Notes under the pieces: model-generated | Database searches by the model: none | Told to the model about the DNA's origin: nothing | Seen by the model: only the letters and a program-made list of their open reading frames with translations | From: Parietaria judaica | Taxonomy: Eukaryota > Streptophyta > Magnoliopsida > Rosales > Urticaceae | Direction of reading: 5' to 3' | Length of the DNA: 64,000 bases | NCBI GenBank assembly: GCA_954871525.1 | Contig: OX940870.1 | Span: 15,593,501-15,657,500, forward strand | Translations under genes and position numbers: made by a program | In this document: positions 1-64,000 of the stretch, one piece after another | How the letters are laid out: each line of letters begins with the position of its first letter | Position numbering within the stretch: position 1 is the stretch's first letter

Positions 1-307
1 CTTTTGCTTTCTAACATTTGTTCAGTTCCAATTTTGTATTTATTTAATATATTATATAATGGTAAGAGAAGTGCTTCTTTATCTGTCTAGTTTTGTTTGA
101 GTATCATATAGGCTTGCGTATTTGCCTGAGATTTTTTTTTACATAAATGAGCTTAAATTCTTTATAGGAGTCTGACGTTCAGTTTATTTTTAGGGAATCA
201 ATATTGTCAATTTTTTTGGCTACTGTTTTTATTAATAATCTATGCTTGCAGTTTCTATGATATTATTAATTTGCTCAAATGCTGTGATTTAATGATAATT
301 TTTGTAG
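1..307 (+). other. NUP85 intronic sequence
   Basis: AT-rich sequence ending in TTTTTGTAG at the acceptor of the first visible NUP85 exon. I found no reading frame here that continues the NUP85 protein, so it is most simply the intron before that exon. Confidence 0.6.
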
Positions 308-3300
308 GTCATTGAAGATAATCCTAAATATTGGGAGGCGATATCTTCTGCACTTGCAGTTGGTTGGCTGGAGCTTGCGGTTGGTGTTTCAGATTTTTTC
401 TGTACTTCTTTGTCTCAATTTTGTTCTTCATTTCGTCTAGAAATTTTCTCTCGTTTATTATAGTGATGACAGCTGAAATTTTATTGCTCACTTTCAGGTT
501 AAATTGCTGCGATCACATGGATCTTATCAGATAGATCAGCTTGGAAATCGCGAGGTCTGTTAGAACCTGTAAACATTATATCTAAATTGAATGAAATTAT
601 TTGGCATATGACATAGTATCCTCTGCCATTTAACTTCATACGACTTACTGTCATTGTGTTCTAGTTTAAAAGTTCTGTAAGTTAAGGCAAATATAACCAC
701 TACACCACTAATAGCTGTGGATAGGGTACACGTACCAAAAAATCCGTTCTAATGTTTTTTTGTCGCTGTTAATCGAGCAAGCGTAGGAGTATTCTCCTGA
801 TTTTATATTTAAGATATATTTTAATACGATAATATCCAATATATTCCATCAGTTTTCATAAAAAATAGGCTCCAAGATAGTATTCTCCTCCTTGCAAATA
901 CTGCACCATAGTGGCAATTCTTGACTGTGATACAAGAATGAAAAATCATAATTCTAATCCCAGTTATCTTCCGACTGTTATGTGCTATCTACAGACAGAG
1001 AATGGTCTAGTGGAGACGGTTTCTGTTCTTATTACAAAAATGCCACGCATGCGCCTCGAACTAGCGGAAGGAAAATATGGTGAATGCTTTAAATCGAAGC
1101 CAGATTTTATGAAAGTAAGTTCTGTTTGCTGGGATTCTTTTCTGATATAAACTTTCTTTATGGTACTAAGCAATTTTTTTTTTCTAGGCATGGGAAAAAT
1201 GGCGGGGGCAAATTACGATGCTGGACTCCAGTGCTTTCTGGGTTCAGTGTGATCATCGTCAGACCCGGGATGGGTTGAAGAATGTGCTACAAATCATGCT
1301 CGGAGACCAAAACAGCCTCTTTGCTGCAACATGTCATTGGGTGGAACTGTATATTTCCCACCTTCTGTATATTAGGCCATTCACAGTGGTAAATCCCAAT
1401 TTCTGTTAATACTGAAAAGTAGTTGTTTTTGTCGGGGTATGGTATAGGGAACTAACCCCCTTATCTGCTTTACTTAACCAGGGACTAGAAAGCATGTATA
1501 GCTTATCTAGGAAATGCATGCAATTAAAACCGGCATCAAATACCCACACTTTGGTTGAGCTTATGGTTGGAATTCTTGGAGAAAATACTGAGGTACTTAT
1601 GAAATAGCGTGAAACTGCGTTTTATATCGTATTTGCTATCTCCTCTCTAAGGCTCATTATGTTTGCAAATGAGATAGGTCATATTGGCAGAGTGCTCGAG
1701 AGCGTTTGGCCCTTGGTGAGTCTTACTCATTCTATCTCAAATAATTATTGTGTGATTTTGATTTGGATGTGAAAGAAACTGAGGCAAAACCCAACACGAA
1801 ATAATATAAGCCAACGGGAACCATCACAACAGAGATTCCTGAACATTCTTTATGATCAACCCAAAGTAGACAAGATGTCTTTCCTTCATGAGCAAGTCAA
1901 TCACTCTTAACAACTTTTCTTGGAAGAAACTTTCTCTCAACAAAACATCACTCGACCAAATATCCGCTTATTACTTTTTAGGATCCCGCAATAATATCCT
2001 ATCCACAAAATATCTAAAATACCATAACACAACATAAAAATAAATGAGGACATAACAAAGGTTTAAACTACCAAAGTACCGTTGTACGATCATACGTCCT
2101 TTATTCTTTTGAATAGGATGGTTGCCCATGCCATCGAGCTGCTGTCTGCGGGAAGTGATGAAGCTGAAGTTTTATTACACGAAGAGCGTGAAAGCTTGGG
2201 GGATATCAGTATAGCTGAACTCCACCGCCTTCTATATGCCCAAGTTTTGGCATCACATGTATTGACTTGGCAAGTGAGTGACATTCTTAAATAGGATTTT
2301 TCGGTGGGGCAGATTTGCTAGCTGTAGATTGGATAAGATAGAGTAATGATTTTTCTTTTTTCTATTATTAACGAGCTTTGAGATATTACATGAATCTTTC
2401 TTTAATTTATTATGCCACACATGGCGATATCATAGTTCTCACATAAAATTTTGGGATCTGATTGTTTTAATTGTTTTGCCTTTACGTATGCTAATATGTT
2501 CTGGTTTTGTATGTTACTTCCTCAAAATTACGGACAATCTTGTGCTTAGTCTTTATAACTAAGACTTTCTAGTAATGAAGAGATGCTATTAATAGCTTGA
2601 AGTGGGCATATTTCTATAAATTGTAGATTATTTTGAGTATGTATCTCTCAGTTGCTAGAAAAGATAAGACTCTCATTTTCACCCTTTAGTCTTGGTATAG
2701 TTCTAATGTGCCGGTAGCTGATTCTCGTCCACTGCATATAAAATTCGACTTAGATTTCTGTAGCATTTGTTTATTCTGAAACTGTCATCTTTAAGCAAAT
2801 AAAGTTAGTATTGCCAACCGTGACGATGAAAATAAAGAAAATAATTATTATGACCGTCTCTATGTTCTGATTACACATACTTATGTGTCTTAACACGTTT
2901 GACGTTTCTCTTGCTTGTTAGTCTTTACGTTTTTGAGTGGTTTATGCTTGCAGATTGCTCCCATATATTTAATATCATGTTTGAAGCAAGGAATGGGCTT
3001 GTTAGAGCTTTTGCTGTATAAGCAACCTGTTCAACATAAAGAAACGCTTCTTAAGGTGGTTCATTCTAGTCTTTGAGGGAAAATTTACAATTACATCTAT
3101 CTCATTTACTATAAATAGCATATTGTCCAGTTTCGTATCCAACTGTTTTTTCTTCGGGCCCGCGCTAATATCTATTTTTTCCTGCAGAATATAGAGATAT
3201 GCCGTATGTACAATCTCGATAGCGTTTGTTCAAACATCATGAAGGTATTCTTATCCTGTTCATATTTCGCATGAGCTATGAGTCAATTCTGGAAAGTGGA

Positions 3301-5233
3301 CAAATAGCTATCATAAATCTCATATATATTCCTAGCGTGCTTACCAGACTCTTCTTTCAAATAAGTTCTTGAGATGAGATTTTCTCGTGATGAATTTTGA
3401 TTAAAAAGGATCGACGGACAGAATGGTAATTAAATACATTTTGTAGTGATTAGGCCTTAGGGTGACTATACATGGGTGAGGATCTTGGTTAGCGGCATAG
3501 GGTTTTCTTCTCATTAATTTTTGAATAATTACATTATACGTATATATAGTCTTCGGTTAATATAGTCTTCCTAATAAAATAAAATACAAACTACATTCCT
3601 AAGATACAGGGTCTTACGGTATTAAAAAAAAACAAACTATATTCAAATAATAATAATAATAATATTCATGGTATGCCATTTATAATGTGAATTTAACTTT
3701 ACCCTGAAAAGATTGCATGTCTTATATAAAGTTTTTGCATGCTCTAGATTGCTGGAGTATATCATTGGAAGCATGGTAGAAAAGGTTATGGAGTGTTTTG
3801 GCTTCAACAAGCACGGGATGAAGTGCGTCTTAACAGGATCGCTAAGCATTTATTTGATTCTGTTGGAAAGACATTATCCGATGAGAGTTTCAAGGTAATA
3901 GATATTTGGTATCCACATTTTTTTTTGCTTAACTTATAGTTACCAAAAATAACCGACCAGTTCAACTAAGTTAACCCCAAATAAATCTGATTTTTATCGA
4001 GCAAGCAACTTCTAATAATAGTAAACAAATCTGGAAACAATCTACAAAGCCTCTGATTTGATTTATTTTCTTAACTATCAAGAAGCATTTACGAGGGGAC
4101 TTATTTTATGGATTGGTGAGAGGAGCAATCACAGTGAGGCGTGATATCTCATATTTTGTTTGGCTTTTTTCTTTATAGCAATGGGAAAGTCTAATTGAAT
4201 TGTTGGGATCCGAGTCCAAAACCACCGGTGGCCTTGAGTTTCTACACAAGTAAGTATCAAGACAACATATTTTTTCTTTCTAATTTTTGCCATTATCCCA
4301 AATTCTCTCTTTGTTCATAACCTTAGTTTGTTATAGGTACCGGGATTTTAAAAAGTCCCTCAAGCTGGTTCATGCTGGAAAAACTACCGATGCTGCTAGG
4401 CATGCTGTAGACTCCCTCGTATCGGTACACTTTTATTTCTAAGCTCTTGTCAATTTTAACTTGTAACTAGGCTTGACATTTAGTTTATGGCTGTGTTCCA
4501 ATTCTGCAGCTTATGAAGAACTCTTCTACACCTCAGCAGTTTTGGTTGCCTCTGTTGTATGATTCGGTGAGTGTTATGATCCGGGAAGATCAGTCTTGTC
4601 ACGGGAGTAAAGTCATGAAAGCTCTTTATCCCTACTTTGTCTAACCCTAATTTCAGTAGTGACTATGCTGAATCACGAGTCTAAATTACTTAAATCATTT
4701 TTGGGCCCTTTTTCATTGATTTCAACCCTTAACCAGAACAGACTACGATAGAAAAGTCGATGACATAAATAGGTTAAGCATGAGTAGAGGGTAATAAACG
4801 CCATTCGCTAAATTCAGTCAGTCGGACCCAAAACCTAAACCAAATTGTCCGTAAAATTCAAATAAAACGGTTATGAAAACCAAACAGAAGATCACCCTCT
4901 ACTGTGTCCGTGACTAGGAACTCTTTGAAATTGCATCTCACTCGTCTAATTAAATGGATAATGTTTTAAAATGTGAGAAAAAAATAAACCTTTTTTTTGG
5001 TAGTAATATTAATCGCTCTTCTATATTACTCTATGCAGTTGAGGCTGCTTAGTTGGCAAGAGCATCCATTACTGAGTGTTTCTCAGACGAACCTGTTACT
5101 GAACAAACTGCAAGAGTTATCCATGTCGAGGCTGAGACCGGACTTCACCGAAGCGGACTTGCCACCACAGGCCTTATCTTCTGTCAGGATGGCTCTTGCC
5201 ACAAATCTCGGACGTGCTATCTTGGAGGAGTGA
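308..5233 (+). CDS. NUP85: NUP85 nucleoporin, 3' 14 exons (5' end outside window)
   Basis: Scaffold nucleoporin of the outer ring (Nup107-160/Y-complex), which builds the nuclear pore at the nuclear envelope. I read 14 exons: 308-379, 498-554, 995-1114, 1188-1388, 1482-1592, 1678-1715, 2117-2273, 2954-3055, 3188-3244, 3748-3894, 4179-4249, 4337-4424, 4510-4566 and 5039-5233. All are bounded by GT and AG and join in frame to 490 residues plus TGA. Blocks typical of plant NUP85 are visible: PKYWEAISSALAVGW, ENGLVETVSVLI, AFWVQCDHRQTRDGL, MVAHAIELL, LTWQIAPIYL, HWKHGRKGYGVFWLQQARDE, LHKYRDFKKSLK and ALATNLGRAILEE. The protein is an alpha-solenoid with no obvious catalytic residues. Plant NUP85 is about 700 residues, so roughly 200-230 N-terminal residues lie left of the window. 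No exon is broken, so the gene looks functional. It is convergent with the DUF810 gene. Identification is from recognised family sequence, not a search. Confidence 0.93.
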
Positions 5234-6337
5234 ACTCACCTCGCTTTTTAACTTGCCATTTTTCTATTTTTCTAGTGATACATCATCCTAAATTTCACCC
5301 CCTCAGCTCTAGTTCTGGTTCGTCAGATGTGAAAAGACGCTTTTGGCAGCTTTAAATCTAGCACAGTTTGCTGTAAATTAGGTTAACAATTTCTTATTTG
5401 GCATTGGCACAAGAGAGAGCTCTTTTAGTTTTTTTTTTCTTTGACTTCTGAGTTTGAAAGAAGTATTTGGGAAGAAAATTGTAGAATATTGCGGTATATA
5501 GTACCAGATTTAATTTGAGACTTCTGACCTATACTCAATGGTAAAAATCCGTTTCTTTAAAACTGACACGAGAACGCGAACCCAACTGGGGTCAAAACCG
5601 AGCTATGGGCGGAGATTTACGTACAAGCTCATAACCCCCAAACCACTTATTAGAAAGATTTTAATGTGCAAAATAATTAATATACAGTAGAACCTTTATA
5701 AATTAATACTCGATAAATTAATAGTCGCGAATAATAATATTTTTGCCCGGTCTTGACTACACTAACGTAGTTCAATTTTTACCTCGACAAATTAATAAAC
5801 TCGATAATATAATAAATTTCTCTGGTCCCAACTTATAAAATGAAACTCAAATGCTTGCCATACTCGTACATTCTAATCACTTATAAATATATGAAGAGAA
5901 AAACAAAGCAATAATGAAGAAAATAAATAATAAAAATTACATAATCACACGCGAGTCTCAACTCAAATTAACAAACAATTCGCCGTATATAATGTATATT
6001 ACATGATGTAATGATAGAGATTGTAACGCAACAATCAATATAATATTGAACTATACTCTAACTAATTACTAGATATTCAAACACAGAAAAGGGCATAATA
6101 GACAAATAGAAGACGAGCCAACCTTTCAAACATACAATTTACGAAAATGACCTTTAACATGAATACAGGATACAGTATCATTATAAGTATAGCTCCAAAA
6201 ATCAAAATGAATGGGTAAAGAATCTCCAACCACCTATCCATGGAAGCCTCCGGTAGATATTCCCAGAAGAAAGCACCTATTTCTCCTCACCGCCGTATAA
6301 GGTATATTACAGAATCGGGAAACAGTACAGGAGCCGT
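5234..6337. other. Convergent 3' intergenic region
   Basis: Spacer between the stop codons of NUP85 (+) and the DUF810 gene (-). It must hold both 3' UTRs and polyadenylation signals, but I could not fix either cleavage site. The left part is T-rich (a long T run near 5430). The middle has a MITE-like end (see 5685). The rest is AT-rich with no convincing gene. Confidence 0.6.
5685..5830 (+). mobile_element. Emigrant/pogo-like MITE remnant
   Basis: Starts with CAGTAGAACCTTTATAAATT after a TA, followed by repeated AAATTAATA words. This closely resembles the terminal repeat of plant Emigrant/Lemi1 (pogo-type) MITEs, which insert at TA. I could not find the matching right inverted repeat, so it is probably truncated or decayed. 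Right boundary is approximate. Confidence 0.45.
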
Positions 6338-9300
6338 TCACAGTTTTTTGGGCAGGTTGTACGTTTTCTTTAAAAACCTGGATGCCACATCATCGTTTCG
6401 GTAGCACAAGACACGTAAAAGTGTGTTCGGTTCCTCAGATCCCCATTGCCCCGTGGACGGAGGCATTGGTAGTCTAGACCGAGCAGACGAGCCGTACTTC
6501 TCCAACGTGACACGTCTGAACCTCTCAATGAGATTTTCTGTGTCGTTTTTAAAAAGAGGTAACACGGCTCTGGCTGTCACTGAGAACTTATCAATCAACT
6601 CCAAAGGCAAACCGTCCCCGTTCGCCCAAAACAGATCCTTGAGAACTTTGAAGTCCTCTTCTATTACTTGAGCATCCTGCTTGGAGAATGCGCGTGAGGG
6701 ACCTCCGGCAAGAAGAACAAGTAAAAACCCGTCAAAGGAAGCTCTCATTATGTCAGTGATGATCCTTGTTCGAACCCGTTCGTGCACGGTGTTTGAAATG
6801 ACGAGCAAATTCTTCTCCAGCTCCTCAACGAAAGGATCAATTCTAGAGGAAGAAGGCTCTCCTACGTAAAGGGTGTCCCACAAAACAGGGGCGAGATCGT
6901 GGAAAACGACCCTATAAGCCACTGCCTCGGAGAGTTGTTGGATCGCTTCCACACAAGCTGAAGGCGATAGTTCAAATTTACTTTCCAAGCCGTTCGAGAA
7001 GTCCTCGACTTTAGCGGATTCCGAGTTTCTCAAAAGGGTAATTATTCTTTTCTCCAACACTTCCACCTCGGTTCGAATCCGTTGCAGAGTGTTTATACGA
7101 ACACATAGCTGTTGAACTCCGAAAGAGTTGTTTCCATTCACGGTCCCAACCTGCGAGTTCCGCTTAGGGGGATTTGGCGACTTTTCTTTCTTCTTGCCGA
7201 AACCTTGGAACTTAGATTCAATGGTACATCTGGTCAGTCCAGGCATAGTGGGAACGAAAGTACTCCGGGAGCCTATATATGCGAACAAAATATCAGGATT
7301 ACAAGACACTCTACAACCATTTGGCAAAAAGGGTACACGAGCCAGAAGCACTTATGATTGGAACCGGTAACGAAAATGAAACGTTAACAACAGTTCACCA
7401 AAGAGATATCGGATAATCTATTCAGCAAGCCCCAAACCAAAGTACCTTTCCTTCGAGAACACAGCCAAAGCTCTCCAAAACGATGTCTTGTGTCAAACCG
7501 ACAAAACAAAACAAAGAACATAAATAACACGGTAACTTACCGCAGCCGGATTTCGCCTTTGATATGTAGTATTGGAGGCTTCTGTCAAGGCCGGAAATCA
7601 GGTCCGGAAGCACTGCAGGATGCATTGGAATTGGTAGTCGGAAATATGCGTCCAGAGTTTCATCAAAGATTCGTAGAACTTCCACAGCAGAGGGAGCATA
7701 GCCTTCTTCGTTTTCAAGCGGATTCCATGCCTATGAAAGTGCTATAACAAGCTCAGCACGGAAGACAGGAACAGAAATGTTGCAGTTCGAACTTGCATCA
7801 GAATAATGGAATCTTAATCAAAGGTTGTTTCAAACCTAGTAAGGCTGATTATAAATAACCTAAGAGGACTACATATTGTTTCACTTGGAAATTTTTTATA
7901 AAAGTACTTACTGGTTAATTAGAATTATTCCAGGATAGAATATAGTCTACCTTTCAAATTGTAGAATGTTAGGTATTTGTTGCATTTTTGCTTTTTTCAA
8001 CAAATTCTCAGTATTTTTTTTTAGAAACTTAATAATATACCCTTGTGGGTATGTTTTGGAGGAATATATCATGATTAATAGACCCAAATGAAAACTTAAC
8101 ACTTGGGCTTGATACATCAAGCTAGTAACTTTTGCATCATCAGCTGGTCAAAGTGATAATACTAGAATCACCAATACCTCCGTAAATTGCTGTTCTGATG
8201 CTTACTTGGTAGGGTTAGCGGTCATGTTTGATTAATGTAAAATTCCTATTCAACATTATTAGGAGAGTTTCCAAGTCTAACTCTCGAATTAGAGATTGGG
8301 GTATCATTTGTCGATAAGTGTGGTTGGACAAATTTGGTAAATGAAGTTCCCACGTACCTCTTGTTGTAGATTCCTATCAACCCATTCTTTCAACCGGTCC
8401 ACTCGCGTCTTGATCCAAACCTTCACCAAATTGGCGATAGCATCTTCAGCCTCGAAAGGCGGCATCTCCCGGATTATTGCCTTCCCTCCATCGTCACTAT
8501 CCACTGAATCTTCAACTGCTATCTGCACCAGATCTTTCTCCAGCTTATCCGCAGCTCTCAAGACTTGCACCGCATCGGGCGTCAGCTCAGTTATACCCGA
8601 TATGAATTGTTTGAGCTCATTCCCGTAGCACAAATGAAGCGTGGCAACGGCCACACCCGCTGCTAAAGTATGCCATCTCTTGAAGATTGGACTAAACATC
8701 CGCTTCTCTTTCATGGCTAGCTCGCCAACGTCCTTTGCGAGGATGGCAAGGATGGGAAGAGGGTTTGGCTGGTTTTTGGACACTCTCCTGCTCGAATCTG
8801 CCTTCTCCATTCTCTATATTGCAAAAAAAAAAAAGTAAGCAACAATATGAGGTACAAAAATGATAAACGAGGACTATCAAGTATACAACTGCTAGCATTT
8901 TGATTAAAGAAAATTTGTCAACCAAGAAACCGAAACTCAGTTATTTGTTGGATCTTGCGTTTACAGCTATTTCTATATTATGCAGATAGAAAATGACAAT
9001 AAGGACGTGCCTGAGCAAAAGCAGTTCGTATCGAAGATCTGATGTAAGTATCGATCCTATCATGAGCCACATTTACTTCACTCTTCCTCCGCCTTCGGTA
9101 CTCGTTTGATATATCTTCCACTAAGATCTTTGCTGCTGCAACCCCCAGCGAGACGATACCTTGCATGGACTCAATATTGCTGGTATCAAAAGTCTCGTGG
9201 TACGCTAGGAGTCTTTTCTCAACCCAACCCATTACAGCCGTCAATGTAGAGCTCAAGACCTTCGAGTACTCTTGATCCTTGGTCGTCTTTGCGTCTTTTG

Positions 9301-10739
9301 CAACCTCTTCAAGCTGGGCAACGGCTGCATATAGCAAGTCCAATTCAACTTGACCGGTGGCAACGAAACGGTGAAACAATACCCACGTAAAGCAAAGATT
9401 ATGGAACGTCTGGTTCATCCCGAGGATCCCCCATGTCTTTTTGATGTGTTCCATGAGCTCATCGACCTCCTCGAGTAAGGACGATTCATCACTAACGTCG
9501 AAACACGCCTCGAGAAGCAGCTGGTAGAGCCGGAGATTCAGCGGGAATCCATCAGCCCAGTGGCAAGCCTCAGTGAGGGAGCCATCAATCGTTCGAGAAG
9601 CGAGAGCCATCACAGCGGTCCGAAGAACTTGCAGAGTCTCGTTGTTCCTCCCGGTCTCGATGGGCCTGTCCAACGCTCCGTAAATAATCTGCCGCAACCT
9701 CTGGGCAGCACTCTGTTGCCTGTCGAGTGGCAAGCGAGGATGCAAAAGCAGACCCGCTTCAAGGATCCTCAGGGTTCTCTTCTGCCACGCGTCGTACTCC
9801 TGCGGATCTGTAAAATCCGTGCTCTTCAGCTGCTGAAGAAGCTCTAGCGGAATAACCACGGACTCGATTCTCCTTCCAACCTACAGAAAGAATAAAAAAA
9901 CACTCTTTTCAAACAAAAGAACACATTGGGATTTAAACAAGCAATTATCATCAGTCAAATTATAAATCAACTCAAGTCAACTCCAAAGTGAAGCAGTCGT
10001 GAATTAGCTTCTTTCAGATCATCAGATCGAGCTCAAAACCAAACCCAGATCAAGAAACTTGATTTCAGCAAACCCCAAATTCTACTCAAAATCAGATCAA
10101 ACCCCGAAAATGGAGATTGGGCAAGCTTCCGGCGATTCAAAACCGCAGCAGTTACCGGGATTTGTTCCGACGTTCGAACATTACCGTGATCTGTGAGCGA
10201 CAAATTACAACACCCTACGCCTAGAATTCAGCAGCACAAACCTGTCCGGCGGCGATTCTGAGCAGAGCTCTTCTGACTCTGGAATCCGTGACTTCCGAAA
10301 CCTTCATTTGGATCCTCATGAGCTCGCCGACAGTCAGCGCCTTCTTGGGCTTACCATTCGCGGAGCCCGACCCGGACCCGGGGCTCTTCTTCGAGCCCGA
10401 GCCCGGCGACTTCAGCCCCAGGGCCTTCTTCATCTTGCTCGCCGCCGCGGAGGTGAGCGAGCGCTGCAGCGCCGGCGAGCTCGGCGAGTTCGCGCCGTGC
10501 TGGCCAGGCGAGTCGGAGTTGGCGGAGACGTAGGTGAGGGCCTTGCCGGAGGCGGTCCGGCATGCGGCGACGAAGATCTCGAAGGCCGTGAGGCGGAGGT
10601 CCGATTCGGTGAGTCCGGCGGCGAGGTCGCCGAGCGGAGAGGGGAGATCTTCGGCAATGGCGGAGGGCCTGGACGAGGCCACGGCGGCGGATTCCCTCTT
10701 GGAGTGGCCGAGGGAGAGGTCCCTGAAGAGATGAGCCAT
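6338..10739 (-). CDS. DUF810 / UNC-13 homolog (MUN-domain) protein
   Basis: Complete plant DUF810 (MUN domain) gene on the minus strand. Exons in transcript order: 10739-10242, 9880-9011, 8813-8358, 7730-7541 and 7272-6338. They join to 2949 nt, 982 residues plus stop, close to the usual length (about 980-990). The start MAHLFRDLSLGHSKR and end FLKKTYNLPKKL match the family termini. Conserved blocks include TVGELMRIQMKVSE, LPLELLQQLK-like at the exon 2 start, GRNNETLQVLRTAVM, CFTWVLFHRF, EDISNEYRRRRKSEV, AVATLHLCYGNE, EDSVDSDDGGKAIIREMPPF, IPMHPAVLPDLISG, NSFGVQQLCVRIN and HERVRTRIITDIMRAS. The best-known Arabidopsis member, PATROL1, is implicated in delivering a plasma-membrane H+-ATPase by exocytosis; this paralog's role is not established. 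Residues 60-140 are Ser/Gly/Pro-rich. Intron 2 appears to use a GC donor. The short exon 4 start encodes A-W-N-P rather than V-W. Confidence 0.93.
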
Positions 10740-11359
10740 GGCGATGGCGGTGAGGAGAGAGAAAGCGAGGAGAGAGAAAGAGAGGAGACTAGCTCATAAT
10801 ATCACAAACAGACAGACAGTGTACCACTGTCTCCGTTAGACAGAGAGAGAGAGAGATGTATATGACTATTATATTATGCTTTCATACATGTTCTTTTCAA
10901 ATTTTAAATTAATTAATCACTTTTCATTGCTTGAGATTCTTAATTAATTAATCATTTAATTCTTTACTTTAGTGAAGATTATACTCAATTAAGATTATTT
11001 AGAGATATTACCCATAAAAGTAATTAAAGTTTTTCAAAATAGCCCAGCATATTAATTTTCGATTACTCTAATTCGTGACGTTTGCCTGTGTTGATTGATT
11101 TAGTTACATGTGTCTCGATTAATGTTAAGCATTTTACATTTTACATGAGTACGTCTTAGATTTATACGAAGTATTTTTATGTTTTGAGATTTTTTTATGT
11201 ATTAAATAATTGAATTTAAAGCATGCTCATGAAAAGACTTAAATTAACAGAGAAACGTGATACAAAACGAATCGAAAATATAAAGTTTACGACTTTATAT
11301 ATTTATTCAATACAATGAGAAGTTATAATATATGTTGCACTATTTCAAAATATAAATAG
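10740..11359 (-). promoter_or_regulatory. Upstream/5' UTR region of the DUF810 gene
   Basis: Immediately 5' of the minus-strand ATG, with GA-rich tracts on the plus strand (about 10750-10795 and 10840-10857). These read as CT-rich leader on the coding strand, common in plant 5' UTRs. Beyond 10860 the sequence is AT-rich with no gene or obvious repeat up to the Copia LTR at 11360. No TATA box could be assigned with confidence. Confidence 0.5.
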
Positions 11360-11600
11360 TGTTATGAATAAATGTGAAATGCTCATTTATTTTCACATTA
11401 TATTAGTCAACAATTGTATGCTCCAAATTTCTTATAAATATCACTCTAAGTGGATGAATAAAATTCACCTCTCACATTTCTACACTTACATTTATCTCAC
11501 TCACATCTTACTTCTCTCCATCGTCTTTTCCATAAAACACACCACTCACCAAATTTCTTACCACTTACAATCAAGGTGCAAAGTTAGTGAATTTATAACA
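11360..11600 (+). repeat. Short 5' LTR of a gag-bearing Copia element
   Basis: 241 bp starting TGTTATGAATAAAT and ending ATTTATAACA, which are inverted ends of the TG...CA type. It contains a TATA-like CTTATAAATA near 11430. It is followed directly by a conserved CGTTATCAGCACGA, a primer-site-like motif I associate with gag-rich plant Copia (Bianca-like) elements. No matching 3' LTR is in the window because the element is broken at 13737. Confidence 0.6.
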
Positions 11601-11616
11601 CGTTATCAGCACGATC
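11601..11616 (+). other. Primer-binding-site-like motif
   Basis: CGTTATCAGCACGA immediately after the LTR end, where a reverse-transcription primer site belongs. It is not the usual initiator-Met TGGTATCAGAGC. The tRNA it would pair with was not determined. Confidence 0.4.
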
Positions 11617-11699
11617 ACTCTACGGTAAGCTCAGAACACGGTATATTAAACTGTGGACTGAAAATTTTATAATTATTATTATCGTTGTATAACATTATA

Positions 11700-11990
11700 T
11701 TACTATATACAGGAGGCTCTGCCACCTTATAGTAATGTGATGGGATCTATGATAATTAATTATTTTTATGAATAACATCATCTTACCATACACAGGAGGC
11801 TTTGCCACCTTATGGTAATATGATTTACAATATTTAACTTTCTTATGTATAACATCATATTATTATACAATGGAAGGCTATGCCACCTTATAATAAAATG
11901 ATGTGATTTACATCTTAAAAAAAAAATATTATCTTCAAGTAATATCAAATTATTATATACAGGAGGCTCTGCCACCTTATAGTAAAATGA
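11700..11990 (+). repeat. Leader tandem repeat, about 80 bp, four copies
   Basis: Four copies of an AGGAGGCTCTGCCACCTTAT-like core begin at about 11711, 11794, 11871 and 11961, spaced 83, 77 and 90 bp. AT-rich flanks (ACATCATATTA-type) are repeated too. Each core can fold as AGGaGGC-loop-GCCaCCT. It lies in the untranslated leader between the primer site and gag. Confidence 0.75.
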
Positions 11991-12473
11991 TATTATTGAG
12001 ATTAGTTTTAACTACTTCATTTTCAATATGCTTATGATTAATATTATATATGTATAATGTTTGACTATTTTTACATCTCATTTTATGACATATCATCAAT
12101 AACCTAATTATAGCATTTAATTACATTATGTTAGTGTATTTCCAACGGCTATATAACGGCTATAAACGGCTAGTTTTTACACTATAAATACAAGTTTATC
12201 AAACCATACAAAATTCACATCTCTTATTCTACCTCATATTTTCTCTCCAAGTTTTAGCCGAAAAATGACTAGACTAATGTTAGTTTTTATAGCCATAATG
12301 ATCCTTGTATTTAATGTTAGTATTTTCATTTTTCATATTACACCGGAGGAATTTTATTTTTCCTTTAAGATGGTTATATTCATGTATCTTGCTTTATTAT
12401 TTACAATATTTGTAGACTTTTATATTTTGAATTAAATCTAATGAATTATTTTATTTTCATGTTAGTTACCACT

Positions 12474-13526
12474 ATGTCAAATCTTGTGAAGCTTGAATTC
12501 AGCCCTCTTGATATCACTGGCAATAATTACATGCCTTGGACAGTGGATATTGAGATGCACTTGGAATCAATGAATCTTCTTGAGACACTCAAGGAGGTAA
12601 ACGAATCGTCAAGGACGGACAAGGCGAGATCTTTAATCTTCCTCCGTCGACACCTTGACGATAGCCTCAAAAATGAATATCTCACTGTGAAAGATCCAAG
12701 TGAGCTGTGGAAAAATCTCAAAGAAAGATACGATCACCAAAGGGATGTAATGCTCCCCATTTTTTGCGATGAATGGACCGCTTTAAGGTTCCAAGACTAC
12801 AAGAAAGTCGGAGACTATAATTCTGCAATGTTCAGAATCGTGACCCACTTAAAATTTTGTGGGGTAGCGGTAACTGACGCTGAAATGCTGGAAAAGACTT
12901 TTTCTACTTTCCACGCATCAAATGTAACCCTACAGCAACAATATCGTGTACGGGGTTTTCAAAAGTATTCTGAACTAATTGCTTGTCTCCTCATCGCAGA
13001 AAAGAATAATGAGTTGCTAATGAAAAATCATCAATCTCGCCCGACCGGCTCAAAAACGCTTCCTGAAGCAAACACTATCAACTCTGATGAGCCTGAGCCC
13101 AAGAACTATTTTCATGGTCGAGAGCGAGGCCGAGGTCGTGGGCGAGGCCGAGGTCGTGGTCGTAGTTACGGACGTGGACGAGGTGGTTATAATCCCTCTT
13201 ATAAGTCCACTAACTACTATCATAAAAAACAGCAACACGGGAGGAGCCACGATGACCCTTCTAAAAAGGGAAAAAAGATGATCTCCCCAAAAGGTTTTGA
13301 AACCACTTGTTTCAGATGTGGCACAAAAGGGCACTGGTCAAGAGTTTGCCGATCCCCACCACACTTATGCAAACTCTACCAAGAGTTCATGAAGGGGAAA
13401 GGGAAAGAGAAAGAGGTCAACTTCATTGACCAAAATGAATCCACTCATCTCGAAGCATCCGACTTCAATGGTGATTTCATTGACACAGTTGGCGATTTTG
13501 CTGAACAAGCGACTAGTGGAAACTAA
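12474..13526 (+). CDS. gag: Copia-type gag protein (UBN2 family)
   Basis: 350-residue gag of a Ty1/Copia element, the RNA-binding capsid protein that packages element RNA. I start it at MSNLVKLEF (12474); an in-frame ATG at 12441 would add 11 hydrophobic residues not typical of the family. The N-terminal two thirds match the UBN2/retrotran_gag type: NNYMPWTVDIEMHLES, LWKNLKERYDHQ, FSTFHASNVTLQQQYR. Next comes a basic RG-repeat stretch near residues 215-245, then a perfect CCHC zinc knuckle CFRCGTKGHWSRVC near residue 280. The frame is uninterrupted, but the element lacks pol. Confidence 0.88.
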   Translation: MSNLVKLEFSPLDITGNNYMPWTVDIEMHLESMNLLETLKEVNESSRTDKARSLIFLRRHLDDSLKNEYLTVKDPSELWKNLKERYDHQRDVMLPIFCDEWTALRFQDYKKVGDYNSAMFRIVTHLKFCGVAVTDAEMLEKTFSTFHASNVTLQQQYRVRGFQKYSELIACLLIAEKNNELLMKNHQSRPTGSKTLPEANTINSDEPEPKNYFHGRERGRGRGRGRGRGRSYGRGRGGYNPSYKSTNYYHKKQQHGRSHDDPSKKGKKMISPKGFETTCFRCGTKGHWSRVCRSPPHLCKLYQEFMKGKGKEKEVNFIDQNESTHLEASDFNGDFIDTVGDFAEQATSGN

Positions 13527-13737
13527 TATGAATTATGTAATTCCTTTTGGGAATGAAGCCCAATGGTCCGATGTTTGTTTGTCTTTTCTTTTTAGAATAT
13601 GTCATGAATTTTAAGGTGTGTAATAGACTAATGCTCATGTTTAATTAATTATCTTTCTTATCAAAATTTGTGTTTGTTTTTAGTTAAAGTTTTTCAAATG
13701 GACAAAGCTAATCGTGAAGCTGGAGAATTTTGTATCC
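13527..13737 (+). pseudogene. Broken start of the Copia pol region
   Basis: After the gag stop there are about 170 noncoding bases, then ATG at 13698 opening MDKANREAGEFC, at which point the sequence switches to another element's LTR. In related elements I would expect the aspartic-protease motif here, so pol was cut at its first dozen codons. Confidence 0.45.
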
Positions 13738-14459
13738 AATTAATTAAATCCCTGATTAATTATATCCATTGGATCTAGATGAGATTGAATCTGGATCATT
13801 GGATTGAAATAATTATTTATATTTAATTAAAAGAATTCGAATAATGGGAGGGAAAATCTCCAAATCGGTTACAGCTTGAGCCTATAAAAGGGAAGCTCAT
13901 TCTACACATTCAACCCACCTTTCCCCAGAGCAAAAACTCGAGCTCTCCCTCTCTCTCTAGGGTCTGCGAGTTTTTGGCTTCTGATCTCTTTTTCTGGTTC
14001 GGCTTAGGAGATATTTTTCTCCGGTAGCTTTAAAAGAACCTTCAGTTAAATTTTGCGACGGAGTCCTGCCAGCGAAGCCCACGCTTCGGTAGCGAGGAAT
14101 CCAGGAGTCTATCCCGGAAGATCGCGGGAGTTTCCCTCAGCACCGGCGGAGCCCTGCCCAAGTCAGAACGCGCAGCCGGAATTGTCAACTGAGGTACGGC
14201 CTTATGCATTGGGTAAATAAATGCGACCATTAGCTGCTTTCTATTTATTTCCTATTTCGACTAGATTATTAATAATGAATATGAAAATATTAAATTCGAA
14301 ATATTTATCAGATCTCGTTTTGATTGTTACCCGATATCCGTGTCGTCGGTCCGATAACAGGATTTCCGCTTTAAAAATGAATTTTTAAATGTTACCGGGA
14401 CGGCCCGGAAGCTATTATCGTGGTAAGGAAGTCGGCTTGATACCACCGATTTCCCAACA
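13738..14459 (+). repeat. Truncated 5' LTR (last 722 bp)
   Basis: Corresponds base for base to 21667-22388. It keeps the core promoter TATAAAAG (13883-13890), a CT-rich stretch at 13945-13965 and the terminal CCCAACA, but lacks the first two kilobases (most of U3). A 62-codon antisense frame here recurs in the 3' LTR only because the two LTRs are copies. Confidence 0.9.
13883..13890 (+). promoter_or_regulatory. LTR core promoter TATA box
   Basis: TATAAAAG in the 5' LTR fragment, duplicated at 21812-21819 in the 3' LTR and replaced by TATAAATA at 53248 in the solo LTR. Its position about 570 bp before the LTR end fits the U3/R boundary. Confidence 0.6.
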
Positions 14460-14461
14460 AT

Positions 14462-14473
14462 TGGTATCAGAGC
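14462..14473 (+). other. Primer binding site (initiator-Met tRNA type)
   Basis: TGGTATCAGAGC, the standard plant Copia primer site complementary to initiator methionine tRNA, two bases after the LTR terminal CA. Confidence 0.92.
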
Positions 14474-16267
14474 TATGGTTCCAGGATAAATAATTTTGAA
14501 ATTTAATTTAAAGGTTTAAAAGAATTATTTGATGAATAAATTAATAATTAAAATTGAAATTTATTTCTAGATATTTTAATTTTTAATTTAAAATTAGATT
14601 ATTTCCCGACCCGAGAAATCGTGACGGGAAAGAGGGGCGGGCTGCTAGGCGCAGCCCAGCTCGTGGCTAAAGGAGACCAGGGGCTGCCGCTGCAGCCCCA
14701 GGGTCGCAACCCTGAAAGCCACGGGCCAGGCCCGTGGCAAGGCCCACGCCAGGGCGAGGCCCAGGGCGAAACCCTTGCGGGTTGCCCTGGCGCGCAGCGC
14801 CTGGGCCTCGCGGGCTGACCTGCGGCCCACGCTGCCTGGCAGCGGAATGGGCCAGCGGGCCCAGCGCGAGGTGGGCGATGCCCGGGCTTAGGCCCGGAGG
14901 GCCCACGTACATAATTTTTAATTATGGGTCGGAATTTATTCCGACCCGGATCCTTAGGAATAATTAAATATTAATTGAAATTGAACAATTATGAATTAAT
15001 AAAATATGAATGTTATTTATGGTTAAGTAACATTGACTTATTTTATATAATTCATAAAATTAAATATGGATATTATTTAATGAATAAATAATATTGTCTT
15101 ATTTAATATTAAAATATGGATGATAATTCTAAGGAATGATTTCATTGACTTATTTTAAAATTTCATAAATAATTAATTATAAGCCATAGTATAAATTAAT
15201 GATTATTCTTAGAGAATGGGAATCATTAAAATCTAATTATATATATTCATCATAGATATAAGTTATAGTAACCTATTTTCATAACCCGTAATTATAGTGC
15301 TTATGTTTAATCATTATTAATATGTCGATTTAAGGATAGATATGAATAGTAAAGAGTAAATGTAAAGTGGCCATTATTAATCGGAAAAATCTCAATCATA
15401 CAATCTTGTCTGAGGAAGAGGGAATCAAAAGTGGGGCCGGTTCACCATCCACTTCTGGGTGACCGGTTAGGACCCCTCCCATCTACCTGGAGAAAGTATG
15501 ATTGACCTATCACTACCGATGAAATAATGAACACTATAACCAATGAGGCCTTATGTATAATTACGTGCAGTAATTTTATAAAGCCAAAATATAAACTTTT
15601 AATAGTCAATTAAAGGAAAGTTTATAATAAGTTTTAATTAACTTATGATAAAAGTTAAAAAACGTTATTTAACAAAAACAATGGCAAGTATAGAATAAAC
15701 AATAAAAGGTCTCCATTATTACTGTCACATGGTCTGCTAACCACACCGCCTCGAGTCACCCTAGAGTGACCACTCCTCTTGAGGAAAGGTGTGCTTGTGG
15801 AAGGTTTGGCATCGTGATAGTTTCAAAAGAATATGGGGACGGAGGAATCTTGGAAATGGACCGTGAGTCACCTTAGAGTGACCATTCCTTAAGGACGATG
15901 TTTTCAAGAGGATTCGGAGAACCGAAAATAATGGGTTAAGCTTGCACGGAAGTTGGTACTTCCCGACCGTCTATGATGATATTTAATAATCATAAAGAAC
16001 TGTGGTGGTTCTTGTTTTTGAATATTAATTAAGTTTATGACTAAAACTTAGTTCAACCAAACTACACAGTTGATACCGCGAGTCACCTTAGAGTGACCAT
16101 GCCTTAAGGACGGCAACGATGTGTACAGTCGGTTGAATTATCATGAAATAGTCCAAGGGTTTATTAACGTTTTCCCGAGAACATGTTTGCATCATGTGAC
16201 TATTTCGAATCAACTTAATTACCCAAAACATTCTACCTATAATAAAGTTTAATAAGTTTCTTTTTCA
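14474..16267 (+). other. Copia leader with GC-rich island and hairpin repeats; no gag
   Basis: About 1.8 kb where gag should be, with no gag-like frame. It falls into three parts. A GC-rich island (14619-14912, surrounded by AT-rich DNA) includes a perfect 9+1+9 palindrome at 14719-14737. An AT-rich stretch runs 14913-15420. A third section has a CCGGTTCACC...GGTGACCGG inverted pair (15437-15467) and three copies of GAGTCACC-TAGAGTGACCA at 15753, 15865 and 16080. No coding function could be assigned. Confidence 0.7.
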
Positions 16268-19200
16268 ATGCCAGTTAAAATGTTCTCCGACAAACAAGAT
16301 ATGGAAATCTCTGCAATGACTCTGATGTCTCAAAAACAAAGCAACATGGTCAATGTCACCGAATCCCTGAGCAAACTGGATATTAGTGGATCTTCAGAGA
16401 AACACAAAATAGCAGAGCAGATTGCTCTAAATTCAATGAATAAGAGGAAAAGAATGTACAACTACCAGGAAGGCGACTTCCAGAATGGTAATGCTGATCA
16501 GTCAACGTTAACATCATGTTTCGTTGATAACTCATCCTTCAACTGGATATTAGATTCAGGAGCTAATGATCATGCATGTAATTCTCTTCAGTCTCTTGAC
16601 TCATTAGAAGAAATTCATGAAGGACCAGCTTTAAAAGTAGGAAACGGAGAGTTCTTACAGGCTAAAGCTGTCGGGAATCTAAGACTGACATTTGGTAACA
16701 AATTTCTATTTGTTAATAATGTGTTCTATTATCCAAATGTCTGTAGGAATATACTCTCAGCTTTTCTGTTGTACAAACAAGGATACACCTTAAACTTTCG
16801 TGGGTCCCATTGGATCATCACAAAGGATGGTGTATATATTTGTACTGCAAAAGCAGAAAATGGATTGTATATTCTGAGACCGGATTATGGAAGTTGTTTG
16901 AGTGCTGAAATGTTTAAGTTGTCAATGCCAAAGTCAATTAAGAAACAAAAAAAATTGATAATGATATGCAAACCTATAAGTGGCACTTAAGATTGGGTCA
17001 TATTAATCTAGACAGGATAAACAGGATGGTTAAGGAAGGGCCCCTTAAAGAACTAACAATCGGTTCTTTGCCTGTTTGTGAATCCTGTATAGAAGGTAAA
17101 ATGACTAAGAGACCCCTTTCGGCAAAGGGTCAAAGAGCCACTAAACCATTAGAACTCGTCCAAACTGATGTATGTGGTCCTATGAACATACAGGCAAGAG
17201 GTGGAATTGAATATTTTGTCACCTTCATTGATGACTATTCGAGATATGGTTATGTTTACCTCATGGCAAAGAAATCTGAAACTTTGGGTAAGTTCAAGGA
17301 ATTTCTAGCTGAGGCTGAAAAACAACTAGGACTATCATTAAAATCTCTTCGATCTGATAGGGGGAGAATACCTTGATCATGAATTTTGTGATCTCTTGAT
17401 CGAGAAAGGTATAACATCTCAATTGACAGCTCCCGGCACACCAGAGCAAAATGGTGTAGCAGAGAGGAGAAACAGGACCTTACTAGAAATGGCAAGGTCA
17501 ATGCTAAGCTACTCATCACTTCCTAATTCATTTTGGGGATATGCTTTGCTGACGGCCACCAACATTCTAAATGTTGTACCGTCAAAGTCTGTTTCAAGAA
17601 CACCCCAAGAATTATGGAATGGCAGAATACCAAATCTGCGCCATTACAGAATATGGGGATGTCCAGCTCATGTACGGACTGGAAACAGAAACAAGTTGGA
17701 ATCACGAACAGAAGTATGCCTGTTTGTGGGATATTCCAAAGAGACAAAAGGAGGTTTATTTTATAGTCCACAAAGCAAGAAAGTATTTGTTTCCACAAAT
17801 GCAACCTTTCTAGAAGAGGACTATATGATAAACTTCAAACCTCGAAGCAAAGTTGTGCTTGAGGAAGTGTCAGGTGACAAAGTCACAATTCCTCCAACTA
17901 TGATTGTTGTAGAGGATAATGCAGAAACCACGGTCCCAAATCAGAACCAAGGGATGCCTAGACGTAGTGGGAGGTTCAAAAGACCAGTTGAACGCTACGA
18001 GCATTCCCAATTAGAATTTCACCTAGCTGTTACAAACACTAGTGTTGAAGATCCGACAAGCTTCAAGGAAGCTATGATGGATCCTGATAAGGGAGAATGG
18101 CAGGAAGCCATGAACCAAGAAATAGAATCAATGGATTCTAATGAAGTCTGGGAACTTGTAGACCTACCTGATGGATTCAAAACCATAGGGAATAAATGGG
18201 TATACAAGAGAAAGAGAGGAGTGGACGGGAAGGTTGAAACCTTCAAGGCTAGACTAGTGGCAAAGGGTTTTACCCAGAGAGAAGGTATTGATTTCGATGG
18301 GACCTTCGCTCCAGTCGCTAAGTATAAGTCCATCCGGATTCTCATGGCCATAGCCTGTAGTCTCAATTACGAGATATGGCAGATGGACGTCAAAACCGCA
18401 TTCCTGAACGGGTATATTGACGAGAACATCTATATGGACCAACCAGAAGGGTTTGTGCAACAGGGTCAAGAAGGGAAAGTTTGCAGATTACTCAAGTCCA
18501 TTTATGGATTGAAGCAAGCTTCCAGATCCCGGAATCTAAGGTTTGATGAGACCATCAAGACCTATGGGTTCGTTCAGAATGAAACTGAAGCCTGCATTTA
18601 TAAACTCGACGATGAGTCCGTGGAAATTTTTCTTGTTCTATACGTCGATGATATTCTTCTCATTGGAAACAGTGTGAAAAGATTATCAGACGTGAAAGCG
18701 TGGCTATCTACGCAATTCCAAATGAAGGATATGGGAGAAGCCAGTTATGTTCTTGGGATCCGTATCTTTAGGGATCGCAATAACAGGCTTCTAGCCTTGT
18801 CACAAGCAGCTTACATCGATAAGGTGCTTGAACGTTTTGCAATGACAAACTCCAAGGGTGGTAACTTACCAACCAGGCATGGAGTATTCCTTAGTAGGAA
18901 CCAGTGTCCAACTTCTCCGAAAGAGCAAGACGAGATGAGGCGGGTACCCTATGCTTCAGCAGTGGGAAGTCTGATGTACGCTATGCAGTGTACAAGACCA
19001 GACATCTGTTACGCTGTGGGAATGGTTAGTAGATACCAATCCAACCCTGGTATTCCTCACTGGATTGCAGTGAAGAACATTCTCAAGTATCTTCGGAGAA
19101 CGAGAAACTATATGTTAGTGTTTTCAGGAACAAATCTGAATCCACTAGGGTACACTGACTCTGATTTTATGTCTGACAAAGACGCGAGAAAATCAACTTC

Positions 19201-19627
19201 GGGAGCAGTGTACACCCTTGCTGGTGGAGCGATATTCTGGAGAAGCGTAAAGCAATCCTGTATCGCAGATTCCACTATGGAAGCTGAATATGTGGCTGCA
19301 TGTGAAGCAGCCAAAGAATCAGTTTGGCTAAAGAATTTCTACTTGGAACTGGGTGTAGTCCCAGTTGTAGATGGACCACAAACTCTATTCTGTGATAACA
19401 GTGGAGCTGTGGCCAATTCGAAAGAGCCCCGAGACCATAACAAGGCAAAACATATAGAAAGGAAATACCATCTCATTAGAGAGATAGTACGTCGAGGGGA
19501 CGTACGGGTTGTGAAAATAGCATCGGAGGACAATCTGGCTGATCCATTTACCAAGACGTTGCCAGAGAAAAAATTCAGGAGGCATCTGGATAATATGGGC
19601 GTGAAAGACATGAGTCATCTTTTTTAA
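16268..19627 (+). pseudogene. pol: Copia pol polyprotein with two frameshifts
   Basis: Element polyprotein without a gag part. Segment 16268-16990 carries the aspartic protease WILDSGANDHAC. It runs out of frame at an A8 run (16947-16954). The next frame resumes at 16966 with the GAG-pre-integrase zinc region (KWHLRLGH...CESCIEGK) and the integrase core (LVQTDVCGPM, FIDDYSRYGYVYLM). This breaks again in the G5 run near 17357-17361, where about two bases are missing from SDRGGEY. The last frame, to 19627, holds the integrase C-terminal part (PEQNGVAERRNRTLLEMARS), reverse transcriptase (WVYKRKR, QMDVKTAFLNG, catalytic YVDD at 18641-18652) and RNase H (GYTDSDF, STMEAEYVAA, CDNSGAV, KHIERKYHLIRE). 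Apart from the two breaks the enzymes look well preserved, consistent with a young insertion. Confidence 0.9.
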
Positions 19628-19630
19628 GTA

Positions 19631-19642
19631 CAAGTGGGAGAT
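19631..19642 (+). other. Polypurine tract
   Basis: CAAGTGGGAGAT immediately before the 3' LTR TGTTGG start, the usual Copia plus-strand priming tract. Confidence 0.85.
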
Positions 19643-22388
19643 TGTTGGACATGTGTGTCCTTAAACAAGATATTTAACCATTTGTAAAAGATTATGACAA
19701 GTCGTTGAATAAAGATGGTACTTATTATGTTAATCTTATTATAGTTTCTGTAGAGTAAAATAGAATGTTTGATTCCTTAGTTCATAAAGGATGCAATTAT
19801 GTTATTATTATCACAAAGGAGTCATGTGAGGAAGAATTAATAAACATAATAAATGAACTTAAAATGTCCGTGACCTGATTAACTGGGTGGGAGCTCATTA
19901 ATCAGTAAGGTCATTAATGTGACTGAAGTGACAATCCTATTCTGGATTTTGTGTGTGTCTACACTCACTAGAAGTGCATTAAGTATGAAGCGTCTTCATA
20001 CTGGACTGGACCTGAGATAAACTCAAGAAAGTTGTCATATAAGACCGTCACTGACAACTTGTAGTTGAGTCGCAAAATGATGATCAAATGGATATTAGTT
20101 CTAAGTCCTGAGTGGTCATGAGTCCAAGCTGTTGGCTTGATTGTTCTTTGATTTAACCGTTAAAGAACACAAGACATTACCGCTGTTCCCAACACTATTA
20201 TTTTGGGAACATGATAGTCAGTAGTAAGGATTGCTTGATCATAGATATGGGCATCACACAGCTCTCTTCAGAGTCATGATGATTCCCTTGATTGTCAGTG
20301 GTGAGAAGTGAGAGGTACCCGTGCGCAACTTATGAATCGAAACCATAAGTGGGTTACTCATAATATTACTGGCTAAGTCAAGGATGAAAATGCATTGAGG
20401 GGCATTACGGTATAAACCGCCTGCTCATGTGTGGGTCATCAAGTGAAAGGACAATAATCGGTATTTGATTGAATCTAATGGACACCCTGCTGTATATAAG
20501 GGAATAATATATACCGTATCACTAAAGAGTGCAGCCTCGGGTCTATAGTGGAATCACTTCGAGGTTTGACGAACAACTAGCAGTTCGTTGGAGCTTAAGT
20601 GATACGGGTCCATGGTCCCCAGGATAGCTCCGTAACGGATGATACGTACGTGATTAAAATACATTCTGGATAATTTTTAATCATTTGGCTCGACTTATAA
20701 AACTGACAAGTCTGTGACAGACGTCAGATAGTTTTATCGATAGCGTGGCAAAAGTATCATATTTTGGTACACGAAAGTAACTGATAAAAAGAAAGTTAGA
20801 ATTTAGATTTTAGAACAGCTCCATATTGTTCTAAATTAAATTCTAAGCAACTTTGCTTTTTGAACCAAGTCATTCTGACTTACGGTTTGTGATTTATGGA
20901 TTTTCTAAGTTTATGACTCGGTTCGATAAACTTTGAAATTAAATCACATGTCACGAATTTAAATGATGGTGTTGCACCATGACATTTAATGTGTGATAAA
21001 GAGATCAGGGCTTATTAATATAATTTGATTATTTGGATTTGATTATTAATATCTTATTAATAATTAATTAATAATTAAAGGATTTATATTAATAAATAAA
21101 TAATATATATTCATGTATTATTCAATGTGTATTTCGAATTAGGGTTCTCAAACCCTAGATAAATTCGAATAACCAATATTGAAAGATTTTATTTTTGCGG
21201 CATAAATACCTGAAGTCTGGTATAATGGCAAAAACCCTAAAATCAATTTAATCCATTGGATCGGTGATGATTTAGTATCAACCGTTGGATTGAGATAATT
21301 GATTCAAACCCTAATGTAATTCGAAATTGAAACTTGGTGACCAAGTTTAGGTATTTCGAATTAGCTTAATTAATTCTGTCCGTTGGATCGGTTTTTAGAT
21401 CTAATCTTTAAACCGTCGGATTAGAAATTAATTAACATTATATATATGATATTAAAAATTCGAATAAATATAAGGATAAAAGTTCGAATTAGGGTTTTGT
21501 AAAACCCTAGGGTATTTGACTTTATCCCTAATTGATTTGATCCATTGGATTGGTTCAAGATTTAATTTTAACCATTGGATCTAGATAATCAATAACAAAT
21601 TCGAATTTGAATATATATATAATATAATTCGAAAAATATATGATATGATCTTATCTTATATTATTCAATTAATTAAATCCCTGATTAATTATATCCATTG
21701 GATCTAGATGAGATTGAATCTGGATCATTGGATTGAAATAATTATTTATATTTAATTAAAAGAATTTGAATAATGGGAGGGAAAATCTCCAAATCGGTTA
21801 CAGCTTGAGCCTATAAAAGGGAAGCTCATTCTACACATTCAACACACCTTTCCCCAGAGCAAAAACTCGAGCTCTCCCTCTCTCTCTAGGGTCTGCGAGT
21901 TTTTGGCTTCTGATCTCTTTTTCTGGTTCGGCTTAGGAGATATTTTTCTCCGGTAGCTTTAAAAGAACCTTCAGTTAAATTTTGCGACGGAGTCCTGCCA
22001 GCGAAGCCCACGCTTCGGTACCGAGGAATCCAGGAGTCTATCCCGGAAGATCGCGGGAGTTTCCCTCAGCACCGGCGGAGCCCTGCCCAAGTCAGAACGC
22101 GCAGCCGGAATCGTCAACTGAGGTACGGCCTTATGCATTGGGTAAATAAATGCGACCATTAGCTGCTTTCTATTTATTTCCTATTTTGACTAGATTATTA
22201 ATAATGAATATGAAAATATTAAATTCGAAATATTTATCAGATCTCGTTTTGATTGTTACCCGATATCCGTGTCGTCGGTCCGATAACAGGATTTCCGCTT
22301 TAAAAATGAATTTTTAAATGTTACCGGGACGGCCCGGAAGCTATTATCGTGGTAAGGAAGTTGGCTTGATACCACCGATTTCCCAACA
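19643..22388 (+). repeat. Full-length 3' LTR, 2746 bp
   Basis: Begins TGTTGGACATGTG and ends CCCAACA. It is very long for a Copia LTR. The distal U3 carries four pairs of a CCRTTGGATY word (21253/21282, 21380/21413, 21542/21572, 21694/21725) and two palindromes built on the telobox word AAACCCTA (around 21140-21157 and 21490-21509). The TATA box is at 21812-21819. The right edge abuts a hAT pseudogene at 22389. Confidence 0.9.
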
Positions 22389-23776
22389 AGCTATACTCCA
22401 TGCAATAGTTAGTCCAAGATACCGTGTGCATAGTAGATGCTTTTATGTATATAATGACATTCCTAATTCTATCTATGCTCAGAGAAATTCTACTTAAACC
22501 CGCTTGATATATCAAATTGATAATATGGCATGAACATCGTTGATGAAAAAAATCGGCCCTGAAGTTCTCAAGACTATCCTTCAACACATCTACGACTATG
22601 TTGTGGGGGCTAGCATTATCTAAGGTAATGGAAACTACCATATTGCTAAGGTTCCAATAATTCAACACATTCAATAAAGCCTCGGAAATGTTAACCCCGG
22701 TATGCTTCACACGCATCGGTTTGAATCCTAAAAGTACGCTTTTCTAACTTCCAATCATCAATGATAAAATGAGCTACAACGGAAATATAATCGTCGTTAG
22801 CGTGACCTTTCCAAATATCCGAATTTAAAGCAAACTTGTACGAAGCGTCTTGAAATAATTTTTGTAACTCGACTCTTTGTTCATCATAATATTGAATAAT
22901 TGTCTCTAGTTACATGACGCAATACATACCGGTAGTTTATCGGGGCGATGAAGGATAAAAATTTGTTTAAACCATCTCCTTCGCACACCGATACCGGTAA
23001 ACCATCGCGTATGAGATCGGATAAGAGAATTACCTCCTCTACCTATTTACGCTTTTGGCAGACTTTGGTGCGGTCTTTGAGGTACAAGACGCCGTGATTT
23101 TTTGGATGAGCCGACTTTACTATTTTCCAAAGGAACCATTTCCGGAATCTTTCCTCTTTTCTCATCATCGGATCCCATTTGCATATCGGCTCAAAGTCGT
23201 AACGCTAAACCAGAGTTGTAAGTGCCTTCCTCTTTCTTGTCGGTGCCAGATTTGACGGCGGTGCAATAGGAGGACGGCTACGACCTCGGCCTGCTGGCGC
23301 CGGCGGAAAAATTTCATCTTCTTCGTCACCATCGTTGTCATTTTCCTCTTCATTGCCTTCGGGATTTTCGTCTCTGTTAGCGGGGTCGTCGTAATCGGGA
23401 TCGTCTTCTGTTCCGTAGTTCATCGATGCCAAAGCGTCTTGGTTTTACTGTCGTTGGATTTAGGCTTCGTATGCTTCTTGATCGCTCGATCATTCCGGAA
23501 TAACACTTGTAGAATTTTGAAGCAGGTTAGTATAACCACCGAATTGTTGAGAGTAAAGTAATTGTTGGTTCAAACCGCTAGCACCGGGATCATATTGAGG
23601 ATGAATCAGTGGCGGAGTAGACTAGTGGAACCAATAACATTTTGTTGGTGTATAACACCCCCATAGTATGTATGATTTTTTACCGGGACACTACTAACCG
23701 ACCCGATTTTGGAACCGGCCCGTCCTTTTCCTTGGCGAGTATTTCGGCCTCGAGAACAATTATCGGAACTAGACAT
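22389..23776 (-). pseudogene. hAT transposase pseudogene (ricesleeper type), C-terminus cut off
   Basis: Decayed minus-strand hAT transposase. An ATG at 23776 opens MSSSDNCSRGRNTRQGKGRA, then frameshifts. An acidic low-complexity part follows (DYDDPANRDENPEGNEEEND, 23205-23432), then a weakly preserved BED-like N-terminal zone (CKWDP, KNHGVLYLKDRTKVC). Next comes the catalytic-core region SDIWKGHANDDYISVVAHFI (about 22770-22830), and, in another frame, SITLDNASPHN and RCSCHIINLIYQAGL...SIDRIRNVIIYIKAS (22400-22640). Several stops and shifts make it non-functional. The protein stops at the Copia LTR edge, and its missing C-terminal half, including the hATC dimerisation domain, is not found on the other side of the Copia. 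Confidence 0.78.
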
Positions 23777-24310
23777 TATAAAATATAAATATACATTTTT
23801 TTACAAAATATAACTAAAATATATAATATATATTAAGATAACTAAACTATATATTATGCTAATAATATTGTAATAATAAGTATATAAGTAACTAAACTAA
23901 GAGAGTATTAATATATTTATAAGATAACTAAACTATAGACTAAAATCGGATTTTTGAGAGCTTGGGCGAGTTGAGAGAGTATGAGATGAAGAGAAAGAAT
24001 TGTGTGAAAAAAATGGGAGAGAAGTGTGGTTTATATAAGGAAAAATTTGGAGAAAATCGAGTAAACAGGTGTAATAAATACCCAACGATAACATGGCAAG
24101 AACCAGATTCTGCAATTGCAGAAAGTTTTTTGGGCCACGGGAATAGAGCCGTTGCCAACGTCTCTCGCATCCAAGCCCTACATGTCGCTCATCCAACGGT
24201 GCCCTCACAGAGCTGTTACGCGCGCCAGAGTGCCTTTCAAACTACCCGGAGCCGGATTAATCCGCCTCCTCTATTTACCCGGACCCGTAGCTCCAGCTCC
24301 ATCAAAATAA
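23777..24310 (-). mobile_element. 5' region of the hAT element
   Basis: Sequence upstream of the hAT transposase start. It is AT-rich near the gene, then GC-richer at 24180-24300 (CCGGATTAATCCGCC, GGACCCGTAGCTCCAGCTCC), as expected for a hAT subterminal region. I could not fix the exact terminal inverted repeat or a target duplication because the opposite end is missing. Confidence 0.4.
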
Positions 24311-27300
24311 AATAAAAACACCTGCTCCGAGAACTCTGCCCCTCCTACATTCGCGGGACTATCTGTAGCAGTCATTTGAATAAATGATTGTCATTTCTTT
24401 TCTTTAGACTTATTTCATTACTATTAAAGGTTGTTATTAGTAATGAAATGTTTGTTCCTCGAGACAAATTATGATGAATAAATTAGTCTTTAATTTCATT
24501 AACAATTATTTGAATGAATAACTTTTTCTTTAGTAACATCTTGCCCCTTTATTAACATTATACATAAAATGTTAAAGGAAAACCTACTCACCGAAGCATA
24601 TCTTTAATATTATGTAGTTGTACTAGTCAATGAGAAACACATAAACAAGATCCATAGTGATGGAAACCTTGTTCATCTTTTGATTATGAATCTTACGAGA
24701 AACGTAATTCTTATATTGACATAGCAAATTGATAACAGTCTATTCAAAAAGACATACACAAATAGAATGCAGTAATGTTTCATTACACATTAACGCTAAA
24801 AGGGAGGCACTTGAGTACTACAATATCTTTGATAATGAATAGACTATTTCTATATTTTTAGATACAAATCAAAGTTTCTTGAAAGGTTCTAGATACTTAA
24901 TTTTATTAAAGAAACCACTAAAACAAGATAATCTAATCGTTTTAATTTCATGAAAGCGAAATATATTTGAGTGAATGGTTTCAAAGCCCTTTTTATGAGA
25001 GACGATGAGTCGTTATATCATTGACTCCTCATATAAACACGCATATATGATGCTAAGTGTATAAGGAACCTAACCACATTCAAGAACTGGTTCAGGCAAT
25101 GGTGAAAGGAATGTAGTAACCCTAGTCCCTATGGGACATAGCACACTTCAAAAAGCACGTGACCACACTTAAATATGTTCCGTCAAAACAAGTGTTTCTA
25201 TGACACCATATGAGATATCTGTTTGGGTAAAACCCATCCAGTCATAAATAGTTCTCATAAACTCCGACGGCCACATCAAGAGGTTGATGAGAAATGACCT
25301 AAACTCGGAATCAGAAAACTATTTTGTTCATAAGATATCCTAACGAAACAAGATGATATTTTCTTACTACAACCGAAAAACTCCAAAAGTATTTGATAAT
25401 GGAATCGGGGAATTTAAGACAGAAGATTTCTTAATTGAAATGCCAGTGTGAGAAACATTATACTTATAACAAGTAAATGGCTCACTGAACTAGAAGGAAC
25501 AGTTGATAGGATACATAGACAATTCAACCAATATTTAATGGACCTTTAGAAATGTTCTTGAGGTTTCCGCCTTAATTTCGCTGCACTTTATGATACTAAA
25601 GATCCCCAAATGGTCGAGGACTTCATTCAGGCTATAAAATGCGACCTTCATAAAATACATGAATTTTCATATAATACACTAACACTGCAAGGAGCTGACT
25701 GAGGACGCCATGCACCTAAGATGTTCAACGTACTTATACCTTTGAATAAGCATGGACTCAATAAATTTTTTGATGGCATACCAAAGTCTTATAAAGAATC
25801 AGTGAGAGGGAATGACTCTGAGCTATGGCTTGAGGCAATAAAATCGTAGATGGACTCCATGTAACAATTAAGTACGGGACGTAATGATTGCACGAAGATG
25901 GATTAAACCCACTAGGTGTCAATAGGTATTCATAATAATTTTGAAGAATATGGATGAAAATGTACGAACACACAAAAAGGAGACTCATAAGGAGATGGTT
26001 CCTACTATAATTATTGTATTGACCATATAAGAAACGTTCTCTTCATCAACCATATCCAAGTCCATAAGGATTTTGCTTGAAGCTGCCACATTTCCTAAAT
26101 CTGGCAAATAATAATGCAGTCTGTCTTTCTCAGAAGTTTTTCTTTGAAGGAAGATGTGTAAGTATCACACCCTGAAAAGTTCATAGTCTCAGCTAACACA
26201 ATTAGTATAAGTTGAACAGATCTAATATCAATCTACATCAAGCGTCTTATAGTACGTATACACATCTTAATAAAACAAACCTATTTTTGGTTTTATTAAG
26301 CACCTAGATATCCTACAAGCTACAAGTGTATAAGAACCTGTGAGAGCAAAAAATGATCTTCTAAAATCTATATGTGACACATATATGATAGAAGTTGATA
26401 TACTATAACTTAACTAATATGGGCATATTATTGGGAAGGTGTTTCCTGAAAGATGACTTGAGTAGGAAAACCTAGAGATAAGAGTCAAAATCTGTAATAG
26501 ATAGAGCTGGAAGAACACCAGCCTTAAGTAAGGATGCATAAGAGCTAGAACACATTTTCATTAGCTTAATGGTATGAAACATTAATGCACTCATCCAGTT
26601 ATATAAATTTCAAATGGGAATATTCTATGTTACTAGATAATTCTTGGTTATAGTAATTGGACAGCTGTTGAAGGCAACCAAACCTGAATGAATTCAGAAA
26701 TCAGAAAGAATATGTTCTATCTGAAAAGTGGAACAATCACTTAGGCTTATGCCAATACGAAATTACTAAAACCAACTACAAAACTACATGTGAGGTAGAT
26801 ATTAAGACAATGCGGACAGAGAGTTTGTTCTCTAACCCAGATATGATGCTGAATAAAGCTAATCCAATACCACTGTATTGTAGCTGACAAAAGAGCCATC
26901 AACCATGCTTATAAAATAAGATTATAAGAAGCTGCGAAGTACATACTTGGAAATTCCTCCTCATCTTTTGACGAGATATGGATACACAAAGGAATGATAA
27001 GTATAAAACGTAGTCGATCACTTAAGACAAATTTTTTTGTCTAGTAGAATCTTATTGTTGCTAGATAAATTTAAGATGTCTGCACTAGCAAATGAAATTT
27101 AATGACATGACAATATTTTGTGTAAAATATTAATTGATGCACTTTCTATAAAAAAAATATAGAAAGGCAAGTTTCGCTGTTCCAAGAGTATTACAGCCGT
27201 ATCACTCTTAAAATAGAGTCCCTGGAATGTTATACTAGATAAATCTCTTAAATGTCCCTGATCGAGTGTCATTATGCAAAATAATAAAAACAATGTGATG

Positions 27301-28179
27301 AAAATAAAAATATTAGTATGCGATAGAATAAAAATAATGGTTCTTGACTTGGGAGAAGTCACAATCTCTTATCACAATGACCAGAGATATGAGAACTCCA
27401 GTCGAATATACCCGTATTCTATGAGATTTACATGGTAAATATTAAACCTTAGGAAGTTGGGAATGAAATCTCAAGAATAGATAAAAATATGCAAAATCAA
27501 TCTTAAGCCTGAGCAAGATCATAGTTCATTACCTAGCGAGTGATACATTTTGAGAACAATTCAACGTTGTCCCTTACTAGTAGTTATAACAGTTGTTCTT
27601 AGGTATATCACGAACTCTGTCGAATAGGAATGGTTAAATAAGATGGCATTCATCTCTCCTCCATAGAGTTATACAACTCAGAGCCTCATGTATGGAGCGG
27701 ATCATGAAATGTGTGGCCGCGCTCAAGTTGGTAATGGTTACACTTGGTTAATTCAATGATACCAATCATAGAAAAACAAGAAACTAGAAACTGAAAATAT
27801 AAAAAAAATCGAATTTATGGTCTGTGTCACTATCCGAAATGTATAGATGAAAAGGAAATGTGCATGAAAATAAAATATGTTATTTTGATTGTCGAAGACA
27901 GGATATAAGTCGGATCGCAAAAATTTAGTGAATTGGGGGTAGCGATGTCTTACTAGAGACCCCTTGCTACTAGTGGGTTAATCACCCATGGCCATCATAA
28001 GAAAAATCCTACAGAGTCACAACGAACTTGTAACAGAAGGAGAGTAAGAAACGAAGTTTGGAGATACAAGATGATGAGAAAAAAGGAAGACCTATCTAAA
28101 GGACCGTAGCTGGTCTGAAGGCACTAAAGATTTATTACCTGGAATTCAAATCCCTGGAATCTTCGTGCAAGTGAGAGAT
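24311..28179 (+). mobile_element. Highly degenerate Copia body
   Basis: AT-rich, no long open frame. A short stretch near 25210-25310 still reads like the Copia integrase C-terminal region (TPYEI ... GHIKRLMRNDLNSES). The segment ends in a polypurine-like tract and an LTR-like start at 28180, so plus-strand Copia order is kept. Everything else is too decayed to place, and boundaries are estimates. Confidence 0.42.
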
Positions 28180-28790
28180 TGTAGGAATTTTGTGGCATAA
28201 GTGCCCAAATATTAGGGATTGGCCCACATGGGCCCAAATGAATTAACGAGTTAATTCATAAGTTAATTATGGTGATTAATTGGGATTGATTAATGTGATT
28301 CATGAAGCCCATCAACACTAAACCATAATCCTCTATATGGAGACAAAAGAAAAGGTAAACCTAAGCAATTCATTACACACACACACAAGAAAGGAAGCTT
28401 CCCGATCTTTCTCCTTGGCTCTAGAAATTGCACACTCTATTCCCTAGGGTGTGATCGATTTCTTTTTGCTCCCGAAAGGTTCTTTGGTCATTTCTTAATC
28501 ACCAAAAAGAATTAGTATTCTTATTCGGTGATGACATGGTGTACGAAGTAGAGAACCATGCAATTGGACGGCTTTTGATGGACTAAGGAGGCGTGGATTA
28601 GCAAGGCGATTCCACCCCGACATGCATATGGAATCCGTTCATTGAGAATGATACTAGAAGCGTTCGGTAGAGAATTAATTATCGACCGTTAATTTTAATA
28701 TAGCTTTGTTGTCTAGATCTTATTTTCTAAATTTTTCAGAATTTCCGCTATCCGGGAATATGTATAATTTTAATACATTTTTTTGGCATC
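28168..28790 (+). repeat. Polypurine tract and 3' LTR of the decayed Copia
   Basis: CAAGTGAGAGAT (28168-28179) followed by TGTAGGAATTTTGTGGC, the usual Copia polypurine/LTR junction. The segment runs through a CA repeat (28375-28387) to TTTCCGCTATCCGGGAAT near 28745-28765, wording typical of Copia LTR tails. The right end is not exactly fixed and no partner LTR was found. Confidence 0.5.
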
Positions 28791-29015
28791 ACCACTAGTA
28801 ATAAATTAGTCATAATTACATGAATATCTTTACGAAAATAAACAAATTAAACTTTTGTAAACATTTTTCTTCTTCATCTTCAACTCATGTAGCGGTGATT
28901 ATATAAAATTCACTGGACGTCGACTATTTCTAAAAGAAAAGATAAATTGTCACACTAAATTGATTACATGAAAACAATATTCTCTACTATACCAGTGTAG
29001 ATATAATTTATTTTA
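28791..29015. other. Spacer, no feature seen
   Basis: AT-rich bases between the decayed Copia LTR and the left inverted repeat of the Mutator-like element. The last nine (TTTATTTTA, 29007-29015) nearly match the nine after the right inverted repeat (TTTATTTAA, 58721-58729). Confidence 0.5.
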
Positions 29016-29305
29016 GGGTTAATTGTAGCAAAAAGACCTAAACTTTGATCAAACTCTTCAATGTGTACACAACCTTTCTAAATGGCGGTCATAGTACCCA
29101 AACATGACATTTGGGATTTGACCAACAACCTTCTTCCAAAATCACTACTCACACGTTATCCAGCCGTTAGAAATTGCCCACATGATCAAACCCTACTCGC
29201 TGACGAGGAAAATAATTGCCACGTGTATTGGACACGTAAACATTTTTACCAAACTCAAAAAATCAGAATTAAATCATATTTAAAAAAAAAGCGAATAAAT
29301 AATTT
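29016..29305 (+). repeat. Left terminal inverted repeat (about 290 bp)
   Basis: Starts GGGTTAATTGTAGCAAAAAG. Read on the opposite strand, 58720-58430 follows it throughout: CCTAAACTTTG-TCAAA, AAATGGCG, ATAGTAC-CAAA, TTTGGGA-TTGAC, GCTGACG-GG, TTGCCACRTGTAYTGGACACGT, AACTCAAAA, CAGAAYTAAATCATA. Length and divergence fit an old MULE terminus. Confidence 0.8.
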
Positions 29306-29511
29306 TTTAGGAAAATAATTAAATGAAAAAAAGCATAACATTAATTAAAAACAAAACATTAAAAACCTAATATTAAACCACGAGTTCAAAAAATTAGGGC
29401 TCCTTCTCCATTACCATCGCCATCTTCTTCATCGACACCTATTCTCCTCCCCCGCGGTGGACGGCTTATTGCTTCGTCTGAATCCAGTCTTCTTCTTTCG
29501 AGCCACGTCGA

Positions 29512-29652
29512 ATGGATATTCAGGGTTTGCTTGGGTTAAGCGGCATGGAGAACTCGGAGGTGGGAATCTCGCCGGCGAATCATTTACCAGAGAGGTCGAG
29601 AGTTTTGAGGAAAAAGAGGTTGAATGAGAAGGAAGCGAGCGAGGCCAATTAG
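29512..29652 (+). CDS. Small ORF of unknown identity (46 aa)
   Basis: MDIQGLLGLSGMENSEVGIS at the start, then a Lys/Arg-rich tail and a stop at 29650. It lies in a GC-richer island (29440-29650) preceded by a CT-rich, UTR-like stretch, the look of a captured first exon. I do not recognise the family; its closeness to the antisense LRR fragment makes a separate capture plausible. Confidence 0.3.
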   Translation: MDIQGLLGLSGMENSEVGISPANHLPERSRVLRKKRLNEKEASEAN

Positions 29653-29654
29653 CC

Positions 29655-29880
29655 TGCTTGGTCCCGACTCGTCCTCGTGGTCACACTTGAAACCGCACGT
29701 GAAGGTCCCGGAAAAGGCCGTGTCGTAGGCGTCGTCGGATAAGTCCTACGTGGCAAAGAACGTACCGAGACTCAGTGATTTGAGGTCCAACTCGGCCTTG
29801 AAAGCCTTGAGCACCTGGATGTCTCTTTAGTAAGTCTTGGCGTCCACTTTGAGCACGACAACGATTGTAACTGAAATTAA
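29655..29880 (-). pseudogene. Captured N-terminal fragment of an LRR protein
   Basis: On the minus strand the frame reads VVVLKVDAKTY, a stop, then RDIQVLKAFKAELDLKSLSL, followed by GTFFAT, a stop, DLSDDAYDTAFSGTFTCGF and CDH. This is the layout of the N-terminal LRR-capping region of plant LRR receptor-like proteins, which start with a signal peptide, then a D...LKAFK helix and a W.F..DPCD...F.CGF.C motif. Two in-frame stops sit where Trp would be expected (TGG to TAG type). No leucine-rich repeats follow, so only the start was captured. Orientation is opposite to the other cargo. Confidence 0.62.
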
Positions 29881-29959
29881 TAACTTTGAAAAAGATTGGT
29901 ACTTTGACCCCATTTTGTGATTTCTTTTGGGGGAAGACGATGGATCGAGATAGAACCAA

Positions 29960-30860
29960 TTCGCTAGAAGACCTTATTTTGGATTCTGACTAAGCTCGCG
30001 GCGTCGTTATATCATTTAATTTCTTTTAAAATTATTTTTAAAGCCCAACCACTCTGATAATTATTTTAGAATTATTTTTAAACTCCAATAAAAGTATATG
30101 ACGAATTTGCCCCTCTTTTTTATTCTGCATTAAATAAAATCACGATTTTACCGTTTAGGCTGTTGGATATTTTTTTTTCATTTCCGCATGACGGTTTTTA
30201 TTCTCTTTCTTTATTCTCGAACCTGCGGTTTCTTTCAAATTTGACACAAGCAAATTATTTCCTTCCTTCTAGCCGTAATTTGGTTTTCTTTGTTCTCTTA
30301 TGCTGTGTTTGTTTTCTTTCGAGAACGAAGACGTTTCACGAGTATCCTCACTTTACCCTTCAACCATTGTCTTCAACAAACCAACTAAATGGAGGTAAAT
30401 GTCGGTTCGCAATATATAATATAATCTAAAAGTTTCTCATGTGAATGTTACTGTTTGTACTTGTAATGATGTTAGTGTTTAGCGGTAATTTTGGATATTG
30501 TTTACGAATAAGAATGATGCATGCAAGAACGCATGCAATTAAAAAAAATAACGATGTTAGTTAGGGTTTTAGGGCCTAATACAAGAGATTGTCTGTGAAG
30601 ATAAAAATTTAGTCTGCTATCTGTAAGTGTCGGTTCGTAAATATATTATCTTAATTTTTCTCATGTATAGGGCTACTGTTTGTACTTGTAATGATGATAC
30701 TGTTTGACAATTAATGCCAAAATTGATTACATGTATAATTATCTAATGATGCATGCAATTAATATCGCTATACGCTTGGGGATGATCCATTACCGCTCTC
30801 CTCTTTGGGTTGCATCATTACCAATAAGATGCATTATTTTTTTAATAAAATAATCATTAA
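29960..30860 (+). other. MULE interior spacer with diverged direct duplication
   Basis: No recognised gene. Two diverged copies of a block starting GTCGGTTCG (30401 and 30629) share TTTTCTCATGT, ACTGTTTGTACTTGTAATGATG and TGATGCATGCA, so a unit of about 228 bp has been duplicated. An 88-codon frame at 30163-30429 is T-rich and unlike any family I know. Confidence 0.5.
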
Positions 30861-30869
30861 TTTATGATT

Positions 30870-32932
30870 CGTTTTTTTTCGCGGAAATAACTATATACTA
30901 TCCTCCGACCGGATGAGTTGTACGATTGTGAGGTCTTCACTGAATAAACAAACATCTTGACGATCACGAATATCATTAAGGAGAACCTGACAGTAGGGGA
31001 AGCTGAGTGGTTTCGGAGCACATAATTTGGGCCTCTATTTGATGTCCCCACCAACTACGAGTACTCTCTACAGCTGTTGGAGTTTGTTTTCGAGAAAGAC
31101 TGCACAACAAGAACCATTCCAGCTGTGGATGTTGGTGAACAATGTTCCACTACGATACGGGGTTCGAGAATTTTCCATCATCACCGGGCTGAACTGTGGA
31201 CCCGAGTCAAACGTTGAAGCTATTGTTGGATGCAACATTGAAGATAATGATGCATTCATGCAAAGGATGTGGCCATATGCAGGCTTTTCGGTCACATTAG
31301 CAATGCTGAAGTTTAAATTTGATAACAGTCATCTCCATCCGATTGTGAGTAGCGACGACAAGAAAAGGTTGGTATGCCTTTTGTTCATCTTTGGAGTGTT
31401 GTGGTTGGAAATAATTGCAGTTAAATAAAATTGAGATAGCTTCAAGCGGGTCAAAATGTCGAACACTTGAGACGAACGGTCTATCCAATTATCAGGATTT
31501 GTTCCGACGTTGAAACGTTATGTAAAACATCTATATTGATAATAACCGTTATGAATATTGAATTCAATTTATTACGTTACAGATTAATTGAAATTTATTA
31601 GTAGCCGTTATAGAATTGATTGGCAATTAATTCATTGTCTCCTTCCCGCATCTATATATTGAAGTGACATCGAACCCATTCGACACACCACAATCGAAAT
31701 CACTTTCCAAAATCTCTCTAGAAACTATGAGTTTACTTCCCGGTTTTTCAATCCGGAAACTCAAATTTTCATGCTTCCTAATGTTTTATGTCGCGAGTCT
31801 TTCGGTAATGGAGTTCAAGAAGGTTCAGTTCGCCGGTGAACTTCAAAGTGCTACGGAGTTCTCAGTCATCCCGTTATATCCTGGGAAGCTATCGCCTAAT
31901 AACGAACCTCAATCACGTAGATGAGGCAAATCAAGCTTTAAGGAGAGCATCCAACGCGTCTCGGGAACCGCTTACTGTTTTCTCTGTTTTACAGGATTGA
32001 AAACACATGATCGGATCAAAGCTACAAGTCGATACTCGTCAAAGCCAAGAACACAAAGATATGTATCATCGAATCTCTTCGCTACTATTTTTCGTTATTT
32101 TTTTCTCATATATCATCATTTATGAAAATATACCCAACAGTTGTTACCCCATCCTGGTGAAACTAATTTGCCTAGGACATTCTTGTCCTTCGCGGAGGAC
32201 CTTGACGTATTCGTTCAATATCCTTGAGGTAAAAGTCATTCATGTTATCGGTACAGATTCTTTGCAAGAAAGCATTTAGGGAGTTGTGAAACAACATCCC
32301 TAGAAAACGAGCAACAGGGCCACCGCAGATCCCGACGATGATGTTTCCACGGTTAATACACTCATTATTGGTATATATGTAAATGTTTTAAGTTATTTAT
32401 TTACAATCGACATGTCATGTATGAATTTAATATGTTAAATTCATGCAGATTGTGGCATACGAGTATTTGCCTAGTCTGGCACATGTCTTAGCCAACCCAC
32501 GAGAGTCCGAGGAGGCACCTCGTATGTGCAAATTGACAACGCGGCTAGTCGGGAATATCGATCTTCATCGCCTATCAATTCGAAATGCTTTTTTGCATGG
32601 AGCTGATTCGAGGGTCGGTTTCTCTATTATAAATTTAACAATATAAACTATTATTTGGGAAAATAACTATACTCTTTAATTTGCAGGGAAAATTCCGTGT
32701 ACTCATTCCTACGGAGATGGAAGTTGCGTTGTCGCATATGAACTCCCTAGATCATCCCCTTTTTCATAGAATCCACATGTTAGAGATGCTCGTGCAGACA
32801 TTGGAACACGGTGAAAGATCGTACAGCGAGCGCATGACCCGCTGCCACTCCTGCCACCGCCACATCCACCATCACCGCCACCGGAGTCCGAAAAAGCCAC
32901 TTATTCTAGTATTTCGAGTTGGTCGCATTTAA
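30870..32932 (+). pseudogene. DUF1985 (ULP1-associated) gene, decayed
   Basis: Plant-specific DUF1985 gene of the kind found fused or linked to Ulp1 SUMO-protease-like genes and often carried by Kaonashi-type MULEs. An upstream piece reads ENLTVGEAEWF...FGPLFDVP with stops. After a frameshift comes the core QLWMLVNNVPLRYGVREFSI, ITGLNCG and RLVCLLFIFGVLW (31090-31430). Downstream, LSFAEDLDVFVQYP (near 32180-32225), then the exon IVAYEYLPSLAHVL...APRMCKL (about 32449-32614) and the exon KFRVLIPTEMEVALSHMNSL (from about 32687), match the post-DUF1985 region of these genes. A His/Arg-rich tail follows. I see no Ulp1 catalytic His-Asp-Cys domain. Frameshifts and stops make it non-functional. Confidence 0.68.
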
Positions 32933-33556
32933 ATTTAAACTTGTTTTATATCCTATGATGTATGTTGACTACTTTTTTCCAGTATTTTAGACAAGTATGT
33001 TTAGTCGATTTGAACTAGTATGTGTTAGTCGGTCTAGACAAGTATGTTTACTCGGTTTGGACTATTATATTTAATATTACCGTTATCATTTACAAGTGTT
33101 ATAATGATTCCCGCTAGTAGTATTTAAATTCCCGCTAGCAGTATTTCAATTCCCGTTATTAATTACACTTGTTATTACAATTCCCGCAACATAAAATTTT
33201 ATTACCGGTAGTAAATTTGTTATTACTGCTATTGATTACTACGACACATTTCTTTCTACCATTACAAACACTAACAAGGCTAAATAAAATGTTACTCCCG
33301 GTAATAAAAAGTCCAAAGAGGTCTTTAAGCCATTTCTTTTCGGCAAAATATTTCTCGAGCAATGCAACCGTCAGAAGAAGCCGTCACACAAAATTAATAT
33401 GCACGCTCATGATTATTCATGGGAAATCTGAAATGTCGCTTCAATATCCACCAAAAGTTGTAAGGAATTGTCTGTCCGAGTGTATTAAAAAGCCATAGTA
33501 ATGCACACTTGGTTCGTCATCATCTTCTCAAGTCTCAAAATTCAGCCTCTGAAATA
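32933..33556. other. Low-complexity spacer
   Basis: AT-rich with recurring words (ACAAGTATGTTTAGTCGG type at 32990-33060, TTCCCGCTAG type at 33105-33185). No gene seen; a 109-codon frame here is low-complexity. Confidence 0.5.
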
Positions 33557-34402
33557 ATGGAATGCACTTCAAACCACCTTCCTGAAGACCTCGTTTTCGA
33601 CAAGATCCTATCAGAACTTCTAGTGAAACTTCTGATTAAATACAAGAGCTTCTCGAGAAATTGGCGCGCTCAAATATTCGGCGACTCCTTGTTCATCAAC
33701 ACGCATAAAATTCGTCGACAGCCTAGAAACGGCCCAGTCCTGATTGCAGCGGCATACTCAATGACCTCCAACAAGTAATACTAGCTCTTTATGGCCAAAG
33801 GGTGACTGAAATAGACGTGTCGTATAACTACACAAATATTACAGGTATTTCAGTATCGTAGGCGCCTGCAACGGATTACTATGCATGTCTTTCAAGGCGC
33901 TCGAGATGCGACTTGTGATTTTCAACCCGACAACTCAACAAGTGAGGAAGCTTCCCGTTCCAGCAGCATATTCACCTCTTTTTATTAACCATGAGGAGAT
34001 AGATTTCACATTTAACATCAAGAGCAACGACTACAAGTTTGTCTAGTTACGCACAACCAAGGAGTCGTCATTCGTGTGCGCACAAGTGTTTTTTGCCAAA
34101 AGCGAAATGGCGTGGAGAGACTGTGGGTCCTTGAAAATATCAGGGCAAGATTTTTGGTCATCGAGCACAGTAACGGTAGATGAGGTTCTTTATTTGGCGG
34201 TTTGGTACAGTTTCTAGGATGTACAAACTATTACTTTTGATCGGCGGGACGAGGTTCTTCGTCTCGTTGAAAATGCTTCGGAGCTTTGGACAGTCGAAAG
34301 GCCGGTGATAGAGGACTGCTGGAAAAATGTATGGAGCGCGTAGCATGGTATATATGTTTCGTACATCCATGACTACGTTGAGCACATGGTCTCTATGTTT
34401 TG
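33557..34402 (+). pseudogene. F-box / F-box-associated (FBA) protein pseudogene
   Basis: Two-exon F-box gene, whose intact homologs are SCF ubiquitin-ligase substrate adaptors. Exon 1 (33557-33774) begins MECTSNHLPEDLVFDKILSE and holds the F-box (LPEDLV-ILSEL-VK-L--YK--SRNW). A GT-AG intron (33775-33844) joins in frame to exon 2. Exon 2 reads YFSIVGACNGLLCMSF, VIFNPTTQQVRKLP and later FDRRDEVLRLVENASELW, the FBA domain. In-frame TAG at 34044 and a later shift disable it. The family's typical LPVKSL is read here as LLVKLL. Retention of the intron shows a DNA-level capture, not a retrocopy. Confidence 0.8.
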
Positions 34403-35060
34403 AATATGTATAGCGGTATGGTATAAGTTATATATTTAAAATGTTATGTATAACGGTCTGAATTTGTGTTTTGAATTTATATAGTGGTTTTATTATTTAA
34501 TGCATATTAACGGTCTGGATAGTAGCATAACCAATTCGTATAGCAGAACTAATTTGTACAGCGGTATTAGTTATGTCGTATGTATCACTATATTATTTAA
34601 ATGTATAGCGGTTTGATGTCTCATGCTTTCTATAACATTTAACAAAATCTAATCGATCTAATTTTGTGTTTTGAATATTTATAGTTGTTTTGTAATTTCA
34701 TGGATATTAGCGGAACTAATTTGTATAGAGGTATCAGTTATGTCGTATATCACTCTATTTTTTCAATGTATAGCGGTTTGATGTCTCATTCTTTCTGTAA
34801 TAACAATTAACAGAATCGATATTGATCTTAGTTTGTTTTTTGAATATGTATAGCGGTTTGTAATTTCATCGATATTAGAGGAACCAATTTGTATAGCGGT
34901 ATCAATTATGTCGTATGTATCGCTATATTATTTCAATGTATAGCGGTTTTGTAATTTCATGGATATTAGCATAATTGATTTGTATAACAGTTTTGTAATT
35001 TTAATGGATTTAGCGGAATCAACGTGTATAGTGGTATGGAAATTTTAATGGATACTAGAA
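34390..35060 (+). repeat. Tandem array rich in TATAGCGGT words
   Basis: About three diverged copies of a unit of 170-210 bp, marked by TTTTGTGTTTTGAAT-like starts near 34455, 34662 and 34835. They contain TGTATAGCGGT, GATATTAGCGGAA and GTTATGTCGTATGTATCAC words. Its complement ACCGCTATA recurs at 54.4-54.8, 56.2-56.4 and 57.5-57.9 kb. Confidence 0.7.
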
Positions 35061-35228
35061 ACGCAAAATTAATTATTATGATTAATACCGAGAATTATGC
35101 AGGTTACTGAGAGACCTTACATTTTAAAATATGCGCATGCCTTACCCAGTGGCTGGAAGTTCCTTTATAAAGAGTTATCGTGAATGTCTGGTTGATTTAA
35201 TCTGTGAAACTTAAGCATATTATTTCAT

Positions 35229-35792
35229 GGCCGACTCCATCAACAATGTCGATATGGAGTCTTCCCTACGCCAAATGTGGTCTGTTACCAGCAATTGCTG
35301 GATGAAGAGGATTTAAAATACCTTCGGTGTTGAGGCGAGGAGCGCAAGATTTTTTATTTATCGCATCTCGTATCTTCATTGGAATGGGGCGGAAACCTTA
35401 GATTTCAGTACCCTGGAACCTCCAGAGTTTCAGGATTTTGTTGTGCTTTGCCGTTGACGGCAGAACATATAGTGACAGGGGCGTTGTTGCCTTTGCACGA
35501 ATTCTTCATTAGGTTCTACTACTCAATCGAGTTGTTGCCTTACCAGTTAGGTCCCGATACTTATAGATTCCTATCAGGTCTCCGTGTAGTGCACTTCCTG
35601 TGGCGGGGTCGGCTACTTACTAACGATATGTTTTAAAAGTATGCGGTCTGGTGCGGGTCGGAGGTCCGTTGTACGAGATAAAACCGAACACCGGATTTGG
35701 GGAAGTTTTCAGGGAGGAGGAACATGTGTTCGATCATTCCTTCAAGGAGGAGCACAACTTCTACACAACGGGGGTGCATGCTTTGGAGGTGA
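35229..35792 (+). pseudogene. Plant gag-like/mobile-domain gene, 5' part (split by LTR)
   Basis: ATG at 35229 opens MADSINNVDMESSLRQMWSV and stops after 29 residues. In another frame LPLTAEHIVTGALLPLHEFF, YYSIELLPYQLGPDTYRFLS and GLRVVHFLWRG follow. These are the signature of the plant gag-like family often labelled putative gypsy-type transposon or plant mobile domain. The sequence is cut at 35792 by the solo LTR and resumes at 53823. A related domain, in better condition, occurs on the antisense strand of the Tat element at 41.1-41.7 kb. Confidence 0.5.
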
Positions 35793-38382
35793 TGTTGGAC
35801 ATGTGTCCTTAAATAAACTGTATTTTCCGTTATTATAAAATATTTTGGCCAAAGTTGTTGAATAAGAGATGTTACTTATTATGTTAATCATATTATAGTT
35901 TCTGGTAGAGTAAAATATAATGTTTGTTCCATAGTTCAGAAAGGATGCAATTATGTTATTATTATCACAACCGAGTCAATGTGAGGAAGAATTAATAATC
36001 ATAACAAATGAAATTAAAATGACTGTGACTTGATTAACTGAGTGGGAGCTCATTAATCGCATAAAGTCATTAACGTGACTAAGTGATTTAATCCTATTAT
36101 GGATTTAAAGTATGTGTCAAACTCACTAGAAGTGCATTAAGTATGAAACGGCTTCATACTAGACTGGAACTGACTTAAACTCCGGAAGTTGTCATATAAG
36201 ACCGTCGTTGACAACTTGGAGTTGAGTCACTTGTAGATAATCAAATGGATATTCAATCTAAGTCCTGACTGACCTCGATCCTGGACTGGTGACTTGATTG
36301 TTCTTTGATTTAACTGTGAAAGAACACATTTACTGTTGTTCTTAATGATGCTATTTTGGGAACATGATAGTTAACAGAAAAGGTAGCTTGGTCATAGAAA
36401 CAGACATCACATAGCTCTCTTCAGAGTAAGATGAGTCCCTTGATTGTTAGTGGTGAGAACTGAGAGGTACCCGTGCACAACTTATGAATCGAAACCATAA
36501 TTGGGTTACTCACAATATTACTAACTGAGTTGATGATGATAAAGAAATGAGAGGCAAAACGGTAAAAACCGTCTGCTCGTGTGTGGATCATCAAGTGAAA
36601 GATCAATTACCTGAATTTGATTGTATGAATGGACACTTTTCTATAAAGAGAATAATATATACGGTATCACTACAGAGTTCAACCGCGAGTTTATAGTTGA
36701 ACAACAAGGAGGTTTGACGAACCACTAGCACATCGTTGGAGCTTAGGTGATACGGGTCCTTGGTCCCCAGGATAGCTCTGGATCGAATGATACCTACGTG
36801 ATTTAAAAATTTGATATGTTTTATCATTTTTTTCAGGATTCATAAACCTAAAGTTTGTGTTAGTTTTTGGAATTTTATTTTTGAAGTGGCAAAAGTACAA
36901 AAGTTTGGTACAAGAAATTTAACTGATAAAAGAAAGTTGTTGGCTGTCTTATTCCCAGGAATCCCCATTGATTTATTGTCGATCACCCTATGGGTGCGTA
37001 GGGTAATCTTCGAAAAATATTTCGGCGATTAGAGTCCCATACCAATAATCTTGTTACCTTATATGACTCGTAAGATTCAAAAATCAATCTTCCTGATCGT
37101 TGATATTCAATTTTTGAATTCATTGAGCCTTTGGGTATTAATAAATAATTACTCTACCAATAAATAATGTTGCGTATGTTTTTGATGATTTTGATGCGCA
37201 ACTCTGATCTTGATTCTTATCTCCGTTCTTTGCGGTTTTGAGCTCCTGCGAATTTATCTTGATTGAATCTTGAAGATAGCTCCGACGAGTCTTCCGATGT
37301 ATACTCCGGATCTACGTTGCTGGGATGAGTGGGCTCTTACTGACTAAAAACCTAAACCCTAATTCAAATTTTCTCTGAATATTGGCTCAAAGAAAATCGC
37401 AGAAAACGTTTGAGAGAGAAAGAGATCAAAATCTGAGAGTGAGTGTGTGTGTTTTTCAATTTCAGGTGATCACTATTTATAGGGAATGGCCTAACCGTTT
37501 TTTAGAATGTATCTCAACCAATTGTGAGAGATTTACTCAACCGTTTGGACATATTCACTCTAAGATATTTAATAATTAAATCAAATAAAGAATAAATCCA
37601 AAACAAATCTTTCTAGAAAATACCCTAAAATATTTAATAAATCAAATCTTTATATTTTCAAAGATTGAATTCGAATTTTATAATCATATTTCAAATTCAT
37701 TTGCTCGATTTATATATTTAAGTATTGTTGACATGGTTTCGCTCGCCAACGGTCAAGTGAATTGTGAATGAGATTTCGATTTGAAGATGCTAAGATGTTT
37801 TTTGGATCCTGACCTCCGCGTCGTCAATAATTTTGACGATGACACACGAATACAAAGGACAAAGAAAATAAATGAAACACCAGAGTTTTTTAGAGAGGTT
37901 TGTCCCAATGCGGTAGTTGACTACATCCTCTGTACGTTTATTGCTTTAAAAGATATGATCAATCGGAACCACAAGTCAATCCCTGATAGATCGAAAATAA
38001 AAGAAAAACACTCTGAAGATACGAACTCTCATAGACTCTTTTCTCTCAATGGTGGATGCTTGCGTGCGTGTTGATGGGCTGCCTTCTTGCTTTTATAGGC
38101 GTCTGGTTTCTGCCCGTTGGAAGTGTACGTTCGTGGTGGCTCCGATTTTGGGGATTAACTTGTTGCCGAGCTGACACGTGGGCCACGTCCTGCGAGATTG
38201 GCGTAGTGGTAGACTTTGACTTGTCGTCGAGGGGTTTGAATTTGAATCGTGGCGATTTTTATGGTCAGGCTTCGAGAGTTTGAATTGAGGTGGTTGACTT
38301 GGTATGCTTGTGTTCGGATGTTGGGCTTTCTTCTGCTCAGGCGCTTTATTCTGCTTCTGCTCGGGTCCCTTTGAGACAACCA

Positions 38383-39962
38383 GGCTTTGTTTGTTTGCGC
38401 TGATTGAGCATCTTAATGGCCCTTAAATCTGTTTCGGTCAGATTTGAGACCAATAAGACCTTTTTTTTTAATAAAGCATCTTAATGACGCTTAACTCATC
38501 TTATTCGGTCAGACCTAAAATCCACGCTTATTCATTCAAACCCAAATTTTCCACCTCTTTCTCTTTCTTCTCTTTCTTTCTCCCTCTGTCGTAGCACCTC
38601 ATTCATCAAATCTGGAAAAACTTGTGGCCTCGCTCCTCCAACCGTGGTCAACTTCCGTCGCCGACCTTTCCCGCCTACCATCGCCGACCTTTCCCAGCCA
38701 CCACCGCCGATCTTTCCCGACCACCGTCGCCGACCTTTCCCAGCTACCATCGCCGACCTTACTCAGCCACTTTCGCCGACCGTACTCAGCCACCATCGCC
38801 GATCTTACCCAGCAACCGTTGCCGACCTTACTTAGCCACCGTCCATGACCTTTCCTCACCGATCATCGTGGTGATTTTTCTGGTTAATATTTTTCCTAAT
38901 TTTTTCTAGGTTTGTTTTTCTTATTTTTTTAGCTGAGTTTTTTTTTATTATCATTTTTGGTGTTGCTCAGCATTTCACTTTGGAATTTATTTTTTATTGG
39001 CTATCAGATTCATAGCTCGAATTAGGTTAAAAAAAAGGTTGTATTATACGATGTTAAACATATATGTCGTGTGAAATTCTAATGGATGATGCTTCTTTTT
39101 CTTCTTCTAAATTTTTAGCCAAATTAGATACAAGTCGATGTTATCATAATCATTCTTCCAATTATGTATGTTCTTCTATTGGAGATCTGTTTAACCTTTC
39201 TAAAAAATTCTTGCCTTGGATTATTTGATTTTTCTTTATCTTTAAGTAGTTTAACATCTCATGTATTTGGGCATGTACTCTGTATATTATATATTTGATT
39301 CTAAATTTTGGGTGTTTTAAGTTTGTTGATGAAGCTTTATTTCTTAACAGATTACATGGATTTTCAAATTAAGCTTATATGCTTATTGGTATTGTTGTGG
39401 TATAAACATCGATTTCAACGCAATTATGTAAATGATATTTGAAGAAGAAGTCTCGGAAGAACAGTCACAAGAGAAATCTCTTTGGGGAGCTGAAGATGCA
39501 CAAGTCATGGATAATTTACGAGCAGAACTTGCACTCAAATTAATGCAGAGAAAAAGAAACAATTGATGTTTGATGCTAGTTTTTTAAATTATTTTTGTTT
39601 AATATTAGTTGTCGTTTATTAAATAATTTGTGAATGAAGAATTCTAGAGCTTAATATATCAATATCTTAATATGAAGTATTATTTTTATATCAAATATTT
39701 TAAATAAGTAATTCATCAATTATTTATATACATATATTAATTCATTTTTCTCAATTATTTATATTTATTAATTTTATATATACATGATCCAAAGTATATT
39801 AATAATTGTAAAAAAAAAATTAAACTGCATTAAGACCTTAAAAAAACAAACAGACTTAAAATTTTCATCATTCAGATTCAGATGTAACATCTTAACATTC
39901 AGATGTGCATTCAGATTCAGACGTCTTAATCTTAAAAAAAAAAAAAAAAAACAAATACAACC
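38383..39962. mobile_element. Small DNA transposon (PIF/Harbinger-like) inside the LTR
   Basis: Absent from the other LTR copy, so its edges are exact. It begins GGCTTTGTTTGTTT and ends AAACAAATACAACC, imperfect inverted ends. The flanks CCA (38380-38382) and TCA (39963-39965) fit a 3-bp target duplication. A 44-codon frame at 39432-39566 (IFEEEVSEEQSQEKS, AQVMDNLRAELALKLMQ) vaguely resembles the C-terminus of a Harbinger transposase. The rest is a CT-rich leader, a minisatellite and AT-rich DNA, so the element is non-autonomous. Confidence 0.5.
38655..38848 (+). repeat. 24-bp GC-rich minisatellite
   Basis: About eight copies of CGCCGACCTTTCCCAGCCAC-type units with small changes. Because 24 is a multiple of three, all frames stay open and code for low-complexity Pro/Arg/Ala-rich peptides on + and Gly/Trp-rich peptides on -. 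It sits after a CT-rich leader-like stretch (38545-38590). Confidence 0.8.
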
Positions 39963-40311
39963 TCAGTCTGGGAAGCGCCTTGGGTGTTGGATTAAACCAA
40001 GTGTTGTTTTTAAGTGGGACTTTGAGTTCTACTCGGAATTATCCTTTGAGAATCTCTGTCCGGTCTTCTTTTAAACATATTCTGCTCGGGTGATTATTTT
40101 GCCTTCTGGGATTTTCATTTTGCTCGGGCCCGAACACGATTAAGTGCATAGTGGGCTTCTGGGCTTTGTATTTCATAAGCCCAATTATATATGAATATTC
40201 AATTATACTCACAACTTAGGCCATAATCAATTTAAATTATAAATTTAATTAATGACCTCATAATTCCGATTGAGGAACGAATTTGCACATCAACAGATAG
40301 CCCCCTACTAT

Positions 40312-41127
40312 AAAAAATACAAAGTATTATTTATAGTATCAAAGTTTATATAATCATGTAAAAATTCGTGATGAAAATTAATTAAATTTGCGAAATCAGA
40401 AACTTTCATGACTTTTGCCGCAAAATTGAATTAATTGGGGGACATCAGAACTGTTTTTATGATAATATCACATTCTTCAGGGACCAAACTGAGAATATTT
40501 CAAAATCAAAATGATTTCAAATCTCTTCGAGGGAACAGATGCTACACGTGTCGCTCTACCAAGGTTTTGAAGAAGGGATCAAACCATTTCATCTTCCGCT
40601 GACTCTGTCAGCCCGAGGTCATGATGACGTGTCACGATTAGGGTTTTGATCTCGGTCGTTGGATAAGGTTCGGCGCGAGATTTGAGGGAACCCTAGCCTT
40701 ACGATGCGGGTCGATTCTCGAGTATAAATACACTCGATTGCTGCCAGTGGAGGTCCAATCAATCAAGTCTGCTCGGACGTCTCTTCGCATTCAGGTTACT
40801 GCTCCTTTTCTTATCTATTTAAGCTTTCCGTCCTCTCTCTTCTTCATTTTCGCATTCGAGAAGAGAAAATACAGAGTTTCCCTTACTTTCGCCATTGTTG
40901 TACTGTGCTTCGTCCTTCCAAGCTCTGATCTAGGTTTTCAGGTTCTCCTCTTGCTTTTGCTTTTCTCTTTATAGGTTTTGTTCTTGTTTTCAAATTGGAT
41001 AAGAAAGGCTAGGTTCTGGTTTGCGTAGTTTTCGAGTTTCACGTTAGGGTTTCCGGGTTTGAGGGTTCGAGGGCTTGAATATCTGGGTATTTTTGTTGCT
41101 TAGGTTTTCTTAGGAGATTCGTAGATA
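40312..41127. other. Tat element 3' untranslated region
   Basis: No coding sequence seen. AT-rich near the LTR. A plus-strand CTCGAGTATAAATACACTCG at 40717-40736 looks like a TATA promoter for the antisense gene that starts at 41128, with a CT-rich leader (40780-40980) after it. Confidence 0.5.
40721..40732 (+). promoter_or_regulatory. Putative promoter of the antisense gene
   Basis: AGTATAAATACA on the plus strand, about 400 bp before the antisense ATG, followed by a CT-rich leader. It is on the strand opposite to gag-pol. Confidence 0.45.
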
Positions 41128-43839
41128 TGGCTGAGAGTAGCAAAGCCAAGAAGGGTAAATCTAAGGCTCAAATTCTGGTCTCGGAGTTCCTCCAGACTGA
41201 ATATCCTAGGTCCCAGCTGAGGGAGGAGGATATTCCTTGGCTCAGGTCGGATTATGACATTCTGGAGTCTGTTCCTCTTCGGGTAGCAGATTCTAGTTAA
41301 ATTGAAGATTCAATCAGGGATGATTGGGTTTGAATTTATGAGAGATATTTCCTAGATTGCAGGCTAAGGTTTCCAATCCCTAGGGCTATTATTAGGTATG
41401 TTAACCAAATGGATATCATTTTGGCTCAATTGAGCCCAAATTCGTATAGGATTTTGATTTCCTACTTAGTTAGGTGTAAGGAGGAGAATATTGAGCTTTC
41501 TCTGCTCGATATGCTTCAGGTCTTTACGACCAAGAAAAACTCTAAGGCTGCGGGTAGGTTTTATATCTCGGTCAAGGGTCACAAGGGTGATTTTATTCGG
41601 GGGATTCCGAACAAGGATGATAATTGGCAGGATAGGTATTCCTTTTTTAAGCCATGTATAGAGTCTTTTGACACATGGGCGCACGAGATTGGTAACTTTT
41701 CTAGTTTCATTTTGCTCGGATTTCTTTTCTCTTCGGGTATGTTTTCTCATCTTATTTTTTGGTGTGTTTTCAGATTGTAAGGTTAAAAAGGTGAGGTCGA
41801 TTCCTCTCGGAGCCGGGTGGAAAGCTAAGAACGAAGTTCTCTTTCCGGGTGGAGGGATAGAGTGGAAGGAGCTTTTCGAGGAGAGGTTTTTTGCCGCTGG
41901 GTTGTGGAAGCCCGGGCCGAATAGTACCTACGTTCCCTACTACACCCGTTTATTACTTTTGAGTAGCGACGAGGAAGGTATGTATTTGAGTAAGATTTTG
42001 TTTTTTGATTCCTGGTCGGGAAATTGCTGAAAGTTTGTTTGTGGGCAGATTCGATGGAGCTAAACTATCGAGAAGTTAGGGTTCAACGAGCAGCTGCTAC
42101 AGCTGCTGAGAAGGAGAAGGCCAAGGAGAAAGGCAAGGAAGTTCAGGTATCCGAAAAGACCTCTGGTCGGGTTGAGGCAACCAAGGGAACGAAGAAAGCC
42201 TCTGATACGGCCAAGGAAGTTCCCAAAGAGGGAGTGACTCGGAGGTCAACTCCCACTCTGCCCGTAGAAGGGCAAAGAGCAGCTCCCAGCTCGAAGGTTG
42301 CTGCTAGGGTCTCAGGGACCACTCTCTCCGAGGCTGAACAATAGGCTGCTCGGGCCATTGCAGAACGGCAGTTCATCAAGATCTCCGACGAGGAGCCCAC
42401 TCTGCCAGCGGTGGGGACTCCGGAGCCTCTGGTTGTGTCCGGTCTTGCCCCAGTGGGAGTTTCGAGTTCTCCAGTTAAGCGGGCTCGATCTTTTGAAGAA
42501 GAGGCAGCGCGCAAGACGTCGAAAGGGGACAAGCCTCCCCAGAAACCTTAGAGGGAGTCATTGTCGAGGGAAGCTCGGCCATCTTCTGAGGCGCCTCCTC
42601 ATGGTGGTGCCAAACCGCCGAGCAAGGGCCAGGGATCCTCAAAGCCCTTGACTGTCCTAAGAGAAAACGGCTGGTCGGGAAAGACCTGTGGCCGGGGGGG
42701 GGGGGGGTTACTCCTGTAATGGATGCCGAGGTTACCCAGCCCCGGGTGTACAATGCTTTCGCTGCGGTGCATGCCAAGGTAAGAGAGGTGCCCTTTCATT
42801 CGTCTTTTTCTCTCTTGCTTTGTAATTTTCCTTGAAATTTTTTAGGGTGATATATATTTTTCTTTGTTGGCAGCTCGGGGCGTCTGCTAATGACTTGGTC
42901 TTGAGATATGAGGCCCCGATCAAGGAACATAAGGCGAGGTTCTTGGTGGCTAAAGGAAGTGAAACCAAGGACGAATTGGTCGAGAAGAAATAGGAACTTG
43001 CTCGGGTGAATTCCGAGCTTGAGGAAAACTCCGGGCAATTGGCCTCGAGGAACAAGGAGATTCTTGACCTGAAGCGCTTGATCGCAGCTCGAGAGAGCAG
43101 GATCAAGGCTCTGGAGATCACCGAGGTGGATCTCCGGGAGAAGCTCTCCAATGCCTCTGCCTTGGTCTTCAAGTCCCAGGTGAATGAGAACAAAGTCATT
43201 GGGATAATCACGGCTTCCGATGCCAAATTGGGCAGGGCAGAGAGAGACTTCAAGTCGCTCAGCGATGAGCTCGTGCTGGTAATGGTCGAGCACAACTATG
43301 CCCTGGAGGCGCTAGAGAAAGCCCAGCAGGACGTGTCCGCCAAAAAGGAGGCTGCCAAGGATGTCTGGCACAAGTACAGGAAGCGGGTCCAGCAACGGGA
43401 TGCGGTGATTGCTCGCCACAAGGAAGTTTCCTATCATACTAAGCTCCTGCACCAGGTTCAAGGTAACGTTGCCCTCGTTGGTGAGATCCTTGAGGGCAAG
43501 ATCACCGATTTAGAGGGCGAGTTAGAAGTCCTTAAGGAGGATAAGTCTGAATATGAGGACTTTCTCGCCCCGAAGCCAGTGCCTGTGGTGGATTCCCCAA
43601 CCCTTTCCCCGGATCTTGATCTTACTGAGAATGCTGATGATGCAGATCGGGGAACTCAGGTGGACCCTTCTAACCTTGCAGAGACGGCCCTTGTTGCGCC
43701 CGAGGTGGCTTCTTCCAAACCGGCCCCGACCCTGGCTGAGCCCAACTCGACTGAGCCCAACCTTCTTCCCCCGACCGAGCCGACACCGCCCGAGCAGAAC
43801 CTGACCGATCCGACCCCGCAGGAGGAGACAGCTGCTTGA
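41128..43839 (+). pseudogene. Antisense spliced gene of the Tat element (gag-like domain plus coiled coil)
   Basis: Plus-strand gene antisense to the element. ATG at 41128 starts MAESSKAKKGKSKAQILVSE. The first exon holds the putative gypsy-type transposon domain (YFLDCRLRFPIPRAIIR, ILAQLSPNSYRILISY, GRFYISVKGHKGDF). Candidate introns lie near 41740-41770, from about 41980 to 42050 (GTATGTATT...GGCAG), and from about 42779 to 42872 (GTAAGAGAG...GGCAG). Later exons encode WKELFEERFFAAGLW..., a Lys/Ala/Glu-rich linker, a long coiled coil (about 43006-43560) and a Pro-rich acidic tail ending at 43839. Stops at about 41298, 41330, 42342, 42549 and 42991 and a G14 run (42694-42707) show it is no longer functional. 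Retand-type elements are known to carry such antisense ORFs; their role is unknown. Confidence 0.68.
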
Positions 43840-44329
43840 AATAAGCACTGATACCCAGCTACTTTTTTTTTTTTGCAATAAGTTTAAAACAATTTGCTTG
43901 CCCGCGGTTAAGGCTTTTATTTCGGGAAGGTCATGGTTTTTTCTTTTGTTAATACATTGCCCGTGGTTAGGGCCTTTTTTTTTCTTTCTATGAATTGTCG
44001 TTTCTTTTATATGCTGCTCTTCTTTCTTGTCTATTTTTTGTATATAAAGTAACTTGGTGATATTTTTGCGAAAGATATTGAAATATACCCGACCAGGGGA
44101 TTTTAGGTTATATTTTATAAATTTTATGGCCGCGATTCTCAATTTTGTTTTGAAGGTTATCTAAAAATGCAATAAAGAGACTTAGTTAATTTGATATCTT
44201 GAAGGATTCTTGGGCCCGACAGCCGGATGCGGTTCTCCGAGCATCTTTGTTAACGGATCGACTAATCGAGCAGAAATTCTCGAATGCAAGGCTTGCTGCC
44301 TGAGTTGGTATGCTACCTGTGAAGAGAGT

Positions 44330-44548
44330 GTGGTATGCAGGCAAAGGTTATTAGTGAGGAGGGGGTATGGTACCCGAGCAAGTATGTTACTTGCGATGAG
44401 AGGGTATGGTACCCGAGCAAGTTTGTTACTTGGGACAAAAGGGTGTGGTACCCGAGCAAGTATGTTACTTGCGATGGAAGGGTATGGTACCCGAGCAAGT
44501 ATGTTACTTGCAAGGAAAGGGTATGGTTCCCGAGCAAGTATACTAGAA
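44330..44548 (+). repeat. 39-bp tandem repeat in the Tat 3' region
   Basis: Five copies at exact 39-base spacing: TACCCGAGCAAG starts at 44371, 44410, 44449 and 44488, and a TTCCCGAG variant at 44527. The unit encodes 13 residues per copy (YGTRASMLLA-type) without stops. Each copy contains GCAAGTATGTTACTTGC, a perfect 7-bp stem. Confidence 0.88.
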
Positions 44549-44896
44549 TTTAAAAGAGAATCAAATATTACGAAAAGGATGGATAATTTGAGGATAGTTT
44601 CATAATTGTGCTGCTTATGTTTGCTTTGCTGCTTGAAACTTTTAGTATAAGGTGGGATTACTTACTTGTAGTGGGGCGGCTACTCGGGTAGTTTCCTCGT
44701 ATTTTGTTGAATTCGAGAGTTGACATTCGGTTTTTAAAATTATGTTGAGGTAGAGGCGTATATAGTTTGGTTTATTGGGGCTGCGTTTGACCGTTCTCTC
44801 TTTTTGGTTGAACCGCTTACGTACCCCATTCTTTGGGGATCAAGCCATTACGTAGTTCATGGGAAGTCAGTCTCTGACTTTTTATGCGTAGTATTT
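44549..44896. other. Tat element spacer
   Basis: Between the tandem repeat and the end of pol. No gene recognised. Confidence 0.4.
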
Positions 44897-47800
44897 TCAG
44901 AGGTGCATAGCGTTCTTGCTACGGAGGATTTTAGATCCGTCCGGGGTAGCTAGTTTGTATACACCGGGCTTTACTACTTCGGTAACGATATAAGGTCCTT
45001 CCTAGTTAGCCCCCAACTTACCTGCGTTGAGTACGGCCGTATCTTGGAAGACCTTTCTAAGGAACAGTTCCTCGGGGACGAAACTGTGGTGCTTAAACTT
45101 GGAATCGTAGTATTTAGATACCGGATTTTGGTAGTTAGCAATTCGTATTAAAGCCTGCTCGCGTCGTTCATCTGCGTGGTCAAGCTGGTCTAGTCTCATT
45201 TCGTCGTTAATTTATGCGTTGTCTGGAGCGTACTCCCTCCTTAGACTGGGGGCCTCGATTTCGGCTGGTATGACTGCTTCAGTGGCGTATACCATCGAAA
45301 AAGGGGTCTCCCCGGTTGCTCTCCGCAGGGTGGTTTTATATGACCATAGAACGCTGATGAGCTCGTCGGCCCATTGTCGTTTTTTGGTATCGAGCCTCTT
45401 TTTGATACCATCCACAATAGTTCGGTTCGAGAATTCTGCTTGACCGTTCCCTTGGGGATATCTCGGGGTGGATGTGTTCAAGGAAATCTTCCAGTTATAA
45501 CAGAAATTCTGGAAGCTGTTTGATACGAATTGGGGTCCGTTATCGGCAATGATCTCCTTGGGCAATCCAAAGCGACTTATGGTGTTTTTCCACACATAGT
45601 GCTCTACATCCGAGTCTTTGATGTTGGCATAAGATTCGGCCTCCACCCATTTTGAGAAATTGTCTGTTACGACTAGCATGAATCTTTTCCCGACTGGTGC
45701 CAAAGGAAAAGGTCCTACGATATCCATGGACCATTTCATAAATGGGTACGGGACCAAAACTGAAGACAACTTTTCTGCCGGGCAGTGTATGGCCGGCGAA
45801 TGGCGTTCACATTTGTCGCACCTTCTGGAGTGGGCTTCCCCGTCGGCCAACATAGTTGGCCAGAAGAAGCCCTACCGCTTTGCTTTGTTGGAGAGTGATC
45901 TCCCACCGGAATGATTTCCGCATTCTCCGCTATGTATTTCTTGCAGTACGACGTTAGCCTCGTCTCTACCTAAAAATCTTAGGTAGGGTCCGGTGTAACT
46001 TCGTTTATACAGTTTTCCGTCTATTAGACAGAAATGAGTGCTTTGAATGCGGAGTTTTCGGGCCTTCTGCTATCCTGTGGTTTTTCTCCTGTTAGGATAT
46101 ACTTTAGGATGGGGGTTCTACAATCCTCCAAACCCGTCTGGATATTATGGACGCGTAGACTCATTCTTGGTTCGTCTATAACTATTACTGGAATTATCCT
46201 CTTTGCCTCAGGGTCCGAAGTGGAAGCTAGTCCAACCAGTGCGTCGGCCGAAGAGGTTTCGCTTCGTGGTATCTGGATCATCTCAACCTTATTGAACTGG
46301 GTGATCAGATCCTTGACCAGTGCAAGGTATTTCTCCATGCGATCATCCCTGGTGGTGTACTCGCCACTAATTTGGCTGGTGACCAGTTTAGAGTCCGAGT
46401 GCGCTCTAACCTTTCTGGTTCCGACTACCTTAGCCAGTTTTAAACAAGCTATCAGTGCCTCGTACTCCGTTTTGTTGTTTGTAGCGTGGAATCCTAGCCT
46501 GAAAGACTGTTCCAAGACCTCGCCGGTTGGGGAGATCAAGCGTATCCCTATTCCGAATCCGCCCATGTTTGATGCCCCGTCCACTTCGAGGCGCCACTCC
46601 TCGTTCTTCTTTTCCCCCGTTGGGTCTTCCATCGAGAGTTCAATCAGGAAGTCGGCTAACACTTGGGACTTAGCGCATGTTCGAATTTTGTATTCGATGT
46701 CGAATTCACTTAATTTGACAGCCCATTTTGTCAGCCGACCTGACTGCTTTGGACTATGGAGGATTACCCTTAAGGGCCGAGTCGTCATCACCACGATAGT
46801 GTGAGACTGGATGTACGCCCGGAGCTTTGTCGCTGAGGTTATCATAGCCAAAGCTAGTTTTTCCATAGCAGGATATTTAGTTTCTGCGTCCTCCAACGAT
46901 TTGCTGACTTAGAATATCGGTTTTTATTCGCCTCTGTCTTCTCGAACGATTACGCCGCTAACGGCCGAGAGGGATACCGCCAAGTAAAGCAGTAACGGTT
47001 CTCCCATGATCGGACAAGATAGTACCGGTGGAGTAGACAGTTACTTTTAAAGGTCTTGAAATGCTTCTTCGCATTCTTTGATCCATTTGAATTTTTTGTT
47101 GCCCCTCAAGATTTTTTAGAATGGCAAGCATTTTTCCGTAGACCTCGAGATGAACCGATTGAGTGCCGCTATTATTCCGGTCAACCTCTGCGTCTCCCGA
47201 ATGGTCCTCAGAGAGGGCATGTTCAGGAGGGCTTTTATTTGATCTGGGTTGGCCTCTATCCCTCGTTGAGTTACTAACTAACCTACGAATTTTCCAGAAG
47301 TTACTTTTATTTTGAAGGTGCATTTAGCGGGGTTAAGCTTCATTTGATACTTTCTAAGTATCGCGAATCAGTCCTCTAAGTCGGATATGAGATCCACGGC
47401 CTTAGTGGATTTTACGAGCATATCGTCAATGTAGACTTCCATTGTTTTGTCGAGTTGTTCAGCGAACATTTGGTTTACTAATCGTTGATATGTCGCCCCC
47501 GCGTTCTTAAGCCCAAAAGGCATTACCTTATAACAGTAAATTCCTCGGTCAGTCACGAACGCGGTTTTCTCTTGGTCCTCGGGGTGCATCAAGAATTGAT
47601 TATATCCCTAGAACGCGTCCATGAAGGACAAGAGTTCGTGCCCACGGGTTGCTTCCACCATCCGGTCGATGTGGGGGCATAGGGAAGCTGTCCTTGGGGC
47701 ATGCTTTGTTCAGGTCGGTGAAGTCAATACAGAATCGCGCCTTCCCGTTCTTTTTCTTAACTAATAATGTATTGACTAACCAGTCTGGGTACTTCACCTC

Positions 47801-48695
47801 CCGTATGGAACCAGTTTTTAGTAGTTTTCCGACCTCATCATGTACCGCCTGGGTCCGGCCAGGTGCCAATTTTCTCCACTTTTGTTTCACCGGCTTTTGT
47901 GGCTAGGATCTACATTGAGGCGATGGGAGGTTATGCTCGGGTCAATTCCTTGCATGTCTTCGTGGGACCATGCGAAGAAGTCATGGTTCCTTGTGAGGAA
48001 TTTGATCAGTTTTTTTTTCTAACGTCATTGTCCAAGTTGACCCCGATTCCTACTTTGTGGTCCGGATTCTGAGGGTCAATCTGGACTTGGTGCGTCATTT
48101 CCAAGTCCGGGTTTTCGTTGTCGTCGTCCTTTTCTTGGGCTGGATCTCTTTCCTGTACCGACATTAATTGCTATTGGTTGGTTTTTGGTGCCTTTGCCTG
48201 CGTCTGGGGCGTGCGCGACATCCGGAATGATGTCATCTAGCAGATTCGGGCTTGTTTCTGGTTGCCCTTTACTTCCACTATCTTTCCATCATCTCTAGGG
48301 AAGCGGATGGTTTGGTGGTAGGTAGATGGCACGGCCTTCATTAAATGAATCCACGGTCTCCCGAGGATCATGTTGTAATCTGTGGGGCAATCTAGCACCA
48401 AGAAATTTTTGATCTTGCCTACTCCACAGGCAACGATGGACAGTCTGACCGTCCCTATAGTGTCAACCGTTTTTCCATTGAAATCAGTCAGAGGGATGTT
48501 CCCTCTATTTATTTCTGTGTCATCAATTCCCATCTTGCGTATGCATAACAAGAAGATGACGTCTACCGAGCTACCATTGTTGACCAAAATTCTTTCGGTC
48601 GGGTAACCGGAGACTATAAGAGTGATGACTAGAGCGTCGTCGTGAGGCCCAACTACGGCCTTTAATCTCCTCTGATGGGCCTTGAGATCTTCCAA
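44897..48695 (-). pseudogene. pol: Tat element pol: protease, RT, RNase H, integrase
   Basis: Minus-strand pol in pieces separated by stops and shifts. Protease (48695-48237) reads ILVNNGSSVDVIF...DYNMILGRPWIH; the catalytic Asp expected before NGSS is Asn (codon 48581-48579). RT (about 47890-47370): KWRKLAPGRTQAVHDEVGKL, KARFCIDFTDLNKACPKDSF, YKVMPFGLKNAGATYQRLVN and YIDDM. RNase H and a second RNase H with DGASNMGGFGIGI, NKTEYEALIACLKLA, AHSDSKLV (46896-46024). Integrase (45853-45212) has a partial zinc region, MDIVGPFP, FSKWVEAE, IADNGPQF and YPQGNGQAE (D,D,E pattern). It continues as KFKHHSFVPEELFLRKVF to a terminal motif YIVTEVVKPGVYKLATPDG, with a stop at 44897. The two-RNase-H layout is diagnostic for the Tat group. 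Confidence 0.9.
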
Positions 48696-50492
48696 CTATG
48701 GTGTAGATTCGCCCAATGGCTTCCTCGGCCATTGGCTCCTCCACATCTTCCGACTCTTGGTCGGCCTGCTCTTCTGCCATGAGGAATTTTCCTCGTTTGG
48801 GAGGAGGAGCGTTGTTTGGTCTGGCCGATTGCTTCTGCTCGGGCTTCGTGCCTGTGCTCAGTCTAGCATTGGACTGTCGGGTTTGTCTGTACGCTCGCCC
48901 TCCGACCAGAAGAAATCCAGCGGCGAGCTCGACTATAAGGTACTTATCGGCTAGCCGGGCCCGTAGGACAATGCAATTCCTTGTATGGTGGCCATACCTT
49001 TGGTGGAAATCACACTATGCGCTCATGTCCCTGTTGTTGGGCGCCATGTCACCGGCGCTCATGTACAGCTCTTCTTGCTCGTTGGCTTCGGTTTCTTCCT
49101 CGGCCTCCGAGCTCAGATTGTAGACATGATTATGGGGGTGTGCGCTTCCCCCGGGGTGGTTTCCCATTCCTTGATTTGGGTGGGTGCGCCCCGGGCCTTG
49201 GTGCGTTCTTGGATGGCCCGAACTTCCTCTTTAGGGATTCGTGTTCTTCATCATGCTTAATCCAATTGGATGCACGATGGATCACGTCCTCTTTTGAGGT
49301 GTACCTATTGACCAAAATATCGGTCTTGAATCGGGAATCGTACCATAATCCGTTGGTTAGGGTGGCTATGGCCGTTTCATCTGCTAGTCCGTTGATTCGG
49401 ACCATCTTGGCCTTGAACCTCGTCATGAAGTCCCTGAGAGGCTCGTTTGCCCTTTGTTGTAGGGCGTACAAATTTTCCACGGTGGTTTCAGTCTCCATAA
49501 ACATGGAGAAGTGTTTGAAAAACACCATGGTCAGCTGACCGAAGCTATCGATCGAATTCGGTTCTTATTTGGAGAACCATTCCATTGCTTCCCCTGTGAG
49601 GTTTTCAGCGAAATACTGGCATCTCCCAGCATCCAGCTCGTGGATATCCAGGTTAGCCTGTCCTATGGCTATTCGGAATGCCCTCAGGTGTACCTTCATG
49701 TCAGTGGTCCCGTCGTATTTGGGTATATGAATCTGCCCGCCGTGCCTTAATCGAATGTCTGTGATTGCCGTTGAGAATGGATTTATTGTGGATTCTTCGG
49801 CCAGACGCTTGATCTCAGGAGTGGCAGATACAGCTTGGTGTATTTGGGAGTCCACTTTGGAGAGTTTTTCTCCCATTCTCTTCATGGTCCGTTTGAGCTT
49901 TTCCAGCTCGGAATTGTTTCGGGGCGCTGGTTCAGTTTAAGTGCGCTGGGAGTATGGGCCCGCTTGATTACTCCCTGAAGGTCGGGAGTAACCGTTTGAC
50001 CCATGGGGGGAAGGTAGTTCAGGATCTCTGCCCGGGATGGTATCGAGAATTGAACTCCGGTCAGGCGATTGCGCGATGGCTGGTTGCGAACGCCGGGGCT
50101 TGGAATCGAGGGGTGCTGTGCTTAGGCGGCAGAGGGAGCGCGTCCTCCGGCGGATCCGCCGGCTGGGGCGAAGTGCTCGGGCGCGGATCTATTGGAAGGG
50201 GCGCTTGATTGGTTCTCTGGGCTCGGGGATCGTTGGGGTCCTGGAATTCAAAGTGAACCATATTTACCCTCTCGTGATTCCTTTGCCCAGAGGTCTGCCC
50301 GATTTCGTTCACAGAATAAGGTGTCTGTTCGAACCGGGTCTGGCTGCTTATGAGGAGCTCAATTTTTCTTCTAAGCTCAACATTTTCAGCAGCCTGTTCT
50401 TGGAGGTGAGTTCTTAGGGCCTGCTCTTTGGCATTCTGGTCGGGGGTTACCTCGACCAGAGCGTCAGAGGCATGATTCTCCTCGGAACTCAT
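48696..50492 (-). pseudogene. gag: Tat element gag
   Basis: Minus-strand gag starting MSSEENHASDALVEVTPDQN at 50492. An N-terminal coiled coil and Pro-rich stretch come first. After a frame change (near 50061) comes HIPKYDGTTDMKVHLRAF...AEAMEWF-like, then an in-frame TAA. The retrotrans_gag core continues: NEPLRDFMTRFKAKMVRING and DILVNRYTSKEDVI (49528-49130). A second shift leads to CDFHQRYGHHTRNC (about 48965-49010), the C-X2-H-X4-H-X4-C knuckle of Tat gags, and an acidic tail. Not functional. Confidence 0.85.
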
Positions 50493-50534
50493 GGTTGTGT
50501 CTTAAGTACGACAGAGTTAGCAGGATCAAAGATT

Positions 50535-50551
50535 TCCCACAGACGCCGCCA
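50535..50551 (-). other. Tat element primer binding site
   Basis: On the minus strand TGGCGGCGTCTGTGGGA, three bases from the 5' LTR end. It differs by one base from TGGCGCCGTCTGTGGG, which I associate with Arg-tRNA priming in Ogre/Tat elements. Confidence 0.75.
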
Positions 50552-50554
50552 AAC

Positions 50555-51515
50555 TGTTGACGTGGTTTTGCATGCCAATGGTCAAGTGAATTGTGAATAG
50601 GATTTCGATTTGAATATGCTAAGATCTTTGTGGATCCTGACCTCCGCGTCGTCAATACTTTAGACGATGACACACGAATACAAAGGACGAAGAAAATAAA
50701 TTAAACACCAGAGTTTTTTAGAGAGGTTCGTCCCAATGCGGTAGTTGACTACGTCCTCTATACGATTATTGCTTTAAAATAGATGATCAATCGGAACCAC
50801 AGGCCAATTCCTGATAGATCGAAAATAAAAGATAAACACTCTGAATATACGAACTCTCACAGACTCTTTTCTCTCAATGGTGGATGCTTGCGTGCGTGTT
50901 AATGGGCCGCCTTCTTGCTTTTATAGGCGTCTGGTTTCTGCCCGTTGGAAGTGTACATTGGTGGTGGCTCCGAGTTTGGGGCTTGACTTGTTGCCGAGCT
51001 GACACGTGGGCCACGTCCTACGAGTTTGGCGTAGTGGTGGACTTTGACTTGTCGTCGTGGGGTTTGAATTTGGATTTAGGAGTTTGAATTGAGGTGGTGG
51101 ACTTGGTCTGCTCATGCTCGGATGGTGGGCTTTCATCTGCTCGGGCGCTTTATTTTTCTTCTGCTCGGGTCCTTTTGAGACAATCAGTCTGGGAAGAGCC
51201 TTGGGTGTTGGATTTGACCAAGTGTTGTTTTGAAGTGGGACTTTGAGTTCTGCTCGGAATTATCCTTTGAGAATATCTGTCCGGTCTTCTTTTTAACATA
51301 TTCTGCTCGGGTGAACATTTTGCCTTCTGGGCTTTTCATTTTGCTCGGGCCCGAACACGATTAAGTGCATAGTGGGCTTCTGGGCTTTGTATTTCATAAG
51401 CCCAATTATATATTAATATTCAATTATACTCACAACTTAGGCCATAATCAATTTAAATTATAAATTTAATTAATGACCTCATAATCCGATTGAAGAACGA
51501 ATTTTCACATCAACA
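50555..51515 (-). repeat. 5' LTR of the Tat element (961 bp)
   Basis: Complete LTR, TGTTGACGTGG to CACATCAACA on the plus strand. Core promoter TATAAAAG on the minus strand at 50925-50918. Very similar to the left LTR outside the 38383-39962 insertion, with scattered substitutions and short indels. Confidence 0.92.
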
Positions 51516-53822
51516 AGTATTTTTGGTATAAATACTAATACTTAACTTCTCTTATTTTCGATTTAAATAATAGTATCTTATTTAATATAAGTTAAAATCT
51601 GTTATTATTATAAATATCAAACCGTCTGTCAGAATGACACGATTCAAAAAGATAATTGTACAAAAAAATAATTTCCCACAACCCTAGGGATGTATTAGGA
51701 TTAAATTCAATCATCTTTTTACAGTTTCTGTACTGGCAAAAAGTTTTGTACTTTTGCCACTTTAGGATGATCATGATTTTTCATGTAACCAAGTTACAAA
51801 TCATATTGATCGATTCTATTCTATGTTCTAAGAAAATAATTTGTATTTGCGGTTTCGATCTTATGGAGCTACAAAGGGGACAAATGGAGACACATACTTA
51901 AGCTTCAGTGAAAGTGAAGAACTTTCACCAACTTCGGTTACAATTCCACAATAGCCCAAAGCTGAACTCTTAAGTATGCGTTAATTATATCTTCCTAATT
52001 CAAGAATCCATTGATACAATATGACTATCGAGAATCCAAGTTTTCCAATTATTATGATTCTTGTCTTACTAGGGTTGATCTCCGTAATCCCGTTTAGACG
52101 ACACTAGTTTTGTTTCTATTATTCTTGCAAAGTTACTCATCTAACGGTTTATGAAGTCATAGGGCTCCAATAAGTACTTCTCAGCTTCTCATAAATCGCA
52201 ACAAAAGAAATCATAAAGTTATTATTCATATCTGAAAAGTTGTTGAAAATTAAATTCTAAAAGACTTTGCTTTTAGAACCGAGTCGTTTTGACATATGAT
52301 ATATGATTTAGAGAATTTGAAAGTTTACGATCGTTTTTTGTAAATGTGAGAAATTTAATAACATGTCACAAATTTAAATGGTGGTGTTGCACCGCGACAT
52401 TTGTTGTGTGATATTGAGATCAGAAATTAAATTATATAATTTAATTATATGGATTTAAATTTAATTATTAATATTCTTATTGATAATTAATTAATAATTA
52501 ATAAATTTATATTATATAAATAATATATATATATATTTGGAATATATATGAAAGTTTAAAATTAATGCGGCCAAGTAAATGGGTGAGTTGGGCTCACACG
52601 AGTTTTCTTGGATTTGGACTTTCCAAATATGCGGCATAAATACCTATGTTTAGGTTTGAATGGAAAAACCTTGAAATTATCTTGTTCATTAGATCGGCCA
52701 CGTTTAATCTTAACAGTTGTATCATGATAATTAATTTGGAAACCCTAGTTCAAAAAAGACTTGGTAACCAAGTATGGATTTCAAAATTTCTTAATTAATT
52801 ATATCCATTGGATTAGTTTAATATTTAATCTTAACCATTGGATTGGAAATTAATTAACATGTAAATATGGAATGCAAAGTACGAGTTTATTATAAGGGAG
52901 GTCAAATTCTTTTGCTTGGTAATCAAGTTTGGAGAGTTGACTTTGTTCTCGATCAATATGGTCCATTAGATTGGTTATGGAATTAATTCCAACCATTGGA
53001 TCAAGGTTATTAATTTCAAATTTTTCATATGGGTACATAGGGAATTAAAATTGTATTATATATGGAAGTGATTGGGTAATTGATTTATTCATAGTTTCCC
53101 TATTTGGTTTAATCTTTAGTTAATTATAACCATTGGATCTTTGGTGATTCAATCTTGGCCATTGGTTTGGAGTGATTAATTATATTTGCCGATTATAGAA
53201 ATCTAAATTCAAGGAAGGAAACTTCCTTATTGGTTTTTTCATGAGCTTATAAATACAGGCTCATTCTACACATTTTATACATCTCTCCACAAAACAAGAA
53301 TTCGATTTCTCTCTCTAGAGTCTGCAAATTTCTTAGCCTCTGATATCTTTTTCTTGGTTCGGCTTAGTGAGACGTTGTTCTACGAAAGCTGTTAAAGAAC
53401 ACTCAGTTAAAGTTTTACGACGAAGTCCTGCCGGAGAAGCCCACGCTTCGGTACGAGGAGTCAAATAGAATATCCCGGAAGATCACGGGAGTTTCCCTCA
53501 GCATCGGCGAAGCCCTACCCAGTTCAGAACGCAACCAGAATTGTCATCACCTGAGGTACGGCGTTATGCATTGGGTCAATAAATGCAATCCTTTATTTCA
53601 AGTTCATTTATTTCCTATAGACTAAATTTTTAATAATGAATTTATGAAAAGTTAAATTAGGAATAATTTACCAGATCTTCATTTTGGTTATTATCCGATA
53701 GTCAGTTCGTTGTACGGATAACAAGTTTTTTGCTTTAAATAATTTTTATTAAATATTACTCGGACGGTTTGACGACATAAATCATGATAATATGAACGGG
53801 AAACGTAATAAACTTCCCAACA

Positions 53823-54340
53823 GGTGAGTCGGGTGCCTCTGGGCAATGCGATGCAGGACAGACCGAGGAAGCCAAAAGTATTGCCGTTGTGGATCGTAAT
53901 GTTTTACCGGGGGAAAGGAATCCAAACCGGTTCGTGAACACCGAATCTGTGCATGAATGTGGCCTGATACAATGGTATCACAATATTGAGAAGCTACCCA
54001 CTAATACGTTTGAGGATAGTGTGCACCTTCGTTTGGAGGATGAGGGGAATGGGTTCTGTGTAGGCATCCCTACCCCGGTCATATAGGTATTCTTGGGTGC
54101 CTCTCAATGATTGATGATGAAGCGACTCACCCTAATGCTTCCCAGCACCGCAATCATTTGTATATAGTGTACTAATCTGGACCATAGGGTGGCATCGTAC
54201 ATGGTACGGGCCTCCTCCCCCTCGTGGGTCAATCTGTTCGTGGGGTCCTTACTTATCACCATAATCGTGTGGATATGTTATCACCACTATGATTTACATG
54301 ATATAGCGGGCATGTGCATTTAACAAGCGAATTAGCTTTC
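53823..54340 (+). pseudogene. Gag-like/mobile-domain gene, 3' part
   Basis: Begins with the second GGTGA target copy and continues the reading broken at 35792. Open codons run to TAG at 54084 (VDRNVLPGERNPNRFVNTES, RLEDEGNGFCVGIPTPVI). Beyond this a frame reads SPSWVNLFVGSLLITIIVWI, a membrane-like stretch I cannot identify. The join is inferred from the target-site duplication. Confidence 0.4.
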
Positions 54341-54344
54341 AGTG

Positions 54345-54845
54345 TGTGTAACTTGTAGTCCTGCTGTGTTTTAGTAAAATTGCCGCTAGTGATTGCAGGT
54401 AACCGCTAATACTATGCATATAGAGATTTTGAGTTTTAAGTCAATAATTTTATTTTATTTTCCTTACTAATTAAATTAGTATATAGTTTCACATGTTTAA
54501 AAATAAATAGTTAATCAAACAAACAAGTGATGTATTAAATCAAGATACAAATCGTAGTCCCACTATGCTCTAGTAAAATTACTGCTAGTGTTTGCGAGTA
54601 ACCGCTAATACTACGCATATAGCGGTTTTGAGTTTCAAGTCAATAATTTTTTTTTTTTACTAATTAAATTAGTATATAGTTTCACGAGTTTAAGAATAAA
54701 TAGTTAATCAAACAAAAGAGTGATGTATTAAATCAAGATACAACTCGTAATCCCGCTATGTTCTAGTGAAATTACCGCTAGTAATTGTGGGTAAGCGCTA
54801 ATACTATGCATATAGCGGTTTTGAGTTTCAAGTCAATTAATTATG
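54345..54845 (+). repeat. Tandem repeat, about 195 bp, 2.5 copies
   Basis: Units start GTAGTCCTGCTGTG (about 54355), GTAGTCCCACTATG (about 54553) and GTAATCCCGCTATG (about 54748). They share CCGCTAGT, GTAACCGCTAATACTA, CATATAGCGGTTTTGAGT and AAATAGTTAATCAAACAAA words. Confidence 0.82.
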
Positions 54846-55158
54846 CGTAGGGATTCTTTAAATCTTCATCGGTTTTACTCTTTTTGAAAATTCTGGAAAA
54901 CGCTGAAAATTAAGGAGATAAAATAATAAACGAATGCATACAATTATTTCTTCTATTAAATACCATCCTAATGCCTTTAATTTCATCGTTGAAGACGAAC
55001 AATATTCTTAGCACCTAATTGCGATAAATGTGAAGTAATCTTCCTTTACCCCTATATATACTTGTAGTAGTTTAATGTGCGGATACATTTATTACTTTCA
55101 TCCATATATCTCCATAATTATAATCGCAATTTGAAGGCCAACAAGTATTCAGACCGCT
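54846..55158. other. Upstream region of BRCT copy 1
   Basis: AT-rich. A CCCCTATATATACTTGTA promoter-like stretch near 55050 recurs before copy 2 near 56730, so the duplication unit includes upstream sequence. Confidence 0.5.
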
Positions 55159-55913
55159 CCCAGTGGATTCCTCTCACCGAAGATTGAGATTTTGTTTTCA
55201 ACGTCGAAGAATGAAACAAATGTATTTATCTTCTTTTATTTGTAGTTTTATATTAGATCAAGGGTAAGATGCTTATAGTTCAATTGTTCATTTTTTAGGA
55301 TCTCTTTCGTAAGTTTGCGCAGTCGAAAGGGTATGAATATTCCATCCCGTGGGATGAAAATGTGACCCATCTTATTGTAGAGACAGACAATCAAAGAATA
55401 TGCACACAGAATCATAGATTATTCATGCCAATCCTCAAAGGATTATGGATTGTCCAAACTGTACGTAAATCCTATGACCTTTTAATTTTTGTATTCTAAT
55501 TTAACCTTAATAGAATTTTATATCTGCAGGGGTAAATCATGCATAGACGCTGAATCAATTGTAGATGAAGCGCCTTATGAGATCATTCAAGACTCTAATG
55601 GTCGAAGATCGCGCCAGCTAAACGCTATCAACAATGTAAGTTATTCACCAAATAGATCGTACACTATTACACTACTCGTAGATTATAAATGACAATTAAT
55701 TCATCTTGCCCTTTAATTATAGGCCCCGAAGCTCTTTGCCGCGATCAAATTTTTTTAGTCGGCTACAAGAGCCCTTGGCTAAATCATGTCCAATCTGTCG
55801 TCATACAAGGAGGAGTGATCGTTGTAAAAAATGAGGAAGAGTTTTTTCAATTTTGTCAAACTGATAGGGTTTTTATAATTTTCAACGACGATGTCGTGGA
55901 GCAGTTTTCATAA
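55159..55913 (+). pseudogene. BRCT-domain gene fragment, copy 1 (BRCA1/BARD1-type)
   Basis: Captured fragment of a tandem-BRCT gene; intact BRCT pairs of BRCA1/BARD1 bind phosphoproteins in DNA repair. Candidate exons: 55299 to about 55460 (LFRKFAQSKGYEYS, NVTHLIVETD, ILKGLWIVQT), 55530-55635 (CIDAESIVDEAPYEI...RSRQLNAINN) and 55723-55913 (LVGYKSPWLNHVQSVVIQGG, FFQFCQTDRVFIIF). The exon joins use GT/AG, and the wording W-V.SCI.A...DE.PYEI then APKLF..IKF.LVG is that of plant BARD1/BRCA1 C-termini. A T7 run at 55750-55756 is one base short of keeping the third exon in frame, and the second BRCT repeat is incomplete. No ankyrin, RING or PHD parts. Confidence 0.68.
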
Positions 55914-56395
55914 ATGTTAATCATAAAGAAGCAATTAGAATGTCGAGAAGACAGTCCGGCAAGAGTGTAAGGACACCGTTTGTTTTTGGATTCCATTGCA
56001 GCTTTTAGTTTGGCTGTTTTTGTTTGAGTTCTTAATATTTAATGTTATGTTGTTATCTTTTATTTCGAATTTTTATATTATTATATAAACTCGTTATTTA
56101 TCCTAGAATTTTTTTCTTTTATACCGTATATAATCTTTTCATTTATACAATTTTATATATTATTTACCGTGTAATATATATTTTCATTTATACCATCATA
56201 CCGCTACTTAATCTTATCATTTATACCCTCACACCGCTATATAATGTTAATATTCGTCCCTTTTTATTGTTAATATTTATTAAAGCGATGACCTTGTACA
56301 TTTTTATACATTTATAGGTATTTTATATGTATACCACTATATGTAATTTACATTGAATATTTATAGCGCTAGCACAACGGCGGTATCATTCATAA
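55914..56395. other. Downstream spacer with ACCGCTATA words
   Basis: AT-rich stretch with ATACCGCTACTTAATC, ACACCGCTATATAATG and ATACCACTATATGTAATTTAC words. The same series follows BRCT copy 2 (57500-57870), so this spacer was part of the duplicated unit. Confidence 0.6.
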
Positions 56396-56845
56396 AATGC
56401 AATCACATAATGTTTCTAAACCCCAAGCCCTAATTCAGATAATGCACAAACTAGCTGAAGTTCTGATACAGACACTCGATATAGAAATATTAATTTCAAA
56501 ACATGGCGCTTCCATTTGGTACAAAACCATCAAACTAATGGTTCTAGTAAATGCTTATATTAATCGAACCTATATATTTATTCCTTCAAACTAACGCTTC
56601 GATTTTATACAAAACCACCAAATTAATGGTCCTAGTAAATACCACCGTTATACGGGTAACCAGATCGTTGAAAATGAATGAGTATATGATACCACTTTAT
56701 TGCAATGAATGTGACCAAATCTACCATTACCCCTATATATACTTGTATTGGGTTATTGAGCGGTTACACTAAAGCCAGTTTTCACACCACTCCACAAATA
56801 TAATCACATTTTTTTTAAGGCGAATAATTATTCACAACACTCCCA

Positions 56846-57194
56846 ATGGCTGCCTTACCCGAAATCCAACGAAGAATGAAGTTTTCTTATGCATCATTAA
56901 GGCCGGAAACTAAGGTCCCAATCTTCTTTTATTAATAATTAATCTTAGATCAAGGGTAAGATGCTTATACTTCAGTTTTTCGTTTTTCAGGGTCTCTTGC
57001 TCAAGTTTGCGGAGTCTAAAGGGTATGAATGTTCCAACTCGTGGGGCTATAATGAGGGTGTGACCCATCATATTGTAGGGATAGACGGTGACGGATTTTT
57101 CAGATGGAATCGTCGAGGTCCATCTTAGATTCCTCTTGTCGATCATGAAAGGAATATGGATTGTCAACATCGACTGTACGTAATACTATGACCC

Positions 57195-57243
<49 letters not shown>

Positions 57244-57404
57244 GTTAACCTCAATACAAACGGCTAGGGAAGCCATTAATAGGTTTTTCATAATTTGCCA
57301 CGACACTTTCATTCAGAAGGTTTGCATAAATCGTAATCGTAGAAAAGCGATGATCATGGCGAGTGGCACTCTGGCGAGGTTCTATGCACACAGTTTGTTT
57401 CCAT
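56846..57404 (+). pseudogene. BRCT-domain gene fragment, copy 2
   Basis: Second copy of the module. ATG at 56846 opens MAALPEIQRRMKF. After an acceptor the BRCT exon starts at 56991 (GLLLKFAESKGYECSNSWGY, VTHHIVGIDGDG) and meets a stop at 57126. An ATT microsatellite (57195-57243) lies where exon 2 would be. The end (INRFFIICHDTF, 57270-57404) matches the end of copy 1 after the shift. It has decayed further than copy 1. Confidence 0.6.
57195..57243 (+). repeat. (ATT)n microsatellite
   Basis: About 16 ATT units inside BRCT copy 2. Confidence 0.9.
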
Positions 57405-57439
57405 AACACCTTTTAATTTGGATGTTTTTATTTTGAGGT

Positions 57440-58429
57440 GTCTGTATGGTGATTTTCTTAATATTATTTTAAACTGCTTATTTATCTTATATTTTTTTCA
57501 TTCATAGTTTATATAATCTATATACCGCCATATATGCTAATCATTTTATTGTAAAACCGCTATATGATTTTTTCATTTATGCCACCATATATGCCCTTCA
57601 TAAATTTTAATATTTATCCTACAAGTTTGTCATTAAAACTGTATTTAATATTTTCATCTATACCTCCTTACCGCTATATAATCTTGTCATGTTACCGCCA
57701 AACCGCTATATGATATTTTCAAATAAACCTCCATATATGATCATCTTTAATGTCAATATTATTTTAAAGAGATGAAATTAATCAAAATGTTTTTTTTTTA
57801 TGTATACCGCTATATGTAATTTACATTGAATATCAATAACGAGTGATTACCGCTGTATGTAATTATTTATGGTGATTATATTTGTAAAATAGGAATCTAC
57901 ATGTATTTTAACCTAAACTAATGATTTAAGCTATAACTAATAGTAGTTAATCGTCGAGTGGGCAACGTAAAATATACAGAGAAGAAAAAAATGGCTTCTG
58001 ATACTGATCGATGTGAGAAGGAAAATCCTAGAAGAAGACAAAAAGGAAAAGAGAACGAGAAAATAGCACGGGAGAATTAATAATAAAAAAAGGAGAAATA
58101 AGAAAAGTGCAGGCAAAGTAATAATAATAAAATAAGAGGAGAGAGAATTTATATTTCGCTTTACACCCTTCCACTTTAATGAAACGTATGGGTGCAAGAC
58201 ATGAACAATAATAAGGGTATCGCTCTTTAAAACGACCACTTAAGGTAATTTTGACAATTCACCCATCGGGATAGTGTATGTGCTATAGGAGAGACCCAGA
58301 TGATCAGGTTCGATGGATTTAGCGCGTGATGATGAGAGATGTGGGTGTTTGTGGTTCGATCGATCGATAGAGAGAGAGAGAGAGAGAGAGAGAGGGTGTC
58401 GATGGCCAGAGGGTGGGTTTAATTTTTGT
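57440..58429. other. MULE right interior, no recognised gene
   Basis: Repeats the ACCGCTATA spacer (to about 57870), then purine-rich sequence (57960-58150) with a minus-strand 100-codon hydrophobic frame that looks like chance T-rich translation. A CGATCGATCGATAGAGAG tract and a (GA)n microsatellite (58368-58395) end just before the right inverted repeat. Confidence 0.5.
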
Positions 58430-58720
58430 AATTTGTATTTTATTTATTTGTTTTGATTTATGATTTAGTTCTGACATTTTGAGTTGTTATAGATGATGAC
58501 GTGTCCAGTACATGTGGCAAATATATGCCCCGTCAGCAATAGGGTTAGCCACGTGGGAGCTGTCTAACAACTGTCTAACTGGGGAACAATGTTTCTAGAC
58601 AGGAATGGTTTGTCAACTCCCAAATGCTAAATTTGAGTACTATTGTCGCCATTTATAAAATTTGTATAAACAGTAGAGACTTTGACCAAAGTTTAGGTAC
58701 TTTTGCTGCAATTAACGCTA
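58430..58720 (-). repeat. Right terminal inverted repeat
   Basis: Complement of 29016-29305 over its whole length, with the substitutions and small gaps expected of an old element. The outermost shared bases are GTTAATTG-AGCAAAA. The next nine bases (58721-58729) nearly repeat those before the left end. Confidence 0.8.
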
Positions 58721-60266
58721 TTTATTTAATGCAAACATATAATTATTATTTTTTAAGTCAGCGGATGAGTTGATTATTAATCACTAATAATTAGTGCTAA
58801 GGGAGCTTGCGGGTGGGCATGAGAAACTCGTGCCTAGGTTAGATCGGGACACGAGTCGCCCATCTCGCATTTAAATTTGGACGGGCAAAATCCGCGAGTA
58901 GAGGAGCGAGGCCACCCTTTTGGGTTGCTTGGGACCGGTTTAATAAGGCCCTTCCATACTTAAAAAAAAAATTACGATTCAAGATTAATAGAAGTCAATG
59001 TTAAGCAATATCTTATTAGTATATCTATAAATAATAAAAATATATTAGATCGGTCCTTGACAGACATAGCTTGTACATGCCGTGGCTGTGAATTGTGATA
59101 CTTGGGAGATATATATGGTTCAATTAAATGTTGTAAATCACATTAAAATAAAGAAAACTGTTTTCAGACTGTGATGGAACTTTGCAACTGATATTATTAT
59201 TTGGTCAAACCTTATTACATTACAATAAATAATAATATTCATTGCACTCTTGATAATTGGTCGTCCACAAGGACCACGCTAATTTTTTTTTTTTCATTTT
59301 CCTTTGTGATTTAATGATAAATCAATATTAAATTCAATCAATTAAAACACAGCCACCTTTTTATACTATTTTTCTTCAAATTGATATGGTATTATTTTCA
59401 ATTGGATTAGTAAAATTGCATGTGAGAACTTCTGTAAAGCGCCACATTTATATATATAGTTTTATATTATGATTAAATAAGTTGAAGAACAAAACTGACA
59501 ACATTAAGAGTATTGGCTTATTTTGATAGTGCTCTTCTTGAGGTAATATGTTGCTTTCGATACCAGGATTGTTTAATAATTACGGGTGAAATTTCAAACT
59601 AGGATTTGAGCCTCAAACTTTGTTTTTATTAAATTCGTTTTATTTCTAAAAAAATATGATCTCAATGGTAATTAAGTTAGTAATGAAAGTGATGAGAGTC
59701 GGTGAATGAAATGTTACTGTACTTTTTTCAGGGCGATATACTAATTAGCTGTTTTGTTACTCCACTCTTTACAATGAACTCATATTTAATAACGTAAGCT
59801 GTGGCGTTATACTATGCAAGTTGTAACTTTAATAATCTGGATACTTGATCACCAAGCTTGTAAGTTAGGGTAGAAATGTAATTTCTTACTTATATCTTGG
59901 TTATATAAAGACTCACCCTTGTAGCTTTGTAGCTTGTAAAATCACTTCTCTTTTGCATCAATCGTCACATTGCTATTAGAAGAAGCTCTCTCTATTTGTA
60001 TTCTCTCACATAAAGCTCTGACACACTTATATATATATAATATACACAGAGTGAGTAATATTTGAGTGTGCATATAGTAAAAGTGGCTTATTCATTTGAA
60101 ACTCTATTGTCGTTTGAGTGCGGCATAATTCTTCCGACCCGACGTGTTTCGGTATATCGATTTCAAAAGCGGGAACCAACAATATTGTCCAACAAATCGA
60201 TAAAAATCAGTTACTTGTGCTTATCGGCTCACGCTATTCTCAATCTACTAATTAATTTAGATTTGA

Positions 60267-60325
<59 letters not shown>

Positions 60326-60484
60326 GTTAGGCAGAGAACTGAAGCTTCTAATGAGGACATCTCACATGTGAATAACGACTTGCAACATGCCAATTATAAG
60401 TAAATACATTGAGAGGTTGAGTTTGTGGCCGAGATCCCTTATTCTTATCTCATTCATTCCATAATTTCCGGTACTGAAGATAAA
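58721..60484. other. AT-rich intergenic DNA
   Basis: No gene seen. A promoter-like GTTATATAAAGACTCACCC near 59900 followed by a CT-rich stretch could be an old LTR, but I cannot find ends. A (TA)n microsatellite runs 60267-60321. Confidence 0.5.
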
Positions 60485-61180
60485 TGTTGCGATTCGGGAT
60501 CAATTTTCGCCAATTTTTGCACAAAACACGAAGTCATTAGTATCGAATCATTGCAAACAAAAACTGAAACGAAAATGAAAATGAAAGAATAAAGAAAAAA
60601 CGAGATAAATCATTTTAGAGTGGTCCGGCCGGAGATCGAAACGCAACGCGACCTCCGACATATGTGCACTCTTTGCTCCGGCGAGAACTCCCGGAAGCCA
60701 TGCGCTAGGTGGTAGGTATTGTCGATTCCGCCCTAATGCTCTCATCACAGTTTCACTCTCAAGAACCCGAACACTCTTTAATACATCTCAGATACGCTCA
60801 AACCCAAGCTGTATCGGAGACGACTGTAAGACCACAACCCGATCACCACAAACCAAATATTACAACCACCATGAGATAAACCTACATAGAAGAGCTACAG
60901 AGAAGAGAAGAGGAAAAATAAGTAAGATAAATTCTAGTGAAAACTTCAGAGAACCAAGCTCCAATCTCTCTTACAAAAAATTATCGAGCAGCCCATCTGA
61001 GAATCAACAAAGGAATGCCTCTTTGGGGCTTTTGATCTGTGTCGCCGATCTGCCTTGTCATGAACGGGCAATATTGATCATTGCCACAAGTATGAAAGGA
61101 TGAGTCGTATGATACCAAATTTTCATTCTGTACTTAGTTGTGTAGTTTGGGCTTCATGCTCCAACAAGCTCCACCTTGAA
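60485..61180 (-). repeat. Probable minus-strand Copia LTR remnant
   Basis: On the minus strand CAAGGTGGAGCT, polypurine-like, precedes TGTTGGAGCATGAAGCCC (from about 61163 leftwards), the standard Copia junction. The other edge is taken as TGTTGCGATTCGG near 60485 but is uncertain. No coding part is left. Confidence 0.5.
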
Positions 61181-62138
61181 GTCTACTTCCCAACACATCG
61201 TCTTCTCAGCTAGTTCGGTAACTCCACCTTGAATACTACACTCTCTTTACATTTTTCTAACTCTAACATATTCCTCGGATACCAAAGTAATCACTTATAG
61301 AATTTTATCGCCATCCTCATGGATAACCGAAAAATTAACCGATAGTTCATCTTCCCAAACGTTAGCGCCTTCAACATTCTTCATGTACCCGCAGGTTACC
61401 ATCCTGCGAAATCTAACTTACCAAACGTAACAAAGATCAAACATATCGAGTATCTCATAAATAACAACCGTCTCTAACAGTTATATATAAAATATAGTCA
61501 TATGGTCAATTATAATATCAAACATAAGCTTTCATAACAATGATATACCCGTAAATGATCAAATTCGATCAAATACAATCATAACATGGATCATAGCAAC
61601 ATAGACAATTAGATTTTAACCGGGAATCACCAAATATCAAATTATTTCAACAAACATAGATAATCCTCTAAACTAGCACTACATAATATAATGCAGAGAC
61701 TATGTGTCTAGTCTAGCCATCCATACAAATGTAGTAATTATTCCTAATTACATATATTGTACAAATGTACATAAACCTAGGCTAGGGTTAACATAAAAAT
61801 ATATCCCAAGTCTAATTTCTACCTAACACATCAGCATGCTACCTATATATAATAAACACATCACCATTGCTAAAACTCAAAAACCACTGAGTAGATATGA
61901 TGTTCATTTTATATAAACCAAAAACGGTTATTAGTAATTGATCTCAACCACAATAACAACTAATCATAGCCGATCTCACATAATTTTCATAGGATTTTAC
62001 CGAGGATGGAAGTCTAAAAGACTCCTTACCATATCTCTGGCTCTAAAAGGTAGTCATACTAACTCAGCCTGGTTAGTATCCCGACATGAACTACACCAAT
62101 AACCGGGTAACTGCTATCTCACAGGTACAAACAAAAAT
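61181..62138. other. Intergenic or decayed element body
   Basis: AT-rich with no recognisable protein. If the neighbouring LTR is real, this should be a decayed minus-strand Copia interior, but nothing in the translation supports it. Confidence 0.3.
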
Positions 62139-64000
62139 TGTTGGTTGTCCAATCCCAGCTAACCGGTCTGGACCGATAAAGAATGTATAACAAATTTTTT
62201 ATCTGCGGAATAAATAACATTACCTGATTACGTGAACGCGTAGAATAAAATTTTTCCTACATGGGTTGAACCTGAAATTGTGTCCCATACCAAAATTCTC
62301 AATATTCTATCCGGTATCCGGTTTACGAAATCTAATGATTAGTTAACTAGTAATTATCTTATTTTTTGATTTTATCAAGAAAATTAATTCAATCTAGCAT
62401 AATTTCAATCGCATTGTTCCCGTTACGTTCTCTAATTTCAAAAGCGATTTTCTGTGTGCTGATTTCTCCTAATAGCCTTCCGATGTATGCTTCAGATTTA
62501 GACCGCCAGGATGTGTGGGCTCTACGGATGATCACGAAATCCTTAAGCTATGACCGAGATCGAATTCTCTCTCTGGAACTGATATCAAAATCGCATAGAG
62601 AGAGAGGAGAGAAATCGAATTTCTAAATCTGTGGTTTCTGAGATTATCAAGATTCTGATTTTTGATTTCAGGTCTAGCCTATTTATAGGCTTAAACCAAA
62701 TATTAACCAACCAGAGATATTTACTCATTATCTTTATAAAATATTGAATAATATCAAATCTTATTAGAAATTTTCAAGAAAGATTTAAATCTAAATAGAA
62801 GATAACAAATCTTTTCTGGAATCAATCTTTCAAGATTTATATCTCCATATTTTTTAAATAATGTATAACAAATATATATTATTTTAATTTCGAAAAAAAT
62901 ATTAAATTCGTAAATCGATTTAAATCAAATAAAATATAAATCTTTTTAATTATAATTAATTATTAATATATATTAATAATTAAATCCAATCATTAAAATT
63001 ATATTTTTTTAATTAAATACCCCAGATTTAATATTTAATTTATCATGAAATTCGCAGCCCCTAAACGGATCCTAAAATCCGGGTTTTCTCGGATTACCGT
63101 TTTGGCCATAACTTTCTCTCTATACATCAGAATAATACGATTCAAAATGATAAATTCTAGAAATTTAATTTCCCACAATACTGTGATTGTCCAGGGGTAA
63201 AATTTTAATTTATCAATTTTCACTTCCTAGAATGTAACAAGACTTTGGTATTTTTGCCACTTATAAATAAATAGACATTTCGTGACCTAACTCTCGAATC
63301 TAGTCTAATTGGATCCACCCCATATTCAGTAAGTGAATATTTAATGCGGCTTCGCTCTTATGGAGTTACAAAGGGGACTAATGGACATATTATTAAAGCT
63401 TAGGTAAAATGAATATGTTTCACCAAACTTCGGTTACATTCCACTATAGCCCGAAGTTGAATACACTCTTGAATAATAATATTAATATAATCCTAATACA
63501 GGATTCCATCGAACACAATCAGACTATGGTTTTCTCGATTTTTGTAATTATTAAGATTCTCATCGAAGGGTACTAGCTGCGTACTGCCCTTTTGATGACA
63601 CCATCTTTATTCCATGAATCTTACAAACTACTGACTCATTAGTTTATTAAGTCAATGAGTTGTATATTAGTATTTGTTTGTTTCCCACGAAACATGATAA
63701 AAAAATAATAAACTTGTTATCCATGTCTGCACTCATGCAACATATCCCGGTACAATTCTGATCCCAAAATAAAAGTGATTAAGAATAGCAATGTATTCCG
63801 TAACGATCAAATTAAAGACCATGTGAGTTGAATCGTATAAGTTCATGATTCCCAGGACATCAACCGATTCCATCTGATCATCTTTGTGACTTTATCTTAC
63901 TTTCATCAGTGACAGTCTTACTTGATGATTTCAGGTGTTAAGTCTGTCTATCTATTATAGAGACGCTCCAATACCTAGTGTCTATCCTGTCTTACCTACT
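62139..64000 (-). repeat. Reverse long-LTR Copia LTR, runs off the window
   Basis: Starts TGTTGGTTGTCC, the complement of a Copia LTR 3' end. It matches in order the reverse LTR pieces at 36938-37725 and 51521-52235, and more distantly the complement of the 19643-22388 LTR (the TTATGGAGTTACAAAGGGGAC area against GCTATCCTGGGGACC). At least 1862 bp. Whether an internal region follows is unknown. Confidence 0.7.

What the first reader, a model, noticed from the sequence alone, without database searches (positions are those of the whole stretch)
29016..58720. Candidate gene-capturing Mutator-like element with mixed cargo
About 290-bp inverted repeats enclose fragments of LRR, DUF1985, F-box/FBA, gag-like and BRCT genes and no visible transposase. 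One de-nested element of about 11.7 kb with so many unrelated captured families would be a large Pack-MULE or Kaonashi-type MULE. I do not know this combination as a described element.
Basis: partly seen in the sequence, partly recalled or inferred. Interest (0 to 1): 0.8.

Follow-up and report, generated by a model that had tools for sequence, protein, structure and literature searches.

The report
Decayed anti-silencing transposon with host-gene cargo
An old, broken plant jumping gene, split by later retrotransposon insertions, seems to carry pieces of ordinary plant genes, a relic of a known class of anti-silencing gene, and many copies of a short DNA word that such a protein may once have read.

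Summary
The inverted repeats are real: 29014-29290 and 58447-58720, about 75% alike (alignment score 192; shuffles reach 32, the rest of the window 31). They bound one element. A Copia solo LTR (35793-53822) with a perfect GGTGA duplication shows that the two arms were contiguous; a Gypsy element (37726-51515) is nested deeper. De-nested length 11,670 bp. The element's own 9-bp duplication is 8/9 in A/T-only sequence: weak. DUF1985 (E 6e-12), F-box-associated (E 4e-11, joined read) and BARD1-like BRCT fragments are supported; LRR is weak; gag-like in the arms is not confirmed; no transposase was found. DUF1985 occurs in VANC anti-silencing proteins, which bind short motifs arrayed in VANDAL MULEs. 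Best reading: a dead, TIR-bearing, VANC-type MULE with host cargo and a motif unlike the two whose sequences I could read. Not Kaonashi (no Ulp1 found). Other copies could not be sought: genome search did not complete in eleven tries.

The parts
29006..29014 (.). left candidate 9-bp target duplication ATTTATTTT
   Evidence: 8 of 9 match to the right flank with boundary 29015/58719; 2.2% of random pairs of A/T-only 9-mers in the window do as well
29015..29290 (+). left terminal inverted repeat (AGGGTTAATTG...)
   Evidence: about 75% to the right repeat, score 192 vs at most 32 in 500 shuffles
29530..29850 (-). possible LRR receptor gene fragment, GC-rich (0.53 for 29440-29860)
   Evidence: weak PDB LRR match; composition; no Pfam LRR hit
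30997..32920 (+). broken DUF1985 (VANC-type) gene; DUF1985 domain about 31090-31413; the part after it assigned by eye
   Evidence: Pfam PF09331 E 6.1e-12, 5.6e-13 on a frame-joined read; frames
33557..34346 (+). F-box/FBA pseudogene with one probable intron (by eye)
   Evidence: TIGR01640 E 3.8e-11 on an exon-joined read; Pfam negative
34409..35035 (+). left motif array (TATAGCGGT, partly in a 168-bp tandem)
   Evidence: 6 exact sites; tandem 34546-34949
35237..35792 (+). left half of an unidentified coding-like stretch cut by the Copia LTR
   Evidence: frames; a 153-codon open frame spans the empty site; no related family hit
35793..53822 (.). nested Copia solo LTR (itself interrupted), TSD GGTGA both sides
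   Evidence: boundaries and 5/5 duplication; 81% to the 3' LTR of the window's Copia element over 35793-36938
36938..52203 (.). LTR-like insertion inside the solo LTR (TGTTGG...CAACA), duplication AAAGT/AAAGA, itself split by the Gypsy element
   Evidence: 4/5; boundaries placed by eye
37726..51515 (-). nested Ty3/Gypsy LTR retrotransposon, TSD AGTAT both sides
   Evidence: LTR pieces 88.8% and 95.8%, gag, RT, RNase H, integrase, TSD 5/5
53828..54085 (+). right half of the unidentified coding-like stretch
54302..54844 (.). right motif array 1 (193-bp tandem, 54372-54844)
54942..55960 (+). BRCT copy 1 (BARD1/BRCA1-like tandem BRCT fragment with probable introns)
   Evidence: PDB BARD1 E 5e-5 on an exon-joined read; Pfam BRCT E 0.016, below cut-off
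56200..56400 (.). right motif array 2, following BRCT copy 1
56621..57215 (+). BRCT copy 2, partial duplicate of 54942-55501
   Evidence: 80.8% over 167 bp of its core, local alignment score 302; no Pfam hit for this copy alone
57510..57860 (-). right motif array 3, following BRCT copy 2
   Evidence: similar to array 2 (score 106 vs shuffle max 45)
58447..58719 (-). right terminal inverted repeat
58720..58728 (.). right candidate target duplication ATTTATTTA

Best explanation
A single old, non-autonomous or degenerate Mutator-like element, 29015-58719, 11.7 kb before later insertions. When intact it had (or used in trans) a Mutator transposase acting on its roughly 275-bp terminal inverted repeats. 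Its own DUF1985 gene encoded a VANC-type protein that bound the noncoding TATAGCGGT arrays and kept the element free of DNA methylation. It carried host gene fragments (F-box/FBA, BARD1-like BRCT, possibly LRR) between those arrays; the BRCT fragment and its neighbouring array were duplicated together. Shown here: the inverted ends, the contiguity of the arms, the DUF1985 domain, the shared motif confined to the element within this window, the F-box-associated and BRCT-like fragments, and the nesting order. Inferred: transposition by a MULE transposase, motif binding by the DUF1985 protein, anti-silencing, and capture from host genes.
For: Inverted ends. Arms contiguous: solo LTR with perfect TSD GGTGA. 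Motif: TATAGCGGT 13 of 13 in arms that make up 18% of the window (6 left, 7 right); with up to one mismatch 29 of 34 in arms (14 left, 15 right), shuffled arms mean 2.1 and maximum 7 over 200 shuffles. CGCTATA is the top 7-mer of the left arm (8) and, taken separately, of the right arm (9), and is absent from the other 52 kb; over 400 random segment pairs the same statistic reaches at most 4, against 8 here. The left array and right array 1 share no similarity beyond chance (30 vs shuffle max 34). DUF1985. Literature: VANC proteins carry DUF1985 and DUF287 and bind short motifs in tandem repeats of noncoding VANDAL sequence (PMC5735166, passages read; PMC10398659, passages read). Decay is consistent: 13 exact to 16 one-mismatch sites imply about 12% change per base, near half the roughly 25-30% divergence of the inverted repeats (my arithmetic).
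Against: No transposase and no DUF287 hit. The 9-bp duplication is 8/9 in A/T-only DNA, and a flanking TA dinucleotide fits too. VANDAL inverted repeats are listed as 46-174 bp, shorter than here. Left array versus right array 3 scores 37 against a shuffle maximum of 35, so those two are not clearly unrelated. The top 8-mers of the two arms differ (CGCTATAC is 7 left, 0 right; ATATAGCG 1 left, 8 right), while the core CCGCTATA is shared (6 and 8). No clear 10.5-bp spacing among sites (R 0.23, chance about 0.19; the highest of the periods tried was 0.49 at 11.5 bp, not tested for significance). The motif was found after looking, and many sites sit in tandem duplications, so they are not independent. 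No second copy could be sought.
Confidence: 0.68

Rival explanations
1. An ordinary large Pack-MULE: DUF1985 is one more captured fragment (from another transposon), and the TATAGCGGT arrays are minisatellites of the element without any protein that read them.
For: No transposase found; several gene fragments; broken DUF1985 gene.
Against: The same 9-base word is concentrated in arrays on both sides of the element, the left array and right array 1 being otherwise unrelated, and is found nowhere else in 64 kb, together with a domain known from proteins that read such arrays.
Confidence: 0.17
2. Two independent elements of one family whose facing outer ends survive; 29 kb and 58 kb were never ends of one insertion.
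For: The inverted repeats are only 75% alike and the 9-bp duplication is imperfect.
Against: The arms join directly at the solo-LTR empty site; each repeat's only partner in the window is the other; both arms carry the same word.
Confidence: 0.08
3. A non-MULE terminal-inverted-repeat element (for example with a TA target site) carrying the same cargo.
For: TA flanks both ends at boundary 29016/58718 (sequence).
Against: Size, long inverted repeats, DUF1985 and gene fragments fit MULEs; TA is common by chance in such A/T-rich DNA (inference).
Confidence: 0.05

Closest known systems
VANDAL MULEs with VANC anti-silencing genes (VANDAL21/Hiun, VANDAL6; PMC5735166, PMC10398659, passages read)
   Same: DUF1985 gene; short motif repeated in arrays in noncoding parts of the element and, within this window, confined to it
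   Different: motif TATAGCGGT instead of YAGTATTAY or AGTTGTCC/AGTTGTAC (those form no arrays here: 3, 0 and 3 sites in the window, of which 2, 0 and 1 in arms); inverted repeats about 275 bp against 46-174 bp listed; gene-fragment cargo; no transposase found
Kaonashi / Ulp1-bearing MULEs (KIU)
   Same: VANC-type gene in a MULE (review PMC13317346, passages read)
   Different: no Ulp1/C48 peptidase domain found here; inverted repeats present, whereas the review calls these elements non-TIR
Pack-MULEs
   Same: gene fragments between long inverted repeats, no transposase found; a GC-rich fragment next to one end (that this is typical is recalled)
   Different: carries a transposon gene (DUF1985) and its probable target arrays

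Membership tests
Mutator-like element (MULE) | long terminal inverted repeats | tested here: met
   about 275 bp, 75%, score 192 vs at most 32 in shuffles
Mutator-like element (MULE) | 8-11 bp (mostly 9) target duplication | tested here: inconclusive
   8/9 in A/T-only sequence; 2.2% chance per offset, 11 offsets looked at
Mutator-like element (MULE) | MURA-type transposase (autonomous members only) | tested here: not met
   no Pfam hit in six frames of both arms at E<=0.1; not required of non-autonomous copies
VANDAL / VANC system | VANC gene with DUF1985 | tested here: met
   DUF1985 domain PF09331 E 6.1e-12; the gene is broken and anti-silencing is untested
VANDAL / VANC system | DUF287 in the VANC protein | tested here: inconclusive
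   no Pfam hit, but the gene is broken
VANDAL / VANC system | short motif arrayed in noncoding parts of the element and specific to it | tested here: met
   13 of 13 exact sites of the window in arms, control; specificity tested in this window only
VANDAL / VANC system | absent or short degenerate inverted repeats (46-174 bp listed) | tested here: not met
   longer, about 275 bp, though degenerate
VANDAL / VANC system | transposase in the VANDAL clade | not testable with these tools
   no transposase found and no genome to search
Kaonashi (KIU) | Ulp1/C48 peptidase domain | tested here: not met
   no hit
Pack-MULE | gene fragments of host type, no transposase | tested here: met
   F-box-associated, BRCT/BARD1; LRR weak
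Pack-MULE | parental host genes present in the genome | not tested
   The genome search did not complete (eleven calls)

The most novel reading that the evidence does not exclude
A lineage of MULEs that combines three things usually described apart: long inverted repeats, host-gene cargo, and a VANC-type anti-silencing system with its own target word TATAGCGGT. The cargo sits between target arrays and has been duplicated together with an array, so captured genes would have travelled inside a region protected from silencing.
Probability: 0.35. Interest if true: 0.6.

Novelty: new variant of a known kind. Interest (0 to 1): 0.42.

Why it matters
If right, it gives a predicted protein-DNA word pair (a DUF1985 protein and TATAGCGGT) that can be tested in intact relatives, and it suggests that gene-capturing MULEs can shield captured host genes from methylation. 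It also suggests that target arrays can be recognised in elements too old to work, which would let the history of anti-silencing systems be read from dead copies.

Tried and rejected
Genome-wide search for other copies of the ends: the genome search 'own' returned 'busy' each time, so no copy number, no parental genes and no orthologous empty site. The end pattern in bacterial/archaeal contigs and in viral contigs: 0 matches each, as expected for plant DNA. Homologues of the DUF1985 read: none at E<=0.01 among 6641 candidates; that database may hold few plant proteins, and the query was broken by stops and frameshifts, so this says little. Rfam and tRNA scans of the window: nothing. Pfam scans of the flanks 22390-29013 and 58721-64000, six frames each: nothing at E<=0.1. 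A sub-threshold CrtO hit in the right arm (E 0.011, below its cut-off) and sub-threshold hits to YneP, CZB and Drf_FH3 were set aside as chance. Helical spacing of the motif: no clear signal at 10.5 bp. The motif-masked alignments are void (masked letters scored as matches) and were not used. One search's scan of the rest of the window skipped short stretches beside the repeats; one search repeated it over the window with the repeats masked, same result. Two ATAGCCGTT-like words near 12.15 kb, beside a tandem array at 11.7-12.0 kb, were looked at and set aside. A paper search for the motif drew unrelated papers (5,204 papers with at least two terms, 10 listed, none relevant by title). The paper that I recall as comparing the most VANC systems (Sasaki 2022, EMBO J) is not held, so its motifs could include this one; no claim of priority is made.
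Full report
Observation. A self-comparison of the window finds the inverted pair 29014-29290 / 58447-58720 at 74.5-74.9% over 267-278 bp, E 6e-26. A full local alignment scores 192; 500 dinucleotide-shuffled pairs reach at most 32, and the best match of either repeat to the rest of the window is 31. So each repeat's only partner in the window is the other, which argues against two separate MITEs. Alignment of the ends gives AGGGTTAATTG and AGCGTTAATTG at 29015 and 58719. The 9 bases outside are ATTTATTTT and ATTTATTTA, 8 of 9 alike. That is weak evidence: 2.2% of random pairs of A/T-only 9-mers in this window do as well, eleven offsets were looked at, and a TA dinucleotide also flanks the ends one base further in.

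Nesting. The Copia element of the window has a 3' LTR of 2.7 kb (19643-22388). A solo copy of this LTR begins at 35793 and ends at 53822 and is flanked on both sides by GGTGA, a perfect 5-bp target duplication. Removing it joins the left arm (29015-35792) directly to the right arm (53828-58719), so the two arms were one stretch. Inside the solo LTR lies an LTR-like insertion (36938-52203, duplication 4/5, boundaries by eye), and inside that a Ty3/Gypsy element on the minus strand (37726-51515, duplication AGTAT 5/5; gag, RT, RNase H and integrase).

Contents of the arms. Six-frame Pfam scans of both arms (stops as X, E<=0.1) give one hit above its cut-off, DUF1985 at about 31090-31413, E 6.1e-12 (the other hits, BRCT and CrtO, are below their cut-offs; one search gave none). 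A frame-joined read extends DUF1985 (E 5.6e-13). No transposase, Ulp1 or DUF287 hit appears. An exon-joined F-box/FBA pseudogene at 33557-34346 matches TIGR01640 at E 3.8e-11, while Pfam gives nothing. Two BRCT-like fragments (54942-55960 and 56621-57215) are related to each other, 80.8% over 167 bp of their core. An exon-joined read of the first matches BARD1 chains of the PDB at E 5e-5 and BRCA1 chains at E 1.3e-3, while Pfam BRCT stays below its cut-off (E 0.016) and the second copy alone has no hit. An LRR fragment on the minus strand near the left end is possible but weak (no Pfam LRR hit). The coding-like stretch cut by the Copia LTR (35237-35792 and 53828-54085) has no credible family match; a 153-codon open frame spans its empty site.

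The shared word. Comparing k-mers of the arms with the rest of the window singles out CGCTATA (17 in arms, 0 in the other 52 kb). It is the top 7-mer of the left arm taken alone (8 copies) and again of the right arm taken alone (9 copies). The top 8-mers of the two arms differ (CGCTATAC, ATATAGCG); the shared 8-mer is CCGCTATA, 6 and 8 copies, none elsewhere. The full word TATAGCGGT occurs 13 times, all in the arms (6 left, 7 right); with one mismatch allowed, 29 of 34 sites are in the arms (14 left, 15 right), against a mean of 2.1 and a maximum of 7 in 200 shuffles of the arms. In 400 random pairs of segments of the same sizes, the best 7-mer shared by both and absent elsewhere reaches at most 4 copies in the poorer segment, against 8 here. 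The left array (168-bp unit) and right array 1 (193-bp unit) share no sequence beyond chance (30 against a shuffle maximum of 34); left versus right array 3 is marginal (37 against 35); right arrays 2 and 3 are related (106 against 45), as expected if a unit of BRCT fragment plus array was duplicated. Many sites lie in such duplications and are not independent.

Meaning. In Arabidopsis, VANC proteins of VANDAL MULEs carry DUF1985 and DUF287, bind short motifs (YAGTATTAY for VANC21; AGTTGTCC/AGTTGTAC for VANC6) that are repeated in tandem in noncoding parts of their own elements, and remove silencing marks there (PMC5735166 and PMC10398659, passages read). The element here has the same pair of parts: a DUF1985 gene and a word repeated in arrays that, within this window, is confined to the element. 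The two published sets of words that I could read form no arrays here (YAGTATTAY 3 sites in the window, 2 in arms; AGTTGTCC none; AGTTGTAC 3, 1 in arms). I therefore read it as a dead VANC-type MULE with its own word. The proportion of exact to one-mismatch words (13 to 16) implies about 12% change per base, close to half the divergence of the two inverted repeats; this fits words and ends having decayed together since insertion (arithmetic). A 10.5-bp spacing preference, which I recall being reported for VANC targets, is not seen (R 0.23 against about 0.19 by chance; the highest of the periods tried was 0.49 at 11.5 bp, not tested further).

Membership. It works like a VANDAL/VANC element, but I do not file it as VANDAL: its inverted repeats are longer than the 46-174 bp listed for that group (PMC6446971, passages read) and there is no transposase to place. 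It is not Kaonashi, which is marked by Ulp1 (PMC13317346, passages read). It meets the loose description of a Pack-MULE, with parental genes untested. I recall, without a call, that Sasaki et al. 2022 describe at least ten VANC systems in Arabidopsis. That paper is not held, so the word found here may already be known.

Limits. No plant genome could be searched: eleven genome-search requests did not complete, and the contig collections that answered hold prokaryote and viral sequence. Copy number, family membership, parental genes and the empty target site of the element are untested. The species is not identified; that it is a plant rests on a PATROL1-like gene at 6.3-7.4 kb and on my knowledge of the families named here.

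Noticed in passing
window 13733-22388: Copia retrotransposon whose 3' LTR is 2.7 kb (19643-22388) while the 5' LTR is cut to 728 bp (13733-14460, 99% identical), followed by TGGTATCAGAGC, which I recall as a tRNA-Met primer-binding site.
   Followed up: partly
window 12369-13526: A second Copia gag open frame just upstream of the truncated 5' LTR (Pfam Retrotran_gag_2, E 2.2e-8).
   Followed up: no
window 6338-8813 (-): PATROL1-like gene (Pfam PF25761: E 9.6e-129 for 6338-7351; 8.4e-6, below its cut-off, for 8304-8813).
   Followed up: no
window 38384-39962: A 1.58-kb insertion inside the left LTR of the Gypsy element, with a GC-rich 23-bp tandem array at 38655-38840; the two parts of the LTR differ in identity to the other LTR (88.8% and 95.8%).
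   Followed up: partly
window 11669-12170: Degenerate repeats at 11669-11991 beside two ATAGCCGTT words near 12.15 kb that come within one mismatch of the element's word.
   Followed up: partly
window 35237-35792 and 53828-54085: Coding-like stretch interrupted by the Copia solo LTR, no credible family match; a 153-codon frame is open across the empty site.
   Followed up: partly
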